From an uncultured Bacteroidales bacterium (GTDB lineage Bacteria > Bacteroidota > Bacteroidia > Bacteroidales > WCHB1-69), in contig ONAB01000010.1 in assembly GCA_900315705.1 (NCBI GenBank), positions 91,143 to 155,142 of the forward strand: a stretch of 64,000 nucleotides of DNA, written 5' to 3'. This document shows, piece after piece, positions 1 to 64,000 of the stretch. The notes under the pieces are model-generated. The model ran no database searches and was not told the origin of the DNA. It worked only from the letters and a program-made list of their open reading frames with translations. The translations under genes were made by a program, and so were the position numbers. The number at the start of each line of letters is the position of its first letter. Position 1 is the stretch's first letter.

Positions 1-1
1 C

Positions 2-913
2 GGCTTGGACGCCAACTTCCAGCGCAAATACACCACGATGCCCGTTCCTGAAGATATGAAGGGCTTCCAGGTTTGCGTCACCGGCCTGCACGGCGGCCAT
101 TCCGGTATGGACATCAACCTAGGTCGCGCCAATGCCAACAAGCTGTTGGTGCGCTGCATCACCAGTGCTGTGAAGCAGTTCGGCGCCTGTGTAGCCACCC
201 TCAACGGCGGCAGCCTGCGCAACGCCATCCCGCGCGAGGCCACAGCCATCATCGCCGTGCCCGCCAAGAAGGCCACCGCTTTCAAGACTTTCGTGAAGAA
301 GTACGAAGCCACTGTCAAGGCCGAATTCTCCGCCACCGAGGAGAACCTCGCCGTCAGCGTCAAGGCTGTTGACACTCCCAAGAAGGTCATCCGCACCAAG
401 GCTCAGAACCAGTTCCTCAATATGATCTTCGCCATCCCCAACGGTGTGGTCCGTATGAGCGACTCTATGAAGGACCTCGTGGAAACCTCCAACAACCTGG
501 CCAACATCAAGGCCGAGAACGGGGTTATGAGCGCCTGCTGCCTGCTGCGCAGCTCCGTTGACAGCGCCAAGGACGCCCTCGGCGACAAGATGTCCGCCAT
601 TGCCGAACTGGCAGAATGCGACATCGAGCTCACCGGCGCCTATCCCGGCTGGAAACCCAATATGGAGTCTCCGATTATGAACACCTGTATGAAGGTCTAT
701 AAGAAGAAATTCGGCAACGATCCCAAGGTGATGGCCATCCACGCCGGCCTCGAGTGCGGTCTGTTCGGCGCCTGCTATCCTGACTGGGATATGGTCTCCT
801 TCGGCCCCACCATTGAGCACCCGCACTCCCCCGTCGAGAGAGTGAACATCGACAGCGTGGGCAAGTTCTTCGACTTCCTCGTGGAAGTGCTGAAAAACAT
901 CCCCAAGAAGTAG
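2..913 (+). CDS. pepD: Aminoacyl-histidine dipeptidase PepD (5' end outside window)
   Basis: This is the C-terminal 303 residues of an M20-family cytosolic dipeptidase that cleaves Xaa-His (beta-alanyl-histidine type) dipeptides. The reading frame is open at the window edge, so the gene starts upstream; full-length PepD is about 485 residues. What remains includes the dimerisation-domain entry GLHGGHSGMDINLGRANANK and the C-terminal catalytic part with LECGLF (Glu ligand) and GPTIEHPHSP (His ligand), as in PepD. It ends at TAG in front of a clear terminator. Family assignment is strong; the first metal-binding half cannot be seen. Met codons are almost always preceded by a T-ending codon, an example of the CATG avoidance described in the findings. 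Confidence 0.93.
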   Translation, partial: GLDANFQRKYTTMPVPEDMKGFQVCVTGLHGGHSGMDINLGRANANKLLVRCITSAVKQFGACVATLNGGSLRNAIPREATAIIAVPAKKATAFKTFVKKYEATVKAEFSATEENLAVSVKAVDTPKKVIRTKAQNQFLNMIFAIPNGVVRMSDSMKDLVETSNNLANIKAENGVMSACCLLRSSVDSAKDALGDKMSAIAELAECDIELTGAYPGWKPNMESPIMNTCMKVYKKKFGNDPKVMAIHAGLECGLFGACYPDWDMVSFGPTIEHPHSPVERVNIDSVGKFFDFLVEVLKNIPKK

Positions 914-960
914 CGACTGGCTGTTGGCCATTGGCTATTAGCTATTATTGAAAGACAGGC

Positions 961-997
961 AACGGTTCCCGGGTTTCCCGGGGGCCGTTGTTTTTTT
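961..997 (+). terminator. Rho-independent terminator after pepD
   Basis: A 13-bp stem (two T-G wobbles) with a TTT loop at 961-989 is followed by seven T residues. It lies 47 bases after the pepD stop on the same strand. Confidence 0.8.
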
Positions 998-1090
998 GGC
1001 TATTGGAGTATGTTATGGCGGGGATACCGTCTGCAACAACATTTCTACACTCCTGTTTTTCTTTGTTCGCACAACCGTGCGGACGCACCA

Positions 1091-1145
1091 AAACTCCCCT
1101 TCTATTGTAGAAGGGGTGGCCGAAGGCCAGGGTAGTAATATAAAG
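1091..1145 (+). repeat. REP-like palindromic repeat, copy 1
   Basis: The core is a 9-bp stem with a 3-base loop (1096-1116, CCCCTTCTA/TAGAAGGGG), followed by a small GGCC-GAA-GGCC hairpin and a GGGTAGTAATAT tail. A second copy in inverted orientation lies at 1238-1303. The 914-1480 interval otherwise holds a terminator, short GGCTATTGGCTATT-like repeats just after pepD, and the promoter of the next gene; no gene is supported there. Confidence 0.6.
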
Positions 1146-1237
1146 AATACTAAATACCTTGACAGGGGAAAAAACAATCATCCACAATTCTTGAGACAAG
1201 GATATCCTGTCCGCAACCTTTCTACAAACAAGGAATT

Positions 1238-1303
1238 ATAATCCATATTAACTACCCCGCCCTTCGGGCACCCCTTCTGAAAATCAGAAGGGGAGTTGGC
1301 CCC
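1238..1303 (-). repeat. REP-like palindromic repeat, copy 2 (inverted)
   Basis: Read on the minus strand this matches copy 1 in order: AACTCCCCTTCT, a 10-bp stem (1271-1293, loop AAA), a GCCC-GAA-GGGC hairpin and a GGGTAGTTAATAT tail. The two copies therefore form a long imperfect inverted repeat around 1146-1237. Confidence 0.55.
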
Positions 1304-1418
1304 TCGCGGCACTGCCGTGCCACGGGTAAACAAGCAATGGGGAAAGAATCTCTTTGCTTTTACGGGGCAACTGCTATATCTTTGCCACCCATTTTTAACA
1401 ATCAATACTTAAAAATCG

Positions 1419-1451
1419 TTGATTATCAATATGTTAAAAATTATATTTTTG
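1419..1451 (+). promoter_or_regulatory. Promoter of the RhuM-PLD gene
   Basis: TTG at 1419-1421 and TATTTTTG at 1444-1451 (Bacteroidetes -33 and -7 boxes, 22-base spacer) lie 29 bases before the ATG. Confidence 0.5.
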
Positions 1452-1480
1452 CAGCGGTATAAATTATAAAACATATTGAT

Positions 1481-2374
1481 ATGGACATTGTACAAACTGA
1501 AGGAACGGATTTGGATATTTTCAAAAAAGGGGAGATAGTCTTATATGAACCCGACAGCAGCATCCAGCTGGAGGTGAGGATGGCGGATGAGACTGTCTGG
1601 CTAAACCTTAATCAAATGGCAATGCTTTTCGGAAGGGATAAATCTGTCATTTCCAGACATATAAAAAACATCTTTAGGGAAAAGGAACTGCCACAAGTTT
1701 CAACTGTTGCAAATTTTGCAACAGTTCAAGTTGAAAACAAAAGACAAGTCATAAGAAATATTGAATATTACAATCTAGATATAATTATATCCGTTGGTTA
1801 TCGAGTGAAAAGCATTCAGGGAACACGTTTTCGTCAATGGGCCAATAACGTCCTCAAAGATTATATCCTTCGCGGATATGCCATCAACCAACGATTTGAA
1901 CGATTGGAGCAACGTGTCAGCCACACCGAAGAGAAAATCGCCTTCTTCGTGCGCACCGCACTGCCCCCGGTGCAGGGTGTCTTCTGCGACGGACAGATTT
2001 TCGATGCGTACACCTTCGCGGCGGACCTCATCCGCACGGCAAAGAAACGCATCATCCTCATTGACAACTATGTGGACGACTCGGTGTTGAAGATGCTCAC
2101 CAAGCGGGCTGACAATGTCAGTGCCTCTATCGTCACCCGGCACATCTCCGACGCCTTCAGGCTTGACATCGAGCGTCACAACCGGCAATACCCTGCTGTG
2201 GAGGTCCGCACCTCCGACCGTTTCCACGACCGTTTCCTTATCCTTGACGGCACCGTCTATCATCTCGGCGCCTCGCTCAAGGACCTCGGCAAGAAGCTGT
2301 TCGCGTTCAGCAGTTCACCGATTGTCATCGGCTCCATCGGTCTGGGAAAGAGAATGCTGCTCCCCTTGGAGTAA
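1481..2374 (+). CDS. RhuM-family DNA-binding protein fused to a PLD-like domain
   Basis: A 297-residue protein. Residues 20-145 match the RhuM family: VWLNLNQMAMLFGRDKSVIS is the typical helix-turn-helix-like entry, followed by EYYNLDIIISVGYRVKSIQG. A short linker leads to residues 165-297, which resemble the PLD-like half seen in some Bacteroidetes RhuM/ORF6N proteins, with ILIDNYVDD and a degenerate HKD motif (H249-x-R251-x4-D256, the Lys replaced by Arg). RhuM homologues occur in pathogenicity islands and next to defence or phage genes; their biochemical role is not settled. The start follows a good promoter. Its 3' end overlaps the convergent lipoprotein gene by 115 bases. DNA binding is inferred from the family; phosphodiesterase activity is doubtful. 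Confidence 0.8.
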   Translation: MDIVQTEGTDLDIFKKGEIVLYEPDSSIQLEVRMADETVWLNLNQMAMLFGRDKSVISRHIKNIFREKELPQVSTVANFATVQVENKRQVIRNIEYYNLDIIISVGYRVKSIQGTRFRQWANNVLKDYILRGYAINQRFERLEQRVSHTEEKIAFFVRTALPPVQGVFCDGQIFDAYTFAADLIRTAKKRIILIDNYVDDSVLKMLTKRADNVSASIVTRHISDAFRLDIERHNRQYPAVEVRTSDRFHDRFLILDGTVYHLGASLKDLGKKLFAFSSSPIVIGSIGLGKRMLLPLE

Positions 2375-3114
2375 TATAAAGAGTCCATTATCGAGTGTAG
2401 ATACGAGGAGGGCCAGTTGCAATATCCGTAGTTGACATCAACCACTTCCCCATTTACCTTTACCCCACATATTTCAACCGTACCATCTTCCGTCAGCCAT
2501 AAAATGCTTAAAGAATCCCTATTTAATCCATATTTTTCAATCTCGGCAGTGTCGCAGTGCCTGTTGAAACAATAGTAATTGACTTTCTCGTTAAACCGAC
2601 CGTTGTTTATCTCGTACACCGCACCCCAAATTTCATCGCTGTGAGAGAGTTGGGAGTGCAACAGGCCTTTGCCACCTTCGATAAACATAAACATTCCATT
2701 AGGCGACTCGTACACTTTGCCATTGTATTGGGTGAGGATAATGGACGCCGAAGCCCAGCATCCGCCATACAATAGCATCTCTGGTATCGTATCGCTGTCA
2801 ACATAGGCCAAAGACCAATATTTGCAATCAAAAAAATCTCCTCCGCCTTCCCTCCTCCATTTATAATCCTCTCCACCTTCGAAATTCTTCTTTATAAACT
2901 GGACATATCGTTGCATCCAATCAGTTGAGTACACATAATCCGGAATTGAGTACGCAGTATCCTCTTTCGGTGTAGGGAACACCTTGTCTTCAAAAGATTC
3001 CCAAACGGAACTTTTTTCTTCCTTCTCAGCATCGTTTGGAATAATTTGACTCTTATTGCAACAAAAAACAAGCAAGGGAATGATTGATGCTGCAAGAAGC
3101 ACGTTTCGTTTCAT
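2260..3114 (-). CDS. Lipoprotein of unknown function, C-terminus run on into neighbour
   Basis: A 284-residue protein with a lipoprotein signal (MKRNVLLAASIIPLLVFCC, acylated Cys 18 or 19). It shares its plan with the next gene upstream: TDWMQRYVQF near residue 65, then LAYVDSDTIPEML, an acidic EF-hand-like D-x-D-x-x-P-E loop. Homology to that paralogue ends near NGEVVDVNYGYCNWPSSYLH. The last 40 or so residues are antisense to the convergent RhuM-PLD gene and look like read-through after loss of the original stop. It is probably a surface or periplasmic lipoprotein; no function is assigned. Confidence 0.65.
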   Translation of the reverse strand: MKRNVLLAASIIPLLVFCCNKSQIIPNDAEKEEKSSVWESFEDKVFPTPKEDTAYSIPDYVYSTDWMQRYVQFIKKNFEGGEDYKWRREGGGDFFDCKYWSLAYVDSDTIPEMLLYGGCWASASIILTQYNGKVYESPNGMFMFIEGGKGLLHSQLSHSDEIWGAVYEINNGRFNEKVNYYCFNRHCDTAEIEKYGLNRDSLSILWLTEDGTVEICGVKVNGEVVDVNYGYCNWPSSYLHSIMDSLYYSKGSSILFPRPMEPMTIGELLNANSFLPRSLSEAPR

Positions 3115-3206
3115 ATTGGTCAGTTATATATTCAAGACTTTTATAAACTATAGTTCTTGTTGAACTCTTTAGGGATGGTGTGGATTGGGGGCTTAACAAA
3201 TCGTGA

Positions 3207-3953
3207 TTATTTAACCTTCAACGTCAATGTACAATCATCTTTTGCCACGCAATCGGGTGACCAGCCGGTTTCAAAAATCGAAGTGGGCAAATGGTCGATT
3301 GAGCCGAAATCAATCACTTCTCCCTGAGATGTATAAATGTCGTTTTTAATATCACGGTACTCTTCACAATCGGAATCACATCCTATTCTCAATGTTGTAT
3401 CGCCTCGGAAATAACAATAATATTCATCAACTACTGTGGTGTCATCAATCTTATCGTGAGACTGGTACAATTTATCTGCGTGGTTGAATATTTCCTTGAA
3501 TATGCCATCTTTCAAGAGAAATATTCTGTCCCAGTATTCACCCATATGGCCGTCGTGATTATCTATGAGCCCACTCCTTGAGATATAGGTTGCTTGACAA
3601 CGCCAAGAGTTCCACTCTTTGACTTCGCCTTTGTAAATAGACAGCACCTTGTTGCCGTATGCTTCAGCAGGACATAGCAGGACCATTTCCGGTATCGTAT
3701 CATTGTCGATATAAGCCAGTCCCCAGCTGATCCAGTTGTCAATGATTCTTTGGTCGGTATGGAATCTGTCGTTGTTTCTCACATATTCGGCATATTTCCG
3801 CATCCAATCGGTAGTCCATTGTCCGTTCTTCCACACGCACAGCTCGGAAGAATGATCTTGTTCATCCCCTTGTTCCACCTTGTTTGTGTTTCCACATCCC
3901 CAAATAATCAAGGTTAATAGAGCGGTAAAAAATGTCGTTCCTATAGTTTTCAT
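3207..3953 (-). CDS. Lipoprotein of unknown function (paralogue of the downstream gene)
   Basis: A 248-residue protein with a signal peptide ending at a lipobox (LIIWGC, Cys 20). TTDWMRKYAEYV and WGLAYIDNDTIPEMVLL align with the gene at 2260-3114, so the two arose by duplication. The D-x-D-x-x-P-E loop is like those in calcium-binding or beta-propeller-type secreted proteins, but no catalytic motif is visible. The 92-base gap to the downstream paralogue allows cotranscription. AT-rich compared with housekeeping genes in the window. Confidence 0.7.
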   Translation of the reverse strand: MKTIGTTFFTALLTLIIWGCGNTNKVEQGDEQDHSSELCVWKNGQWTTDWMRKYAEYVRNNDRFHTDQRIIDNWISWGLAYIDNDTIPEMVLLCPAEAYGNKVLSIYKGEVKEWNSWRCQATYISRSGLIDNHDGHMGEYWDRIFLLKDGIFKEIFNHADKLYQSHDKIDDTTVVDEYYCYFRGDTTLRIGCDSDCEEYRDIKNDIYTSQGEVIDFGSIDHLPTSIFETGWSPDCVAKDDCTLTLKVK

Positions 3954-3988
3954 AATATCGTGTTAGTTTATTTTAATGGTTTGTTGGC

Positions 3989-4192
3989 TCACTTCCTATG
4001 TGTTTTTCGGATATTTTTATTGGTTGGGGGATTGGAGTATTCGAAGCGAAGCACATCTTCCACCATACTACCATCCACCAACTCCCGACACCCCTCAAAC
4101 AATTCTCTCCACACCCTCCTTACCGACCCGAACGCTAGCATAACGAGGTGGAGGGGGAGGTAGAGGAGGAAGAAAAAGAGAAATGTAGGCAT
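3989..4192 (-). CDS. Possible small membrane protein
   Basis: A 67-residue frame starting MPTFLFFFLLYLPLHLVML, which would be one membrane helix, followed by a polar tail. It lies 22 bases after the 92-residue gene and before the lipoproteins, so it could be part of the same transcript. There is no recognisable family and an open frame on the other strand covers most of it, so it may not be real. Confidence 0.3.
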   Translation of the reverse strand: MPTFLFFFLLYLPLHLVMLAFGSVRRVWRELFEGCRELVDGSMVEDVLRFEYSNPPTNKNIRKTHRK

Positions 4193-4214
4193 AACGATAA
4201 TAAGTCCACTAAAA

Positions 4215-4493
4215 TTATAAACTTAAAGATGTCTTCAATGCATTAAAACAAGATTCCCCGATAGCAATCTCAGAATCTTTTTGATCCTGAATTAAATTAG
4301 GATTGCTTTCAATGTCACGTTTCATCTTGGCGATACAAAAATCCATAGTTCCTTTTACTTGTTGTGGGGTGATAACACCACCCCCAATGAGATTATACAA
4401 GAATTCCGCAATTTCTTGTGAATTAGCCAACATTTCAAGTTGGTGCAGAAGTGCTTTCTCGTTGTAGGACATAGTCGTTTTCTTATTTTTCAA
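4215..4493 (-). CDS. Small helical protein of unknown function
   Basis: A 92-residue, probably all-helical, soluble protein (EKALLHQLEMLANSQEIAEF, then an amphipathic C-terminal half). An alternative start is the internal ATG at 4472 (MSYNEKALL), which would make 85 residues. It begins 48 bases after the Sel1-methyltransferase gene and is the last small gene of the leftward operon. I do not recognise the family. Confidence 0.55.
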   Translation of the reverse strand: MKNKKTTMSYNEKALLHQLEMLANSQEIAEFLYNLIGGGVITPQQVKGTMDFCIAKMKRDIESNPNLIQDQKDSEIAIGESCFNALKTSLSL

Positions 4494-4541
4494 GACTTAT
4501 ATTGCCATCCATATTTGTCATATAATCTTTGACATAACCCT

Positions 4542-6803
4542 TTAAAAAGGTAAATCGTCAATTCTTTCGTGATGAGTTTCGAAATGAGAGAATCCGATTA
4601 AATGAGACCAAAACACCCCTGCATCCGTGACACCTTGATTGGTGTCATTGATTTCCCCATTTGGTAACAATTTAAAAAAATGTTTCATTCTATTACCCAT
4701 AGGATCAACATTGTTCGTCCCTGAATGTGTGGCCAAAACATAATGTCTTCCTCTTCCGGAATTAATTATTGACTCTGCTAATTGCTCCAATGAAATTGAT
4801 GTAATGTCAATTATGTTAGATAACAGATGAATTATAACCGGGTAGTGTATGGAAGGATGTACAAAATCTTCACCTACTGCAGGAAGCGAGGCACAAAAAA
4901 CATTAATCTCACACTCTTCCTTCATTGAATTCATATATCTTCGACACTCGTATACATTACTAACATATTTTTCAGCATTACTTAGTGCGCATTCACTTTT
5001 ATCTATTAAGGTTATCCTTCTTAAATTATGAATATTCTTTGTTGAAATATGTTCTATCAGGCCAATCGTAGCCAAACCTTGGCCACAGCCATAGTCAATC
5101 ACCTCAAATTCTTGAGAACCAAAACCAATATATTTCAAGTAAGTATCGTATAAACAATCTAATTTTTTCTTATGCGAAAAACCATAAGCTGCAAGATAAC
5201 AATCTGCTTGGAGTTCATCACTAATACATCCCTTTCCACTATTGATTATGTGCTCTTTATAATCCTCCCACGAACTGATATTCATATCTGCCAATCTTTT
5301 AACTGCATTATGAATAATTCTATTTGATGAATATGGCACAAGTTCAAACCCCATTGAGGCACACAATCTTACTAAAGCTGAGCCATTTTTATCTCGTTTT
5401 ATCTTATCGAAAACATCCTTCAATTCTGCATCCACCAATTTGTTTTTTTCTTTATTAGCAGCCGCTTTATGGAACCATCTGACTGCTTCTTCCAAATCTT
5501 GTTTCACGCCATTTCCTTGATCATAGCAGATTCCTAGCGCCCTTTGTGCCATGGCTTCGCCCTGTTCTGCCGCCCTAGTAAACCACTCCACAGCCTTTAC
5601 CATATCCTTCTCCACACCATACCCGTTATAATAGCTTAGTCCGAGGTTGAATTGCGCAATCTCATCCCCTTGTTCGGCAGCCTTTTTATACCACTCCACA
5701 GCCTTGACAAAGTTCTTTTCAACGCCCTTTCCATCATTATAGCAGTTTCCTAGCGCCCTTTGTGCTATGGCTTCGCCCTGTTCTGCTGCCTTGGTAAACC
5801 ACTCCACAGCCTTGAAAAAGTCCTTTTCCACGCCATCCCCGTTCTCATAGCAGCAACCAAGGTTGTATTGTGCAGCCACATCTCCCTGTTCTGCAGCCTT
5901 TTTATACCACTCCACCGCCTTGAATGCGTCCCTATCAACACCTATCCCATCTATGAAATAAATTCCTAGAACTCGTTGACCACGACGATAGCCTTTTTCT
6001 GCAACTTCTCGTACAAGTTTAAACGCTAATGAACAATCTTTATTTGTTCCAGCCCCACATTCATAACAACAGGCTAAACATACAATAGCTTCTTCGTTTC
6101 CTTGATCTGCCGATTGCTTAAAATAAAAAAAAGCGTTATTCTTATCTTTGGCAATTTCACAATAATACCGTCCTAATTTGAATTGTGCAGAAGCAAAACC
6201 TCGCTCTGCAGCCTTGGTATACCACTCTACCGCATTAACCATATCCTTCTCCACACCACACCCGTTTTCATAACAAACACCAAGAGTGAATTGCGCAGTA
6301 ACATAATCCTGTTCAGCAGCCCTGGTAAACAACTCGATAGCTTTATCGAGATTCTTTTCCACACCAATTCCACAATAATAGCAGCAGCCAAGGTTGAATT
6401 GTGCTCTGGTTTCCCCCTGTTCAGCTGCCTTCGTGTACCACTCCACAGCCCTAACAGAATCCTCCCCGACTCCGTCCCAATTCACATAATGTCCTTCGAT
6501 TTGAAATCGAGCATCTGTATCCCTCTGCACCTTCAAAATTGGAATATCTCTCAATCCAGAATGATGTCTTTCAAACTGAGATTTACTAACCATCAATTCA
6601 TAATCACTGTCCATCTCGTCAATCATAAATTGAATATTGCAACGCATAGAATCATCTTCCATGCTTACAAACATTAAATCTTGTTCACCTTCTCGAATTT
6701 CTAAATTAAAAAAAACGCCAGATTTGGCTATACCCTTTAGTTCACCAAAAAGGTAAATAATACAATCAGTTTCTGACTTGATGTGTAAGATGGATGTTCC
6801 CAT
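4542..6803 (-). CDS. Sel1-repeat protein with C-terminal SAM methyltransferase-like domain
   Basis: A 753-residue protein in three parts. Residues 1-105 have no recognised family. Residues 106-445 hold about nine 36-residue Sel1 repeats (consensus AVEWYTKAAEQG-AQFNLG-CY-NG-GVEK), a helical solenoid used for protein binding. The C-terminal third has VIDYGCGQG (568-576), which is motif I of a Rossmann SAM methyltransferase, then ITLIDKSECAL (acidic end of beta-2) and HLLSNIIDI. The same methyltransferase block occurs in the gene two positions upstream, fused there to leucine-rich repeats. No signal peptide, so cytoplasmic. The substrate is unknown. Two of the six CATG sites in the window (5550 and 6660) are here, which fits recent acquisition. 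Confidence 0.75.
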   Translation of the reverse strand: MGTSILHIKSETDCIIYLFGELKGIAKSGVFFNLEIREGEQDLMFVSMEDDSMRCNIQFMIDEMDSDYELMVSKSQFERHHSGLRDIPILKVQRDTDARFQIEGHYVNWDGVGEDSVRAVEWYTKAAEQGETRAQFNLGCCYYCGIGVEKNLDKAIELFTRAAEQDYVTAQFTLGVCYENGCGVEKDMVNAVEWYTKAAERGFASAQFKLGRYYCEIAKDKNNAFFYFKQSADQGNEEAIVCLACCYECGAGTNKDCSLAFKLVREVAEKGYRRGQRVLGIYFIDGIGVDRDAFKAVEWYKKAAEQGDVAAQYNLGCCYENGDGVEKDFFKAVEWFTKAAEQGEAIAQRALGNCYNDGKGVEKNFVKAVEWYKKAAEQGDEIAQFNLGLSYYNGYGVEKDMVKAVEWFTRAAEQGEAMAQRALGICYDQGNGVKQDLEEAVRWFHKAAANKEKNKLVDAELKDVFDKIKRDKNGSALVRLCASMGFELVPYSSNRIIHNAVKRLADMNISSWEDYKEHIINSGKGCISDELQADCYLAAYGFSHKKKLDCLYDTYLKYIGFGSQEFEVIDYGCGQGLATIGLIEHISTKNIHNLRRITLIDKSECALSNAEKYVSNVYECRRYMNSMKEECEINVFCASLPAVGEDFVHPSIHYPVIIHLLSNIIDITSISLEQLAESIINSGRGRHYVLATHSGTNNVDPMGNRMKHFFKLLPNGEINDTNQGVTDAGVFWSHLIGFSHFETHHERIDDLPF

Positions 6804-6852
6804 AGATAAAAATATAAATACTCTTTCTAAGATTGCACTTTCTTAATAATTA

Positions 6853-7995
6853 TCACAACATTTTTAAGGATGAAAAAACATACTGCTTGTTCCGACTAGA
6901 TACTTCACAAGAAACCTTAAAACCAATAGAAACTAAAACTTGCTCCAAATCAGATTCTTTATCATCCATATTCATACTTGTGAAGAACACCCCTTCATCA
7001 AACACACTCAACAAGGCACGTATCAACAGATTGTAGGATTCATTTCCTGCATACTGTTCATCTATGGCAATAATATCCAATTCATTGACAACTTTTTTCT
7101 TGTTAATGGACAACAATTCTTCGCTTAGCTTACAGACATGTGGAGTGATGAAGGCTGAGAGATCTCTCGTCAAATGCGATTTTGCGCGAGCCAAGCCGAT
7201 CAATTGTTTGTTTTGAAACATTCTTGTCACATACGAATTTTTATAATCATTATCCCAAGGTAATGCTATATTATGCCGTTGAACAAAGTCTTGTATTTGT
7301 TCAATCTCATCATTTTTCAAGCAATAAAAGGGCTTTGTATCGAATGATTTCATCTTACATCTCTCTCTTAACAGTTCTGCTTGAAAAATCCATTGTTTAT
7401 TTTCTAAAACCGTGGAATGGTTTATATCACATTTCACTCCAAGTTCCATTAGTTTTCGTTTTCTTTCTTGGAATTTGCTGTCATCTATATAAGGACTTAA
7501 GGTGATTTTTCGAATAAAACCATTGATGGGCAGATATCCTCCATTCAAACTCACAATCCTATACTCACTTTCATTTCGGTAAGGATATCTTTTGGTAAAC
7601 AATAATTCTTCAACATCATCAAAAGAAACTTCTTTCAGAACATCGTATTGGACTTCTTGACAACGATAGAGCGAGTGATACATATACTCCTCCAAAAGCT
7701 CTTTCTTTGCTAATTCAATACAACAGACATCCTTTCTTTCTTTATTTTTTGCAAAATATATCCAATGATATATCGTCTCATCATCATTTAAAAAACATAT
7801 TATTCCGACATTATCGTTATGAGTAATTTCTTTGTAAATCTCAACAAGTTTAGAATCATTCTTATCTTCCCAACCATCAAAGGATGTAGAGAATTTCAGT
7901 CCATTAGTAATAATGGATTCAAGCACATCGTACGTTGTGAAATGGTTCAATTTATTCATCCTATTCATAGAGCTATACAAGTTATTGTTTATCAC
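6853..7995 (-). CDS. DUF2971-like protein with GNAT-like C-terminal half
   Basis: A 380-residue soluble protein. The N-terminal half resembles DUF2971: HFTTYDVLESIITNGLKFS at the start and YPYRNESEYRIVSL at about residue 140, the latter being the family's typical E-Y-R-I-V strand. The C-terminal 150 residues have a GNAT-like order: a strand MFQNKQLIGLARAKS, a strand-helix ELDIIAIDEQYAGNESYNLL, and a final SIGFKVSCEV. The start is uncertain because Met 1, Met 10 and Met 13 are close together. It sits 34 bases after the methyltransferase-LRR gene and 49 before the Sel1-methyltransferase gene. The DUF2971 match is fairly good; acetyltransferase activity is only an inference from the fold order. 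Confidence 0.6.
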   Translation of the reverse strand: MINNNLYSSMNRMNKLNHFTTYDVLESIITNGLKFSTSFDGWEDKNDSKLVEIYKEITHNDNVGIICFLNDDETIYHWIYFAKNKERKDVCCIELAKKELLEEYMYHSLYRCQEVQYDVLKEVSFDDVEELLFTKRYPYRNESEYRIVSLNGGYLPINGFIRKITLSPYIDDSKFQERKRKLMELGVKCDINHSTVLENKQWIFQAELLRERCKMKSFDTKPFYCLKNDEIEQIQDFVQRHNIALPWDNDYKNSYVTRMFQNKQLIGLARAKSHLTRDLSAFITPHVCKLSEELLSINKKKVVNELDIIAIDEQYAGNESYNLLIRALLSVFDEGVFFTSMNMDDKESDLEQVLVSIGFKVSCEVSSRNKQYVFSSLKML

Positions 7996-8029
7996 AAAAT
8001 ATTTGTTATATCACAAAAATTAATTCTTT

Positions 8030-9826
8030 TTATTGTTCCACAAGTTTATCCCACAATTCTTTATCAAGCATTGTCTTGAATTTTTCTTTGCTTCCTTTGG
8101 GAATAACAATCTGTGGCAAAGAGCCAGCAAAAAAAGTAAAACCACCACCTGTGATAGAAGCAGGAATGAAACATTGCTGTGCGAATGCCTCATCACCTAT
8201 AGATGTGACGGAATCGGGAATCACAACTTGCTGCAAAGACCTACAAAAGAAGAAGGCTCTATCACCTATAGATGTGACGGAATCAGGAATTATAACCTGT
8301 CGCAATAAATCACAATAAGAAAATGCGCCATTCCCAATTGATTTAACAGAATTGGGAATAATGATCTGCTGCAACGATTCACATCCATCGAATGCATCAT
8401 CACCAATTGATGTAACGGAATTGGGAATGATGATCTGCTGCAACGATTCACACTTGCTGAAGGCGCCATTCCCAATTGATTTAACAGAATTTGGAATAAT
8501 GATCCGCTGCAATGATCTACAAAGACAGAATGCGCGATCGCCTATAGACGTGACGGAATTGGGAATAATGATCTGCCGCAACGATCTACAACAACGGAAT
8601 GCGAAATCACCTATAGACGTAATGGAATTGGGAATAATGATCTGCTGCAACGATTCACATTCATTGAATGCGCCATTCCCAATTGATTTAACAGAATTTG
8701 GAATAATGATCTGCTGCAACGATTCACATTCATTGAATGCATCATCACCAATTGATGTAACGGAATTGGGTATGATGATCTGCTGCAACGATCTACACTT
8801 GCTGAAGGCGGAATCACCTATAGACGTAACGGAATTGGGAATGACGATTTCTTGTAATAAATAACAATCGTAAAATGCTTCATCACAAATAATTTCCGTT
8901 CTGATATTAATAATCCCAACTCTAGCACAACTATTAAATTTCAACAAACGTTTTCCATCTACGGAACAGAGCGAACCAAACTCATCCACAATTTTCTCGT
9001 GAAAATCCTCCTCTGTCCATTTTGTGGATAAAAATTGCTTTAACAGGTTTCCTTGAGTAAAGACCTTCACTTTACAAGTCCACGCTTTGTTAGGATCCAA
9101 TTTGTATTGATCCAACGTCTCCGAAAAACACTCATTGCCTCCCACTCGTTCAAAGAGAACATCCATACGCCTGTCTCTTTCAAAGTCAAAAAAGCAGGGT
9201 CCCACGCACACAAACTGGTTATACCCTTCAAGTGATTGTTTCACTAAATTTGAAAAATGTTCCAAATCAAAGTTCAACATATCCAACACATTGGAAAGGA
9301 TATGTAAAGTAGGGGTGTATTCGTCACAACAAATGTCACCTTTGCACAATTCATCAAAGGTTTTGTGTATGATCCTTATTTCTGCATTTGGAAAGAACAC
9401 CGAGGTATGCAGCGCCGCCCGTTTCAGACAACATTCGGACGGCTCTATTAAAGTAACCGTTTTCATTTCCTGCACATATCCTCTGCTACGAAGAAAATCA
9501 GCATAACACATTGTGCCCAAAGCCTGCCCACAGCCATAATCCACAATACTGATTTCGGGTTGCGAGAGGAACTCTTCTGGCAAATGGTTGAAAGCATACT
9601 TCAACTTGGCCTGGTGCATCTTACCGAAAGAAAAAAGATAAGCCGTCATTTGCGGCTCGGAATCCAAAATGTCAATGCCTCTGTTCAATGCCTCGTGAAG
9701 TTCATCCTGCAATGCTTGCGGCAGTTCACGGTAAAACTTGCTAGACAAGTCCCGTACTTTGTCGAAAGCGGGATTGCCCATATATTTCAGCTTATAGGCG
9801 TAATTTGTGTTTAATTCTGTGAGCAT
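8030..9826 (-). CDS. SAM methyltransferase-like domain fused to BspA-type leucine-rich repeats
   Basis: A 598-residue protein. Residues 1-300 carry a Rossmann methyltransferase-like domain with SIVDYGCGQALGTMCYADFL (motif I about residue 95), VTLIEPSECCLKRA and HILSNVLDMLNFDL. From about residue 315 to 560 there are ten or eleven 23-residue LRR_5/BspA repeats (SIGD-AF--C-SLQQIIIPNSVT). BspA repeats are usually on secreted adhesins, but no signal peptide is present here, so this is probably an intracellular binding scaffold. The start codon lies 16 bases inside the upstream DUF1848 gene, implying translational coupling. It shares its methyltransferase domain with the Sel1 fusion downstream. 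Substrate unknown. Confidence 0.78.
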   Translation of the reverse strand: MLTELNTNYAYKLKYMGNPAFDKVRDLSSKFYRELPQALQDELHEALNRGIDILDSEPQMTAYLFSFGKMHQAKLKYAFNHLPEEFLSQPEISIVDYGCGQALGTMCYADFLRSRGYVQEMKTVTLIEPSECCLKRAALHTSVFFPNAEIRIIHKTFDELCKGDICCDEYTPTLHILSNVLDMLNFDLEHFSNLVKQSLEGYNQFVCVGPCFFDFERDRRMDVLFERVGGNECFSETLDQYKLDPNKAWTCKVKVFTQGNLLKQFLSTKWTEEDFHEKIVDEFGSLCSVDGKRLLKFNSCARVGIINIRTEIICDEAFYDCYLLQEIVIPNSVTSIGDSAFSKCRSLQQIIIPNSVTSIGDDAFNECESLQQIIIPNSVKSIGNGAFNECESLQQIIIPNSITSIGDFAFRCCRSLRQIIIPNSVTSIGDRAFCLCRSLQRIIIPNSVKSIGNGAFSKCESLQQIIIPNSVTSIGDDAFDGCESLQQIIIPNSVKSIGNGAFSYCDLLRQVIIPDSVTSIGDRAFFFCRSLQQVVIPDSVTSIGDEAFAQQCFIPASITGGGFTFFAGSLPQIVIPKGSKEKFKTMLDKELWDKLVEQ

Positions 9827-10893
9827 AGTCCTTCTCCTGTTATTGTTTCACCCAATGGATTATTTTCGTGATGTCTATAATTCCTCACCGCGACCTCCTT
9901 GCTCGCATTTGCATAACAATACTCGCACAGGTGCGGGCAGGTGTTGTACTCGCCAATGTCCTTGCTCACCACACAGCCGCAGAACTGGCGCTGGCCTTTG
10001 TCGCGGTTGTCCTTTTTCTTAATGGCATATTGCGTGTCATTGAGCATTATGGCTCCAGCGGGAATCGGCTCCGTGCCAAACAGAGAGTTTTCAACGGTCT
10101 TTATCTCCACACCAAGGAAGTCCATCAGAACCTTGTCGCGGTAGGCGAAACGAATCATCAAATCATCATCCACACATCGGTTGTGCTGGATTCCATATTT
10201 GTCAATGTCGATTTTCTCTCCGCAAGTGGCCAACTTGTAATGCCATTTCTGATTCAGCACGGAAAGTTGTTGGGCAAATTCTACCATCTGCGGTTCAGTC
10301 CATTCCTGATAATGTACTTGGTTCTTTTCCAAATTGGCTTTCACTTTCCGGTATGAAGCGATGTCCGCATAACTGAAAACAAGTTTCTCTGCGTAGCCTT
10401 GCAGTTGGTCACCTATATACTCCACCTTGTTCAACAAGTCGTCTATGCTGATTTGGTCGGTCAGAATCAAGGGATCGAAACGCCAGATTACGCGGCCTTT
10501 GCCTAATTCATCCACCAATCTTTTAAAGGTGTCAATCCGTTTTTCCAAGGAGGGGACTCCTTTTTCCAAGCCCTCTTTCACGTAATCGTTCAGCGTGTAT
10601 TGGATATAGCAACCGATATTTCTTTGCTTCAACTCGTCAAGATGTGCGATCAACTGCTCCGGATTCTTCGACCAGAATACAATGAAGCGAGTGTTCCTAT
10701 ATGCCACATAACTTTTAGCTCCGTTAAATGGATTTGTCCAAGCCGAATAGCCCACTCTCAGCCGATGGAAGAACCAGTCGGCATAAAAGGCCGGGATATC
10801 CGTGCTGCGGCTCGCTGAAACAATGACAGGGGCTTGCGCCTCCACCATTACGCCGTTATCACGCTGAATCTTAACTTTTTTCCACTGGGACAT
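9811..10893 (-). CDS. DUF1848 protein, radical-SAM-like Fe-S protein
   Basis: A 360-residue protein matching DUF1848 along its length: VIVSASRSTDIPAFY near the N-terminus, TRFIVFWSKNPEQL and RVIWRFDPLILTD in the barrel region, and a C-terminal Cys cluster with CPHLCEYCYAN, a CX3CX2C motif (C319, C323, C326), plus FCGC (C305, C307). In this family the cluster is at the C-terminus but resembles the radical SAM [4Fe-4S] site. The Met chosen (10893) follows a promoter-like TATTTTTG; an earlier in-frame start would lie inside it. It is the first gene of the leftward operon and overlaps the methyltransferase-LRR gene. Function of the family is unknown to me. Confidence 0.85.
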   Translation of the reverse strand: MSQWKKVKIQRDNGVMVEAQAPVIVSASRSTDIPAFYADWFFHRLRVGYSAWTNPFNGAKSYVAYRNTRFIVFWSKNPEQLIAHLDELKQRNIGCYIQYTLNDYVKEGLEKGVPSLEKRIDTFKRLVDELGKGRVIWRFDPLILTDQISIDDLLNKVEYIGDQLQGYAEKLVFSYADIASYRKVKANLEKNQVHYQEWTEPQMVEFAQQLSVLNQKWHYKLATCGEKIDIDKYGIQHNRCVDDDLMIRFAYRDKVLMDFLGVEIKTVENSLFGTEPIPAGAIMLNDTQYAIKKKDNRDKGQRQFCGCVVSKDIGEYNTCPHLCEYCYANASKEVAVRNYRHHENNPLGETITGEGLCSQN

Positions 10894-10912
10894 AGTCTTG
10901 TTTTTGCCTTTG

Positions 10913-10920
10913 CAAAAATA
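10913..10920 (-). promoter_or_regulatory. -7 box for the DUF1848 operon
   Basis: TATTTTTG on the minus strand, 19 bases before the DUF1848 ATG. A TTTG that could serve as the -33 box is about 25 bases further upstream, slightly too far, so the promoter is plausible rather than certain. Confidence 0.4.
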
Positions 10921-11028
10921 AACATTATACAACATATACAGTTGTCAAACGTGAAAAAATGTATAAAATAATGGTTTTATTGTATGAAATCATCACACCA
11001 AGAACTTCCCAATAGATAGAGGGGCACA

Positions 11029-11160
11029 TCACCCTGCGCGGACAGCAAGCCTTTGCCGAGAAGAGCCCATAATCGCCATCGTGTAGGCTTAGGCCAAACT
11101 CAGGGAATTCACAACCACTAACTTTCAGGCCTTCGCAATGCCCTTTTATGCCCCGCACAC
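11029..11160 (+). pseudogene. Degenerate remnant of an ORF6N-domain gene
   Basis: Short blocks match the intact gene at 11665-12225 in order: CCCTGCGCGGACAGCAAG (start of the domain), CCGAGAAGAGCCC, ATCGCCATCGTG followed by CCAAACTCAGGGA, then the 3' flank AGGCCTTCGCAATGCC. Everything between has been lost and the frame is broken. It is the leftmost and most decayed of three copies of one ORF6N cassette. No other gene is visible between 10936 and 11664. Confidence 0.7.
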
Positions 11161-11207
11161 CTACGGCGTGCGACCGTTCGCGCGTGGGCATTCGTTTTCT
11201 ACCGAGC

Positions 11208-11345
11208 CCTTCAGCCCTAACGGGCTGAATCGCGGAGGGAAGCCACAGCCTCTGTCATAAGCAGACACGCCCACTTATTTTTTTTAACTTCTTAATCCCT
11301 TATTCTCTTAACACCTTCAGCCCTAACGGGCTGAAACAGGGCAGG
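11208..11345 (+). repeat. 105-bp tandem repeat, left cluster
   Basis: Each unit opens with the palindrome TTCAGCCCTAACGGGCTGAA and continues with GCGGAGGGAAGCCACA, an AGACACGCCCACTTA block and a T-rich TTCTTAA stretch. Units begin at 11210 and 11316, a 106-bp period; the second is truncated. The same unit is repeated at 13499-13800. The stretch after it to 11500 holds TTTCTTAATTTCTTAA-type low-complexity sequence and no gene. Confidence 0.7.
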
Positions 11346-11599
11346 AAGCACGAATCATTTTCTCAAGTTACTACACCCCACCTTAGTTTCTTAATTCCTT
11401 AATTTCTTAGTTTCTTAATTTCTTAACTCCCCATAAGGCCAACTGCTTCCGCCATTCTGTGCCGAATCAGAGCGGTTTCGCGTCCCAAAGCCCCATTTTC
11501 TCCGAAATAAAATTTAAAAATTAACAATTAAAATATATAATTGTTAATTTAATTTTGTAATATTCTGATTGTTAGCTGAAAAGAATTTGCGCAAAACAC

Positions 11600-11630
11600 T
11601 TGATAAACACCTCTGTAAATTATATCTTTG
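11600..11630 (+). promoter_or_regulatory. Promoter of the first intact ORF6N gene
   Basis: TTG at 11600-11602, 20-base spacer, TATCTTTG at 11623-11630, then 34 bases to the ATG. This is a near-ideal Bacteroidetes promoter. Confidence 0.65.
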
Positions 11631-11664
11631 TTGCAAATTCATTAACAATACAAACAACAATAAT

Positions 11665-12225
11665 ATGACAAACATTGACGAAGTAGAGAAGAGAATGATC
11701 GCCCTGCGCGGTCAGCAGGTAATCATCGACGCCGACGTGGCGGAGCTGTATGGTGTAGAAACCAAACGAGTAAACGAGGCGGTTGCCAACAACCCTGAAA
11801 AATTTCCCGAAGGATACATTCTACAACTTGACAAACAAGAAATTACATCTTTAAGGTCGAAAAATTCGACCTTAAAGGGGAATGGTAGAGGGCAACATAG
11901 CAAATATCCGCCCAAAGCTTTTACCGAGAAGGGCCTCTATATGCTGGCCACCATCCTGAAGAGTCAGAAGGCGACGGATACTACCATCGCCATCGTGGAG
12001 GCGTACGCCAAACTCAGGGAACTGACGCGGGTAATGAGCGAGATTCCACAGCACGAGGGCGACAAGCCTCAACAGGAGTCGCTGCTGAAGCGGGGCGGCC
12101 AATTGGTGGACGACCTGCTCAACGATGTGATGCCGGTGCAAAGCAGCGAAACCACCCTGGAACTCAATCTGGCGATGCTGAAACTCAAACACACCGTCAG
12201 ACGCGAGAAACCGGAAAACACGTAG
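11665..12225 (+). CDS. ORF6N-domain DNA-binding protein (copy 1)
   Basis: A 186-residue protein with an N-terminal ORF6N domain: ALRGQQVIIDADVAELYGVE followed by VNEAVANNPEKFPEGYILQL, then AFTEKGLYMLATILKS. Residues 110-186 are helical and lead to a basic end. ORF6N domains are found in phage antirepressor-like and mobile-element proteins and are thought to bind DNA. The Met at 11665 is chosen because it follows a good promoter and begins the conserved domain; upstream in-frame codons are promoter sequence. The gene has two damaged relatives on either side (11029-11160 and 12989-13377), which share even the 3' flank. Target unknown. Confidence 0.82.
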   Translation: MTNIDEVEKRMIALRGQQVIIDADVAELYGVETKRVNEAVANNPEKFPEGYILQLDKQEITSLRSKNSTLKGNGRGQHSKYPPKAFTEKGLYMLATILKSQKATDTTIAIVEAYAKLRELTRVMSEIPQHEGDKPQQESLLKRGGQLVDDLLNDVMPVQSSETTLELNLAMLKLKHTVRREKPENT

Positions 12226-12311
12226 ACGCGAAAACTCCTCTCTGACAACACTTAACGCTCATTTTAAGGCCTTCGCAATGCCTCTTATCAAAATTTAAAA
12301 AAGAAACATTT

Positions 12312-12992
12312 ATGGAACAACTTGACAACATCCAAGATCTCATCCACGTCATCCGCGGTCAGCGCGTGATGCTTGACTTCGACCTCGCACGTCTGTATCA
12401 CGTGGAGACAAAAACATTAAATCAAGCGGTTAAAAGAAATGCTAAACGTTTTGAAGGCGAAGAATTTATGTTTCAACTTACGAAAGAAGAATGGCGTGAG
12501 GTAAAAGTTAAGATTACTAATATAAACATTGTTGACAATCAAGATATTACAACTTTGCGGTCACAAAATGTGACCGCAAGACAAGTCCAAAAGCAACGTT
12601 TCCAACCCTATGCTTTCACAGAAATTGGCGTGGCTATGCTTAGCAGCGTATTAAGGTCTGAAGTAGCCATTTATGCAAACCGAAAAATAATGCGTGCATT
12701 TGTCTGCTACCGGCATTTGGCGGAAATGCCGCTTGCCGCGACCTATATCGAATTAAGGAAACAGATTGAAGATCTTAGAACAGAGGTCGATGAGATTCTA
12801 TCAGCGCAAAATGACATCAACGAGATCACGCGAGCCCAACTGGATGCCATCAGCACGGCATTATCCGGATTGCAGGAATCAAACGACTCAGAGTCTATCC
12901 CGTCCAGACCCATCGGCTTCATCCGCCCGGATAAGAGAGTTAATCGTGTTTTGTTACAAAACATCAACAATATAAAACCAATGAGCGTATGA
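12312..12992 (+). CDS. ORF6N-domain DNA-binding protein (copy 2, divergent)
   Basis: A 226-residue protein with the ORF6N domain at residues 10-125: VIRGQRVMLDFDLARLYHVE, LNQAVKRNAKRFEGEEFMFQ, and AFTEIGVAMLSSVLRSEVAI. Residues 140-185 (ELRKQIEDLRTEVDEILSAQ) look like a coiled coil for oligomerisation. It is clearly more distant from the flanking copies than they are from each other. Its TGA stop overlaps the ATG of the truncated copy that follows (ATGA), so the two were cotranscribed. The role is likely transcriptional control of a mobile element, but this is inferred from family only. Confidence 0.82.
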   Translation: MEQLDNIQDLIHVIRGQRVMLDFDLARLYHVETKTLNQAVKRNAKRFEGEEFMFQLTKEEWREVKVKITNINIVDNQDITTLRSQNVTARQVQKQRFQPYAFTEIGVAMLSSVLRSEVAIYANRKIMRAFVCYRHLAEMPLAATYIELRKQIEDLRTEVDEILSAQNDINEITRAQLDAISTALSGLQESNDSESIPSRPIGFIRPDKRVNRVLLQNINNIKPMSV

Positions 12993-13377
12993 CAAACATT
13001 ATCGAAATAGAAAACAGAATGATCTCCCTGCGCGGACAGCAAGTAATCATCGACGCCGACGTGGCGGAATTGTATGGCGTAAGGGCCTTTATATGCTGGC
13101 CACCATCCTGAAGAGTCAGAAGGCGACGGATACCACCATCGCCATCGTGGAAGCGTACGCCAAACTCAGGGAACTGACGCGGGTAATGAGCGAGATTCCG
13201 CAGCACGAGGGCGACAAGCCTCAACAGGAGTCGCTGCTGAAACGGGGCGGCCAATTGGTGGACGACCTACTCAACGATGTGATGCCGGTGCAAAGCAGCG
13301 AAACCACCCTGGAACTCAATCTGGCGATGCTGAAACTCAAACACACCGTCAGGCGCGAGAAGCCGGAAAACACGTAG
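12989..13377 (+). pseudogene. ORF6N-domain gene with internal deletion and frameshift
   Basis: The first 92 bases (to about 13080) match the start of the intact gene at 11665 and the rest (13081-13377) matches its 3' half. Bases equivalent to 11758-11929 are missing, 172 bases, which is not a multiple of three. Translation from the ATG therefore shifts frame soon after AELYGV and stops early. The distal part stays open from an internal ATG at 13093, but this lacks the DNA-binding half. The 3' flank continues to match that of the other copies past the stop codon. Confidence 0.85.
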
Positions 13378-13420
13378 TCGCACAACATCCTCACATACAA
13401 CATTTAACGCTCCTTTTTAG

Positions 13421-13800
13421 GCCTTCGCAATGCCTCTTTTTGCCCGCACACCTACGGCGTGCGTCCGTTCGTGCGCGGGCATTCGTTTTCTACCGAGCCC
13501 TTCAGCCCTAACGGGCTGATTCGCGGAGGGAAGCCACAACCTCTGTCATAAGCAGACACGCCCACTTAATTTCTTAACTTCTTAATTCCTTATTCTCATA
13601 ACACCTTCAGCCCTAACGGGCTGAATCGCGGAGGGAAGCCACAACCTCTGCCACAAACAGACACGCCCACTTAATTTCTTAACTTCTTAATTCCTTATTC
13701 TCATAACACCTTCAGCCCTAACGGGCTGAATCAGGGAGGGAAGCCACAACCTCTGTCACAAGCTAATACGCCCACTTAGTTTCTTAATTTCTTAGTTACT
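13421..13800 (+). repeat. 105-bp tandem repeat, right cluster, with shared ORF6N 3' flank
   Basis: AGGCCTTCGCAATGCC and the following CGCACACCTACGGCGTGCG block (13421-13500) repeat the sequence at 11130-11208. Then three units with a 105-base period begin at 13501, 13606 and 13711, each with the TTCAGCCCTAACGGGCTGAA palindrome; the last degenerates into TTTCTTAATTTCTTAG. No gene lies between 13378 and 13909. A 25-base element at 13836-13860 (CTGATCACTGCTCACTAATC) recurs at 17320-17350. Confidence 0.75.
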
Positions 13801-13875
13801 TAGTTCCCCAGAGACGCGACAATGTCACGTCTCTACTGATCACTGCTCACTAATCACTGATTCAACAAAAATTCG

Positions 13876-13883
13876 TAACTTTG
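13876..13883 (+). promoter_or_regulatory. -7 box of ettA
   Basis: TAACTTTG, 26 bases before the ettA ATG. No convincing -33 box is seen. Confidence 0.45.
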
Positions 13884-13909
13884 CGCCCTCATTACAAAAA
13901 CACACCACA

Positions 13910-15589
<1,680 letters not shown>

Positions 15590-15597
15590 CCTAATCT

Positions 15598-15622
15598 GGA
15601 TGGCGCTATATAAGCGCCATCC
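15598..15622. repeat. Perfect 10-bp stem hairpin after ettA
   Basis: GGATGGCGCT, a five-base ATATA loop and AGCGCCATCC. No T run follows, so it is either a weak terminator for ettA or an RNA-stability element. Confidence 0.5.
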
Positions 15623-15680
15623 CCAAGCCTCCTTTCCGCCAACGCCGTGACGCGCGGAGAGAGTTGAGGCATTACCAAAC

Positions 15681-15707
15681 AAAAAAGGCCACCTCGCGGG
15701 TGGCCTT
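15681..15707 (-). terminator. Terminator of the rpmD-rplQ operon
   Basis: On the minus strand AAGGCCACC, a short loop and GGTGGCCTT are followed by T6. It lies 28 bases after the rplQ stop. Confidence 0.85.
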
Positions 15708-15735
15708 CATCATATCGTAATAAGGGTATTGCAAA

Positions 15736-16236
15736 TTATTCAGCGGCGGGAGCAGTCTCCTCAGCCGGGGTATCGACGGCAGCTTCAGCAACGGGCTCAG
15801 CGGCGGGAGCAGCGGATTTCTTGCTGCTACGACGGGTGCGCGTGCTCTTCTTCTTGCCAGACTCGACGGTGTAGGTCTCGTTGTAATCCACGAACTCGAT
15901 CATACACATCTCAGCGTTGTCTCCCTTGCGGAAGCCAGTCTTGAGGATGCGGGTGTAACCGCCGGGACGGTTAGCAACCTTCGGGGCGATCTCGCGGAAA
16001 AGTTCCGTGACGGCATACTTGTTATGCAGAAGAGCGAAAACCATACGTCTGGAGTGAGTGGTGTCGTTTTTGCTGCGGGTCACCATCGGCTCGACATATT
16101 TTCTCAACTCCTTGGCCTTGGCCAGGGTGGTGTTAATGCGCTTATGCATAATGAGGGACGTAGCCATATTGGACAACATCGCTTTTCTATGGGCGTCCGT
16201 TCTTCCTAAGTGGTTGATTCTTTTAGCGTGTCTCAT
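15736..16236 (-). CDS. rplQ: 50S ribosomal protein L17 with acidic Ala/Glu tail
   Basis: A 166-residue L17. The conserved core runs from [20 protein letters not shown] through [20 protein letters not shown] and [15 protein letters not shown]; it occupies about 125 residues. The remaining C-terminal 40 residues are first basic ([15 protein letters not shown]), then rich in Ala, Glu and Pro. Such tails are common in Bacteroidetes L17. It begins five bases after rpoA and is the last gene of the operon, followed by a strong terminator. L17 binds 23S rRNA near the polypeptide exit tunnel. Confidence 0.96.
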
Positions 16237-16241
16237 TGTTC

Positions 16242-17237
16242 TTAATCGTTATCTAAGTTATATTTTGAAATATTCATACCGAAATCCAAGCCTTTGGATT
16301 TCACCAGTTCCTCGAGTTCTGCGAGTGACTTCTTACCGAAGTTGCGGAATTTGAGGAGGTCGGTCTTGTGGATGGCCACCAGGTCACCGAGGGTCTCGAT
16401 CTCAGCGGACTTCAAGCAGTTGATAGCACGGACGGAGAGGTCCATATCAATGAGCTTGGTCTTGAGGATCTGACGGATGAGCATAGAATCCTCGTCGTTG
16501 CTCTCCACGGTCTCGGTCTCCTCGGGAGCGTCGAGCGTGATCTTCTCGTCGGAGAAGAGTGCGAAGTGCTGGATGAGAATCTTGGCAGCTTCCTTGAGGG
16601 CCTCCTTGGGATGGATGGAACCGTCGGTCTCCACCTCGAGGATGAGTTTTTCGAAGTCAGTCTTCTGCTCCACACGGTAGGGCTCAATCACGTACTTGAC
16701 GTTCTTGATGGGGGTGTGGATGGAGTCGAGCGCGATGACATCAATGCCCTCGTGCAGGGTGCGGTTGTCCTCAGCGGGCACATAGCCGCGGCCCTTGTCG
16801 ATGGTGATGTCCATCGTCAGGATGACGGAGGGATCCATACGGCAGATGAGCTGCTCGGTGTTAAGCACCTGGAAGAAGTTGAGGAAGCGGTTCATATCGC
16901 CAGCCTTGAAAGTCTCCTGACCGGAGATGACGATCGTGGCCTTCTCAGCGTTGTTGTTCTCCACCTTGTTCTTGAAGCGGATCTGCTTGAGGTTCAGGAC
17001 GATGTCGATAACATCTTCCATCACGCCAGGAATAGAGGAGAATTCCTGGGAGACGCCTTGGATCTTCAAGGACGTAATGGCATAGCCCTCCAAGGAGGAG
17101 AGCAGGACACGGCGCAGGGCGTTGCCGATGGTGACGCCGTAACCCTGTTGCAGAGGACGAAATTCGAATAAGCCGCGAAAATCGTCGGCCTCGTTCATTA
17201 TGACCTTATCGGGTTTTTGGAATGTTAAAATTGCCAT
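16242..17237 (-). CDS. rpoA: RNA polymerase alpha subunit
   Basis: A 331-residue alpha subunit of normal length. The N-terminal domain with [20 protein letters not shown] (about residue 41) mediates dimerisation and assembly with beta and beta prime. A linker of acidic residues ([17 protein letters not shown]) joins the C-terminal domain, which has [20 protein letters not shown] and [19 protein letters not shown], the helix-hairpin-helix DNA-binding part. It is separated from rpsD by 111 bases that contain a short repeat shared with the region before ettA, and is followed after five bases by rplQ. Confidence 0.97.
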
Positions 17238-17348
17238 TGTTTTGTGTTTTAATTTGTGATCTGTAATTAATGTGGTGTGAACTGTGAGCTGTGAACTGTG
17301 ATCCGGTAAGGTTCTCTGTTCTGATCACTGTTCACTAATCACTGATCA

Positions 17349-17954
17349 CTATTTGGAGTACAACTCGACGATTGCCTGCTCGTTGATAGTCTCAGGGATT
17401 TCCTCGCGCTGCGGGTACTGCATAAACTTACCGACCATCATATTGCCGTCCCATTCAAGCCAAGGATGATTCATAGCCTTGCCGTTGAGGGAGTTGGTGA
17501 CAATTTCGAGGGCCTGGGAGCGTTCGCGGACCTCCACGGTGTCGCCGGGAACCAGCAGACGGGAGGGGATGTTGCAGATTTGGCCGTTCACGGAGATGTG
17601 GCGGTGGCTGACGAGCTGACGGGCAGCGGCGCGGGAGGGCGCAATGTTCAGACGATACACCACATTGTCGAGGCGGGACTCGATGAGCTGCATCAAGTTC
17701 TGGCCGGTGACACCCTTACGGCTGGCGGCGAGACGGAAGATCTTACGGAACTGGCGCTCGAGGATGCCGTACGTGTATTTGGCTTTCTGCTTCTCCTGCA
17801 ACTGCATACCGTACTCGGAGAGTTTGGAACGTCTTCTGGACTGACCGTGCTGACCGGGCGCGTAGTTGCGTCTTTCAAAATACTTGTCGGGACCGTAGAT
17901 GGGTTCCTTGAATTTTCTAGCGATTTTGGTTTTGGGGCCTGTATATCTTGCCAT
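17349..17954 (-). CDS. rpsD: 30S ribosomal protein S4
   Basis: A 201-residue S4 that starts [20 protein letters not shown]. It contains the S4 RNA-binding domain ([40 protein letters not shown]). The N-terminus has no zinc-binding cysteines, so it is the C-minus type. S4 nucleates assembly of the 30S body on 16S rRNA and in many bacteria also regulates its own operon. It lies 41 bases after rpsK. Confidence 0.97.
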
Positions 17955-17995
17955 AATTCTAAATTTTCTATTGTTTAAACTGTTAAATTCTCAAA

Positions 17996-18385
17996 TTATA
18001 CTCTTCTGTGCTTCGGAGGACGGCAGCCATTGTGCGGAAGCGGAGTCACGTCGGTGATCTCCTCCACCATAATGCCCGTCGTGTTGATGGAGCGGATGGC
18101 GGATTCACGGCCTTGTCCGGGGCCCTTAACATAAACCTTCACCTTGCGCAAACCGAGATCGTAAGCCACCTTGGCACAATCCTGGGCGACCATCTGGGCT
18201 GCGTACGGCGTGTTCTTCTTGGATCCTCTGTATCCCATCTTACCGGCGGAAGACCAGGAGATCACCTGCCCGTCGTTGTTGGTAAGGGAAACAATGACAT
18301 TATTGAAAGAAGCATAGATGAATGCTTTACCGGAAGCATCGATTCTGACAACTTTCTTCTTGGATGTTTTTGTATTCTTTGCCAT
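17996..18385 (-). CDS. rpsK: 30S ribosomal protein S11
   Basis: A 129-residue S11. The core motif [20 protein letters not shown] and the C-terminal [20 protein letters not shown] plus [15 protein letters not shown] are typical. S11 forms part of the 30S platform near the E site. It is placed between rpsM and rpsD, 35 bases after the former, as in other Bacteroidetes alpha operons. Confidence 0.97.
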
Positions 18386-18420
18386 AATTATATTTTTCTC
18401 TATCCGTAATTGATTAATAA

Positions 18421-18795
18421 CTACTTGGTCGCTTTCTTCTTGTTAGCAACAGTTTTCTTGCGGCCCTTACGAGTACGGGCGTTGTTCTTGGTGCTTTGAC
18501 CACGCACCGGTAAACCCAAACGGTGACGAATGCCTCTGTAGCAACCGATATCCATCAAACGTTTGATGTTCATCTGCTCTTCGGATCTGAGCGGTCCTTC
18601 CACCTTGAGTTCGTTAACCAATCCACGGATTACTGCCAACTCGTCGTCGTTCCATTCATTTACCTTCTTTTCCCAGCTGATACCGGCTTTCGTCAGAATC
18701 TTTTGAGCAGTGCTCCGACCGATTCCGTAAATATAGGTCAAACCGATTTCGCCATGCTTGTTTTTCGGTAAATCAATACCTGCAATTCTTGCCAT
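18421..18795 (-). CDS. rpsM: 30S ribosomal protein S13
   Basis: A 124-residue S13 starting [20 protein letters not shown] with the helix-two-turn-helix [18 protein letters not shown] and the basic C-terminal [20 protein letters not shown]. It sits at the 30S head and contacts the 50S subunit and P-site tRNA. One of the rare CATG sites in the window (18753) is in this gene. Confidence 0.97.
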
Positions 18796-18830
18796 ATTAC
18801 TTTATGATTTTATTGAGTTAATAATTATTT

Positions 18831-18947
18831 TTATCCTTGACGTTGTTTCATCTTGGGGTTCTTCTTGTTAATCACGTAAACCACTCCGTGGCGTTTCACC
18901 ACGATACAGTCTTCTGATCTTTTCTTAACGGATGCTCTTACTTTCAT
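18831..18947 (-). CDS. rpmJ: 50S ribosomal protein L36, zinc-free type
   Basis: A 38-residue protein read directly from the sequence: it starts [20 protein letters not shown] and ends [10 protein letters not shown]. Only one Cys is present, so this is the C-minus form that lacks the four zinc ligands. It sits in the expected place between infA and rpsM, 59 bases after infA and 35 before rpsM. It is too short to be found by ordinary ORF cut-offs. Confidence 0.95.
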
Positions 18948-19006
18948 TGTTCTATTTTTTATTTTATTGTTACTTATTAATTCTTGTTGTTTGTCTTGCG
19001 GACCGA

Positions 19007-19228
19007 TCACACCTTGTAGCGGAAGGTGATGCGGCCTTTGGTGAGGTCATAGGGTGACATAGCCACTTGCACTTTGTCGCCGGGCAGGATCTTGATGTAA
19101 TGCAGACGCATCTTGCCGGAGAGGTGGGCGATGATCTCGTGCCCGCTTTCCAATTGCACGCGGTAGAGCCCGTTTCCGAGCGCTTCCGTCACGATGCCGT
19201 CCAAATCGAATGATGATTGCTTAGCCAT
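19007..19228 (-). CDS. infA: Translation initiation factor IF-1
   Basis: A 73-residue S1-like OB-fold protein: [40 protein letters not shown], and a C-terminal [14 protein letters not shown]. The initial MAKQSS and the length are normal for IF-1. IF-1 occupies the A site during initiation with IF-2 and IF-3. It follows map after 12 bases. Confidence 0.96.
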
Positions 19229-19240
19229 ATTGTGGTGTTT

Positions 19241-20044
19241 TTAATAGAGTTCTGTCGTGCCTATGACTTCGCCGATAAGCTTGTAGGTCGATATGACCTC
19301 TGTGCCTTTGTCGGTGATGATCATTTGATGTTCGTAGTGTGCCGCGGGCTTGTGGTCCTGGGTGCGAATGGTCCAGCCGTCCTTTTCCATATAGATCTTG
19401 CGCGATCCGAGGGTGATCATCGGCTCGATGCAGATGCACATTCCCGGCTGCAGGCGGTCGCCCGTGTGAGGGCGTCCGTAGTTGGTGATGTCGGGGCGCT
19501 CGTGCATATCGCGGCCGATGCCGTGGCCACAAAGCTCGCGTACTACGCCGTAATTGAACTGTCCCACATAGGACTCCACCGTGTGGCCGATGTCGCCCAC
19601 CGTGTTGCCCGACTTGGCAACCTTGATGGCCTCCATCAGGGACTCCTTGGTGCGCTCCAGCAGGAGGCGCGTCTCCTCGGAAATCTCGCCGACGGCGAAG
19701 GTGTAGGCGAAGTCGCCGTGGAAGCCATTCAGCAGGGCACCGCAATCGACGGAGATGATGTCACCGTCCTTGAGCACATCGCCCTGTTTGGGAATGCCGT
19801 GCACCACGACGTCATTGACGGAGAGGCAGAGAGAGGCGGGATAACCCTCGTAACCCTTGAAGGAGGGAACGGCGTGATGGTCGCGGATGCAGGTCTCACC
19901 AATCTGGTCAAGGTACAGCAAGGGCACGCCCGGCTGTATGTGCTTGGCCACTTCGGCGAGCGTGACAGCCACGACGTGTGCGCTCTGTCTCAGCTTCTCG
20001 AAGTCCTCTTCGCTTTTATATTTGATCCTACGGAACATTGTCAT
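19241..20044 (-). CDS. map: Methionine aminopeptidase, type I
   Basis: A 267-residue M24 metallopeptidase. SVNDVVVHGIPKQG, the Asp-ligand region DGDIISVDCGALLNGFHGDF, the His region ELCGHGIGRDMHERPDI and the Glu ligand CICIEPMITLG give the five metal-binding residues. It has no N-terminal zinc finger extension. It removes the initiator Met from nascent proteins. It follows secY after six bases, so it is translationally linked, as in other Bacteroidetes spc operons. Confidence 0.97.
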   Translation of the reverse strand: MTMFRRIKYKSEEDFEKLRQSAHVVAVTLAEVAKHIQPGVPLLYLDQIGETCIRDHHAVPSFKGYEGYPASLCLSVNDVVVHGIPKQGDVLKDGDIISVDCGALLNGFHGDFAYTFAVGEISEETRLLLERTKESLMEAIKVAKSGNTVGDIGHTVESYVGQFNYGVVRELCGHGIGRDMHERPDITNYGRPHTGDRLQPGMCICIEPMITLGSRKIYMEKDGWTIRTQDHKPAAHYEHQMIITDKGTEVISTYKLIGEVIGTTELY

Positions 20045-20050
20045 TATTGA

Positions 20051-21409
20051 TTATCCTCCGTAAACGCCGCCCATACGGCCTTTGATTCTACCGGATTTGG
20101 TCAAACCGTCGTAATGTCTCATCAGCAGGTGGCTCTCGATCTGCTGGAGGGTGTCGAGCACAACGCCCACCATAATGAGCAGGGATGTGCCGCCGAAGAA
20201 CTGTGCGAACTGCTGGTTCACGCCGAAGTGGCGGACGATGGCAGGCAGCACGGCCACGATACCCAAGAAGATGGAACCGGGCAGGGTGATACGGGACATA
20301 ATCGTGTCGATCAGCTCAGCGGTCTGCTTGCCGGGCTTGGTGCCGGGGATGAAGCCGCCGTTCTTCTTCAGGTCTTCCGCAATCTGCTGCGGGTTGATGG
20401 TGATGGCCGTGTAGAAGTAGGTGAAGGCGACGATGAGCAGGAAGAACACTACGTTATAGCCGAGACGGTTATAGTCGATGAAGCTGCTCCAGAAGCCGGA
20501 GGTGGTCTCCGTGGAGATGTTGACGAAGGTCAAGGGGATGAACATAATAGCCTGGGCGAAGATGATAGGCATCACGCCGGCAGCGTTGACCTTGAGGGGA
20601 AGATAGTTGCGGACACCGCCGTACTGCTTGTTGCCGACCACGCGCTTGGCGTATTGGACGGGCACGCGGCGGGTGCCTTGCACGAGCATAATGCAGACGC
20701 CGATGATGACCATCATCAGGACGAGCTCGATGATGAAGATGATCGGGCCACCGTTCATCTCGCTGATACGAGCCACGAACTCAGCCTTGAGGGCGTAGGG
20801 CAGACGGGCGATGATACCGATCATAATGATCATAGAGATACCGTTGCCGATGCCGTTGTCAGTGATTCTCTCACCGAGCCACATAATGAAGAGGGTGGCG
20901 GAGATGAGGAGGATGAAGGCGGAGATAGCGAACGCCGAGAAGCCGAGGATGCGGGTAGAGAGCATCGAGGGGGCGATGGCGCCGGGGAACTGGTTGGTGA
21001 GCTGAGCGATATAGGCAGGAGCCTGGATGGCCAGCACGAGCACCGTCAGATAACGGGTGATCTGGTTGATTTTCTTACGGCCGCTTTCGCCTTCCTTCTG
21101 GAGACGCTGGAAATAGGGCACCGCAAGCGTCATCAATTGGACGATAATGGATGCGGAGATGTACGGCATAATACCCAACGCGAAGATGGAGGCGTTGGAG
21201 AAGGCGCCGCCGGAGAAGAGGTCGAGCATACCGAGCAGACCCTTCTGGGCCGCGCTGGTGAACGCGGAGAGGCCGCCGGGGTTGATACCCGGGAGCACCA
21301 CGTGCGCACCAAAACGGTATATCAGGATGATGAAGAGCGTGTAGAGGATTCTCTTTCTCAGGTCTTCAATCCTGAAAATGTTTTTTATAGTTTCGATGAA
21401 TTTTTTCAT
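20051..21409 (-). CDS. secY: Protein translocase subunit SecY
   Basis: A 452-residue polytopic membrane protein with ten predicted helices. Recognisable parts are the N-terminal RKRILYTLFIILIYRFGAHV, the plug region after GGLSAFTSAAQKGLLGMLDL, the loop LVQGTRRVPVQYAKRVVGNK, and PGKQTAELIDTIMSRITLPG near helix 9. It forms the Sec channel with SecE and SecG. It follows rplO by 25 bases. A long antisense reading frame covers it but is a composition artefact. Confidence 0.97.
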   Translation of the reverse strand: MKKFIETIKNIFRIEDLRKRILYTLFIILIYRFGAHVVLPGINPGGLSAFTSAAQKGLLGMLDLFSGGAFSNASIFALGIMPYISASIIVQLMTLAVPYFQRLQKEGESGRKKINQITRYLTVLVLAIQAPAYIAQLTNQFPGAIAPSMLSTRILGFSAFAISAFILLISATLFIMWLGERITDNGIGNGISMIIMIGIIARLPYALKAEFVARISEMNGGPIIFIIELVLMMVIIGVCIMLVQGTRRVPVQYAKRVVGNKQYGGVRNYLPLKVNAAGVMPIIFAQAIMFIPLTFVNISTETTSGFWSSFIDYNRLGYNVVFFLLIVAFTYFYTAITINPQQIAEDLKKNGGFIPGTKPGKQTAELIDTIMSRITLPGSIFLGIVAVLPAIVRHFGVNQQFAQFFGGTSLLIMVGVVLDTLQQIESHLLMRHYDGLTKSGRIKGRMGGVYGG

Positions 21410-21434
21410 TGCAGACGAAAGGTTAAATTAGAAA

Positions 21435-21905
21435 TTATTCTGCCGGGGTCTCGGCGGGAGCGTTGAGAAGGGTGACGGTGCCGCCCACTTTCTCGATGGC
21501 CTCCTTGGCCTTGGCGGAGAACTTGTCAGCCGTCACGTTGACCTTGGACGTGAGCTCGCCCTTGGCGAGAATGGCGATAAGGTCTCTCTTCTTGGCAAGG
21601 CCGTTGTTGACCAGCACCTCGAGGTTGATGTCGGTGATGTTCTTCTCGGCCAGCTTCTGCAGCGTGCTCACGTTGATGGCGTTGTATTCCACGCGGTTGA
21701 TGTTCTTGAAACCTCTCTTGGGCAGGATACGGTAGATAGGCATCTGACCGCCTTCGAAACCGATCTTGCGGCTGTAGCCGGAACGGGACTGAGCGCCCTT
21801 GTTACCACGGGTGGAAGTGCCGCCCTTGCCGGAGCCCTGGCCTCTACCGATTCTTCTTTCTCTATGTGTTGACTTTTCTGCTGGTTTTAAGTTGTGTAAA
21901 TTCAT
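21435..21905 (-). CDS. rplO: 50S ribosomal protein L15
   Basis: A 156-residue L15. The glycine- and arginine-rich N-terminus (ERRIGRGQGSGKGGTSTRGN) and GGQMPIYRILPKRGFKNI are diagnostic. The last residues are Ala/Pro/Glu (NAPAETPAE), an acidic tail like those on L17 and L25 in this window. L15 is a late 50S assembly protein. It follows rpmD by 37 bases. Confidence 0.96.
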   Translation of the reverse strand: MNLHNLKPAEKSTHRERRIGRGQGSGKGGTSTRGNKGAQSRSGYSRKIGFEGGQMPIYRILPKRGFKNINRVEYNAINVSTLQKLAEKNITDINLEVLVNNGLAKKRDLIAILAKGELTSKVNVTADKFSAKAKEAIEKVGGTVTLLNAPAETPAE

Positions 21906-21942
21906 TCTTTCTATAATTTCAATAGGTTATTAATCTGGTTTA

Positions 21943-22122
21943 TTACTCTTCCGTCACAGAAACGAGATGTTTGACGGAGTCCACGATACCGAGGATTTGC
22001 GGCGTGGCCTCGTGTTCAACGGTTTGGTGCATTTTGCGCAAACCTAATGCTTCTAAGGATCTTTTCTGGCGGACAGGTCTGTCAACCGAACTCTTGACTT
22101 GTGTAATTTTAATCTTTTTCAT
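21943..22122 (-). CDS. rpmD: 50S ribosomal protein L30
   Basis: A 59-residue L30 read directly from the sequence: it starts MKKIKITQVKSSVDRPVRQK and continues RSLEALGLRKMHQTVEHEAT, the usual L30 core. It is the first gene of this transcript: rpsE, which normally precedes it directly, is absent, and the next 345 bases upstream hold only a leader and promoter. Confidence 0.95.
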   Translation of the reverse strand: MKKIKITQVKSSVDRPVRQKRSLEALGLRKMHQTVEHEATPQILGIVDSVKHLVSVTEE

Positions 22123-22339
22123 TCCCTACAAAATTTTGTTGTTTATTACTTTTATTGTTTATATCAAAAAAAAATAGCGCACTTTTCGGAGGAAAATGCC
22201 ACTATTCTATCATTCGTAACTATAAGAAAACCCATCTCACAAATCCTTCCCTATTTCAATACAGTCCGTGAAATCAAGTAGTTACAGCCTTGCCTTCATC
22301 TTTGGCAAACGCTTTTGCATTTCACTTCAAAAAAGCGTG

Positions 22340-22368
22340 CAAAAATACACTTTTTTCTTTATGAACAA
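22340..22368 (-). promoter_or_regulatory. Promoter and leader of the rpmD-rplQ operon
   Basis: On the minus strand TTG (22366-22368), an 18-base spacer and TATTTTTG (22340-22347) predict a transcript with a leader of about 210 bases before rpmD. The leader (22123-22335) contains no gene; it could hold a ribosomal-protein autoregulatory structure but I could not identify one. Bases 22400-22465 hold GAAGACCGAAGAC-like and CCATTCTC-like low-complexity repeats. Confidence 0.5.
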
Positions 22369-22467
22369 TATGTTGATAAATTTTTTTTCAACAATGATTT
22401 AAGACTGAAGACCGAAGACCGAAGACTTAAGACTTTTTCTCCATTCTCCATTCTCCATTCTCAATTC

Positions 22468-22860
22468 TCAATTCTCCACTCTCAACCTCGCGCAGCGGTC
22501 GATGATAGTATTGGCCCACTCGAAACCCTCGTCGCAGCTTCTTTTGCTTCGCGCGCCATCATAGCCCATAGACAAATGCATTATATTGTAACCGGCAAGA
22601 ATGGCGGCCAGCAGTTTTCGGTCGCGTTGGCCGGCAGCCTCCTTGTATTTCTCGATGGAGGGGCGGCCTTTGCCCTTGCGCACATCCAGCACCGCGTCTA
22701 GAGCCACAAGACACCCGTTCCAGAGAATATTGCCTGCGGTTTTGACATACTTATTGTCCATATAAATTTTCAGTTCAGGATCGTAATCGGCCTTTTGGAT
22801 GGTCTCTTCCGCATTGGCCACATAGCGGCGAGCCTCTTCAATGGGATTTTTCTTTTCCAT
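22468..22860 (-). CDS. DUF5618-like four-helix protein, copy A
   Basis: A 130-residue helical protein resembling DUF5618: NPIEEARRYVANAEETIQKA, KYVKTAGNILWNGCLVALDA, GRPSIEKYKEAAGQRDRKLL and MHLSMGYDGARSKR. The family is small, soluble and of unknown function; a HEPN-like helical bundle is possible but not shown. It is a near-identical neighbour of the gene at 23005-23406. The two proteins diverge abruptly after IIDRCA: here the last residues (RLRVEN) come from an intergenic GAGAATTGAGA repeat. Confidence 0.75.
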   Translation of the reverse strand: MEKKNPIEEARRYVANAEETIQKADYDPELKIYMDNKYVKTAGNILWNGCLVALDAVLDVRKGKGRPSIEKYKEAAGQRDRKLLAAILAGYNIMHLSMGYDGARSKRSCDEGFEWANTIIDRCARLRVEN

Positions 22861-22883
22861 AGTTCAATGTGTTTAAGTCATTG

Positions 22884-22913
22884 CAAAAATACGAGATTTT
22901 TTATTATTTTCAA
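22884..22913 (-). promoter_or_regulatory. Promoter of DUF5618 copy A
   Basis: TTG (22911-22913), 19-base spacer, TATTTTTG (22884-22891) on the minus strand, 23 bases before the ATG. It is duplicated with the gene. Confidence 0.65.
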
Positions 22914-23004
22914 TATTCTTCAAAAATTTTATATTGCAGTGAAGATACGATAATTACGTAGAACATCAATCTTAGATCAGTAATCACGGATCACCGACCT
23001 TCCA

Positions 23005-23406
23005 TCACGCGCTCGCGTGGGCAGGCATCATCATCGCGCAGCGGTCAATGATGTCGCGGGCGTTGGCGAAGCCGGCATCGCAGACTCGTTTGTCCTTGTT
23101 GCCATCATAGCCCATAGACAGGTGCATAGTGTCATAACCTATGTTCACAGAATTAAGCAGCTTGCGGTCACGCTTGCCAGCGGCCTCCCTGTACTTCTCG
23201 ATAGATGGCCGGCCTTTGCCCTTGCGGACGTGCAGGAGTGCGTCAAGGGCAATCAAGCAACCCTTCCAAAGAACATCTCCAGCCGTCTTGATGTATTTGC
23301 TATCAGTATAACTCTTCAGTTCAGGGTCGTATTCAGCTTTCTTGATGATTTCTTCCGCGTTAGCCACATAGCGGCGAGCCTCTTCAATGGGATTTTCCTT
23401 TTCCAT
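23005..23406 (-). CDS. DUF5618-like four-helix protein, copy B
   Basis: A 133-residue paralogue of copy A with the same motif order (NPIEEARRYVANAEEIIKKA, KYIKTAGDVLWKGCLIALDA, MHLSMGYDGNKDKR). The gene together with about 110 bases of upstream sequence has been duplicated in tandem; promoters match almost base for base. The C-terminus after IIDRCA is MMMPAHASA, different from copy A, so the duplication break lies within the last codons. Function unknown. Confidence 0.75.
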   Translation of the reverse strand: MEKENPIEEARRYVANAEEIIKKAEYDPELKSYTDSKYIKTAGDVLWKGCLIALDALLHVRKGKGRPSIEKYREAAGKRDRKLLNSVNIGYDTMHLSMGYDGNKDKRVCDAGFANARDIIDRCAMMMPAHASA

Positions 23407-23429
23407 AGTTCAATGTGTTTAAGTCGCTG

Positions 23430-23459
23430 CAAAAATACGAGATTTTTTATTATTTTCAA
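23430..23459 (-). promoter_or_regulatory. Promoter of DUF5618 copy B
   Basis: TTG (23457-23459), 19-base spacer, TATTTTTG (23430-23437) on the minus strand, 23 bases before the ATG; same arrangement as copy A. Confidence 0.65.
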
Positions 23460-23584
23460 TATTCTTTAAAAATTTTATATTGCAGTGAAGATACGATGAT
23501 TACGCAAAACCTCAATCTTCGGTTTAACTAATAATTGTTAACTGCGTAATTGGGTTTAGTAAAAATTTTCATTTTGGGCACAAC

Positions 23585-23860
23585 ACCTCCGCATTGATGA
23601 GGGGTTCCGCCATATCTTTGCACCTCCGCACTTGTTGGGGGTTCCGCCTTATTATAACGCCACCGCAATTATTGGAGGTTCCGCCAGCGGAGCTGGCGGA
23701 ATGGTGTATGGTGAGGGGGCACCGCAAAACAAAACATTTTGGGCGGCGGCGAGAGGCTCTCCCCTACCATCACTCCTCTCCCGCCGCCGCCCATTTTGTC
23801 ACCCGCGCGCGACACCGCACCATTCCGCGAAATTTTGCAAGCAAAATTTCGCGGACCCCC
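23585..23860. repeat. Intergenic block of short repeats and long palindromes
   Basis: Three imperfect copies of a 37-40 base unit (ACCTCCGCA ... GGTTCCGCC) run from about 23586 to 23686. An inverted repeat follows at 23735-23756/23775-23798 (GGGCGGCGGCG and its complement). Finally 23825-23854 is a perfect 14-bp stem with an AA loop (CCGCGAAATTTTGC and its complement). The whole 23460-23990 interval lacks a supportable gene. Confidence 0.6.
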
Positions 23861-23941
23861 CCAAGATTACCCCACACTCGCAAAAACTGCGGAACCCCCA
23901 TCACTCACCCACAATCAAAGCCAAAGCGTCAAAAACACCAT

Positions 23942-23971
23942 AAAAAAGGGCCGCCACAACGTGACGACCCT
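23942..23971 (-). terminator. Terminator of the FISUMP gene pair
   Basis: On the minus strand AGGGTCGTCAC, loop GTT, GTGGCGGCCCT (11 bp with two wobbles) then T6, 23 bases after the stop of the gene that ends at 23994. Confidence 0.85.
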
Positions 23972-23993
23972 GGGTATCAAGTATGAATTAATG

Positions 23994-26900
23994 TCAGTCG
24001 CGGAGACAGCGGACGGACTTACCGAACATCTTATTATTACCGTAAATACGCACATAGGCCATAGAGGAATTCAATTCGCAGCCTTTTGCATTGACGATGG
24101 AATTGGCATTATTGCCCTGCGTAGAAGAGGAGAAGTGGCTGCACCAACCCGCTTCAACGAAATCGTCGGAACCCCAACCCCAACCCGCTGGAACGGCGGA
24201 AAAGCCCGTGGTATTATTGTCACTTGAAGCATTACCAACATCACAGGTAGTGTTACTGCTTTGCCGCCATCCTTCCGTGGAAGCCAAGGCCTTAGCGACG
24301 TACGTGCTGTCGCCTCCACATAAAAATTGGCTCTGGCCGCTTATATAGTCGATCAACTGTTCCCATTCCTCCACTCTCGGCAAGTGCCAGCCCTCGGGGC
24401 AGACACCACGGCGGTTATCCGTAACATTCACCAATACGACATTGCTACGATCGGTATTCACGCTCGTCTCCCCATACACCATGTTGAAGGTATCCATCGC
24501 TGCGTTCCAGTTGTACAGCAACCCGTAGTTCTGCGGCGCGTAGGTTGTGGAGTCATTATTGTACCAGCGGGCCTGCTTGCCTGTATAGGTTCTGTCCGTG
24601 CCTACGGGCGGGATAAGGTACGTGCCCGTGCTTGGCGAGGTGGTGCAGCGCATATTCTCCTTCAGCCAGCACTGGTTGCCGATCTGCACCACGGCATAGC
24701 TGTTGTTCTGATGGTCGCGCACAGCCGTAATGGTGCCGTTACTGCCCGTCTCGTTGCTGTGGATAGAGGAGACACCGCAGGAGGTGGTGTTTCCAGGACC
24801 AGGCGTGTTGCCGGGCACAGTGACACTTACCTCATTACCATACGCCGTACCAACACTGTTGGTGGCGTAAGCGCGCACATAGTATATGTTCCCTGCTGTA
24901 AGACCTGAGATATTGCTGGTGAAACTGCCCACCCCACTGCCATCGGCAGTATGGTTGTCTGAGATTGTGGGGTTTTGATTGGTACTCCAGCAAACGCCTC
25001 GTGCCGTCACGGCTGCACCGCCATCCGAAGAGACATTTCCGCCACAGGTGGCTGATGTTGCCGTAACATTCTCCACAGCCGAAGTTGTGACTGTAGGCAA
25101 AATCGCCGCACTTGTTCCCCCATCATTCCTGAGACAGCGGACGGCAAACGCGTACTCCTTAAGGCCATAATCACGGAACACGCCGGCGTAGAGGTAGAAC
25201 AAAACCCGATACGACGCGTTGCCGCTATCGTATGGCGAAGACGACCAACAGTACACGCCCTGGCCACGGCCTAAGAAACGGCCGTTGTAGCCGCCAGACG
25301 GAACAGCGCTGAAGCCCGTGGCATTGCGCAATGCGTGGCTAAAATTACCCGGTGTGGCTTCACCACTATTATCGGATTGCCAATCCGCACCACCTGATAG
25401 CATTGAAGAAATAGCTGTGTTTCCTCCTTCAATCCTGGCATTGTTAGCCATAGTTTGAGAAGTCGGTGTCACCCCGGGCTGGTATATGCTCACAGCCGTG
25501 TTCATCAGAGTGGTCCACTCCGCATCGGTGGGCAAGTGCCAGCCCTCGGGGCAAATGCCACGGGCACCCTCAGCCGTGCTGCCGTCCATTGCGGCGGGCC
25601 AGTTGTAGAGCAGACCGTAGCCATCGGCGGCGTTGGCAGGGTTGTTGTCGTAATAGTAAGCGCGGCACACGGTGGCCGACATATTGGCCTGCACCGCAGG
25701 ATTTTCCACCATATTGGCACCCGTGCTCGGTGAGGTGGTGCAGCGCATATTCTCCTTCAGCCAGCACTGGTTGCCAATCTGCACCACGGCGTAGCTGTTG
25801 TTCTGATGGTCGCGCACGGCCGTAATGGTGCCGTTGCTGCCCGTCTCGTTGGCGCGCACAGAAGAGACCCCGCACGAGGTGGTGCTGCCGGGACCAGGCG
25901 TAGTGCCGGGCACTGTCAGGGTGATGATGTTGCCGTAGCCAGGGCCTTTGCTATTGGTGGCGTAGGCGCGGGCATAGTAGGTGGCGCCGGCGCTCACATC
26001 GGAAATCTGGCACACAAAACGGCCCAGCCCATCGCCCGTAATGCTGCTCGGCACAAGGGTGGCGTTCGACATATCGGAGGAGAGGCTCCACTGGATGCCA
26101 CGCTCGGCCACCTCCGCCCCGCCGTTGTCGGTCACTGCGCCCATCACGGCATCATACACTTGGTTAGCAGTGTTATAGCGTTCGATGGTAACCACCGTGG
26201 GCGGAGTGATGCCTTCAAGGAGGCGAACCACGGTACTCTGCGTGCAGCCGTTGGCATCTGTCACAGTGAGGGTATATTCGCCATCCTGGGCAAAAGTGTG
26301 CTGAAAAACACGCTGGGTGGTACCTGAAGTGGTGTAATCCAATCCATCCACATAAAAGTGGTACGGGGCAGTGCCGTTGTTGGCCACGAAACGCACCTGC
26401 AAGCCGTCCTGGTAGGTGCTGGTGGTGAGGTTGCAAGCAGGTGTGGCCTCCTGCACCGTATAGGTGGTGGTGGCCTTACAGCCGTTGTTGTCTCTCACGA
26501 AATAGGTGGTGCCAGGGACAAGCGGATAGGGAGCTGTATTTGACCAATTAATATTGTCGGAAGAATATTCTAAGAACAAATATCCGTAAGCGCCGTTGTA
26601 ACCGGAGGGTGACAGATGCCCATCGCGCACATCCAGGGTCAGCGTGGAGTTAGAGCAGACATTGTCGGCATAGAACCAAAGCGGAGAGCCCTCAATATGG
26701 TTGCCCTCACAGTCGAGCACACTGGCCTTAAGGGTCGGAGCAACAGTATTGTTGGGTTTCCAGTAGATCTGGGCGATGCCGTTGGTGTTGGTAGTGGCAA
26801 AGGCACTGGCAGAACCCGAACCTGAAGGGGTGGACGACACCACTCCGTCCGAGGCTTCAAAGAGGACTGTATTGCCGCTTCTCGGATCGCCATTATTCTT

Positions 26901-28691
26901 GAAAACCTGCACTTGAATCGGATCTGAAATCCACGAACCTGCTGCAGGAGGTACGAGGTTGCGGTTTGTATTCGGACCCATAGCCATTCTGTAGGGTCGT
27001 TTCCAAGATTTCAAGGTTTGTTCCCAGAACATATTCGGGTTCCAAAGGCCTATTACCTTAAGGCCAATTTCTTCATACAACCTCAAGTCCGTGGATTCGG
27101 ATTTAAAGCCGTTGGCACCGTAACAAAAAACAAAAGCAATTTTAGGCATAAACTCAAGATAGAGTTCCAGCGTCTTAAACAACAAAATCCCTGACAACTT
27201 CGGCCCTATCGCCAAACTTAATTCTAAGGAAACATTGGTGTTGATGTGTTCGGGCTCGATTTCCACGATCTTCCCCTCTCCTGCCTTGGTGGTATCAAAG
27301 TCTATATTGATAGGGATTGGTACACCCCCAGCCACCAAGACTTCGCCTTCTGCCACATAATAAATGGGTCTTGTATATATGTATTGTTTTTCAATACCAT
27401 CGGAAAGGTTTGCGCTTAGTGTGACCGCAAAATCCAATGACACACCCAGCTTAACGTTTGCAAGGCCAGGAAGCCCAAATGTAAGAGGGGAAATATCCTT
27501 CGTAATATGGAATGGGGTTGCAAATTGAGAGGCGTGAAGTTTAAAATCCACCTTGGCATCACCCATAAATCCCACTTTAAAGCTCACATATCCATTTCCA
27601 AATACCAAGTAAGGGTGAACATACCAGTCCTCAATCAATTTAACGTCACTGAAATCGGGTGTCAGATCTTGTATATCCCAATGACCACCTAACGTAACGT
27701 CACCCATATTCCAGTTGTTCACAATCAAATCCCGCTGATATGATTGAGCCAATCCATCCAAGAGAGCACCCCAATTACCTGAAAGGAAGCGTGAGTCCTG
27801 TAACAGTTCTGCCCGTGTATAAGTATGATACGCACCGCTTCTTTGAGAGGATGCGGCGAGTGACATCGGAACCTCCAAATTAATAGCTCCTTCTTTCAGG
27901 ATATCGGTGATATAACCTTGGCTTGTCACCATCTCGCAGGTATCACCATAGTACTCAAAATATAGCACCTTACGAAGGAATCCTTCATCCACCATTCCTA
28001 CCAACACGGTACTATCCGTAATATTCGGTGCGGGGTTACTGAAGACAATCCTGTATATGCCAGAGGCTCGCTCGGCAGAATCACTGAGGATAATGTCGGT
28101 GGTATCCACAATGGCAATGGCATCATACATCACCGTATGCACGTAGCGTATTTCCACCGTATCAACGCTCACACCGCAGGCGTTGGCCACCGTCCAAGTG
28201 AGTTTATACAAAGTGTCGGGGCCCGTGAAACGGGAGTTACGATAGGTGGGATCCTCCAAATCGGGCAACTCGCCCTCTATCACTTGCCACATACAGCGGG
28301 TATTCCCGTCCTCCACCTTGTTGCCAAAGAGTGTGGTCACATAACCTTCATTGAGAATACGGTCAGGGCCGGCGTTGGCGGTGGGGGTAAAGAGGATGTG
28401 CGTCACTTGTGTGGTATCCAAGGGGCAGTTGGGATACTCGATGCGGGCACGGTAATAGCACTCCTGCTCAGGCAGACAGCGGAAAACAGTGTCGTGAGCC
28501 CCGAGGATGTCGGTCCAGGTGAGCGTGTCTTCCGAGTACTGCCACTGGATGTTGCCATACTGGTATTGGGCAAGGCTGAGGGTCACCGAGTCGGTGCCGT
28601 CGCCCGCGCACACCTCCACCACCTGGGCCTGCAAGCCTGCCGTGAGCAGCAGGAGCAGGGCGGCGAATATATAGTTTGTCAGTTTTTTCAT
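23994..28691 (-). CDS. Large secreted multidomain protein with two FISUMP domains
   Basis: A 1565-residue exported protein. The start at 28691 gives a signal peptide (MKKLTNYIFAALLLLLTAGL, cleavage near QAQ). The N-terminal 600 residues have an immunoglobulin-like PKD-type stretch (TANAGPDRILNEGYVTTLFG) and unrecognised beta-rich sequence. Then follow bacterial Ig-like and FN3-like modules (AYATNSKGPGYGN, AYATNSVGTAYGNEV) and two FISUMP domains, each with CGVSS, a YAVVQIGNQCWLKENMRCTT block, GICPEGWHLP or GVCPEGWHLP, and a final RCLR. FISUMP proteins are abundant, surface-exposed and of unknown function. There is no T9SS sorting tail, so the export route past the outer membrane is unclear. 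It is 42 bases downstream of a related giant gene. Confidence 0.85.
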   Translation of the reverse strand: MKKLTNYIFAALLLLLTAGLQAQVVEVCAGDGTDSVTLSLAQYQYGNIQWQYSEDTLTWTDILGAHDTVFRCLPEQECYYRARIEYPNCPLDTTQVTHILFTPTANAGPDRILNEGYVTTLFGNKVEDGNTRCMWQVIEGELPDLEDPTYRNSRFTGPDTLYKLTWTVANACGVSVDTVEIRYVHTVMYDAIAIVDTTDIILSDSAERASGIYRIVFSNPAPNITDSTVLVGMVDEGFLRKVLYFEYYGDTCEMVTSQGYITDILKEGAINLEVPMSLAASSQRSGAYHTYTRAELLQDSRFLSGNWGALLDGLAQSYQRDLIVNNWNMGDVTLGGHWDIQDLTPDFSDVKLIEDWYVHPYLVFGNGYVSFKVGFMGDAKVDFKLHASQFATPFHITKDISPLTFGLPGLANVKLGVSLDFAVTLSANLSDGIEKQYIYTRPIYYVAEGEVLVAGGVPIPINIDFDTTKAGEGKIVEIEPEHINTNVSLELSLAIGPKLSGILLFKTLELYLEFMPKIAFVFCYGANGFKSESTDLRLYEEIGLKVIGLWNPNMFWEQTLKSWKRPYRMAMGPNTNRNLVPPAAGSWISDPIQVQVFKNNGDPRSGNTVLFEASDGVVSSTPSGSGSASAFATTNTNGIAQIYWKPNNTVAPTLKASVLDCEGNHIEGSPLWFYADNVCSNSTLTLDVRDGHLSPSGYNGAYGYLFLEYSSDNINWSNTAPYPLVPGTTYFVRDNNGCKATTTYTVQEATPACNLTTSTYQDGLQVRFVANNGTAPYHFYVDGLDYTTSGTTQRVFQHTFAQDGEYTLTVTDANGCTQSTVVRLLEGITPPTVVTIERYNTANQVYDAVMGAVTDNGGAEVAERGIQWSLSSDMSNATLVPSSITGDGLGRFVCQISDVSAGATYYARAYATNSKGPGYGNIITLTVPGTTPGPGSTTSCGVSSVRANETGSNGTITAVRDHQNNSYAVVQIGNQCWLKENMRCTTSPSTGANMVENPAVQANMSATVCRAYYYDNNPANAADGYGLLYNWPAAMDGSTAEGARGICPEGWHLPTDAEWTTLMNTAVSIYQPGVTPTSQTMANNARIEGGNTAISSMLSGGADWQSDNSGEATPGNFSHALRNATGFSAVPSGGYNGRFLGRGQGVYCWSSSPYDSGNASYRVLFYLYAGVFRDYGLKEYAFAVRCLRNDGGTSAAILPTVTTSAVENVTATSATCGGNVSSDGGAAVTARGVCWSTNQNPTISDNHTADGSGVGSFTSNISGLTAGNIYYVRAYATNSVGTAYGNEVSVTVPGNTPGPGNTTSCGVSSIHSNETGSNGTITAVRDHQNNSYAVVQIGNQCWLKENMRCTTSPSTGTYLIPPVGTDRTYTGKQARWYNNDSTTYAPQNYGLLYNWNAAMDTFNMVYGETSVNTDRSNVVLVNVTDNRRGVCPEGWHLPRVEEWEQLIDYISGQSQFLCGGDSTYVAKALASTEGWRQSSNTTCDVGNASSDNNTTGFSAVPAGWGWGSDDFVEAGWCSHFSSSTQGNNANSIVNAKGCELNSSMAYVRIYGNNKMFGKSVRCLRD

Positions 28692-28733
28692 CGTTACTAT
28701 ATATAATATATTGTACAAGAAACAGGGATGCTG

Positions 28734-31700
28734 TTACGGTCTGGCATTGGTGCCGCCACGTTGGTTGGTGTCGCCGCAGGGTACGGGAGCAGGCACCGTC
28801 ACGCGGGTGGTCCACTGCGCATAGAGCGTGATGTTGCCGGTGAGGGTGAGCACCGCGTCGGGGGCGTAAGAGGTGCCCGTGCCGTCGGCGGCGGTGTTCC
28901 ATCCCGTGAAGATGAAGCCGCTGCGGGTGAAGGTGTTGGCGCTGACCGTCTGCTGCACACCGTTGGGGAAGAACTGGGCATTCATCGAACCGTTGCCGCC
29001 GTTGGCGTTGAAGAGGATATAATGGAGCGCATTGTCGGCCGGGGTCTGCCACGTGGGAGTGCCGCTATCCATCACGAGATGCTGGCCCTGCTGTCCGGCG
29101 GGCAACACCTGCCAGCCGTTCCCGTTCCAGTAGAGCATATCACCCACCGTGGCACCTTGCGGCAACGCGGGACTGTCGGCGGCAGTATCCACGGGCAGGT
29201 CCGCTACGCAACGCACATATGTTCCGGACACGAAATAGGGATACGATGTGAAGAAGGTGGCATTGGAGCTGCTAATCTGCTTCATTGTATACTGCTGACT
29301 GTTTTGTTGTGTACAAGTGGCCAAGGCCGTGACGAACTTACTCTGTGAGTAACCACTCGGACTTCTCCAAGGAGCACACACGATATTGAAACTGGTGGCG
29401 TTGTTGTCGGAGGGAGTGTTGCCCACAGCGCACGTAGTGGTACTGGACAACCATCCGGAGGTGGCGGCCAGGGCTTTGGCGATGTTGGCTGCGCTGCTGC
29501 CGCACACATATTCATTGCGGCTTTGCACGTAGGCGGCCAACTGGTCCCACTCCGCCATACTGGGCACGTGCCAGCCGAGAGGACAGACACCCCTCACGCC
29601 GCTGGGGTTGGCAGAAGAGGGCGTCTCGCCGTGCAAAATGGCCTTCCAGTTGTAGGCATATCCAAAGGTGGAAGGCGGAGTGTTTTCACTATGGCTATAA
29701 CGGTACGCCACAGAAGAGGAGGTGTCGGTGCCGAGCGCAATCTCCGTGCCATCGCTATAACGGGTAGTGCGGAGATTCTCGGCCATCCAGCACTGGGTGC
29801 CCATCCTGATGGTATTGTAAAGGTTACCGTCGGCATCCTTCATCTGTTCGCCGCAGGTAAACAACTTTGCTTCCAATTTGCCTTGAGTGTTCTGCAGGTC
29901 ATTGATCCGTTGTTGCAACTGCCACAACAGAATCTGCAGGGGAGACGCTTCGGCTGCAGTTTCCTCCTCATCGCGCAGACAGCGCATCGATAGGGCCATC
30001 GGCACATATTGGGATTCCGGATATCCGCCACCGAAACTGATGCTACGACTGCTGCTGCCAAATGTCATCGGCCATCTATACAATCTACCATACTCCGAGC
30101 TGGCCCAATATGCGGACGAATAGCCCGGGTACGACCAATAACCATTGGATTCCAATCTTCCTGCCGGCAACAATCCCAATCCTGTTGCGTTGTTTTCAGC
30201 CATATTATAGCCGGGAGAGCAACTTGTAGTACTACTATTCCACCCGAATGTAGCGGACATTGCTTTAAGGTAATTGTCGGCGGAACCGCCACAATGATAC
30301 TCCTCTTTGCTTTTCACATACAAAATCAGCTTGTCCCATTCTGCTTTCGTAGGCACGTGCCAACCCTCAGGACAAATGCCCTGTATATGACCCGAATTTC
30401 CCTCTTCGTTATGGACCACCGCTCGCCAGTTATACAGATAGCCGTAAACAGCCAACCTGCTGCTGTTATTGTTCGGATAATAGCGGTAAGCCACAGACGA
30501 GGAGGTATCCGTACCGAGGGCAATGGATGTACCGTCCGAATAGTGCTCCGAGCGCAAGTTCTCTTTCATCCAGCACTGGGTGCCCAATTTCACTGTTCCA
30601 TACTGGTTGCCGTCATAGTCATTCACCGAGGAGACGCCACAAAGGAAATCCGGAACTGACTGCAGATTATCCAGAGCTTGCTGGAGGTCTTCTATCTGAT
30701 AGCGCATATCGGAGAACTCCGGATCGCGCAAGCAACGCACAGACAACCCTGTGTAATTATTCAAGGAACTGCTAACATAATTATAGGGCAAGTATAAATA
30801 AGGGCTCAACGGTCCACTGCCATCGATTGTGGAGAGCCAAAGAGCCGATATCCTACCTACACTATAATCATTATTAGACCTAAAGTATCCAGCGGGGAGA
30901 AGGGAGAGTCCTGTAGCATTGTTCAGAGCCGGGTTGTAGGCTGGAGCACAGCCGTCGGTGCTACTGCTAGTCCATCCCGTAGTAGAACACAGGGCCTTGG
31001 CAATATTGATATTGGTATCCCCACAGACATATTGGCTTTGACTGCTCACATAGTCGGTGAGTTGGGTCCATTCAGCCATACTGGGCACGTGCCAGCCACT
31101 GGGACACACACCCTGCACCCGGCTCGGATTGGAGTTGCTGGATGCAGCGCCATTCATCACGGCCAACCAGTTGTATAACATACCATAAACCGCCACTTTA
31201 GTGCTGTCGTCACCAGGGTAGTGGCAACGGGGAGCCACAGATGATACGGACGTACCCAAGGGGATGACTGTCCCGTCGCTAAAATGGCGAGTGCGCAGGT
31301 TTTCCTTCATCCAGCACTGATTGCCAATCATCACAGTGCTGTATTCGTTGCCGTCATAGTCTTTCGCTTTGCTTGTACCGCAAATAAAAGTATTTTCTGC
31401 AATGGTGCCCAAGAGGTTCTGCAAGCTGTCGATCTGGTGCTGCAAACCGCTGATGTCGGGGATAGTGGGTTTGTTGAGGATTTCCGCAACGCCGGAAGTG
31501 GCGTTCCAGTCGGCGTTCACCTGGGCGATACCACCGCCATTCGTGCCGTTGGTCACATCGAAGGTGTAGGTGGTGCCGTCGGTAAAATTGATGGTGTAAG
31601 TGTCAACCAAACCGTTGGACACAGGACCCGTAATGCTCTGGATGCCACGACCGTCCTGACCATTGGTACCGTTCGTACCGTTTGTACCGTTTGTACCGTT

Positions 31701-32999
31701 CGTACCCGCAGGACCGGCAGGGCCTTGTTCGCCATTACGCACTACAAAAGTATGGGGACCGCTGGCATCGGTAATCGTCACCACCGTGCTGTCGCCCGCC
31801 GTAACGGTGTTCACCACAGGAGAGAAGCCGTCCTGACCATTGGTACCGTTCGTACCCGCAGGACCCGCAGGGCCTGCAGGACCCGTGGCACCCACAAGGC
31901 CTTGTTCGCCATTATGCACCACAAAAGTATGGGGACCGCTGGCATCGGTAATCGTCACCACCGTGCTGTCGCCCGTCGTAACGGTGTTTACCACAGGAGA
32001 GAAGCCATCCTGACCATCCTGGCCATTAGCGCCATTAGCACCTGCAGGGCCAGCAGGACCCTGTTCACCTTGAGGACCCGTTGCGCCCGTTGCACCCGCA
32101 GGGCCGGCAGGACCTTGTGGACCCGTGGCACCCACAGGGCCTTGTTCGCCATTATGCACCACAAAAGTGTGTGGGCCAGTAGCGTCGGTGATGGTCACCA
32201 CTGTGCTGTCGCCCACTGTGGCCGTGTTCACCACAGGAGAGAAGCCATCCTGACCGTCTTGACCGTCAGCACCATTGGTGCCGTTCGTGCCATTGGCACC
32301 GGCAGGGCCGGCAGGACCCGCAGGGCCTTGCGCTCCCGCAGCACCGTTATGCACCACGAAGGTGAACGACGTATAGTCCGTAAAGTTGATGGTATAGGTA
32401 TCATCCAAGCCACTCGACATCGGGCCCGTGATGCTTTGGATACCCCTGCCATTGGTACCATTGGTACCGGCAGGACCCGCAGGGCCTTGCGGACCCTGTT
32501 GGCCATTGCGAATCACATAGCTTTGCGTGGTGCCGTCGGGCATTGTGCAATCCAGCACATAGCCCGTATCCGTGGGCGTCATCACAAATGCAGGCACATT
32601 CCCCGCATTGGTCGCATACAACGCGTACGGCACGCTCAGCAACTGCTGCACGCTCTCCACCGTGTAGTTGACGCCGCCATTCGGGTCAATCTCGGATTTG
32701 AGGTAAAACACCCCTTGAGCCCAAGGAATCTGGCTGAAATTATGGTTGGAGTTTCCGCCGCCCACCTCCACGGTCAGCAGGCCGTTGTCATTGGTGGTGA
32801 CGTTGTGCGTCTCCACATAGATGGCCGATCCCGTGGGAGTGCCCTGCAAGATGGAGAGTCTCACAGAGACGTTCTGGTTCGTCACCAAGGCATTGTTGCT
32901 GCCGCGGACCACCGCCTGATACGTCATTTTCTGGGGTGCCTGCGCCATTACCAAGACGCACATCAGCATCATCACACAAAGGGTAAATAATTTCCTCAT
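28734..32999 (-). CDS. Giant secreted collagen-like protein with three FISUMP domains and an InlB-type repeat
   Basis: A 1421-residue exported protein. The start at 32999 gives the signal MRKLFTLCVMMLMCVLVMAQ. The mature N-terminus (KMTYQAVVRGSNNALVTNQN) is a beta-sandwich-like module common at the head of Bacteroidetes tail-fibre-like proteins. Residues 170-480 are collagen-like Gly-X-Y blocks (GPAGPAG, TNGTNG) alternating with a VVTITDASGPHTFVVHNGEQ module. Three FISUMP domains follow, with QCWMKENLRT-type signatures, then a Listeria-Bacteroides repeat (FTGWNTAADGTGTSYAPDAV, ITLYAQW). No T9SS tail is seen. The collagen region is built from short near-perfect DNA repeats, so its length may vary. 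Function is likely surface structure or adhesion, inferred. Confidence 0.85.
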   Translation of the reverse strand: MRKLFTLCVMMLMCVLVMAQAPQKMTYQAVVRGSNNALVTNQNVSVRLSILQGTPTGSAIYVETHNVTTNDNGLLTVEVGGGNSNHNFSQIPWAQGVFYLKSEIDPNGGVNYTVESVQQLLSVPYALYATNAGNVPAFVMTPTDTGYVLDCTMPDGTTQSYVIRNGQQGPQGPAGPAGTNGTNGRGIQSITGPMSSGLDDTYTINFTDYTSFTFVVHNGAAGAQGPAGPAGPAGANGTNGTNGADGQDGQDGFSPVVNTATVGDSTVVTITDATGPHTFVVHNGEQGPVGATGPQGPAGPAGATGATGPQGEQGPAGPAGANGANGQDGQDGFSPVVNTVTTGDSTVVTITDASGPHTFVVHNGEQGLVGATGPAGPAGPAGTNGTNGQDGFSPVVNTVTAGDSTVVTITDASGPHTFVVRNGEQGPAGPAGTNGTNGTNGTNGTNGQDGRGIQSITGPVSNGLVDTYTINFTDGTTYTFDVTNGTNGGGIAQVNADWNATSGVAEILNKPTIPDISGLQHQIDSLQNLLGTIAENTFICGTSKAKDYDGNEYSTVMIGNQCWMKENLRTRHFSDGTVIPLGTSVSSVAPRCHYPGDDSTKVAVYGMLYNWLAVMNGAASSNSNPSRVQGVCPSGWHVPSMAEWTQLTDYVSSQSQYVCGDTNINIAKALCSTTGWTSSSTDGCAPAYNPALNNATGLSLLPAGYFRSNNDYSVGRISALWLSTIDGSGPLSPYLYLPYNYVSSSLNNYTGLSVRCLRDPEFSDMRYQIEDLQQALDNLQSVPDFLCGVSSVNDYDGNQYGTVKLGTQCWMKENLRSEHYSDGTSIALGTDTSSSVAYRYYPNNNSSRLAVYGYLYNWRAVVHNEEGNSGHIQGICPEGWHVPTKAEWDKLILYVKSKEEYHCGGSADNYLKAMSATFGWNSSTTSCSPGYNMAENNATGLGLLPAGRLESNGYWSYPGYSSAYWASSEYGRLYRWPMTFGSSSRSISFGGGYPESQYVPMALSMRCLRDEEETAAEASPLQILLWQLQQRINDLQNTQGKLEAKLFTCGEQMKDADGNLYNTIRMGTQCWMAENLRTTRYSDGTEIALGTDTSSSVAYRYSHSENTPPSTFGYAYNWKAILHGETPSSANPSGVRGVCPLGWHVPSMAEWDQLAAYVQSRNEYVCGSSAANIAKALAATSGWLSSTTTCAVGNTPSDNNATSFNIVCAPWRSPSGYSQSKFVTALATCTQQNSQQYTMKQISSSNATFFTSYPYFVSGTYVRCVADLPVDTAADSPALPQGATVGDMLYWNGNGWQVLPAGQQGQHLVMDSGTPTWQTPADNALHYILFNANGGNGSMNAQFFPNGVQQTVSANTFTRSGFIFTGWNTAADGTGTSYAPDAVLTLTGNITLYAQWTTRVTVPAPVPCGDTNQRGGTNARP

Positions 33000-33134
33000 A
33001 GTTATCAAGATTTTATTGTTAATAATTATCATTTCAAATGAGGTTTGTTTTTTCATTCAGCAATACACAAATTCTTGTATATCAAAATTTTAAAATAGAA
33101 AAAACAATACCTCCCCGCATTATTATCGGAGTTG

Positions 33135-33142
33135 CAAATATA
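33135..33142 (-). promoter_or_regulatory. -7 box of the FISUMP gene pair
   Basis: TATATTTG on the minus strand, about 135 bases before the start of the collagen-like gene. No clear -33 box is visible. Confidence 0.4.
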
Positions 33143-33275
33143 TAAAAAAAGGTAATAAAAACCAGAGAAAAGAATACTGGTTTGCGTTTTTATGAACTGG
33201 ATTTGAAATTTGAAATTTGAGACTTGAGACTTAAGACTTTTTTCGCAAATCGCCTTAATTCTCAATTCTCCATTC

Positions 33276-33932
33276 TCAATTCTCCATTCTCAATTCTCCA
33301 TTCTCAACTCTCAACTCTCCATTCTCATCAAACAAGTCCGTCACCCCCATCCCGTCCTCCAGATGGAGCGTCTGCAAACCGGCGGCACGCGCGCCCACCA
33401 GATGCTGCGGCGAGTCGTCGATAAAGAGCGTCTCCTCCGGCACAAGAGCGTTCTCCTCGATGATGTGCCGGAATCCCTCCACCTTCGGCTTCCGGATATG
33501 CAGCAACTGCGAGAAATAGGCGCGCCTGAAGCGCTCGGCGAAGAGGTCGTAACCGAACTGCTCGCGCATCTGCTGCGTGAACAGCTCGTAATTGAGCTGG
33601 TTGGTGTTGCTGTACAGATACAGGTTGTAACGCTCCCCCACCCTTCTCAACATCCGCTCGTGCGCCTCCGGAAAGCCAATGAGGATGGCATTCCACGAGT
33701 CGTCGATCTGCTGGTCGGTCAAAGACACATCCGCGAGACTGCGCACGTATGCGCGGAACTCAGGCACGGAGGCAAGTCCCTCCTCGAATAGGTCCATCAT
33801 ATCCGACTGTTTCTGTTTGGAATAAATCTCCTCGAAGTTGGAGACCCCGCAACGGGCAAAAGCCTCTGCTATGTTCTGGTAGCGGATGTTATACAGCACG
33901 CCTCCAAAATCGAATATGATGTTCTTGATCAT
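33276..33932 (-). CDS. HAD-superfamily hydrolase
   Basis: A 218-residue HAD phosphatase of the subclass with an alpha-helical cap. Motif I is IIFDFGGVLYN (Asp 8 nucleophile; the second Asp is replaced by Gly-Gly, as in HAD members of the FDFGGV type), motif II is YLYSNTN, motif III HIRKPKVEGF and motif IV TLFIDDSPQHL. Such proteins dephosphorylate small metabolites; the substrate cannot be told. The last 15 residues (NGELRVENGELRMEN) are coded by an intergenic GAGAATGGAGAATTGAG repeat rather than by the family core. The gene lies 36 bases after ligA and probably shares its transcript. Confidence 0.85.
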   Translation of the reverse strand: MIKNIIFDFGGVLYNIRYQNIAEAFARCGVSNFEEIYSKQKQSDMMDLFEEGLASVPEFRAYVRSLADVSLTDQQIDDSWNAILIGFPEAHERMLRRVGERYNLYLYSNTNQLNYELFTQQMREQFGYDLFAERFRRAYFSQLLHIRKPKVEGFRHIIEENALVPEETLFIDDSPQHLVGARAAGLQTLHLEDGMGVTDLFDENGELRVENGELRMEN

Positions 33933-33968
33933 TGTTCTTTTATAGGTAAAAATCTGTTTACAAATACC

Positions 33969-36017
<2,049 letters not shown>

Positions 36018-36034
36018 TTATAATGCAGCCAAAA

Positions 36035-38158
36035 TTATTTCAATCCCCTGTTTTTGAGAAGAGGTTCGATGGAGGGCTCTTTGCCGCGGAAGGCGACATA
36101 GAGTTTCATCGGGTCATCGGTATTGCCGCGCTCCAGAATATTGGTGCGGAAAGCGGTGGCAGTGGCGGGGTCGAAGATGCCGTTTTCGCGGAAGGCCTCG
36201 TAGGCGTCATTGTCCAACATCGCGGCCCAAGTATAGCTGTAGTAGCCCGCAGCATAGCCGCCGGAGAAGACGTGGTTGAAATAGGGGCTCTTGTAGCGGG
36301 AGATTATCGAGGAGATGAGACCGATTTTGGCCATCGCATTGTCTTCAAACTCGGGCAGTTTCACCTTCGTCTTGGCCGTGATGGTGTGGTAATCCATATC
36401 CAGCAGGGAGGCGGCCAGCAGCTCGGTGTTGATGAAGCCCTGCCCGTAGGTGGAAGCAGCCTCCATCTTCTTCACCAGCGACTCGGGGATATTCTCGCCC
36501 GTCTTGTAATGGTTGGCGTACATCTTCAGCACCTCTGGTTCCACAGAGAAATGCTCCATAAACTGGGAGGGCATCTCCACATAGTCGCGGGGCACGTTGG
36601 TGCCAGAGAGCGAGCGATAGTGACAGCGCGAAAGGATGCTGTGCAGGGCGTGACCGAACTCGTGGAAGAGCGTCTCCAGCTGGTCGAGGTTAAGCAAGGA
36701 GGGCTTGTCGCCGGCGGGCTTAGTGAAGTTGAAGACCAGGGAGACCACCGGGATGATGTTCTTGCCGTCACGATCGTAATACTGCTCGCGGAAGTTGGTC
36801 ATCCAGGCGCCGCTGCGCTTGGAAGCGCGCGGGAAGAAGTCCATATACACCACAGCAATCACCTCGTTGTTGTCGATCACTTCGTACACCTTCACATCCT
36901 TCTGATAGACGGGAATCTCGTCGTTCTCGCGGAAGGTCAGGCCGTACAGCTTGTTGCAGACCATAAATAGGCCCTTGCGGGCGGTGTCAAGCGAGAAGTA
37001 GGGACGGATTTCCTCTTCGTCGAGGTCATATTTCTCCTTTCTGAGTTTCTCGCAATAGTAGCGCCAATCGTAGGGCTCGAGTTTGAAGCCGCCGTGCTCC
37101 TTGTCGATCATCTTCTGGTAGAGGGCAGCCTCCTCCTTGGCCTTGGCCAGTGCAGGGGTCCACACCTGGTGGAGCAGTTGATACACATTGTCGGCGTTCT
37201 TGGCCATACAATCCTCAAGCACGTAGTTGGCGTAATTGTCGTAGCCCATAATGTTGGCACGCTCCAGACGCAGGTTCACAATCTCGTTGATGAGGGCTTC
37301 GTTATTGAACTCGCCGCCGAGACAGCGAGTGGAGTACGCAGTCCAGATCTCCTTGCGCAGCTCACGGTCCTTGCAGTTCATCAGGAAAGGTTCCAGGGTG
37401 GGCATATCAAGGGTGAAGACATATTTGCCTTTGGTCTCGGCCTTCTCATTGCCCTGCTCAGCAGCCTGCTGCAGCTGCTGCTCGGTCAGGCCTTCCAGCT
37501 TTTTCACATCGTCCACCACCAACTGGTAGCTGTTGGTGGCCTTCAGCACGTTGTTGCCGAATTTCTGCGTCAGCATCGCCAGTTTGGTGTTGATTTCGCG
37601 GAAGCGCTCCTGTTTTTCCTTGGGCACATTGGCACCGCCGCGCTCAAAGCCCTTGTAGGTCTCCTCCAGCAGGCGCATCTGCTCCGGGTTGAGGTTCTCA
37701 TTCGACCTGTTTTCATACACCTTCTTGACACGCTGGAACAGCTTTTCATTCAGCATAATGTCATCGCTATGTTGCGTATAGAGCGGCATAATGGTGTCGG
37801 CCAGCTTTTCCATCTCCTCGTCATTGCAGCACTCCAGGAGGTTGAAGAAGACGGAGGCCACCTTGTTGAGCAGTTCGTCGCTGTACTCCAAGGGGATGAT
37901 GGTGTTGCCGAAGGTGGGTTCCTCACTGTTGTTGACAATCTGGTCGATCCACTCGTTCTGTTGCTTCATACCCTCCTCAAAGGCGGGCAGATAATGTTCT
38001 GGCTTGATCTTGTCGAAGGGGGGCACGCCATACGGGGTGTTCCACTCCTCCATAAAAGGGTTGTCCAAAAGCACCTGGCTTTCGGTTTTCTTCTTGCAGC
38101 CGCCCATCACGACGGCAGCGGTAACTATCAGCGTCATAATACAAATGTTGTGTTTCAT
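36035..38158 (-). CDS. dcp: M3-family peptidyl-dipeptidase lipoprotein (Dcp-like)
   Basis: A 707-residue M3 metallopeptidase with the HExxH zinc site in ETLFHEFGHALHSILSRCHY and the downstream region VEMPSQFMEHF carrying the third ligand. The Met at 38158 gives a lipoprotein signal (MKHNICIMTLIVTAAVVMGG, Cys 21), so it acts in the periplasm or outer membrane rather than the cytosol like E. coli Dcp. It removes dipeptides from the C-termini of peptides; oligopeptidase activity is an alternative within the same family. First gene of a dcp-ligA-HAD transcript. Confidence 0.9.
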   Translation of the reverse strand: MKHNICIMTLIVTAAVVMGGCKKKTESQVLLDNPFMEEWNTPYGVPPFDKIKPEHYLPAFEEGMKQQNEWIDQIVNNSEEPTFGNTIIPLEYSDELLNKVASVFFNLLECCNDEEMEKLADTIMPLYTQHSDDIMLNEKLFQRVKKVYENRSNENLNPEQMRLLEETYKGFERGGANVPKEKQERFREINTKLAMLTQKFGNNVLKATNSYQLVVDDVKKLEGLTEQQLQQAAEQGNEKAETKGKYVFTLDMPTLEPFLMNCKDRELRKEIWTAYSTRCLGGEFNNEALINEIVNLRLERANIMGYDNYANYVLEDCMAKNADNVYQLLHQVWTPALAKAKEEAALYQKMIDKEHGGFKLEPYDWRYYCEKLRKEKYDLDEEEIRPYFSLDTARKGLFMVCNKLYGLTFRENDEIPVYQKDVKVYEVIDNNEVIAVVYMDFFPRASKRSGAWMTNFREQYYDRDGKNIIPVVSLVFNFTKPAGDKPSLLNLDQLETLFHEFGHALHSILSRCHYRSLSGTNVPRDYVEMPSQFMEHFSVEPEVLKMYANHYKTGENIPESLVKKMEAASTYGQGFINTELLAASLLDMDYHTITAKTKVKLPEFEDNAMAKIGLISSIISRYKSPYFNHVFSGGYAAGYYSYTWAAMLDNDAYEAFRENGIFDPATATAFRTNILERGNTDDPMKLYVAFRGKEPSIEPLLKNRGLK

Positions 38159-38189
38159 ATCGTAAAGTTTTAATATTGTCTTTCGGCTG

Positions 38190-38197
38190 CAAATATA
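38190..38197 (-). promoter_or_regulatory. -7 box of the M3 peptidase gene
   Basis: TATATTTG on the minus strand, 31 bases before the ATG, directly downstream of the nhaD terminator T run. Confidence 0.5.
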
Positions 38198-38223
38198 CAA
38201 AAAAGAGGGTTATTGAAACCCTC
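38198..38223 (-). terminator. Terminator of nhaD
   Basis: On the minus strand GAGGGTT, a five-base loop and AACCCTC are followed by T6. The T run abuts the next gene's -7 box. Confidence 0.8.
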
Positions 38224-38246
38224 TTCATATCTCATACGCGATGATT

Positions 38247-39659
38247 TTACATCGGCAACAGGGGCAGCGAAGCCGCTGCTGTCACCGCACGTTCCGCGGC
38301 CATTCCCAGGGAGAGCAGTATCTTGTCTTCCAGCACATAGCATCCTACGCCGGCCAGATAGCCAAGGAGGGCATACGGGGTAATCTTCTTGAGATACCAG
38401 ATGAAGTCGATTTTCTCCATCCCCATCACAGCCACACCCGCGGCGGAACCGATAATCAGCAGGCTGCCGCCCGTACCCGCGCAGTAGGCCAGGAAAATCC
38501 AGAACACGTGATCCATCGGGAAGGAGTACATCCCCATTGCGCCGGCCACCAAAGGCACATTGTCGATGATGGAGGAAAGGATGCCTATCACGGTATCAAT
38601 AAGATAGTAGTTGCCGTTGAAGATATTGTCAAGGCCACCGGCCAGCATTGCAAGATGGCCCGCGCTCTGCAGACCGGCCACGGCCAGCAGGATGCCCAGG
38701 AAGAAGAGGATGCTGGGCAAATCGATGCGGGTGAGCACATTGGAGATGGTCAGCTTGCGATTGTTGTCGTGATTGGACTTGTGCAGCACCTCCGTTGTAA
38801 TCCAGAGCACGGAGAGGCCGAGCATAATGCCCATATAGGGCTTGAGGTGGGTCAGGATCTTGAAAATCGGGACGAACACCAGGGCGGCCACACCCATAAA
38901 GAAGATGAGGTTGCGCTGCCAGGTGGGCACCACCGACACACTGTTATCCTTCGGGCGCTTCGTGGGGTCAATTTGGCCGCGTTCCACGAAGGAGACCACA
39001 ATCAGCGGGATAATCATTGACACAAGGCTCGGGAGGAAGCATTCGAGAATCACCCTTCCGGTGGAGACATTACCGGCAATCCAGAGCATAATGGTGGTGA
39101 CATCCCCGATGGGGCTCCAGGCACCGCCCGCGTTGGCGGCCAGAATCACCATACCGCCGAAGAACCAGCGGTCGTGCTGCTCGGGCAGCAACTTGCGCAA
39201 CAGGGCCACCATCACGATGGCTGTGGTCAGGTTGTCGAGGATGGCAGAGAAGAAGAAGGTGATGAAACTCAGTATCCAGAGCAGTTTCACCTTGTTGGTG
39301 GTCTTGATATGGTCGGTGATGATGCTGAAACCGCCGTATGTGTCAATCAGTTCCACCACCGTCATCGCGCCCATCAGGTAGAAGAGGATCTCGGCAATGT
39401 CGCCCAGATGCTCAATCAACTCGTTTTTCGTGATGAAGTCGGCGAACGTGGCATCCGGGTGGGCCTGCAGATAGGCCTGCCAGGAGGCGCCGTGCCCCGA
39501 CACTTCGAAAATGCCAGGACCTGTCAGAATGAGAACCACCCAGATTAAGACGCCCAGCATCAAGGCAAAAGCGGTCTTGTTGATTTTCAGAGGATGCTCG
39601 AATGCGATACACGCATATCCTACCACAAATAGGATGATCATTAAGTAGAAAGCCGACAT
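38247..39659 (-). CDS. nhaD: NhaD-type Na+/H+ antiporter
   Basis: A 470-residue inner-membrane protein with about twelve hydrophobic segments, in the ion-transporter superfamily. Typical NhaD parts are AILDNLTTAIVMVALLRKLL, GAWSPIGDVTTIMLWIAGNV and SIIDNVPLVAGAMGMY, which contain the polar residues of the ion pathway. It exchanges sodium or lithium for protons and is frequent in marine and gut Bacteroidetes. It begins 12 bases after an outer-membrane protein gene, so the two are cotranscribed. Confidence 0.93.
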   Translation of the reverse strand: MSAFYLMIILFVVGYACIAFEHPLKINKTAFALMLGVLIWVVLILTGPGIFEVSGHGASWQAYLQAHPDATFADFITKNELIEHLGDIAEILFYLMGAMTVVELIDTYGGFSIITDHIKTTNKVKLLWILSFITFFFSAILDNLTTAIVMVALLRKLLPEQHDRWFFGGMVILAANAGGAWSPIGDVTTIMLWIAGNVSTGRVILECFLPSLVSMIIPLIVVSFVERGQIDPTKRPKDNSVSVVPTWQRNLIFFMGVAALVFVPIFKILTHLKPYMGIMLGLSVLWITTEVLHKSNHDNNRKLTISNVLTRIDLPSILFFLGILLAVAGLQSAGHLAMLAGGLDNIFNGNYYLIDTVIGILSSIIDNVPLVAGAMGMYSFPMDHVFWIFLAYCAGTGGSLLIIGSAAGVAVMGMEKIDFIWYLKKITPYALLGYLAGVGCYVLEDKILLSLGMAAERAVTAAASLPLLPM

Positions 39660-39671
39660 AGCGCTATATTT

Positions 39672-40385
39672 TTAAAAAATACTCAACGAAATACCCACAG
39701 ACATCGGATATATCTTGGGGCCCTTGCCCGTGGTGAAGAGCGGGGTAACCTGGAAAGAGTAGTAGGCATCCACAAACTTCCAGCCGATACGGGCATACAC
39801 ATCCACGTTGTATTTCATCTTGTTCATCACGTGGAGATTCTTGATCATCAGGGTGTCATTGGCGTTGGCGGGGTTGTCGCCTTTGTACTTCTGGGAAACC
39901 TCACAGATAAGCCCAGCGCGCGCACCGATGGTGAACTTGAAGCCGTTTTCGTTCCTATAGCGGAACTCCAGCGGGATATTCACATTCAGATAATTCATCT
40001 TCAGCAACTTGTAGTTGACACCCTCGGGAAGAAGGTAATACCGCATCATATCGTCGGCGGCATCGTAGCGGAGCAACGCGTTGCTGTATTGCGTATAATA
40101 GGAGATGCCCACACCCAGACCTATGGCGATAGGTTTCTGCTTAATCTTGAAATCCCAAATAGCGGAAACGTTGAAGCCCGGGTCGAATTTCAGGTGATCG
40201 ACCTCAACAGGCATCCCCATCCAGAAGGTGTGGTAGATATCCATAATCAAGCGGTCGCGGAAGACCACAGGCTTCTTCTCGGCCTTGTCATCCTTGCCCG
40301 TATAGGGAGTCTGGGAAGTTTGCGCCATCACTCCTGATACACAAAGGCATAACAGCAGTGACAACGTCCATATTTTCTTTGCCAT
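39672..40385 (-). CDS. Outer-membrane beta-barrel protein
   Basis: A 237-residue exported protein (start at 40385; signal MAKKIWTLSLLLCLCVSGVM, cleavage after MAQ). The mature part has alternating strands typical of a small barrel (FNVSAIWDFKIKQKPIAIGL, MNYLNVNIPLEFRYRN, FKFTIGARAGLIC) and ends in MSVGISLSIF with a C-terminal Phe, the usual barrel assembly signal. The substrate is unknown. It precedes nhaD by 12 bases. Confidence 0.75.
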   Translation of the reverse strand: MAKKIWTLSLLLCLCVSGVMAQTSQTPYTGKDDKAEKKPVVFRDRLIMDIYHTFWMGMPVEVDHLKFDPGFNVSAIWDFKIKQKPIAIGLGVGISYYTQYSNALLRYDAADDMMRYYLLPEGVNYKLLKMNYLNVNIPLEFRYRNENGFKFTIGARAGLICEVSQKYKGDNPANANDTLMIKNLHVMNKMKYNVDVYARIGWKFVDAYYSFQVTPLFTTGKGPKIYPMSVGISLSIF

Positions 40386-40406
40386 ACGCTTAACAATTTT
40401 AAGCGG

Positions 40407-40414
40407 CAAAAATA
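40407..40414 (-). promoter_or_regulatory. -7 box of the barrel protein-nhaD operon
   Basis: TATTTTTG on the minus strand, 21 bases before the ATG and 10 bases after the stop codon of the TonB-type receptor gene. Confidence 0.45.
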
Positions 40415-40423
40415 CAAAAAAAA

Positions 40424-43033
40424 CTATTCTCCACCCATTCCTTCATATTCATCATCATCCGGCATTTTCATCGGACGGTTACGATAGTTGTTGAGTTTGT
40501 AAGTCAAGTTGACGGAGATGTTAAATCCCTGATTTTCACGAAGACTATAGGAGTAGTAACCACTTTGGGCATCTGCATTCGGCTCGTAAAGTTCGTCATA
40601 GACAGCGCAATTCTGCCACGAGGCGATTTGCGTCTGGCGGACCGCTGGGATAAAATAAAGGAGATTGCGGATGTTGACGCTCAGAATCAAAGAGTTGTCC
40701 AGGAATCCCTTCTTGACACCCAGGTTGAGGCGGTAGTTGGCAGAGCGTCTCCCCTGCCCCACACCGCGCAAGCCCCAGCCCATACTGCCGGCGGTCAGCT
40801 GCGAGGAGCGATAGCGGAAATCGAGCTGGATGTCGAAGTTCTTGCCCACCGTGAAGGTCTGGTTCACGCCGGCATTCCAGGCCCAGTCGCGCGTCAGGTT
40901 CTCGTCGAGCAAACCCGACTGGTCAATGACATTGCGGTAGAAACTGCCCGTGACACCGAGCTTGTACACCTTCTTCACGCGCTGGCTGAAAGAGAACTCC
41001 AAACCGAAATTCTGGCTCTTGTTGAGATTGGCGTAGGAGGTCAGCGTATAGACCCTGTCGGCGACAGAATCCTGCAGTATTTCCGTGTAACGGGTAATCA
41101 GGTTGGTGCGGCGGCGGTAGAAGGCCGTCAGCGTGAGCGACGTCTGCTTGTGGGTGAACATATAGCCCAGCTCCAAAGAGTTGGCGAATTCAGGCTCCAG
41201 GGCCGGATTGCCCTGCTGCAGGTTCTCGCGGTCGGAATAGTCGATGAAGGGGTTGAGCTGATGGATACGCGGGCGCTGTACACGGCGCGAGAAGCTGGCC
41301 TGCAAGGAGTGCTCCGGCGTGATCATATACTTCAAATGCACCGTCGGGAAGAAGAAATTCTTGGCAAAATGGTTGTAGTTCACATAGGTATATACCAAAT
41401 CGGAAGACTTCAGGTCGGAGATGGTGTAGGAGACCTCACCGCGCAAGCCCAACTGCACCTGCAGCTTCTTCCAGAAGGTGTTGGAGTAAATGAAATAGAG
41501 GGCGTTGATGAGTTCCGTATATTGGAAATTATTGCGTTGCAGGGAGTCCTCCCGCATATTCTCCTCGGTGGTGCCGGCAAAGAGGGAGTAGTCCTGCCCC
41601 ACCCCACGGTACGAGAACTTATAGCCCGTCTCGATGCGTCCGCCGTTGCCCACGGGCGTCACGAAGTCCACCTGGGCCGAGGCATCACGGTTAAGTTCCA
41701 GCGTTTGCGTATGCTGGTAAAGGTCATTCATCCCTTCGTGATGGCGCTGCGTCAGGAAGTCGTTATGATCGCCGTTGCGCTGGGTGAAATAGAGGTCGGC
41801 GGTCAGCTCGCGCCCCTGCGTGGGGAAGGTCTTCTTGTAGTTCACGGAAGCGTCATAGCTGTTGAACCGGTTCCCGTTGTTGCCAGTCTGGTCATAACTC
41901 ACGAGCGTGTCGCGGTTATGGGAGGTCAGCGACCACATATTGCTTGACCAGTTCATACGCCCGAAATGGCCGCCGAAATTGAAAGTGAGAGTATTATATT
42001 TATTAATATAGTAATCAAAAGCCAAGGAGACGTTGTGGAAACCGTTGCGGGAGCCACCATAGTTCTCCTGCTCCATACGGGTGATCTCGCGGTCATCGCC
42101 GATGCCGAACCAAGAGTCGCGCCACAGGCTGCCGGCATTGCGCCAGCTGCCGCCGCGATAACCGTAGCTCACGAAAAGGTTGATTTTGTTGTAACGGAAG
42201 TTGAGACTCAGATTGCCGTTGTAGCCGCTGAGATAGAAATGGTGTTTCCCGTCATAGTGCAGCAGGGCCGTGCTGGCGCCAATGGAGGCCATACCGTTAA
42301 AGCTGGACTCGCGTCTCTTTTTCAGCACCACGTTGAGGATTCCGGCCATTCCGTCGGGCTCGAGGCGCGCCGAGGGGTTGGTGATGACCTCGATACTCTC
42401 AATCATATCGGCGGGGATCTGGTCAAGCGTCAGGTTCGTGGCGTGCCCGTCCACCAGGATAGTGACATTCTCGCTGCCGCGCAGACTCACATTCCCGTCC
42501 ACATCGACGGATATCGAGGGTATCTCCTCCAGCACCTCCACGGCCGTCTGGCCCGTGGCGTTGATACTCGACTCCACATTGAACACCGTCTTGTCGAGGT
42601 TGGTCTGCAGCATATCCTTCTGCGCACGGATGACCACCTCGCCCAACTCGGAGGTCTTGTCGGTCATCTTGTATTTGTTGATCCTATACACCGCATTCTC
42701 CTTGGAAATCGTGAAAGGGGCTGACGTGGACTTCTGATAGCCCACATACTGTATCTCCACAAAATACTGGCCAAAGGGGATGCCATCGAGGGTGAACTTG
42801 CCATCAGCGTCGGTGATACCATACTGCACCGTGATGGAGTCAGCCACCCGCTTCACGTTGACAGAGGCGTACTGCAGGGGAATTCCGGCGCCATCCACGA
42901 TGGTGCCCGTCACAACACCGCTATTATGATTCTGGGATTGAGGGCGTTGCATTTCAGGCTGGGCCGTGGCCACACCTATCGACGACAAAAATGTGAAAAG
43001 GAGAATGAGGGAGTAGTTGTATAGGTTCTGCAT
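40424..43033 (-). CDS. Outer-membrane receptor with carboxypeptidase-like domain, plug and barrel
   Basis: An 869-residue exported protein (signal ending about ATAQ). Residues 40-115 are a carboxypeptidase-regulatory-like domain (VVTGTIVDGAGIPLQYASVN, VGYQKSTSAPFTI). Residues 125-235 are a plug (ELGEVVIRAQKDMLQTNLDK, VDGNVSLRGSENVTILVDGH, IEVITNPSARLEPDGMAGIL). The rest is a large beta-barrel of the 'outer membrane beta-barrel family 3' type. No SusD partner is adjacent, so it is not a typical Sus system; a peptide or metal uptake role is possible but unproven. It lies downstream of the ppiD terminator. Confidence 0.87.
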   Translation of the reverse strand: MQNLYNYSLILLFTFLSSIGVATAQPEMQRPQSQNHNSGVVTGTIVDGAGIPLQYASVNVKRVADSITVQYGITDADGKFTLDGIPFGQYFVEIQYVGYQKSTSAPFTISKENAVYRINKYKMTDKTSELGEVVIRAQKDMLQTNLDKTVFNVESSINATGQTAVEVLEEIPSISVDVDGNVSLRGSENVTILVDGHATNLTLDQIPADMIESIEVITNPSARLEPDGMAGILNVVLKKRRESSFNGMASIGASTALLHYDGKHHFYLSGYNGNLSLNFRYNKINLFVSYGYRGGSWRNAGSLWRDSWFGIGDDREITRMEQENYGGSRNGFHNVSLAFDYYINKYNTLTFNFGGHFGRMNWSSNMWSLTSHNRDTLVSYDQTGNNGNRFNSYDASVNYKKTFPTQGRELTADLYFTQRNGDHNDFLTQRHHEGMNDLYQHTQTLELNRDASAQVDFVTPVGNGGRIETGYKFSYRGVGQDYSLFAGTTEENMREDSLQRNNFQYTELINALYFIYSNTFWKKLQVQLGLRGEVSYTISDLKSSDLVYTYVNYNHFAKNFFFPTVHLKYMITPEHSLQASFSRRVQRPRIHQLNPFIDYSDRENLQQGNPALEPEFANSLELGYMFTHKQTSLTLTAFYRRRTNLITRYTEILQDSVADRVYTLTSYANLNKSQNFGLEFSFSQRVKKVYKLGVTGSFYRNVIDQSGLLDENLTRDWAWNAGVNQTFTVGKNFDIQLDFRYRSSQLTAGSMGWGLRGVGQGRRSANYRLNLGVKKGFLDNSLILSVNIRNLLYFIPAVRQTQIASWQNCAVYDELYEPNADAQSGYYSYSLRENQGFNISVNLTYKLNNYRNRPMKMPDDDEYEGMGGE

Positions 43034-43047
43034 AACGGTTTTTTTAA

Positions 43048-43096
43048 CAAAAAAAGGCGTGGACTAAATCCATTCAAGTAGGTTTAATCCACGCCT
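43048..43096 (-). terminator. Terminator of rplY-ppiD
   Basis: On the minus strand AGGCGTGGATTAAACC pairs with GGATTTAGTCCACGCCT (16-17 bp, nine-base loop), followed by T7. Confidence 0.88.
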
Positions 43097-43121
43097 GTTA
43101 TTTATAATATTTTTACAACTA

Positions 43122-45281
43122 TTATTTCTGATAGAAACGGCCTCTGTTGTCGAGAACCTTAGCTTTAGAAATCAAATAGTTGATGATGGTGATCTCGTTG
43201 CGCTCACGGCCGAGGAGGGCATTGCGGAGGATGTTCTTCTCCATCATATAACCCGGGGTGGCCGCGTTGTTGTTGGTACCGAGCACATTGACCACATAGA
43301 CCATATTCTGGCCATTGACGGCGGTCGGTTTGTTGGTGGGCAGAGAGAAAATCTTGCCGATGGCCTTGCCGTCCACGTTGCGGTTTTGATAGATATCGCC
43401 AGCGAAGGAGAGATAAACGCTGTCGATAACCTGGGTGCCATATTGCTGCGCCAGAGCCTGCATATTGGAGGAAGCGAGGGCCTTGTTGACCTGCTCAGCC
43501 ACCATTTCGGTCTTCTTCTGGGCGGCCAGCATATCCTTGACATCGTCTTTCACATCCTTGAACTTCTGCGTGCCGATCTCGCGCACGTTGCGCACAGCGG
43601 CCACGGCAAGGAACATACGCTCCACGTTGAACACGTCGGAGATGTCGTCCTTCTTGACATCATCGGAGAATGCCCAGCTCACGATATCGCGGCAGTTGGG
43701 CAGCTGGTTGATGACGGAAGCCATAGAGAGGATGTTGTTGCCTTGCACCACTTGGATACCCTTCTTGGCGGCGGTGCTGGTCAGTTCCTCCGCGTTGTTG
43801 ATGGATGCGGCAAACTGGTTAGCCTGCGACTTGAGGTTGTTGAGGGTAGCCTCGGAAGCGACGATGTCGTAGTCATACAGCACAAACTGTCTCTTCTCGA
43901 TAGGAACAGTGCGGTTGAGCAGTTGGAACACGATATAGCCATTCGGAGCCTTATAGACATAGATGCCGCCATTGGGCGTCCCAATCAGTCCGTTGTAGAG
44001 GGCGGTGATGGTACCGCGCTCCGGAATCCAGAAAGTGGAGTCACCGGCGGTGTTGGCAGAGAAGTCCTTGCGCAGTTGGAAGATGTTGGCCTGGTTGCTC
44101 AGCAGCACGTTCTTAAGACTGTCGGCCAGCAGACGGGCCTCTTTCTTGGAGTACTTGGCGCCAGTGTTCTGGGCGGTCTTGAAGGGGAGTTCGACAGTAG
44201 CCACGAAGACAGAGTCGGGACGGGAGGCACCGCCATAGACCTTGCCGAAATACCATTTCTGGTTCTCGTAAGCGAAGGGTTCGATGTAGCTGCCCACCGG
44301 CAACTTGAAGATGAGACTGTCAAGCACGTCGAGAGTGATATCCTCGCTCTTGTAGTAGGTGCTGTCCACGGAGCCGTTGCCCTTCTCGGTGCTGTAAGCC
44401 AGCAGGTCGGAGGTGGAGAACTTGGCGAAATCCTCGCGCACCTCTTTCTCGATGGCCTGCAGGTCCTCGGGAGTCGGGTTGATGGGGAACACAGCCACGT
44501 CAATGTCGCGGTTTCTCTCATACACCGTGAAGAGGTCTTTCTTGTGGGTGTTGAAGAAATCCTTGGCCTCGTTGTCGGACACCTCGGCGGTGACGTTGTT
44601 GAAGGCGGGGCCTTGCGGGTTGACGAACATCACGGAAGCCAAAGCCATTTTGTTGTCAGCGGCGAGTTTCTTCGCGAGCGGGTCGGAGAAATAGACGGAA
44701 TTCTGCACGAGGGCGGAATAGCGGTTGGATTTCTCGGCGGAGAGGGCGAAGCGCACGATGGACTGGTAGGCATTGTACAGGTCGCGAGTCTGGTCGTTGT
44801 TGGCATAATCCTCGATGTTGGAGATGACGGCCATCGCGTTCTCGGGGCCCACCTGCTCGGCCAGTGCCTGGGCGAACTGCATCAGGTACTGGTTGGGTTG
44901 TTGGGTGCTGAGAGAAGCCATCATATCAGCCTTGAAGTCCTCAATCATCTGGTCGTTGTAGGCGAGACCCAACTTGGCCAGTTGTTTGTCGAGAACCTGT
45001 TCTTGGAGAATGTTACGCCACGTCATCTCGTGAATCTGGTAAGTCTCATTCTCGTCGAAGGAAGTCTTTTTCTGAAGGAGTTTCATCAACGCGGTGTTCT
45101 CCTCGTATTGCTTGCTGTAGATATTGTCCAACTTCGTGCCGTCGATGCGGGCCACGGTATTCTTGTTGGAGAAGGTGCGGGTCACTTGGGAAAGGTCGCC
45201 CAAGATGAAGGCCAGCATAGCAAGACCGATGATGATCATCAAGGCCACACCGTGTTTGCGTATTGAGCCAATTGCTGCCAT
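43122..45281 (-). CDS. ppiD: PpiD/SurA-like periplasmic peptidyl-prolyl isomerase
   Basis: A 719-residue protein anchored by one N-terminal helix (VALMIIIGLAMLAFILGDLS) with a long periplasmic part. Residues 40-170 are a SurA-type chaperone domain (EMTWRNILQEQVLDKQLAKL), and a parvulin-like region lies around 340-450 (GSYIEPFAYENQKWYFGKVY). Further repeats and coiled segments follow. In Bacteroidetes this family replaces PpiD and assists folding of outer-membrane proteins. It starts 36 bases after rplY. A frame of more than 600 codons on the opposite strand is a shadow. Confidence 0.88.
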   Translation of the reverse strand: MAAIGSIRKHGVALMIIIGLAMLAFILGDLSQVTRTFSNKNTVARIDGTKLDNIYSKQYEENTALMKLLQKKTSFDENETYQIHEMTWRNILQEQVLDKQLAKLGLAYNDQMIEDFKADMMASLSTQQPNQYLMQFAQALAEQVGPENAMAVISNIEDYANNDQTRDLYNAYQSIVRFALSAEKSNRYSALVQNSVYFSDPLAKKLAADNKMALASVMFVNPQGPAFNNVTAEVSDNEAKDFFNTHKKDLFTVYERNRDIDVAVFPINPTPEDLQAIEKEVREDFAKFSTSDLLAYSTEKGNGSVDSTYYKSEDITLDVLDSLIFKLPVGSYIEPFAYENQKWYFGKVYGGASRPDSVFVATVELPFKTAQNTGAKYSKKEARLLADSLKNVLLSNQANIFQLRKDFSANTAGDSTFWIPERGTITALYNGLIGTPNGGIYVYKAPNGYIVFQLLNRTVPIEKRQFVLYDYDIVASEATLNNLKSQANQFAASINNAEELTSTAAKKGIQVVQGNNILSMASVINQLPNCRDIVSWAFSDDVKKDDISDVFNVERMFLAVAAVRNVREIGTQKFKDVKDDVKDMLAAQKKTEMVAEQVNKALASSNMQALAQQYGTQVIDSVYLSFAGDIYQNRNVDGKAIGKIFSLPTNKPTAVNGQNMVYVVNVLGTNNNAATPGYMMEKNILRNALLGRERNEITIINYLISKAKVLDNRGRFYQK

Positions 45282-45317
45282 AATTTATGAGTTTTTTGTA
45301 ATTATTCGGTTAATGGA

Positions 45318-45911
45318 TTATGCTTCAGCCTCAGCCTCTTCGCCTTCAGCAGCGGCGTCGGCCACGCTGTTACGGGTCGGCATCACAGCGACGATCACCT
45401 TGCTGGGGTTGTCCACGATGGTGATGTTGTCGATATGGATGTCGGCGACCTTCATCATATCGTTGAGGTCCATATTGGAGATGTCGGCGACGACACACTC
45501 GGGCACGTTTTCAAGCAGGCCGCGCACTTTGAGCTTGCGGACTCTCTTCTTGAGGGAACCGCCCTTGAGGACGCCGGGAGAGGTGCCGGTGAGCTTGAAG
45601 GGGATCTCGATGGTGATGGGCTTGCCGTCCACCACTTCGAGGAAGTCCACGTGCAGCAGTTTGTCGGTTATGGGGTGGAACTGGGTCTCTTGGACGATGG
45701 CTTTCACCACGGTGCCGTCAATGGAGAGGTCCACATAGTTGACTTCGGGGGTGTAGAGCAGTTTTTGGAACTGCTTTTCTTCCACGACGAAAAGTTTCTG
45801 TTCTTTACCGCCATACAGGGCGCAAGGGATCATACCCTGCACGCGCTGGGCTTTTGCATCTTTTTTCCCTACGTTCTCTCTGAGAGAACCGCTAATAGAT
45901 ACTGATTTCAT
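45318..45911 (-). CDS. rplY: 50S ribosomal protein L25 (Ctc type)
   Basis: A 197-residue two-domain L25/TL5. The N-terminal 5S rRNA-binding domain has MIPCALYGGKEQKLFVVEEK and PITDKLLHVDFLEV; the C-terminal TL5 domain has ITIEIPFKLTGTSPGVLKGG and ADISNMDLNDMMKVADIHI. The end is an Ala/Glu tail (AAAEGEEAEAEA). It stabilises 5S rRNA in the 50S subunit. It has a good promoter and continues into ppiD. Confidence 0.95.
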   Translation of the reverse strand: MKSVSISGSLRENVGKKDAKAQRVQGMIPCALYGGKEQKLFVVEEKQFQKLLYTPEVNYVDLSIDGTVVKAIVQETQFHPITDKLLHVDFLEVVDGKPITIEIPFKLTGTSPGVLKGGSLKKRVRKLKVRGLLENVPECVVADISNMDLNDMMKVADIHIDNITIVDNPSKVIVAVMPTRNSVADAAAEGEEAEAEA

Positions 45912-45962
45912 TCTTTTTTTAGTTTTTGATTATGAATAAATAAGGTTATTTTTTTGCGGCGG

Positions 45963-45993
45963 CAAAAATACAAAATTTATGGCATAATTTCAA
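45963..45993 (-). promoter_or_regulatory. Promoter of rplY-ppiD
   Basis: TTG (45991-45993), 20-base spacer, TATTTTTG (45963-45970) on the minus strand, 51 bases before the rplY ATG. Confidence 0.6.
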
Positions 45994-46114
45994 GTGGGTG
46001 AAGAATTTGTTTTTCCGACCACCTTCACGCTGAATCGTTGCCATTTTTTTTGTATCTTCGCCACCTCCAAAACCACCGCCGATGAACCGCCGCCGTACCA
46101 TATTGCCCATACTT

Positions 46115-46732
46115 ATGAAAAAAGACAACAAACTATATATATTGGCTTTGCTATTGATGACATGCTTATGTGGATGTGCGGTGCAAAAAAACGAAACAAA
46201 AAGTAACGCTTTCTTGTACAGGCCATTCGAGTATTCTCCCGCCTATATAGTCAAATTGCCACCCGGCTGCAAAATAGAGTATGTTATATACCAGGGCGAA
46301 AGAACCTACGGTTATGCTTTTTCCTATCACGATGCAACATTTTATATCAGCGATGGGAACACCTATTATGATAAAAGTTATAATGTTCACCTCCGAGACT
46401 CTTTGTACAATTCTCTTTTAGAAATGCAAAAAATATATAAGTCTGGAAAAAACATAAATATTCCCATAAAGGGCACCATATATTTAGGTGGAGGTGCCGG
46501 ATCTTTTTGGAGAGATTGTTTGTATTATAATTTAGAAAATTCAAATCATTTATTTGGAGTAAGCAATATTGGCTTTGAGCATTTATATGTAGTATATGCG
46601 AATGCGTCCGAGAGAGACACCGCTGTGTTAAATGAATGCATTTCTTCCGCAATCCGAGTCGAAAAGCCCGTAAAAAGACACAGGGCCAACAAGATTATCA
46701 AATACAGTTTCAATGGAAAAAAAGCACAATGA
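46115..46732 (+). CDS. Lipoprotein of unknown function
   Basis: A 205-residue lipoprotein; the Met at 46115 gives MKKDNKLYILALLLMTCLCG with a lipobox LCGC. An earlier in-frame ATG at 46082 would add basic residues and spoil the signal. The mature part includes YRPFEYSPAYIVKLPPGCKI and FWRDCLYYNLENSNHLFGVS, with no known motif. AT-rich relative to pfkA next to it. One of the rare CATG sites (46161) is in its signal sequence. I do not recognise the family. Confidence 0.65.
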   Translation: MKKDNKLYILALLLMTCLCGCAVQKNETKSNAFLYRPFEYSPAYIVKLPPGCKIEYVIYQGERTYGYAFSYHDATFYISDGNTYYDKSYNVHLRDSLYNSLLEMQKIYKSGKNINIPIKGTIYLGGGAGSFWRDCLYYNLENSNHLFGVSNIGFEHLYVVYANASERDTAVLNECISSAIRVEKPVKRHRANKIIKYSFNGKKAQ

Positions 46733-46789
46733 TGGTGACAAAAAACTGCAACCTTTTCCGAGGAGTTAGTTCTTGACTGCTTTTTTTCG

Positions 46790-46797
46790 TACTTTTG
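46790..46797 (+). promoter_or_regulatory. -7 box of pfkA
   Basis: TACTTTTG, 24 bases before the chosen ATG. A TTG 14 bases upstream is too close to be a normal -33 box. Confidence 0.4.
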
Positions 46798-46821
46798 CGG
46801 CCTCTAAGAAACAAAACGACT

Positions 46822-47934
46822 ATGGCACATAAGATACTGATAGCTACGGGCGGCGGCGACTGCCCCGGACTGAACGCCGTGATCAGGGGCATCGTCAAAC
46901 GCGCACACTCCGAAGGCGACGACTGGAAAATATACGGCTGCATAGAATCCTTCAACGGCATTCTGAAAGACAACATCGAGATTGTGGAGCTCACCGACCA
47001 GATGGTCTGCGGACTGCACGTGAAGGGCGGCACCATCATCAAGACCACCAACAAGGGAGGTCCCTTCCACTTTCCCGTGCGCCAGCCTGACGGCTCGTGG
47101 GTGATAGAAGACCGCTCCCGGCTGATGAAGGAGCGTCTGGAGCAACTGGGCATCGAGGCCATCATCAACATCGGCGGCGACGGCTCCCAACGCATCTCAC
47201 TGCAACTGATGGAGCTGGGACTCAACGTCGTGGGCGTCCCCAAGACTATCGACAACGACTTGTCGAGCACCGACTTCACCTTCGGTTTCCAGACGGCCGT
47301 GCAGATCGCCACGGAGGCCTTCGACAAGCTGGTGACCACAGCCGAAAGCCACAACCGCGTCTTCATTATGGAGGTGATGGGCCGTGACGCGGGCTGGATA
47401 GCCCTCCACACCGCCCTGGCCGGCGGCGCTGAGGTCTGCATCATCCCTGAAATCCCCTACGACCCCAAAATCATCGCCCAGAAAATAGAGACCCGCTACA
47501 AGAACGGGATGGGCTTCTGCAACATCGTCATCGCCGAAGGCGCCAAAAAGGCCGACGGCAAGGTGACCGGCAGCGCCCCCACCGCGGCCGGCGACCCGCA
47601 CATCAAGCTCGGCGGCGTGGGCGACGTGCTCAAGCAGGAACTTATCGACTGCGGCGTGGAGCACGACATCCGCGTCACGGTGCTCGGCCACCTGCAGCGC
47701 GGCGGCACCCCTGTGGCCTACGACCGCATCCTGGCCACCCAGTTCGGCGTCAAGGCCTTCGAGCTCGTCAAGGAGCACCTCTACGGCAACCTCGTGGTGT
47801 ATCGCAACAACGACATCTCCTACGTGCCCATCGAGGAGGCCGTGCGCAGCCCGCACCTGGTGCAGCCCGACAAGGACTTCCTCGTGCACGCGGCCAAGGG
47901 CGTGGGTATTTGCTTCGGGGACGAGGAGAGTTGA
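46822..47934 (+). CDS. pfkA: 6-phosphofructokinase
   Basis: A 370-residue phosphofructokinase (start at 46822, after the -7 box). It has the nucleotide site GGGDCPGLNAVIRG, the GGDGSQRI loop, the catalytic PKTIDNDLSSTDFTFGFQTA and MEVMGRDAGWIALH, and LGHLQRGGTPVAYDR near the end. It phosphorylates fructose 6-phosphate in glycolysis. The combination of Gly in GGDGS with Lys in PKTIDND is found in the intermediate 'group III' enzymes, some of which use ATP and some pyrophosphate; I favour ATP because of the Gly, but this is not certain. Confidence 0.93.
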   Translation: MAHKILIATGGGDCPGLNAVIRGIVKRAHSEGDDWKIYGCIESFNGILKDNIEIVELTDQMVCGLHVKGGTIIKTTNKGGPFHFPVRQPDGSWVIEDRSRLMKERLEQLGIEAIINIGGDGSQRISLQLMELGLNVVGVPKTIDNDLSSTDFTFGFQTAVQIATEAFDKLVTTAESHNRVFIMEVMGRDAGWIALHTALAGGAEVCIIPEIPYDPKIIAQKIETRYKNGMGFCNIVIAEGAKKADGKVTGSAPTAAGDPHIKLGGVGDVLKQELIDCGVEHDIRVTVLGHLQRGGTPVAYDRILATQFGVKAFELVKEHLYGNLVVYRNNDISYVPIEEAVRSPHLVQPDKDFLVHAAKGVGICFGDEES

Positions 47935-47975
47935 GACGTAAGACTTTAGACTTGAGACTATAGACTTTAGACTTT

Positions 47976-48054
47976 CCTTGAGCAGTCCCGAAGGGACAAA
48001 ATCCCAGTAACCCCGCACAAGCGACGAAGTCGCGCAGTGTGGTGCCTTGAGGAG
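47976..48054 (+). repeat. Hairpin repeat, copy 1 (CCTTGAGCAG family)
   Basis: CCTTGAGCAG followed by TCCC-GAA-GGGA, then CCCCGCAC, GCGAC-GAA-GTCGC and GTGTGG: two nested small hairpins. The same architecture recurs at 48770-48834. Bases 47935-47975 are a GAGACTTTAGACTTGAGACT microrepeat. Confidence 0.65.
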
Positions 48055-48078
48055 GAGATATAATTTAAAACAAATGAT

Positions 48079-48840
48079 ATGAAAAAGAAACTTGTCGTGC
48101 TTTCGGGCGCCGGCATCAGCGCCGAAAGTGGAATCAGCACCTTCAGGGACAGTGACGGTCTCTGGGAAAACTACAACGTGGAGGAGGTGGCCAGCATCGA
48201 CGGCTGGTACCGCAACCCCGACCTGATGACGAAATTCTACAATGAGCGGCGCGCCCAGCTGGAGAAGGCGCAGCCCAACGAGGCCCACAAGCTCGTGGCC
48301 GAATTGGAGAAATACTACGATGTCACTGTGGTGACGCAGAACATTGACGACCTGCACGAGCGGGGCGGCTCGCACCACATCATCCACCTGCACGGCGAGG
48401 CCACCAAGGTGTGCAGCGAGAACGGCAAGCGCTTCGTCCAGGACATCGGCTACCGCGCCGTGGGCAACGACGAGCGCACCCCCGACGGTGCCCGTATGCG
48501 CCCCTTCATCGTCTGGTTCGGCGAGGCCGTGCCAATGATGGACCAGGCCGTGAAAGCCGTGGAGAAGGCCGACATCCTCGTCATCATCGGCACCTCCCTC
48601 AACGTCTATCCCGCCGCCGGCCTCCTATACTACGCCCCCACCGACACCCCCATCTACGTCATCGACCCCAAAGACGTGCAGCCCATCAGCCGGCACGTCC
48701 ATTTCATCAAGGACGTGGCCACCGCCGGTATGCGCAAGCTGTTCGAGGAATTGAGAATTGAGAATTATTCCTTGAGCAGCCCCGTTAGGGGCAAGAGCTT
48801 GGTAGGCCCCCACAAGGCGAAGCCGCAGTGGGGAGATTGA
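48079..48840 (+). CDS. cobB: Sirtuin NAD-dependent protein deacylase, with repeat-derived tail
   Basis: A 253-residue Sir2 protein. GAGISAESGISTFR (10-23) binds NAD, QNID (87-90) is the nicotinamide pocket, His 105 in IHLHGEATK is the catalytic base, and IVWFGEAVP and GTSLNVYPAAGLL complete the Rossmann fold. The four zinc-binding cysteines are absent (one Cys only, at 112), as in other Bacteroidetes sirtuins of this subgroup. From about residue 225 the protein is coded by a GAATTGAGAATT microrepeat and then by copy 2 of the hairpin repeat, so the last 28 residues are not part of the sirtuin fold. Acyl specificity is not evident. Confidence 0.92.
   Translation: MKKKLVVLSGAGISAESGISTFRDSDGLWENYNVEEVASIDGWYRNPDLMTKFYNERRAQLEKAQPNEAHKLVAELEKYYDVTVVTQNIDDLHERGGSHHIIHLHGEATKVCSENGKRFVQDIGYRAVGNDERTPDGARMRPFIVWFGEAVPMMDQAVKAVEKADILVIIGTSLNVYPAAGLLYYAPTDTPIYVIDPKDVQPISRHVHFIKDVATAGMRKLFEELRIENYSLSSPVRGKSLVGPHKAKPQWGD
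48770..48834 (+). repeat. Hairpin repeat, copy 2, inside the sirtuin coding end
   Basis: CCTTGAGCAG, CCCC-GTTA-GGGG, then CCCCCAC with an inner GGC-GAA-GCC and AGTGGGG: the same layout as 47976-48054 with compensating stem changes. The sirtuin stop codon lies just past it. Confidence 0.65.
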
Positions 48841-48871
48841 CAGAGGATAATAACCACAAAACCAAACAATA

Positions 48872-49327
48872 ATGTTTCGCAAAATCACCATTTCAATCCT
48901 GTTCATCTTGACAACCATAGCAGTCTCTTCCTGTTACGAGGAGGGCGGCGCGCGCGGCGGCAACATCAACGAACCCGAATACCGTATCGTCAAGCCGTGG
49001 CAGATCACCCACACCTACCTCAACGGCGAAGAGATCACGGAGACCGACTATTACGCCAACCGGCCCAGCACCTTCTACTACATCTACGCCGACTGTGTGC
49101 TGAGTGTGACCGCCTACTTCAACGGACAGGTGCGCGAGTCCACGGCCGGGCACTGGATTTTCAAGGACCACAACAAGATTCTGGAGATGGAGTTCTCCCT
49201 TCTGGGGTATCACTATTTCTATCAGGCCACGGTCAAGAAGTTGACGAAAAACGATCTGATATACGAATACGACGACCCCGATGGCAATCATTGGCGCATA
49301 GAGATGGGCTCTCGCGCCTCATACTAA
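48872..49327 (+). CDS. Small lipoprotein of unknown function
   Basis: A 151-residue lipoprotein (MFRKITISILFILTTIAVSS then Cys 21). The mature part, with WQITHTYLNGEEITETDYYA, WIFKDHNKILEMEF and LTKNDLIYEYDDPDGNHWRI, has the order of a small lipocalin-like barrel seen in many Bacteroidetes lipoproteins. No ligand can be predicted. It follows the sirtuin by 31 bases. Confidence 0.72.
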   Translation: MFRKITISILFILTTIAVSSCYEEGGARGGNINEPEYRIVKPWQITHTYLNGEEITETDYYANRPSTFYYIYADCVLSVTAYFNGQVRESTAGHWIFKDHNKILEMEFSLLGYHYFYQATVKKLTKNDLIYEYDDPDGNHWRIEMGSRASY

Positions 49328-49353
49328 CAACTTTTCTGCCTAAGGGCACTCCC

Positions 49354-50430
49354 CTACCGCACCTTGATGCGCTGACCCAAGGAGAGAATACTCGTCTCCT
49401 TGATGTGGTTCAGTTTGCACAGTTTCTCCACCGTCGTGTGATATTTCTTGGCGATGGCATAGAGTGTGTCGCCCTTCTTGACGATATGCACCGTCGGCTT
49501 GTGGGACGAAGTTGAAGGTTGTGCCTGCGGCTTGGGCTTCACCACCTCGTTGGCAATCTTGGCCAGCGTGTCCTGCGCTGCCTTCACGGTATCCTTGCCC
49601 GCAACCGGCGCCGGCACGTTGCGACTGTTGTCCACCACAATGATCTTGTTGGCGCTACGGTCGATGTTCTGGTAGGCCTTTTCCATTGAGGAAACGGTAA
49701 TATCCACATTCTTGTGGAGTTTGCGTTCGCTGCGCCTGTGGGCAAGCAGCCATTCATACGTTTCAGGAATATAGAACACCTTGGCCATTTGGGAGTGGTT
49801 GATGCCTTTCAGCTTGTCGAAACGGAGCAGATGGGTGGAGCCGCACTGCTTCATCGCGTCCACAATGCGCTGCGACTGGCTGAGTGTCACAGCCTTGTCG
49901 GCGGTGCCGTGGATAATCCACAAGGGAAGAGTATTGAGTTTGCAGAAGTCCCTGCGAGAGCTGCCCCCGCACAAGGCCATACCCGCCGCGAAGGGCTCCG
50001 GGTAGGTGGAGAGCAAATCGAAAGTGCCGTAGCCGCCCAGACTCATCCCGATGACGTAGATGCGGTCGGTGTCCATCTCGTAATGTTCTTGCACCCAATG
50101 CAGCACATTGATGATTTTGTCGGGGTTCCAAGGGCCGCCGGGGTTCTGCGGGGCTATAATCAGGGCGTCAATGTCACGTCCCATCGAAATGGCGTCAAGA
50201 CAACCATATTTGCGCACGCGACTCAGGTCTGTGCCGCAGAGACTGTGCCCGTGCAGGAACAGGACCACCGGCATCTCGCTCTTCTTCGCCGCATAGTCGT
50301 CGGGCGTGGAGACCCAGAAGTTGTAACCATTGCTCACCACATTGCGATAGGCGGTGAACGTATATTCGGTCTGTGCAAAAACAGACAAGGACAATCCGAT
50401 TGTCCAGATAAGTGTCAATAATTTTTTCAT
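49354..50430 (-). CDS. Secreted esterase/hydrolase with C-terminal LysM domain
   Basis: A 358-residue exported protein (signal ending about SVFAQ). Residues 20-240 are an alpha/beta hydrolase of the esterase/PHB-depolymerase type: VVLFLHGHSLCGTD, nucleophile elbow GMSLGGYG, LWIIHGTADKAV and a final GINHSQM His. A linker rich in Pro, Ser and Thr leads to one LysM domain (HIVKKGDTLYAIAKKYHTTV, LGQRIKVR), which would hold it on peptidoglycan. The substrate is unknown; cell-wall or carbohydrate esters are plausible. It is the last gene of a five-gene operon, 40 bases after the MORN protein. Confidence 0.85.
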   Translation of the reverse strand: MKKLLTLIWTIGLSLSVFAQTEYTFTAYRNVVSNGYNFWVSTPDDYAAKKSEMPVVLFLHGHSLCGTDLSRVRKYGCLDAISMGRDIDALIIAPQNPGGPWNPDKIINVLHWVQEHYEMDTDRIYVIGMSLGGYGTFDLLSTYPEPFAAGMALCGGSSRRDFCKLNTLPLWIIHGTADKAVTLSQSQRIVDAMKQCGSTHLLRFDKLKGINHSQMAKVFYIPETYEWLLAHRRSERKLHKNVDITVSSMEKAYQNIDRSANKIIVVDNSRNVPAPVAGKDTVKAAQDTLAKIANEVVKPKPQAQPSTSSHKPTVHIVKKGDTLYAIAKKYHTTVEKLCKLNHIKETSILSLGQRIKVR

Positions 50431-50470
50431 AAAACAAACATTGTCATCGGCATCCCGCCGATAAATATCA

Positions 50471-51508
50471 TTATTCTTGTGGTTTTTCCTTGTTGAAGAG
50501 AGCCTTCACCATCTTGGCTTCCACGCCTTCGGAATATATCTCCTCGCCGGGCGAGGGTTTGAGCTTGATGGTGATGGCATCGTTGTCGGCGCCCTCCACC
50601 TCCTCATAGCCCACAATGGCGTCGGTGGCGGCAATCACGCTGGGCGCGATGCGGGTGAAGACGAGAAAGTCGGCCCAGTTGGAGATGTCGTCCAAAGACT
50701 CGTCCACCTTGATGCGCTTGCCGTTGCGCGACACAGCCACGGCCTTGTCGCCATCCTTGAGGAAATAGGCGATAAGGTCCTGGTTGACCTTCTGGCCATA
50801 GCCATTCTGATAAAGGTAAATATAGGTCTTCATCATCCTATGGTCCTTGTACTCCACGGTGCTGCGCAGTTTCCCATTGGCATCGTAAGTGTCCCAAGGG
50901 CCGGTGCGCACATCCTTGAGGTAATTGCCCCGAACGCAGATTTTCCCTTTCGGGAAATAAGAGGTGGAGAGTCCGTTGCGCTTGCCATCGAGGAAATGCT
51001 CCTCCAGACTGAGCTGGCCATCCGTGAAATAGGTCTTGTAAACGCCGTTCATCTTGTCGTCCTTGTACTCAACCTCCTCCAAGAGCACGCCCGTCTCCTT
51101 GGAATAAATCTTCCACGTGCCCGAGCGCTTGCCCAAAACATACTCTTCCACCGAAATCAGTTGGCCGTTGTTGGCGTAATAGTTCCAGACGCCGTCCTTC
51201 TGCTGATCGACAAACACGCCTTCCGAGGCTTTGCGGCCGTTCTCGTGGTAGATAACAGTGTTCACCTTGTGGACGCCCTGAATAAAGTCGGTGGTACTCT
51301 TCAGTTTGCCATTGGTATGGTAATAACGAAAAGTGCCATAGGGCACATTGTCCTTGAACCGGCCCTCATACACCAGTTTGCCCTTCTCATACTTTTTCCA
51401 TACGCCCTGCTTCCGGCCAGAAGCATCGGTCTTGTTGATGTTGGCCGTATCCTGTCCATAGAGCGAGAGGGCGAACAGGCAACACACGAGGAACATTATT
51501 CTTTTCAT
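50471..51508 (-). CDS. MORN-repeat (YwqK-like) exported protein
   Basis: A 345-residue exported protein (start at 51508; signal MKRIMFLVCCLFALSLYGQ). Residues 30-235 contain about nine MORN-like repeats (GVWKKYEKGKLVYEGRFKDN, GTWKIYSKETGVLLEEVEYK, NGVYKTYFTDGQLSLEEHFL). The family is often labelled 'YwqK toxin-antitoxin antitoxin', but nothing here supports a toxin pair. The last 110 residues are unrecognised. It starts four bases after the glgB stop, so it is translationally coupled. Confidence 0.82.
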   Translation of the reverse strand: MKRIMFLVCCLFALSLYGQDTANINKTDASGRKQGVWKKYEKGKLVYEGRFKDNVPYGTFRYYHTNGKLKSTTDFIQGVHKVNTVIYHENGRKASEGVFVDQQKDGVWNYYANNGQLISVEEYVLGKRSGTWKIYSKETGVLLEEVEYKDDKMNGVYKTYFTDGQLSLEEHFLDGKRNGLSTSYFPKGKICVRGNYLKDVRTGPWDTYDANGKLRSTVEYKDHRMMKTYIYLYQNGYGQKVNQDLIAYFLKDGDKAVAVSRNGKRIKVDESLDDISNWADFLVFTRIAPSVIAATDAIVGYEEVEGADNDAITIKLKPSPGEEIYSEGVEAKMVKALFNKEKPQE

Positions 51509-51512
51509 ATTC

Positions 51513-53510
51513 TTATTCTTTATCATTCATTTTTTTCAAAACGAGGGCACTACGGCTGGGAAGATATAGCTTCAGGCGCCATTGCCCGCCCCGTTTGTAG
51601 GATTCATACTGCATCGTATCATCAATATTGCCGAAGCCATTGTACCGCGACGAATCGCTGTCCAGGCAAATGGTATAACGGCCCTCTTGGCAATTTATTT
51701 CATAATCCATAAAGGATTTGGATGGATTGAAGTTAAAGACCATCAGGCAAGGGCCGCGGTGGAAGGCCAGGATTTTGTCGCCGTCATTGTCGCAGCACTT
51801 CTCCGGCAGATAGTCGAGGAGATGCTCCTGGCGCACGAGATGTATCATATCGGCATCAAAGCGGTTGAGTCCGGCGTACTTGAGCAGTTCATCGTCGGCG
51901 AGGTTCCACTGGCGGCGGGCATACTGGCACGACCAGCCGTTGCCCTCGCGGGGAAAATCGATCCATTCAGGATGGCCGAACTCGTTGCCCATAAAGTTGA
52001 GATATCCACCGGAACAGAGCGTCAGCGTCACCAAGCGAATCATTTTGTGCAAGGCGATGCCCCTGTCCACCGTCATATCGGGAGTCAGCACCGACATTGA
52101 AGTGTACATCTTGTCATCCATCATCCTGAATATAAGCGTCTTGTCGCCCACCAACGCCTGGTCGTGGCACTCCACATAGCTGATGGTCTGCTCTTCGCGG
52201 CGCTTGTCGGTCATCCGGAAGTAGATGTCGCCCATCCCCCATTGCTCGTCAGAGAGGGTCTTGACCGTCTTCATCCAGTAGTCGGCGATGCCCATCGACA
52301 TCCGAAAGTCGAAGCCGATGCCGCCGCGTTCGGTCGGGAAGGCCATCCCCGGCATCCCGCTGACATCCTCCGCAATGGTCACCGACTGCGGGTTGAGTTG
52401 ATGCACGAGGTTGTTGGCCATTGTCAGGTAGGCCACGGCATCCTCATCCACATTGTCGTCGAAATACTGGGCGTACTCTAAAAAGTCCACCCCAAGTCCG
52501 TGGTTGAGGTAGCACATACTGGTGACGCCGTCGAAGCGGAAGCCGTCGAAACGAAACTCCTGGAGCCAATATTTCAGGTTGGAGAAGAGATAGAGCAGCG
52601 TTTCCTGCTTGCCATAGTCGAAGCAGCGGGAGTTCCACACGCGGTGGTGGCCCCGCTCGCCGGAATGGAAATAGAGGTGGTCGCTGCCGTCAAAGAGGGA
52701 AAGTCCCTCCTTCTCGTTGGCGACGGAGTGCGAGTGGACAATGTCGAGGATAACGGCAATGCCCTCTCGGTGGGCAGTATCGATGAGTTCCTTGAGCTCC
52801 TCGGGGGTGCCGAAGCGCGACGAGGGCGCGAAGAAATTGGACACCTGGTAGCCGAACGAGCCGTAATAGGGATGCTCCTGCACAGCCATCAGCTGTATCA
52901 TATTATAGCCGAGTTTCTTTATTCTCGGAATGACATTCTCCTTGAACTCCCAGTAGGAGGCCACTTTTGCCTCTTGCGATGACATTCCCACGTGCGCCTC
53001 ATAAATCAGGGGGTGAGACACTTTCTTCGGGGGCTCATACTGCCACTGGTAAGGGGTTTCTGGCTCCCACACCTGGGCACAGAACACCTTGGTGTTGTCG
53101 TCCTGCACCACGCGGGTGGCGTAGGAGGGCAGGCGCTCGTCGGCACCGGAACGCCATACCATCCAGAGTTTGTAGAGCATCGTATGCTGCAAAGCGAAGT
53201 CGGGAAGCTCGATTTCCCAGTCGCCGTTGCCAATAGGATGGAGCGCGAACTCGGGCTTCACCTGCCAATGGGAGAAGTCACCGTAAAGATAGAGCTGCAC
53301 GGCATTGGGGGCTTTCTCGCGAAACACCCACCCTTTTTCCGTACGGTGGAGACCGTAATAGAGGTAGCCGTTGGCCACATCGGCAAGAGGGCGCGTGCCA
53401 TCGGTGAACTCCAGCTCACGGAGGACCGCCCGCTGGTGCCGTTTCTGCAACGCCGCCGCGTAGGGCTTCAGATAAGGGTCTATCTTTACAAGTTCCGGTG
53501 TCTTGACCAT
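51513..53510 (-). CDS. glgB: 1,4-alpha-glucan branching enzyme (GH13_8 type)
   Basis: A 665-residue branching enzyme of the eukaryote-like type common in Bacteroidetes. It has an N-terminal CBM48 (FREKAPNAVQLYLYGDFSHW), the GH13 barrel with GSFGYQVSNFFAPSSRFGTP, nucleophile region FRFDGFRFDGVTSM, acid/base TIAEDVSGMPG and FMGNEFGHPEWIDFPR, and a C-terminal beta domain. It makes alpha-1,6 branches in glycogen. No other glycogen gene is adjacent; instead it lies inside an operon with transglutaminase-like and MORN proteins. Confidence 0.94.
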   Translation of the reverse strand: MVKTPELVKIDPYLKPYAAALQKRHQRAVLRELEFTDGTRPLADVANGYLYYGLHRTEKGWVFREKAPNAVQLYLYGDFSHWQVKPEFALHPIGNGDWEIELPDFALQHTMLYKLWMVWRSGADERLPSYATRVVQDDNTKVFCAQVWEPETPYQWQYEPPKKVSHPLIYEAHVGMSSQEAKVASYWEFKENVIPRIKKLGYNMIQLMAVQEHPYYGSFGYQVSNFFAPSSRFGTPEELKELIDTAHREGIAVILDIVHSHSVANEKEGLSLFDGSDHLYFHSGERGHHRVWNSRCFDYGKQETLLYLFSNLKYWLQEFRFDGFRFDGVTSMCYLNHGLGVDFLEYAQYFDDNVDEDAVAYLTMANNLVHQLNPQSVTIAEDVSGMPGMAFPTERGGIGFDFRMSMGIADYWMKTVKTLSDEQWGMGDIYFRMTDKRREEQTISYVECHDQALVGDKTLIFRMMDDKMYTSMSVLTPDMTVDRGIALHKMIRLVTLTLCSGGYLNFMGNEFGHPEWIDFPREGNGWSCQYARRQWNLADDELLKYAGLNRFDADMIHLVRQEHLLDYLPEKCCDNDGDKILAFHRGPCLMVFNFNPSKSFMDYEINCQEGRYTICLDSDSSRYNGFGNIDDTMQYESYKRGGQWRLKLYLPSRSALVLKKMNDKE

Positions 53511-53531
53511 TGTTATTCTGCAAATGAAGAA

Positions 53532-55208
53532 TTAATACTGGATGACAAAGCGGCGCGGGGCGTCCCACTCCACCATCATCTCCCTGAATTTCTTGTACTG
53601 CTTGACGGGGATTTCCGTAGCGGAGATTCTCAACTGACGGAACACCTTCAGCTTGTTATCGACAATCTCCGTTTTGAGAACGATTTTCCCGAAGGGATAC
53701 TCCTTCTCATACGCGAAGGGTTTGGTCAGCCACTGGGCCCCGGCGGGGAGCGTTACCTCGTACATATAGCGTTCCTCCGTGGAATCGACTGCCACAGGAC
53801 AGGTCCGCTCGCGCGTCAGGTTGACTGAGCGCACCGGTGTCCCATAGCCACTGCCGTCGAGCGTGAGCTGGCAGTAACGGCCGCTCAACGGGGTAACCTT
53901 GGCACGCACCGGCTGCACATTGGAGGGCTCCACCGTGCGCAACACCGGCGAGACCGCGTCCACGCGCGTCATCGTCACGTCGGCATCCCAACCCGCATCC
54001 GACTTGGAGAGACGAACCTGTGCCTCCAAATCGACTTTCCGCGGCCAGGGCAGGAAGTTGATCACCTCCCCGTTCTTGTCGATATAGCTGTCGTACACAT
54101 ATTTAACATCCAAAGATTGCGGACTCTTCGAGAGGGCTGATATATAATAGGTATTGCCGTCCATAGTCAAACGCAGCAGGGCTTCCGGATTTTCCATCAG
54201 ATGGTTATACATAAAGCCGAACCGCGCATCGTACCCGGCAGCGCGCAACATCGACTCCAACAAGAGGTTCTTCTCCACGGGCGTGCCGCAATTGGTTTTC
54301 CAGACCATATAGGGCGAAGCAATGATGTTGGCCATATATCTCATAGGCAAAGCGTTGGTGTGGATATTGTCGCAGACATAGTCGCGGATGGCAAGCACCT
54401 TCTCCATCGGAGATATCTCTTTTTTCATAATAGGATTCAGCACCTCATCATAGAGGTTGGAAGGAGCAGGTAAGAAAGCGTTCTGCATCGTCAAATACGA
54501 CATCAGCGTGGTTGGACTGTCGAAGGTGGTGAACATCACAAAATCCTGTTCATCGGGAAGAAGATTGCTCTCGGCGGTTTTCTGGGGCAGGTCGGTGAAG
54601 GTCCAGGTGAGCACCCGCGCGCTGTCGGGGCCGTAAGAATAGACCTCCGACTTGTTCTTTCCCCGATAATGCACATTGTGGAAGAGAGCAGATTCGTGAG
54701 GAAGTGTCACGGAAACCTCGTAACGATCCACCGGGGCGTCCTCAGAAAGGTCAACACGCTCCATCAGTGCCGGGATGAACGGCTGCTCGGTATGGATGGT
54801 GTAGTCGAGCACGATGGTGGCGTCATACTCAAGGGCCGTGTGCGTGACCACCATCTCGCGCATCCCGTTGAAACGCTCGCAGTCGGTGCAGCTGTAGGGC
54901 AAACTGGGGTTGAAGGCGTTGTCGGGAGTCTTCACCACACTGCCATCCTTGCGTACCGTGTAAGCCTCGTTGATGGTGAGTGTCTGAAATTCAGGATTAT
55001 AGAGAATAAATGTCTCGCCGTATGTGTCGAACGACGCCCTGGTGAAGATTTGCAGTTCCTTCCTGTAGCGATAATCCAGACTGCCATCCTCATTGAGGGT
55101 GTAGGATTTGGAGATAAGATGATAGGTGGCCTCGTACGACTGTGCCGACAGGTTTGCGGCAATGAAGCATAAGAGGGCAAACAGTATGGAGATATGTTTT
55201 TTCATCAA
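53532..55208 (-). CDS. Exported DUF3857/transglutaminase-like protein 1
   Basis: A 558-residue exported protein (signal ending about NLSAQ). Residues 25-200 look like DUF3857 (VRKDGSVVKTPDNAFNPSLP, MVVTHTALEYDATIVLDYTI). Residues 270-360 are a transglutaminase-like core (AIRDYVCDNIHTNALPMRYM, WKTNCGTPVEKNLLLESMLR) with the Cys in NCGTP. The His and Asp of the triad are less clear (NTYYISALS). Function in Bacteroidetes is not established. It lies 27 bases after a second protein of the same plan, suggesting they work together. Confidence 0.82.
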   Translation of the reverse strand: MMKKHISILFALLCFIAANLSAQSYEATYHLISKSYTLNEDGSLDYRYRKELQIFTRASFDTYGETFILYNPEFQTLTINEAYTVRKDGSVVKTPDNAFNPSLPYSCTDCERFNGMREMVVTHTALEYDATIVLDYTIHTEQPFIPALMERVDLSEDAPVDRYEVSVTLPHESALFHNVHYRGKNKSEVYSYGPDSARVLTWTFTDLPQKTAESNLLPDEQDFVMFTTFDSPTTLMSYLTMQNAFLPAPSNLYDEVLNPIMKKEISPMEKVLAIRDYVCDNIHTNALPMRYMANIIASPYMVWKTNCGTPVEKNLLLESMLRAAGYDARFGFMYNHLMENPEALLRLTMDGNTYYISALSKSPQSLDVKYVYDSYIDKNGEVINFLPWPRKVDLEAQVRLSKSDAGWDADVTMTRVDAVSPVLRTVEPSNVQPVRAKVTPLSGRYCQLTLDGSGYGTPVRSVNLTRERTCPVAVDSTEERYMYEVTLPAGAQWLTKPFAYEKEYPFGKIVLKTEIVDNKLKVFRQLRISATEIPVKQYKKFREMMVEWDAPRRFVIQY

Positions 55209-55235
55209 TATTCTATTTTAACAAAGACAACAACA

Positions 55236-57179
55236 TTAACGGCTCAACACGACTGGGGTGTTCATAAAAAACTCCTGGTTCATTACGGCCTGGCGATATG
55301 AAGGCCAGTCCTCGGCCTCATAAATGCGCTTGCCGAAGCGGATATTCTCGTGGAACTGCAGTACGGAGCTTTGCAGCTTGTAGCCGCCGTCGAAGGTGAC
55401 AGCGCCGCCCGTGGCGGTCCGAGCCTTGGGCACCTGGGCGGAGGTGTAGCCGGGGGGCAGTGTCATCGTCTCTGAGATCTGCACCAGGCGGGAGCAGCGG
55501 TCACTGAAGGGCATTGTGCGCGTCTCCAAGGAGGTGTCATACGACAGGTGCGGCATCGCGAACTTGTAGAAGCCCTTGGCGAGGAACGGCGTGACAATGA
55601 CCACATTGTCGGTGACGGTGGCGTAGTCGGGAATCACAAAGCGGTAGGTAATGGAGACCGGCTGCTCGAGGTAGCGGTCCTCATCGGTGTATTTGACACT
55701 TTGGAGCTTGGCGTTGGGATAGAGGGAGAAGAGTTGCCGTTCGACATTGGCGCGCCATTCGGAGCGGCGTCCGCGGAAGAGGGCACGCACTGTGCGGTCC
55801 GATTGTCCCTCGGCAGTAACGGTCACGGTGCCGGAGAGGGCGCCTTTCTTGTTCACCTTGGTAGTGGCGCTCATCTTGAGGTAGTGGTTCTCCGCCTTGG
55901 AGACGGGGGTGAGGCCGAGTTTGGCGCCTTGCGGCAAGCCCATCAGGTAGTTTTGCTGCTGTTCGGCGCTGGACCACAGCTCACGCACGCCCGGCACCCA
56001 GGTGGGGTCGAGCAGCTGATAGTTGCCGTTGCGGCGCTTGACCACCGTGACGCAGTGGTTGAACTGGTCGGCGGGGATGTCCTCGATGCGCTCGCCGGCC
56101 ATCGTCATCGCAGCATACGCCTGGAAACCGGCGGCCCGCAGCATCGCGATAAGCATACCGGCCTTGTCCTTGCACACACCGCAGCGGTCAGTAAAGTTCA
56201 TCTCGCACTTGTGGAGCGTGTAGCCCTCGCCCTCCCCCATCGAGATGCCCGAGTAGCGCATATTGTCGGCCACCCAGTGGGTCAGGATATAGATGCTGTC
56301 GTTCTCACTCTTCGCGGGGCGCAGCAGTTCGGCCACCTTCTGTTTCACTTCGTCGGTAGGCACGAAACTGCCGTAGTCCTCGTTCACGCCATAGAACCAC
56401 ATCGACTTGGCCTGCCAGTTTTCGGCAGTGGAGAGTATCAATTTGGTCTGCACATCATTGTCGGCCAACGTATGGGGGGCCTTCTTCATCGGCATAATCT
56501 CTTTCTTGGAGAAAGAATAGACCACCCGGCCGTCCACGTTCTTGCGGGAAGACTGCAAAGTGCCGTTATAGACCGAGTATTGAAGTTTCTTGGAGGGCAG
56601 CACGCTCAGGATGTACACCTTCTCGCGCACAGGCTGGTGACTCCAGAAGGGCACAATGTCGTAGAAGTGGCCTCGCATCGGGGGGATATACTTGGCATCG
56701 GGGTCACTGTCGTGCAGAAGTGCGTAGGTGAAGCCCTTCTTGTAGGTCACATACTCCACGGCGTCGCCGGGTTCGAGGCGGCCCACGGCCACCATCTTCT
56801 GGCTGGCGCCCCAGTATATCATACGGGCCGGTGCGGGATAGTCGAGCACGGGGTTGTCAATCTTCTCCACCAGGCCGCTCTTGCGGTGCACCTTCACCTC
56901 CCGAATCTCCACGTAGGCGGAGAGCGGGTCGTAGTCCATCTTCACGCAGTTGAAGTCGCGCCCGCCGGCGGGGGTGAGCACCTTGTAGAGGACGTGGCCA
57001 TAGACGTGGCTCAGGCCGCTCTCCTCCATCACCACACGGGTGCTGTCGAAGAGGGTGACAATGTCATAGCCGGCATAGTCCGCATCAGACACCGCAGAGA
57101 GCTGTTGCTGCACGGACTGGGCGCGCAGGCCCGTCGCCACGGCAAAGAGGCTAAAGAGTAAAAGGATGATATTTCTCAT
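55236..57179 (-). CDS. Exported DUF3857/transglutaminase-like protein 2
   Basis: A 647-residue exported protein (start at 57179; signal MRNIILLLFSLFAVATGLRA). DUF3857 occupies about residues 40-220 (VHRKSGLVEKIDNPVLDYPA, GDAVEYVTYKKGF). The transglutaminase core is complete: Cys in DRCGVCKDKAGMLIAMLRAA, His in FNHCVTVVKR and Asp in LLDPTWVPG. A C-terminal beta domain follows. It is the first gene of the operon leading to glgB. The enzymatic reaction, cross-linking or peptide cleavage, is unknown. Confidence 0.85.
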   Translation of the reverse strand: MRNIILLLFSLFAVATGLRAQSVQQQLSAVSDADYAGYDIVTLFDSTRVVMEESGLSHVYGHVLYKVLTPAGGRDFNCVKMDYDPLSAYVEIREVKVHRKSGLVEKIDNPVLDYPAPARMIYWGASQKMVAVGRLEPGDAVEYVTYKKGFTYALLHDSDPDAKYIPPMRGHFYDIVPFWSHQPVREKVYILSVLPSKKLQYSVYNGTLQSSRKNVDGRVVYSFSKKEIMPMKKAPHTLADNDVQTKLILSTAENWQAKSMWFYGVNEDYGSFVPTDEVKQKVAELLRPAKSENDSIYILTHWVADNMRYSGISMGEGEGYTLHKCEMNFTDRCGVCKDKAGMLIAMLRAAGFQAYAAMTMAGERIEDIPADQFNHCVTVVKRRNGNYQLLDPTWVPGVRELWSSAEQQQNYLMGLPQGAKLGLTPVSKAENHYLKMSATTKVNKKGALSGTVTVTAEGQSDRTVRALFRGRRSEWRANVERQLFSLYPNAKLQSVKYTDEDRYLEQPVSITYRFVIPDYATVTDNVVIVTPFLAKGFYKFAMPHLSYDTSLETRTMPFSDRCSRLVQISETMTLPPGYTSAQVPKARTATGGAVTFDGGYKLQSSVLQFHENIRFGKRIYEAEDWPSYRQAVMNQEFFMNTPVVLSR

Positions 57180-57209
57180 AATAATTCTTTTGCGTTGAAC
57201 AAAGAGCCG

Positions 57210-57217
57210 CAAAAATA
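57210..57217 (-). promoter_or_regulatory. -7 box of the transglutaminase-glgB operon
   Basis: TATTTTTG on the minus strand, 30 bases before the ATG. The expected -33 position is occupied by the ACACGAATT repeat. Confidence 0.45.
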
Positions 57218-57226
57218 CAAAAAAAT

Positions 57227-57295
57227 CCACGAATTACACGAATTACACGAATGGGTCCACTAATTGCACAAATTACACGAATTACACCAAAGCCA
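57227..57295. repeat. ACGAATTAC microrepeat array, upstream copy
   Basis: Five or six imperfect copies of a 9-12 base unit (CACGAATTACACGAATTACA). The complementary form (TTCGTGTAATTCGTG) lies at 57385-57415 and a third group at 57885-57905, so three groups flank the GxxExxY and flavin reductase genes. Confidence 0.7.
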
Positions 57296-57384
57296 CGAAA
57301 TGAAAACTGCAAAATCAAAAATATGATCATACACTAAACACCAATAGAAATCTCATCTGCCCTAAAAAACCGCACAATTCGCAA

Positions 57385-57415
57385 ACTAATTCGTGTAATT
57401 CGTGTAATTCGTGGT
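57385..57415. repeat. ATTCGTGTA microrepeat array, abutting the GxxExxY stop codon
   Basis: AATTCGTGTAATTCGTGTAA and one more partial unit end directly at the TTA complement of the gene's stop codon. Confidence 0.7.
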
Positions 57416-57783
57416 TAATAGATCATCCTTTTGTACACCAGACTTGTTTCCCCAAAATTGATCAGAACTCCCACCCGCATCTTGGATGCTTTCAAATAAT
57501 TCAGCAATTGTGCTTGGTGGACATCCAAAAGGTCTGACACCGCCTTCATTTCCACAACAATCAAGTCATAGCAGATGAAATCGGGGACATACTTCTTCTT
57601 TAACTTGACACCCTTATAATAGATGTCCAGCGGCTCTTCGCGCAAATAAGGTATAGAACGGAAATTGAGTTCCATTTCAAAGGCTTCCTGATACACAGCC
57701 TCAAAAAAGCCAGGACCTAAATGGGAATGCACCTCCATAGCGGCCCCCACGATTTTGTATACTTCCTCTTTATATAAAAGCAT
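57415..57783 (-). CDS. GxxExxY protein (PD-(D/E)XK-like)
   Basis: A 122-residue protein of the GxxExxY family: HSHLGPGFFEAVYQEAFEME has the name-giving motif G25-x2-E28-x2-Y31. A PD-(D/E)XK nuclease-like core follows (YVPDFICYDLIVVEMKAV: D68, E78, K80), then HQAQLLNYLKASKMRVGVLI. The catalytic residues are intact. The family is widespread in Bacteroidetes, often in many copies per genome, and its biological role is unknown. It is bordered on the 3' side by an ATTCGTGTA array that touches the stop codon. Confidence 0.88.
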   Translation of the reverse strand: MLLYKEEVYKIVGAAMEVHSHLGPGFFEAVYQEAFEMELNFRSIPYLREEPLDIYYKGVKLKKKYVPDFICYDLIVVEMKAVSDLLDVHQAQLLNYLKASKMRVGVLINFGETSLVYKRMIY

Positions 57784-57904
57784 AACGTCTAATTTTTTTA
57801 AAGAGGAACGTAATAATTATCGATTTATTATGATATTGTTATAATATTTTAAAAAATAAATTATTATAAAATTACAATTATTATAATTCGTGTAATTAGT
57901 GTAA

Positions 57905-58528
57905 TTAGCGGACAATTTTTTCGAAGTCGCTGGCAGGGTGCTTGCAGATCGGGCAGATGAAATCCTCCGGAAGCTCTTCGCCCTCGTACTCGTAGCCGCA
58001 GATGACGCAACGCCACACCGTCTTGCCCTCGGAAGTCACGCCCACAGGCTCGGGTTTCGGCTTGATGTGCTCTTGATAATAAGTGTAGGTGGCTGATGGC
58101 ACGTCTGTCAGCGGCTCCATTTCCACCACCTCGCCCACAAAGAGCGTATGTGTGCCCAGGTCCACCATCTGCACCACATTGGCGGAAATGAAGGCGTTGG
58201 TGCCTTTGGTGACAGCCAGGGTGCCGTTCTTCACGCGCCGGCAGTCCGCAAAATCCGCGAACTTGTCCACCTCGCGTCCCGATTGGAACCCGAAGTGCTT
58301 GAACAACCCGAAGTCGGCCTTCTCGCTGATAATGGAGGCTGTAAAACGCCCAGTCGCTTTGATCATATCGTGGGTGAGGTTTTCTTTATTGACCGTGACG
58401 GAGATGCGGTTGGGCTGGGAGGTCACCTGCATCACCGTGTTGGTGATACAACCGTTGTCGCGACCATCCTGGCAAGCCGTCACCACAAACAATCCGTATT
58501 GGATGCTGAACATTGGATTCATACTCAT
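57905..58528 (-). CDS. Flavin reductase-rubredoxin fusion
   Basis: A 207-residue cytoplasmic protein. Residues 1-150 are an FMN-binding flavin reductase domain (GLFVVTACQDGRDNGCITNT, QVTSQPNRISVTVNKENLTH, FGFQSGREVDKF). Residues 172-207 are a rubredoxin-type domain with Cys 174, 177, 192 and 195 in WRCVICGYEYEGE and ICPICKHP. Such 'high molecular weight rubredoxins' pass electrons to oxygen- or NO-detoxifying flavoproteins in anaerobes. A -7 box TATCTTTG lies at 58560-58567. The stop codon touches an ATTAGTGTAATTAG repeat. Confidence 0.92.
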   Translation of the reverse strand: MSMNPMFSIQYGLFVVTACQDGRDNGCITNTVMQVTSQPNRISVTVNKENLTHDMIKATGRFTASIISEKADFGLFKHFGFQSGREVDKFADFADCRRVKNGTLAVTKGTNAFISANVVQMVDLGTHTLFVGEVVEMEPLTDVPSATYTYYQEHIKPKPEPVGVTSEGKTVWRCVICGYEYEGEELPEDFICPICKHPASDFEKIVR

Positions 58529-58559
58529 AGGGCTTTGTGTTTAATTTTAATTGCAGCGG

Positions 58560-58567
58560 CAAAGATA
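58560..58567 (-). promoter_or_regulatory. -7 box of the flavin reductase gene
   Basis: TATCTTTG on the minus strand, 31 bases before the ATG; bases 58594-58625 upstream are a GAGACTTGAGACTT microrepeat. Confidence 0.45.
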
Positions 58568-58655
58568 CACAATTTTGGCTTATTGTTTGCGAGGTGCGAG
58601 ACGTGAGACTTGAGACTTTAATTTCTAAAATCATTCATAGCAGTGGTTTTGTTGT

Positions 58656-59381
58656 CTATATACCTATATATTTAAAAATCAGATATTTATCAGGTTCATA
58701 CTTATAAAAAAGTCTATTCTCTTTTATAAGCAATCGTATATGGAACCCTATGTCATCTGTTAAGACAAGGGCATTGTGCTGCCTTTTCCATTTTCCTTTG
58801 GAAAAAACATATTCATTACAAGTCAAAATATATTCCTCATCCCCCATTATTCTCAATATAAAATCAAACATACCCATATGGTTTTCACGATACAAACCAT
58901 ACAAAAGATCGAAATCGGTCTTGTTGGCCTTATTATGCTTGCTCATATCCGATTTTGTCATTGCGTATGGACTAAAATAAGGAGGTTCCTCCCCAAGATC
59001 CTCAACGTAAATGTCACGTTTAAATGTTCTATTGAGCAGGAAATTCGGCGCGGAGACAAATGAGAAAGATTGTTTTTTTGTGACAGCCTTCATCTTAAAA
59101 TGAAAACATTCGTCAGATAACACCAAGTCCGTCCCCTTTTGCCGGTATTTACCTCGAGAGAGCATAATGTACCAAAAGAAATCATCACCTTCTTCATCAT
59201 TGTTGAACATCAGCACATATCGGCCATTATGGAAGAGAAAGAATGAAAAATCGAGCGTACCAGAATCTATAATAATAACAGGTGTGGTATTTGGGTAGTG
59301 CCCCGATCTTAGAGTTTGGGACATACTTTCATTCCAAACAAGCATCAAAATGATTAGTATAATTATGGATTTATGATTCAT
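58656..59381 (-). CDS. Exported protein, candidate immunity protein of the Rhs toxin tip
   Basis: A 241-residue protein with an N-terminal signal (MNHKSIIILIILMLVWNESM, cleavage near MSQ). The mature part is unrecognised (TLDFSFFLFHNGRYVLMFNN, EEYILTCNEYVFSKGKWKRQ). It starts eight bases after the stop of the Rhs toxin-tip gene, the position normally held by the cognate immunity gene. AT-rich like the rest of the cassette. The immunity role is inferred from position only. Confidence 0.6.
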   Translation of the reverse strand: MNHKSIIILIILMLVWNESMSQTLRSGHYPNTTPVIIIDSGTLDFSFFLFHNGRYVLMFNNDEEGDDFFWYIMLSRGKYRQKGTDLVLSDECFHFKMKAVTKKQSFSFVSAPNFLLNRTFKRDIYVEDLGEEPPYFSPYAMTKSDMSKHNKANKTDFDLLYGLYRENHMGMFDFILRIMGDEEYILTCNEYVFSKGKWKRQHNALVLTDDIGFHIRLLIKENRLFYKYEPDKYLIFKYIGI

Positions 59382-59389
59382 AATCGAAA

Positions 59390-60418
59390 TTAAAAGGGAA
59401 AATTATAGAAAAACGGGGATGAAGCACTCCAGTAATTTAACCGATAGGCAGTCACCATTGTCTTCAAAGCCTTATAATAATACAAATTAGAAGAATAAAC
59501 ATTATATGTATATTGATATGCGGCATATTCGGAATAGTTGTGATTATAAAGATATCCCATAGTGGCACCCAAATAATGGTGATATGAATGCAAGAGTTCG
59601 TGACCTGCAAGAGCTCGAAACACAACATCATCGCCACTTATCGTAGCTGGGGAAATATGGATATGTGTACCTTTCACAGAATTACCTGTGACAAAACCAC
59701 CTACAATGTAATTTCCCTCAGTTTCAACAAATTGCCATTTGTCATTCATACCAATGTTTTTACATCTGGTTCCAAAGTCGTAAGGTCGACTTGTAATGTC
59801 CACGATATTATAATCGCCTGTTTGGATTCCAAACATTTCCTTATATCGATTAATCAAATAAGCATCATATTTACCAGCAATGCTGCTATTATTGTAATAG
59901 TCGGCAATTGCAACATAGTCCCCATTAGCAACCACCTCCCCTGTCGCAAATTCCTCATAGAAATTTCCATCCCAAAAGTTGTAACCATTTATCGCATCGG
60001 TTATGCCAGAGGCCAAGCCTTCCGTTAAACCGCCGAATAACGCACCTGTAGCACCTCCAATCCACCCGTATCCGAGAGCTGTGCCGAAATCGTTGCCACC
60101 GACAAGGGCGTTTCCTGTTCCCGCAATGAATCCGCCGGCTGCTCTAGAAGCCGCGCCCGAGGCTGCCCCACCCAAGAATCCACCGACACCCGCCGCAGAC
60201 ATAGCTGCACTGCCTGCTGCCCCACTCACCACTCCTGCAATCCCACCAATAAAGGCTGAAAACAGGAAGTCACTCGCACTATTGATATTTCCAGTTATCA
60301 TTTGAGAAATCACATTGACCATTGCACCTATTGCAAAGCCCAATGCAATAAAACTCTCTCCGCTCGGGTCCACGTACTGCAGCGGGTTGTTCAGGCAGTA
60401 GGAGTAGCGGTTGAAGCT
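59390..60418 (-). pseudogene. Orphan Rhs C-terminal fragment: core end plus HExxH toxin domain
   Basis: The frame opens in SFNRYSYCLNNPLQYVDPSG (60418-60359), the hallmark end of the Rhs core, and is cut off upstream by a TGA at 60434-60436; the rest of the Rhs protein is missing. If translated from the GTG at 60373 it makes 327 residues: a Gly/Ala-rich region (20-125) followed by a tip domain. The tip has H258-E-L-L-H262 in RALAGHELLHSYHHYLG and E282 in NYSEYAAY, the layout of a gluzincin-type metallopeptidase. It is probably a silent or displaced toxin cassette that recombines with a full Rhs gene elsewhere. Confidence 0.65.
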
Positions 60419-60942
60419 CTGTGTGATTTTGAATCATCATTTTTGGGTCTAACGTTGTAAAATTTACGAAACAGCACACATTCGTAATATGTATCGATTA
60501 TTTCAAAATGTTTCTCTATTTGTTGCATCGCAGAGAGCAAATCTGTCACTGTAATAACACAACCTGATTTTAGTTTTATTTCATATATAGAGCCTATCGC
60601 TGATCTTAATAGAGGGCGAATTCGGACAAAAGATTCTATGTCTGATAATTGAAAATCGACCTTAATATCTTCCCTGTCATAACTAATCTTTTCGTTACAA
60701 ACATCGTACTCCAATAACGTATCGTAATCGTATAGGAGATATTTAACCAAAACACCAATGGGATAAATGGAAAGAAGAAATATCATATCTATAATTAGAA
60801 GAAGAAATAAAATATTTTCCCATAGTGGATTTGTCCATTGATAATTCAAAATCCAATAAATCACCGGTATCCATACCACCACAGACAACAGGGGAATAAT
60901 TCCCTCAAAAAAAAGATTTCTATAAGATAAGGAAGACTTCAT
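60391..60942 (-). CDS. Membrane protein, candidate immunity protein of a lost Rhs tip
   Basis: A 183-residue protein with two N-terminal membrane helices (IIPLLVVVWIPVIYWIL-like at 14-31 and ILFLLLIIDMIFLLSIYPIG) and a cytoplasmic PH-like beta domain (KISYDREDIKVDFQLSDIES, IYEIKLKSGCVITVTDLL). Its last dozen residues (KSHRASTATPTA) read out of frame through the Rhs core remnant, so the true 3' end was replaced when the cassette inserted. This is the position of an immunity gene left behind by a previous toxin tip. No family assigned. Confidence 0.55.
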   Translation of the reverse strand: MKSSLSYRNLFFEGIIPLLSVVVWIPVIYWILNYQWTNPLWENILFLLLIIDMIFLLSIYPIGVLVKYLLYDYDTLLEYDVCNEKISYDREDIKVDFQLSDIESFVRIRPLLRSAIGSIYEIKLKSGCVITVTDLLSAMQQIEKHFEIIDTYYECVLFRKFYNVRPKNDDSKSHRASTATPTA

Positions 60943-60988
60943 ATTTTACCAATTTGGTCACTAAAAAGTGTACCACTTTTATTGGGTG

Positions 60989-60996
60989 CAAAGATA
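60989..60996 (-). promoter_or_regulatory. -7 box before the Rhs-associated membrane protein
   Basis: TATCTTTG on the minus strand, 46 bases before the ATG at 60942. It is next to a possible IS21-type end (GTGGTACACTTTTTAGTGAC at about 60959-60978). Confidence 0.4.
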
Positions 60997-61032
60997 GAAA
61001 AAAGTCGGTTCATAATTAAATTTATTTCAACC

Positions 61033-61149
61033 TTATTTTTTAGTGGAGAAGTTCAAAGTCTCCTTGACACGGTAGGACTCCCCTGTCATATTGACAAGGA
61101 AAGCCTTGTGTGTCAGTCTGTCGACCAGAGCGGCGCACAGCACTTTGTC
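61033..61149 (-). mobile_element. istB: Remnant of an IS21-family istB gene (C-terminal 38 codons)
   Basis: ALVDRLTHKAFLVNMTGESY followed by RVKETLNFSTKK and a stop matches the C-terminus of IstB-like ATPases of Bacteroidetes IS21 elements. Everything upstream has been lost and replaced by unrelated sequence. Short GTGTACCACTTTT motifs at 60963-60980 could be the IS end. No intact transposase is present in the window. Confidence 0.6.
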
Positions 61150-61237
61150 CTTGATCAAAAAGCAGGGCCTCATTGAGCACACCGGCAGCAAGAAGAGCGG
61201 AGGGTACGAGGCAGTGGCACCCAACGACTAAAAACAC

Positions 61238-61245
61238 TATCTTTG
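61238..61245 (+). promoter_or_regulatory. -7 box of the thiamine pyrophosphokinase gene
   Basis: TATCTTTG, 20 bases before the ATG. Confidence 0.5.
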
Positions 61246-61265
61246 CCGTCCCAAAACAAGCCTCT

Positions 61266-61910
61266 ATGCAAACCGACCTCACCCTCTACAAGACCGTCGT
61301 CGTGGCCAACGGTGCCTTCCCCGAGCGGGGCGACGCCCTTGAACTGCTGCAGCACGCCGAGCACATCATCTGCTGCGACGGCGCCATCGACAAGCTAACC
61401 GCCCACGGTTTCTCCCCCACCGCCGTGGTCGGCGACTTTGACTCTATGCGGCCCGAGAACCTCCAGAAGTGGGCCGGCATCCTCCATCCCGACAAAAGCG
61501 AGGAGTACAACGACCTGCAAAAGGCCCTGCGGTATTGCATCAAGGAACGCCTCACCCAAGTAGCATTGGTGGGCTGCGAGGGACTGCGCGAGGATCATTT
61601 CATCGCCAACCTCAGCATATTGGTCACCTACAGCCGGATGCTGTCGTTGGTGATGGTCACCCAGGAGGGCGTGTTCAACGTGCTGCACCAGAGCGCTACC
61701 CTACCCTCACGGCCCGGGCAGCAGGTTTCCATCTTCACCAAAGACGAACAATTAGCGCTTACCTTCCACGGACTCAAGTACCCCGTGCGGCACCGCGCCT
61801 TCCAACACCTCTGGGAGGGCAGCCTCAACGAAGCCCTCGGCGAGGCCTTCACCATCGAGATACACGGCGAAGGCAATGTGCTCATCTATCGCGCCAATCC
61901 CCAGGATTAG
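61266..61910 (+). CDS. thiN: Thiamine pyrophosphokinase
   Basis: A 214-residue enzyme that transfers pyrophosphate from ATP to thiamine. The start at 61266 follows the -7 box; an earlier in-frame codon would run through promoter and IS remnant. Catalytic-domain motifs are IICCDGAIDKL, PTAVVGDFDSM, EEYNDLQKALRYC and GLREDHFIANLSIL; the C-terminal thiamine-binding beta domain follows (SLVMVTQEGVFNVLH, QVSIFTKDEQ). Length is normal for bacterial TPK. The gene stands alone between the IS21 remnant and a convergent nucleoside phosphorylase. Confidence 0.92.
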   Translation: MQTDLTLYKTVVVANGAFPERGDALELLQHAEHIICCDGAIDKLTAHGFSPTAVVGDFDSMRPENLQKWAGILHPDKSEEYNDLQKALRYCIKERLTQVALVGCEGLREDHFIANLSILVTYSRMLSLVMVTQEGVFNVLHQSATLPSRPGQQVSIFTKDEQLALTFHGLKYPVRHRAFQHLWEGSLNEALGEAFTIEIHGEGNVLIYRANPQD

Positions 61911-61951
61911 CCGATTGAGACAAGGAGGTCATTGTTTCAGAAAAACTACTG

Positions 61952-62812
61952 TTAGATTCTGTCGAGAACCATACGGATCAAAGTCTCCATCTTGTCGTGA
62001 TAGTCGTCGAGAAAACGGCCCGTCACGCGGTTGGCGATGATGAGGCATACCGTAAGAGCATTGTGTCCCAGCACGTTGCCCAAGCCATAGATGGCCGAAC
62101 ACTCCATCTCCATATTGGTAATGCTCTTGCCCTGATAGTGGAACGACTCTATCTTCCGGTTGAGTTCGGGGTAAGCCAGCGGGGCACGCACCTGACGGCC
62201 TTGCGGGCCAAAGAAGCCCGGAGCGCTGACGGTGATGCCCTGGCGCATATCGTGTCCGATGCGGTCGAGCAGCGCCTGTGACGCGGGGGTGCAATAGGGC
62301 CGGGGCAACTGCGCGCTCCAACCTGTCTGCGCCACAAACTCGTCCACCATCCGCTCGTCTATCCATTGGCCGGAGTCGTAAAACCTCAGCACCCCGTCGA
62401 TGCCCAGACCATAGGCGGAAGCAACGAAAGAGCCGCACTCGATGTCGGGCTGCAGGCCCCCGGAGGTACCGATGCGCACCATATTGAGGGTGCGGTGCTC
62501 AGCCTTCTCCTCGCGTGTGGCCAGGTCTATGTTGGCCACAGCGTCCAGTTCGTTGAGCACAATGTCGATATTGTCGGTGCCCATTCCCGTGGAGATGGCC
62601 GAGATGCGCTTGCCCTTGTACAATCCTGTGTGGGTAATCAACTCGCGGTTGCTCTTCTCCACCTCGATGGTGTCGAACATTTTGGAAATCATCTGCACAC
62701 GCCCGGGGTCGCCCACCAGTATGATGTTGTCGGCCAACTCGTCGGCGTGCAGGTTGAGATGATAAATGGCGCCGTCTTTTTGCTGCGGCAATTCAGATGC
62801 TGCGATTTTCAT
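61952..62812 (-). CDS. Nucleoside phosphorylase (uridine phosphorylase type)
   Basis: A 286-residue PNP/UDP-family enzyme; the start at 62812 follows the -7 box. IILVGDPGRVQMISKMFD is the phosphate-binding start, NMVRIGTSGGLQPDIECGSF the central motif, and ITNMEMECSAIYGLGNVLGH binds the ribose. The sequence is nearer uridine phosphorylase than hexameric PNP, but base specificity cannot be fixed from sequence alone. It salvages nucleosides in the cytoplasm. Convergent with the TPK gene, 41 bases apart. Confidence 0.9.
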   Translation of the reverse strand: MKIAASELPQQKDGAIYHLNLHADELADNIILVGDPGRVQMISKMFDTIEVEKSNRELITHTGLYKGKRISAISTGMGTDNIDIVLNELDAVANIDLATREEKAEHRTLNMVRIGTSGGLQPDIECGSFVASAYGLGIDGVLRFYDSGQWIDERMVDEFVAQTGWSAQLPRPYCTPASQALLDRIGHDMRQGITVSAPGFFGPQGRQVRAPLAYPELNRKIESFHYQGKSITNMEMECSAIYGLGNVLGHNALTVCLIIANRVTGRFLDDYHDKMETLIRMVLDRI

Positions 62813-62834
62813 AGTAGTCGTTTTAAACAGGTTG

Positions 62835-62842
62835 CAAACATA
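62835..62842 (-). promoter_or_regulatory. -7 box of the nucleoside phosphorylase gene
   Basis: TATGTTTG on the minus strand, 22 bases before the ATG. Confidence 0.5.
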
Positions 62843-62890
62843 CACAAAAAAACAAAGCCGACCGCATATTTTTTCATTCCATTTCAAACA

Positions 62891-62925
62891 TAAAAAAAGG
62901 CCCCTTTTGAGAAGGAGCCTTTTTC
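62891..62925 (-). terminator. Terminator of the T9SS cargo gene
   Basis: AAGGCTCCTT, five-base loop, AAGGGGCCTT on the minus strand (10 bp with one wobble), then T7. A T run also follows on the plus strand. Confidence 0.82.
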
Positions 62926-62965
62926 ACACTATTATTTACCCTTTTCAATTATCGTCCTGACCACA

Positions 62966-64000
62966 TTACGGTCTGACAATAATCTTTTTGCTGACTACTT
63001 GTCCGTCGGACAAGAGTATTCTGAGGAAGTAGTTGCCCGGCGCATAGCCGCTCAACTGGATCTGGACATATTTATCGTCTTCGGCCTCGACCATCTGGAC
63101 GAGCTTGCCCAAGCCGTTATAGACCTGGATGCGGCGCATATCTTCGCCCTTGATATTCACCACGGTGGTGGCGGGGTTCGGATAGACCGTGAACTCGCGC
63201 TGCTCTGCCACGTGCTGCTCGATGCCGTAGTTGAAGGCAACGTGCAACGTCAGGTGGATGATACTGTCGCAGCCGTCAATCGTGAAGTTCTGGATATCGT
63301 ACGTGAAGGTACCAGAGTCTGCAGGCGTGATCGTCAGGCCATAGCCCACATACTCGTGGTTACGCAAAGCAGAATCCTCCACGAATATCTCGTAGGTCGG
63401 GGTCAGGATCAGGTCAAGCACATAGACACTGTCGCAACCGCTCTGGGTCTGATAGGTGTCGTAATAGACGCCCGCAGTGTCATACGTATGGCCACGCCAC
63501 TCATACGGCTGGTTGTCGCAAGTGGAGGCGTAGGTAACAAACTCGTATGTTCTGTTCACCGTCAGCAGGAGCGTCACCGTGCTGTCGCAACCGGCGGCAC
63601 TCGTATGGAGGCTCTGCATCTGCACCGTACCATAACTGGCCGGAATCGTGTCGAAACCAAACTGTGCATAATGCTCACCTTGGCAGATGGTATCATACAG
63701 CACCGTGTGCGGAGTCGGGTTCACCGTCAGCAGCAACTCATAGATGTCGGAGCATCCATAGCTGTTCGGAATCGTATCGGTGTAGTGGCCGGAAGCGTTG
63801 AGTTGGAGACCACGCCAGCTGTACGGCAGGGAGCTGCTGCACACCGTGGCAGTGTCATACTGGTGGTCAACCGGGTTCACCGTCAAGGTCAACGTATAGA
63901 CGCTGTCGCAACCGGCAACCGTCTGCAGGTTGTCGTAATAGACGCCCGTGGTGGTCAGGCTCTGGCCGTGCCAGTTGTAAGGCACCGCGTCAGCGCAGAG
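62966..64000 (-). CDS. T9SS cargo protein, C-terminal part (5' end outside window)
   Basis: The C-terminal 344 residues of a large surface protein; the frame is open at the right edge. It has at least three repeats of about 70 residues, each with a PY-W-G or similar start, a tyrosine-rich middle and CDSVYTLTLTVNP or GCDSTVTLLLTVN, as in long Bacteroidetes adhesin-like repeat proteins. The final 75 residues are a type A T9SS sorting domain (FTVYPNPATTVVNIKGEDMR, IQLSGYAPGNYFLRI, KKIIVRP), which directs export through the type IX system and attachment at the surface. This shows that the organism has a T9SS. Confidence 0.9.
   Translation of the reverse strand, partial: LCADAVPYNWHGQSLTTTGVYYDNLQTVAGCDSVYTLTLTVNPVDHQYDTATVCSSSLPYSWRGLQLNASGHYTDTIPNSYGCSDIYELLLTVNPTPHTVLYDTICQGEHYAQFGFDTIPASYGTVQMQSLHTSAAGCDSTVTLLLTVNRTYEFVTYASTCDNQPYEWRGHTYDTAGVYYDTYQTQSGCDSVYVLDLILTPTYEIFVEDSALRNHEYVGYGLTITPADSGTFTYDIQNFTIDGCDSIIHLTLHVAFNYGIEQHVAEQREFTVYPNPATTVVNIKGEDMRRIQVYNGLGKLVQMVEAEDDKYVQIQLSGYAPGNYFLRILLSDGQVVSKKIIVRP

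What the first reader, a model, noticed from the sequence alone, without database searches (positions are those of the whole stretch)
1..64000. Near-total avoidance of the tetranucleotide CATG
Reading the window by eye I found only six CATG (5550, 6660, 7137, 18753, 24480, 46161). About 250 would be expected in 64 kb of even composition. The bias reaches into coding sequence: in GC-rich genes where codons otherwise end in C, the codon before ATG is switched to a T-ending one (GAT ATG, AAT ATG, CGT ATG, ATT ATG, GGT ATG, TCT ATG, TGT ATG in pepD, ettA, pfkA and the sirtuin). CATATG and GATC are not avoided. Such avoidance of one palindrome usually reflects long exposure to a restriction enzyme with that target (NlaIII or FatI type), a methylation-dependent nuclease, or a fixed hazard of the modified site. 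I infer that the lineage has or had a CATG-directed restriction system.
Basis: partly seen in the sequence, partly recalled or inferred. Interest (0 to 1): 0.8.

Follow-up and report, generated by a model that had tools for sequence, protein, structure and literature searches.

The report
Genome purged of CATG restriction sites
This gut bacterium has lost almost every CATG from most of its genes, very probably because it carries a DNA-cutting defence enzyme of the family that cuts CATG; the effect is known, but this is an unusually complete and readable example.

Summary
The window has exactly six CATG, at the stated positions, against 202 ± 9 when synonymous codons are shuffled. It lies in a 3.0 Mb draft Bacteroidales genome, where 19 readable sampled stretches hold 142 CATG against 1,915 expected. 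The inferred cause is present: another contig encodes a full-length ICEA/NlaIII-family endonuclease (E 1e-106), in an operon with two methyltransferase genes and a weakly EVE-like gene. Three congeners have only 83–109 bp there and CATG at 0.57–0.88 of expectation. Of 18 CATG inferred ancestral none survives in the window, while 63% of tetramers so inferred do. Remaining CATG is clustered, much of it in low-GC genes, several defence-like. Below 0.1 of expectation are 3 of 5 carriers and 1 of 63 non-carriers, in a sample not drawn blindly. Limits: two carriers are not depleted, one deeply depleted genome lacks the gene, and CATG cleavage was not tested. Restriction-site avoidance is a known phenomenon; this is a strong new case with a variant operon.

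The parts
1..64000 (.). CATG-depleted chromosomal tract (G000:C18:91143-155142), 6 CATG in 64 kb
   Evidence: the operon taken as the cause lies outside the window, at G000:C4:51317-55079, minus strand
5550..5553 (.). residual CATG 1, inside ORF 4542-6803 (Sel1-repeat protein)
6660..6663 (.). residual CATG 2, same ORF 4542-6803
7137..7140 (.). residual CATG 3, inside ORF 6853-7995 (no Pfam match)
18753..18756 (.). residual CATG 4, inside ORF 18421-18795 (ribosomal protein S13)
24480..24483 (.). residual CATG 5, inside ORF 23994-28718 (Fib_succ_major domains)
46161..46164 (.). residual CATG 6, inside ORF 46082-46732 (no Pfam match)
33969..45281 (-). stretch used to find homologous DNA in congeners; no CATG of eight congeners survives at homologous places here

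Best explanation
The genome is host to a CATG-cutting Type II restriction-modification system of the NlaIII/IceA1 kind. Shown: a complete ICEA-family gene sits in an operon of four genes, namely an HPPY-motif methyltransferase, the ICEA protein, a protein with weak EVE and weak NucS-like matches, and a D12-class methyltransferase. The operon stands where three congeners have only 83-109 bp, and CATG present in congeners, and by inference in the ancestor, is gone from the window. Inferred: the enzyme cuts unmethylated CATG, the methyltransferases protect the host incompletely, and each extra CATG carries a small cost of self-cutting or of death if the operon is lost. Mutations that destroy CATG are then favoured and new CATG is removed. 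One transition can remove CATG synonymously in each of the three reading frames (CAT to CAC, NCA to NCG, NNC to NNT), so the purge need not harm proteins. DNA that arrived recently still carries CATG.
For: ICEA family hit, full length, E 1e-106, in the same genome. Operon with an N6_N4 methyltransferase (4e-23) and a D12 methyltransferase (1e-48). Same four-gene operon in G002, which was noticed for its low CATG (pooled 0.021), and a three-gene form in G325, found by the gene and then measured at 0.007. By the tally no other congener searched has the gene. Empty sites in G410, G424 and G428. Sister CATG kept in the window: 0 of 30, 0 of 29, 0 of 46, 0 of 20, 0 of 19, 0 of 19, 0 of 55 and 0 of 5 for eight congeners, while 36-59% of all tetramers are kept. 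Inferred ancestral CATG kept: 0 of 18, against 4,621 of 7,337 for all tetramers so inferred. The 24 sampled genes with 2 or more CATG per kb have mean GC 0.405, the 224 without CATG 0.534. Of three viral-collection loci with ICEA homologues two are low in CATG (0.11, 0.054) and one is not (0.64). Literature: orthodox Type II sites under-represented in 850 of 1,774 site-genome pairs, more often for long-lived systems (PMC4687349).
Against: Two of five carriers show no deep avoidance: G408 at 0.76 and G453 at 0.91; G453's operon sits on a 5.5 kb contig whose CATG (0.21) differs from its other contigs (0.95-1.16), so it may be mis-binned. G001 avoids CATG at 0.014 without an ICEA gene; its cause was not found. 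By rank test the carrier effect is not significant (P 0.076), and with only the three carriers found by the gene first Fisher gives 0.11. CATG is shared between G410/G424/G428 and G414/G419/G433 at only 0-14% of sites, where 39-46% of all tetramers are shared, although each group shares it with G233 at 35-53%, so CATG turnover in the genus is not simple. The operon is compositionally foreign (GC 0.36 in a genome near 0.53) yet itself poor in CATG (3 against 18.9), so it was either purged too or came from a CATG-avoiding donor. Specificity for CATG is taken from family membership, not measured.
Confidence: 0.85

Rival explanations
1. An earlier, now lost CATG restriction system purged the genome, and the present operon arrived later in a lineage already poor in CATG.
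For: G001 is deeply depleted without an ICEA gene. The operon is low-GC and CATG-poor. Some ICEA-negative congeners are moderately low: G434 0.205 on 6 kb, G016 0.284, G431 0.331. G410 and G424 have a nearly CATG-free tract opposite window 33968-39968, and CATG sharing between two groups of congeners is low.
Against: It needs two systems of one specificity where one suffices. All 18 CATG inferred ancestral were lost on the window's lineage, the only one searched in the genus that carries the gene.
Confidence: 0.11
2. The depletion follows from codon usage, mutation bias or general avoidance of palindromes, with no restriction enzyme involved.
For: CTAG, GATC, CATATG and GTCGAC are also low in this genome and its relatives.
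Against: Synonymous shuffles keep codon use and protein and give 202 against 6. Of 16 palindromic tetramers only CATG differs strongly from relatives. Other genes of the same contigs keep CATG.
Confidence: 0.01
3. Assembly or library artefact, such as loss of reads with CATG.
For: The genome is a 47-contig draft whose nearest ettA relatives are titled rumen and gut metagenome assemblies.
Against: Clusters of CATG sit in the same contigs as CATG-free genes. At homologous places CATG is replaced by one-base variants such as TATG, GATG or CATA in long alignable DNA.
Confidence: 0.01
4. A methylation-dependent nuclease (such as the EVE-like third gene) or a mutational hazard of methylated CATG, rather than the ICEA nuclease, drives the purge.
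For: The third gene has a weak EVE match (0.0062) and a weak NucS match (0.035). EVE-PD(D/E)XK fusions are described as putative modification-dependent restriction enzymes (PMC7641849, passages). In Rusinov 2015 38 of 54 modification-dependent Type IIM pairs were under-represented, all for GATC.
Against: G325 has deep avoidance and no such gene in its operon; G408 has the gene and no deep avoidance. Rusinov 2015 lists 0 of 13 under-represented Type IV pairs.
Confidence: 0.02

Closest known systems
NlaIII (Neisseria lactamica) and IceA1/HpyI (Helicobacter pylori) CATG restriction-modification systems
   Same: The endonuclease matches Pfam ICEA over nearly the whole profile. IceA1 is reported 52% identical to NlaIII (PMC2749054, passage), and its CATG recognition is stated in the title of a paper seen only in a reference list. 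A D12-class methyltransferase gene lies in the same operon. That NlaIII cuts CATG is recalled.
   Different: The five Bacteroidales operons have a second methyltransferase with an HPPY motif, and three of the five a further gene with weak EVE/NucS matches. The H. pylori pair is described as iceA1 beside hpyIM (PMC13340068, passage).
Restriction-site avoidance by hosts of orthodox Type II systems (Rusinov et al. 2015)
   Same: Host genome depleted of the site of a resident Type II system; some carriers not depleted and some depleted genomes without the system, as that paper reports and reads as effects of lifespan and loss (abstract, passages and sections 12 and 19 seen).
   Different: The depth: about 0.03 of expectation in the window, where that paper's threshold is 0.78 on its own measure. 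How deep its own extremes go was not seen.
EVE-PD(D/E)XK modification-dependent restriction enzymes
   Same: The third protein has a weak N-terminal EVE match and a weak NucS-like match in its C-terminal part.
   Different: It is encoded inside a Type II-like operon here; the fold could not be modelled (mean pLDDT 41).

Membership tests
ICEA/NlaIII endonuclease family (PF05315) | full-length match above the curated cut-off | tested here: met
   355.7 bits against a cut-off of 24, profile 1-213 of 218, no stops inside
ICEA/NlaIII endonuclease family (PF05315) | conserved HNH-like core across members | tested here: met
   D-H-K-D-G-R-K and K-A-A-N invariant in the five proteins aligned; that this is the HNH core is recalled
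ICEA/NlaIII endonuclease family (PF05315) | cleavage at CATG | not testable with these tools
   inferred from family and from the depletion; needs the protein
orthodox Type II restriction-modification system | separate endonuclease and methyltransferase genes side by side | tested here: met
orthodox Type II restriction-modification system | methylation of the same site | not testable with these tools
   no long-read signal available
restriction-site avoidance | site under-represented beyond composition and codon use in a genome encoding the system | tested here: met
restriction-site avoidance | weaker or absent in close relatives without the system | tested here: met
   by tally no other congener searched has the gene; pooled relatives 0.754; single congeners range from 0.205 to 0.961
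EVE-PD(D/E)XK modification-dependent enzyme | EVE domain plus PD-(D/E)XK nuclease core | tested here: inconclusive
   EVE 17.0 bits under a cut-off of 23; NucS-like 0.035; best solved-structure match NucS at 0.068; model too poor to use

The most novel reading that the evidence does not exclude
The host is on the way to replacing methylation by sequence as its mark of self: most of its genes are free of the target, so the nuclease can tell foreign DNA by the presence of CATG itself, and the methylated sites left lie mainly in recently acquired, partly defence-bearing islands. CATG density would then be a per-gene clock of arrival in this genome.
Probability: 0.12. Interest if true: 0.72.

Novelty: new member of a known kind. 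Interest (0 to 1): 0.5.

Why it matters
The likely cause, relatives lacking the insertion and the fate of single sites can all be seen in one genus, so the rate at which a restriction system reshapes its host could be measured rather than inferred from correlations. If CATG density marks recent arrival, it gives a way to date acquired genes and to spot introgressed tracts in this lineage that does not rest on base composition. The operon type (two methyltransferases, ICEA nuclease, sometimes a further possible nuclease) is worth biochemical study.

Tried and rejected
Mutation or codon bias and assembly artefact were tested and found very unlikely.

The third gene as the cause was set aside because G325 lacks it in its operon and is deeply depleted.

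For G001 (7 CATG against 497, no ICEA gene) I looked for another CATG system by D12 and N6_N4 methyltransferase families only. Its two D12 genes sit beside a 687-aa protein in a stretch that itself holds CATG, so they are unlikely to be the old cause. An HNH-like 119-aa protein near a 443-aa methyltransferase and a 631-aa frame remain possible. Unsolved.

Structure predictions of the ICEA protein (mean pLDDT 34) and the third protein (41) were too poor for any fold search, and none was made. 16S rRNA was not found in the assembly. The plasmid collection gave one weak ICEA relative, the phage collection none. Literature searches for CATG avoidance gave nothing direct as judged from their listings; this is no proof that it is not in print.

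Weak points of the carrier statistics. The 63 non-carriers are no random sample: G003-G005 were taken because their CATG was low, G006-G015 for ettA likeness. Genomes reached through named loci may be the same as unnamed handles (G005 and G434 share a contig length of 161,991), so some may be counted twice; without G003-G015 the table is 3 of 5 against 1 of 50, Fisher 0.0015. G000 and G002 were noticed by their low CATG before the gene was sought; of the three carriers found by the gene first, 1 of 3 is deeply depleted (Fisher 0.11). Two genomes with weak ICEA matches below the cut-off (G147, G206) were treated as non-carriers. Of 79 genomes fetched for the table 11 were dropped for under 4,000 readable bases: G019, G020, G030, G034, G035, G040, G051, G206, G420, G421, G426. 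Measured later and not in the table: G1039, with a distant ICEA-like protein (38 bits) between the same two kinds of methyltransferase genes, at 0.48-0.57; G964 0.51 and G1034 0.42, with weak matches below the cut-off.

Full report
WHAT WAS CLAIMED AND WHAT IS THERE. The window holds exactly six CATG, at the six stated positions. Expected numbers are 233 (maximal-order Markov), 341 (order-1) and 202 ± 9 when the synonymous codons of 50 ORFs are shuffled 100 times (minimum 184). All six lie in the ORFs picked: two in a Sel1-repeat gene, one each in the genes for ribosomal protein S13 and a Fib_succ_major protein, two in ORFs without Pfam match. The codon-level signature is stark: before ATG a pyrimidine wobble base is T 172 times and C 3 times, while before the other AT-starting codons it is T 261 and C 499. 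His before G is CAC 97 and CAT 2. Of 64 NCN codons before TG one is NCA. The side claims on CATATG and GATC do not hold: CATATG is at 3 against 16.3, and at 18 against 121 in the genome sample, but relatives show the same.

THE GENOME. The window is G000:C18:91143-155142 of a 2,995,600-base draft in 47 contigs. By its ettA gene it belongs with Bacteroidales assemblies from rumen and other gut samples. Nineteen readable stretches on other contigs (367,996 bases; a twentieth reads N) hold 142 CATG against 1,915 by order-1. With the window this makes 148 in 431,996 bases, 0.085 by maximal order, against 0.754 in 496,236 bases of relatives. At that density the whole genome would hold roughly 1,000 sites (inference), so methylation is still needed.

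THE CAUSE. A search with Pfam ICEA, the family of IceA1, found one full-length gene in this genome (E 1e-106) and one in the genome of locus L041 (0 CATG against 92 expected), and none in the 14 others searched. The operon reads, in order: a 271-aa methyltransferase of the N6_N4 family (4e-23) with an HPPY motif, invariant in the five homologues aligned; the ICEA protein; a 389-aa protein with a weak EVE match; and a 359-aa D12 methyltransferase (1e-48). IceA1 is reported 52% identical to NlaIII (PMC2749054, passage). A paper titled as showing IceA1 to be CATG-recognizing was seen only in a reference list and is not held. That the present protein cuts CATG is therefore inference from family plus the depletion itself.

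THE INSERTION AND THE LOSS. By its tally, the family-wide search of 105 genomes found the gene in no other member of the genus. In three congeners the DNA on either side of the operon is 83, 95 and 109 bp apart (G410, G424, G428), against about 4 kb here. In DNA aligned around window 33969-45281 not one sister CATG survives in the window: 0 of 30, 29, 46, 20, 19, 19, 55 and 5 for eight congeners, while 36-59% of all tetramers are kept (many of these sites are shared, and 110 distinct places carry CATG in at least one congener). Of 18 CATG inferred ancestral, because found both in one of G410, G424, G428 and in one of G414, G419, G433, G233 (G434 left out), none is kept, against 4,621 of 7,337 for all tetramers so inferred; at 63% kept, chance gives 2e-8. 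Against a simple history, G410/G424/G428 share few CATG with G414/G419/G433 (0-14%, where 39-46% of all tetramers are shared), though each group shares them with G233 at 35-53%. The commonest replacement against G410 and G428 is TATG, that is, C to T. Around the lost sites the encoded amino acids are the same at 17 of 27 sites for G410, 18 of 29 for G424, 29 of 43 for G428, 9 of 20 for G414 and 28 of 55 for G233. In each frame CATG can be lost by one synonymous transition, which follows from the genetic code.

WHERE CATG REMAINS. Of 274 sampled genes 224 have no CATG (187 expected if the sites were spread evenly). Twenty-four genes with 2 or more per kb hold 69 of 117 genic sites, and have mean GC 0.405 against 0.534 for genes without CATG. 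Ten of the 24 were scanned: six matched Pfam families that are defence-like or common on mobile DNA (DpnII-MboI endonuclease, AbiH, two AAA_21 ATPases, GIY-YIG, Fic), one matched DUF6602 and three matched nothing. An N6_Mtase gene lies in the same stretch as the AbiH gene. The simplest reading is that these arrived after most of the purge. The operon itself has GC 0.36 and 3 CATG against 18.9 expected.

HOW GENERAL. ICEA is rare: over the cut-off in 2 of 393 genomes drawn from the order, 3 of 105 in the family, 2 of 395 from the phylum (one a 31-residue fragment) and 2 of 395 from the class (one a distant 38-bit match); this genome is one of the hits each time and the draws overlap. Among 68 genomes sampled for CATG, 3 of 5 carriers and 1 of 63 non-carriers are below 0.1 (Fisher 0.0008); by rank the difference is not significant (0.076). 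The sample was not drawn blindly and may count some genomes twice (see Tried and rejected). Against a simple rule stand G408 (0.76) and G453 (0.91) with the gene and no deep avoidance, and G001 (0.014) with deep avoidance and no gene. Rusinov et al. 2015 report both kinds of exception and explain them by recent gain and past loss (abstract, passages, sections 12 and 19). Of three loci of the viral collection with ICEA homologues two are low in CATG (0.11 over 6.8 kb, 0.054 over 12.5 kb) and one is not (0.64); one of them (L162) has an SPPY methyltransferase ORF just before the ICEA ORF.

MECHANISM AND STRENGTH. Self-restriction is a recognised driver: a modelling paper (PMC6629147, passages) states that site avoidance can lower self-restriction in bacteria. 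As an inference from a two-state mutation-selection-drift balance, a residual of about 0.02 needs a scaled selection of only about 4 per site, so near-total purge asks for time and a steady small cost rather than a large one.

VERDICT. The phenomenon is known. The value lies in its completeness, in the partly recoverable history, and in the two-methyltransferase operon.

Noticed in passing
L197 (G410) and L198/L199 (G424), opposite window 33968-39968: A tract with 0-1 CATG per kb at 85-94% identity to the window gives way near window 39968 to 4-8 per kb (2 in the last kb) at 76-89% identity; G428 has 2-7 per kb over the part aligned. It looks like introgression from a CATG-avoiding lineage.
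   Followed up: partly
sample of this genome and relatives: CATATG (0.15 here, 0.18 in relatives) and GTCGAC (0.07 here, 0.28 in relatives) are strongly avoided; cause not sought.
   Followed up: no
G001 (L028, L121-L124, L228): Deep CATG avoidance (7 against 497) without any ICEA-family gene; another CATG system or a lost one is expected there.
   Followed up: partly
L277:4594-7345 (G1039): The same HPPY and D12 methyltransferase types flank a different HNH-like protein with only 38 bits to ICEA; CATG there is 0.48-0.57.
   Followed up: partly
L108:750-904 (G002): Four of the five CATG on this 18.6 kb contig sit around the start of the first methyltransferase gene; the fifth is at base 1. They might serve autoregulation by methylation; no CATG lies at that place in G000 or G325.
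   Followed up: no
L161 and L162 (viral collection): ICEA homologues: in L161 just after an ORF with the HPPY methyltransferase's C-terminal part and downstream of tail-like genes, in L162 just after an SPPY methyltransferase ORF; tail-like is a reading by eye.
   Followed up: no
L096:7086-7820 (G000:C12): A DpnII-MboI-family endonuclease gene in a CATG-rich island of the same genome.
   Followed up: no
L089 (G000:C5) and L008 (genome G005): The two share at least one exact 60-mer, the only such match among the pairs compared; perhaps DNA exchanged recently.
   Followed up: no
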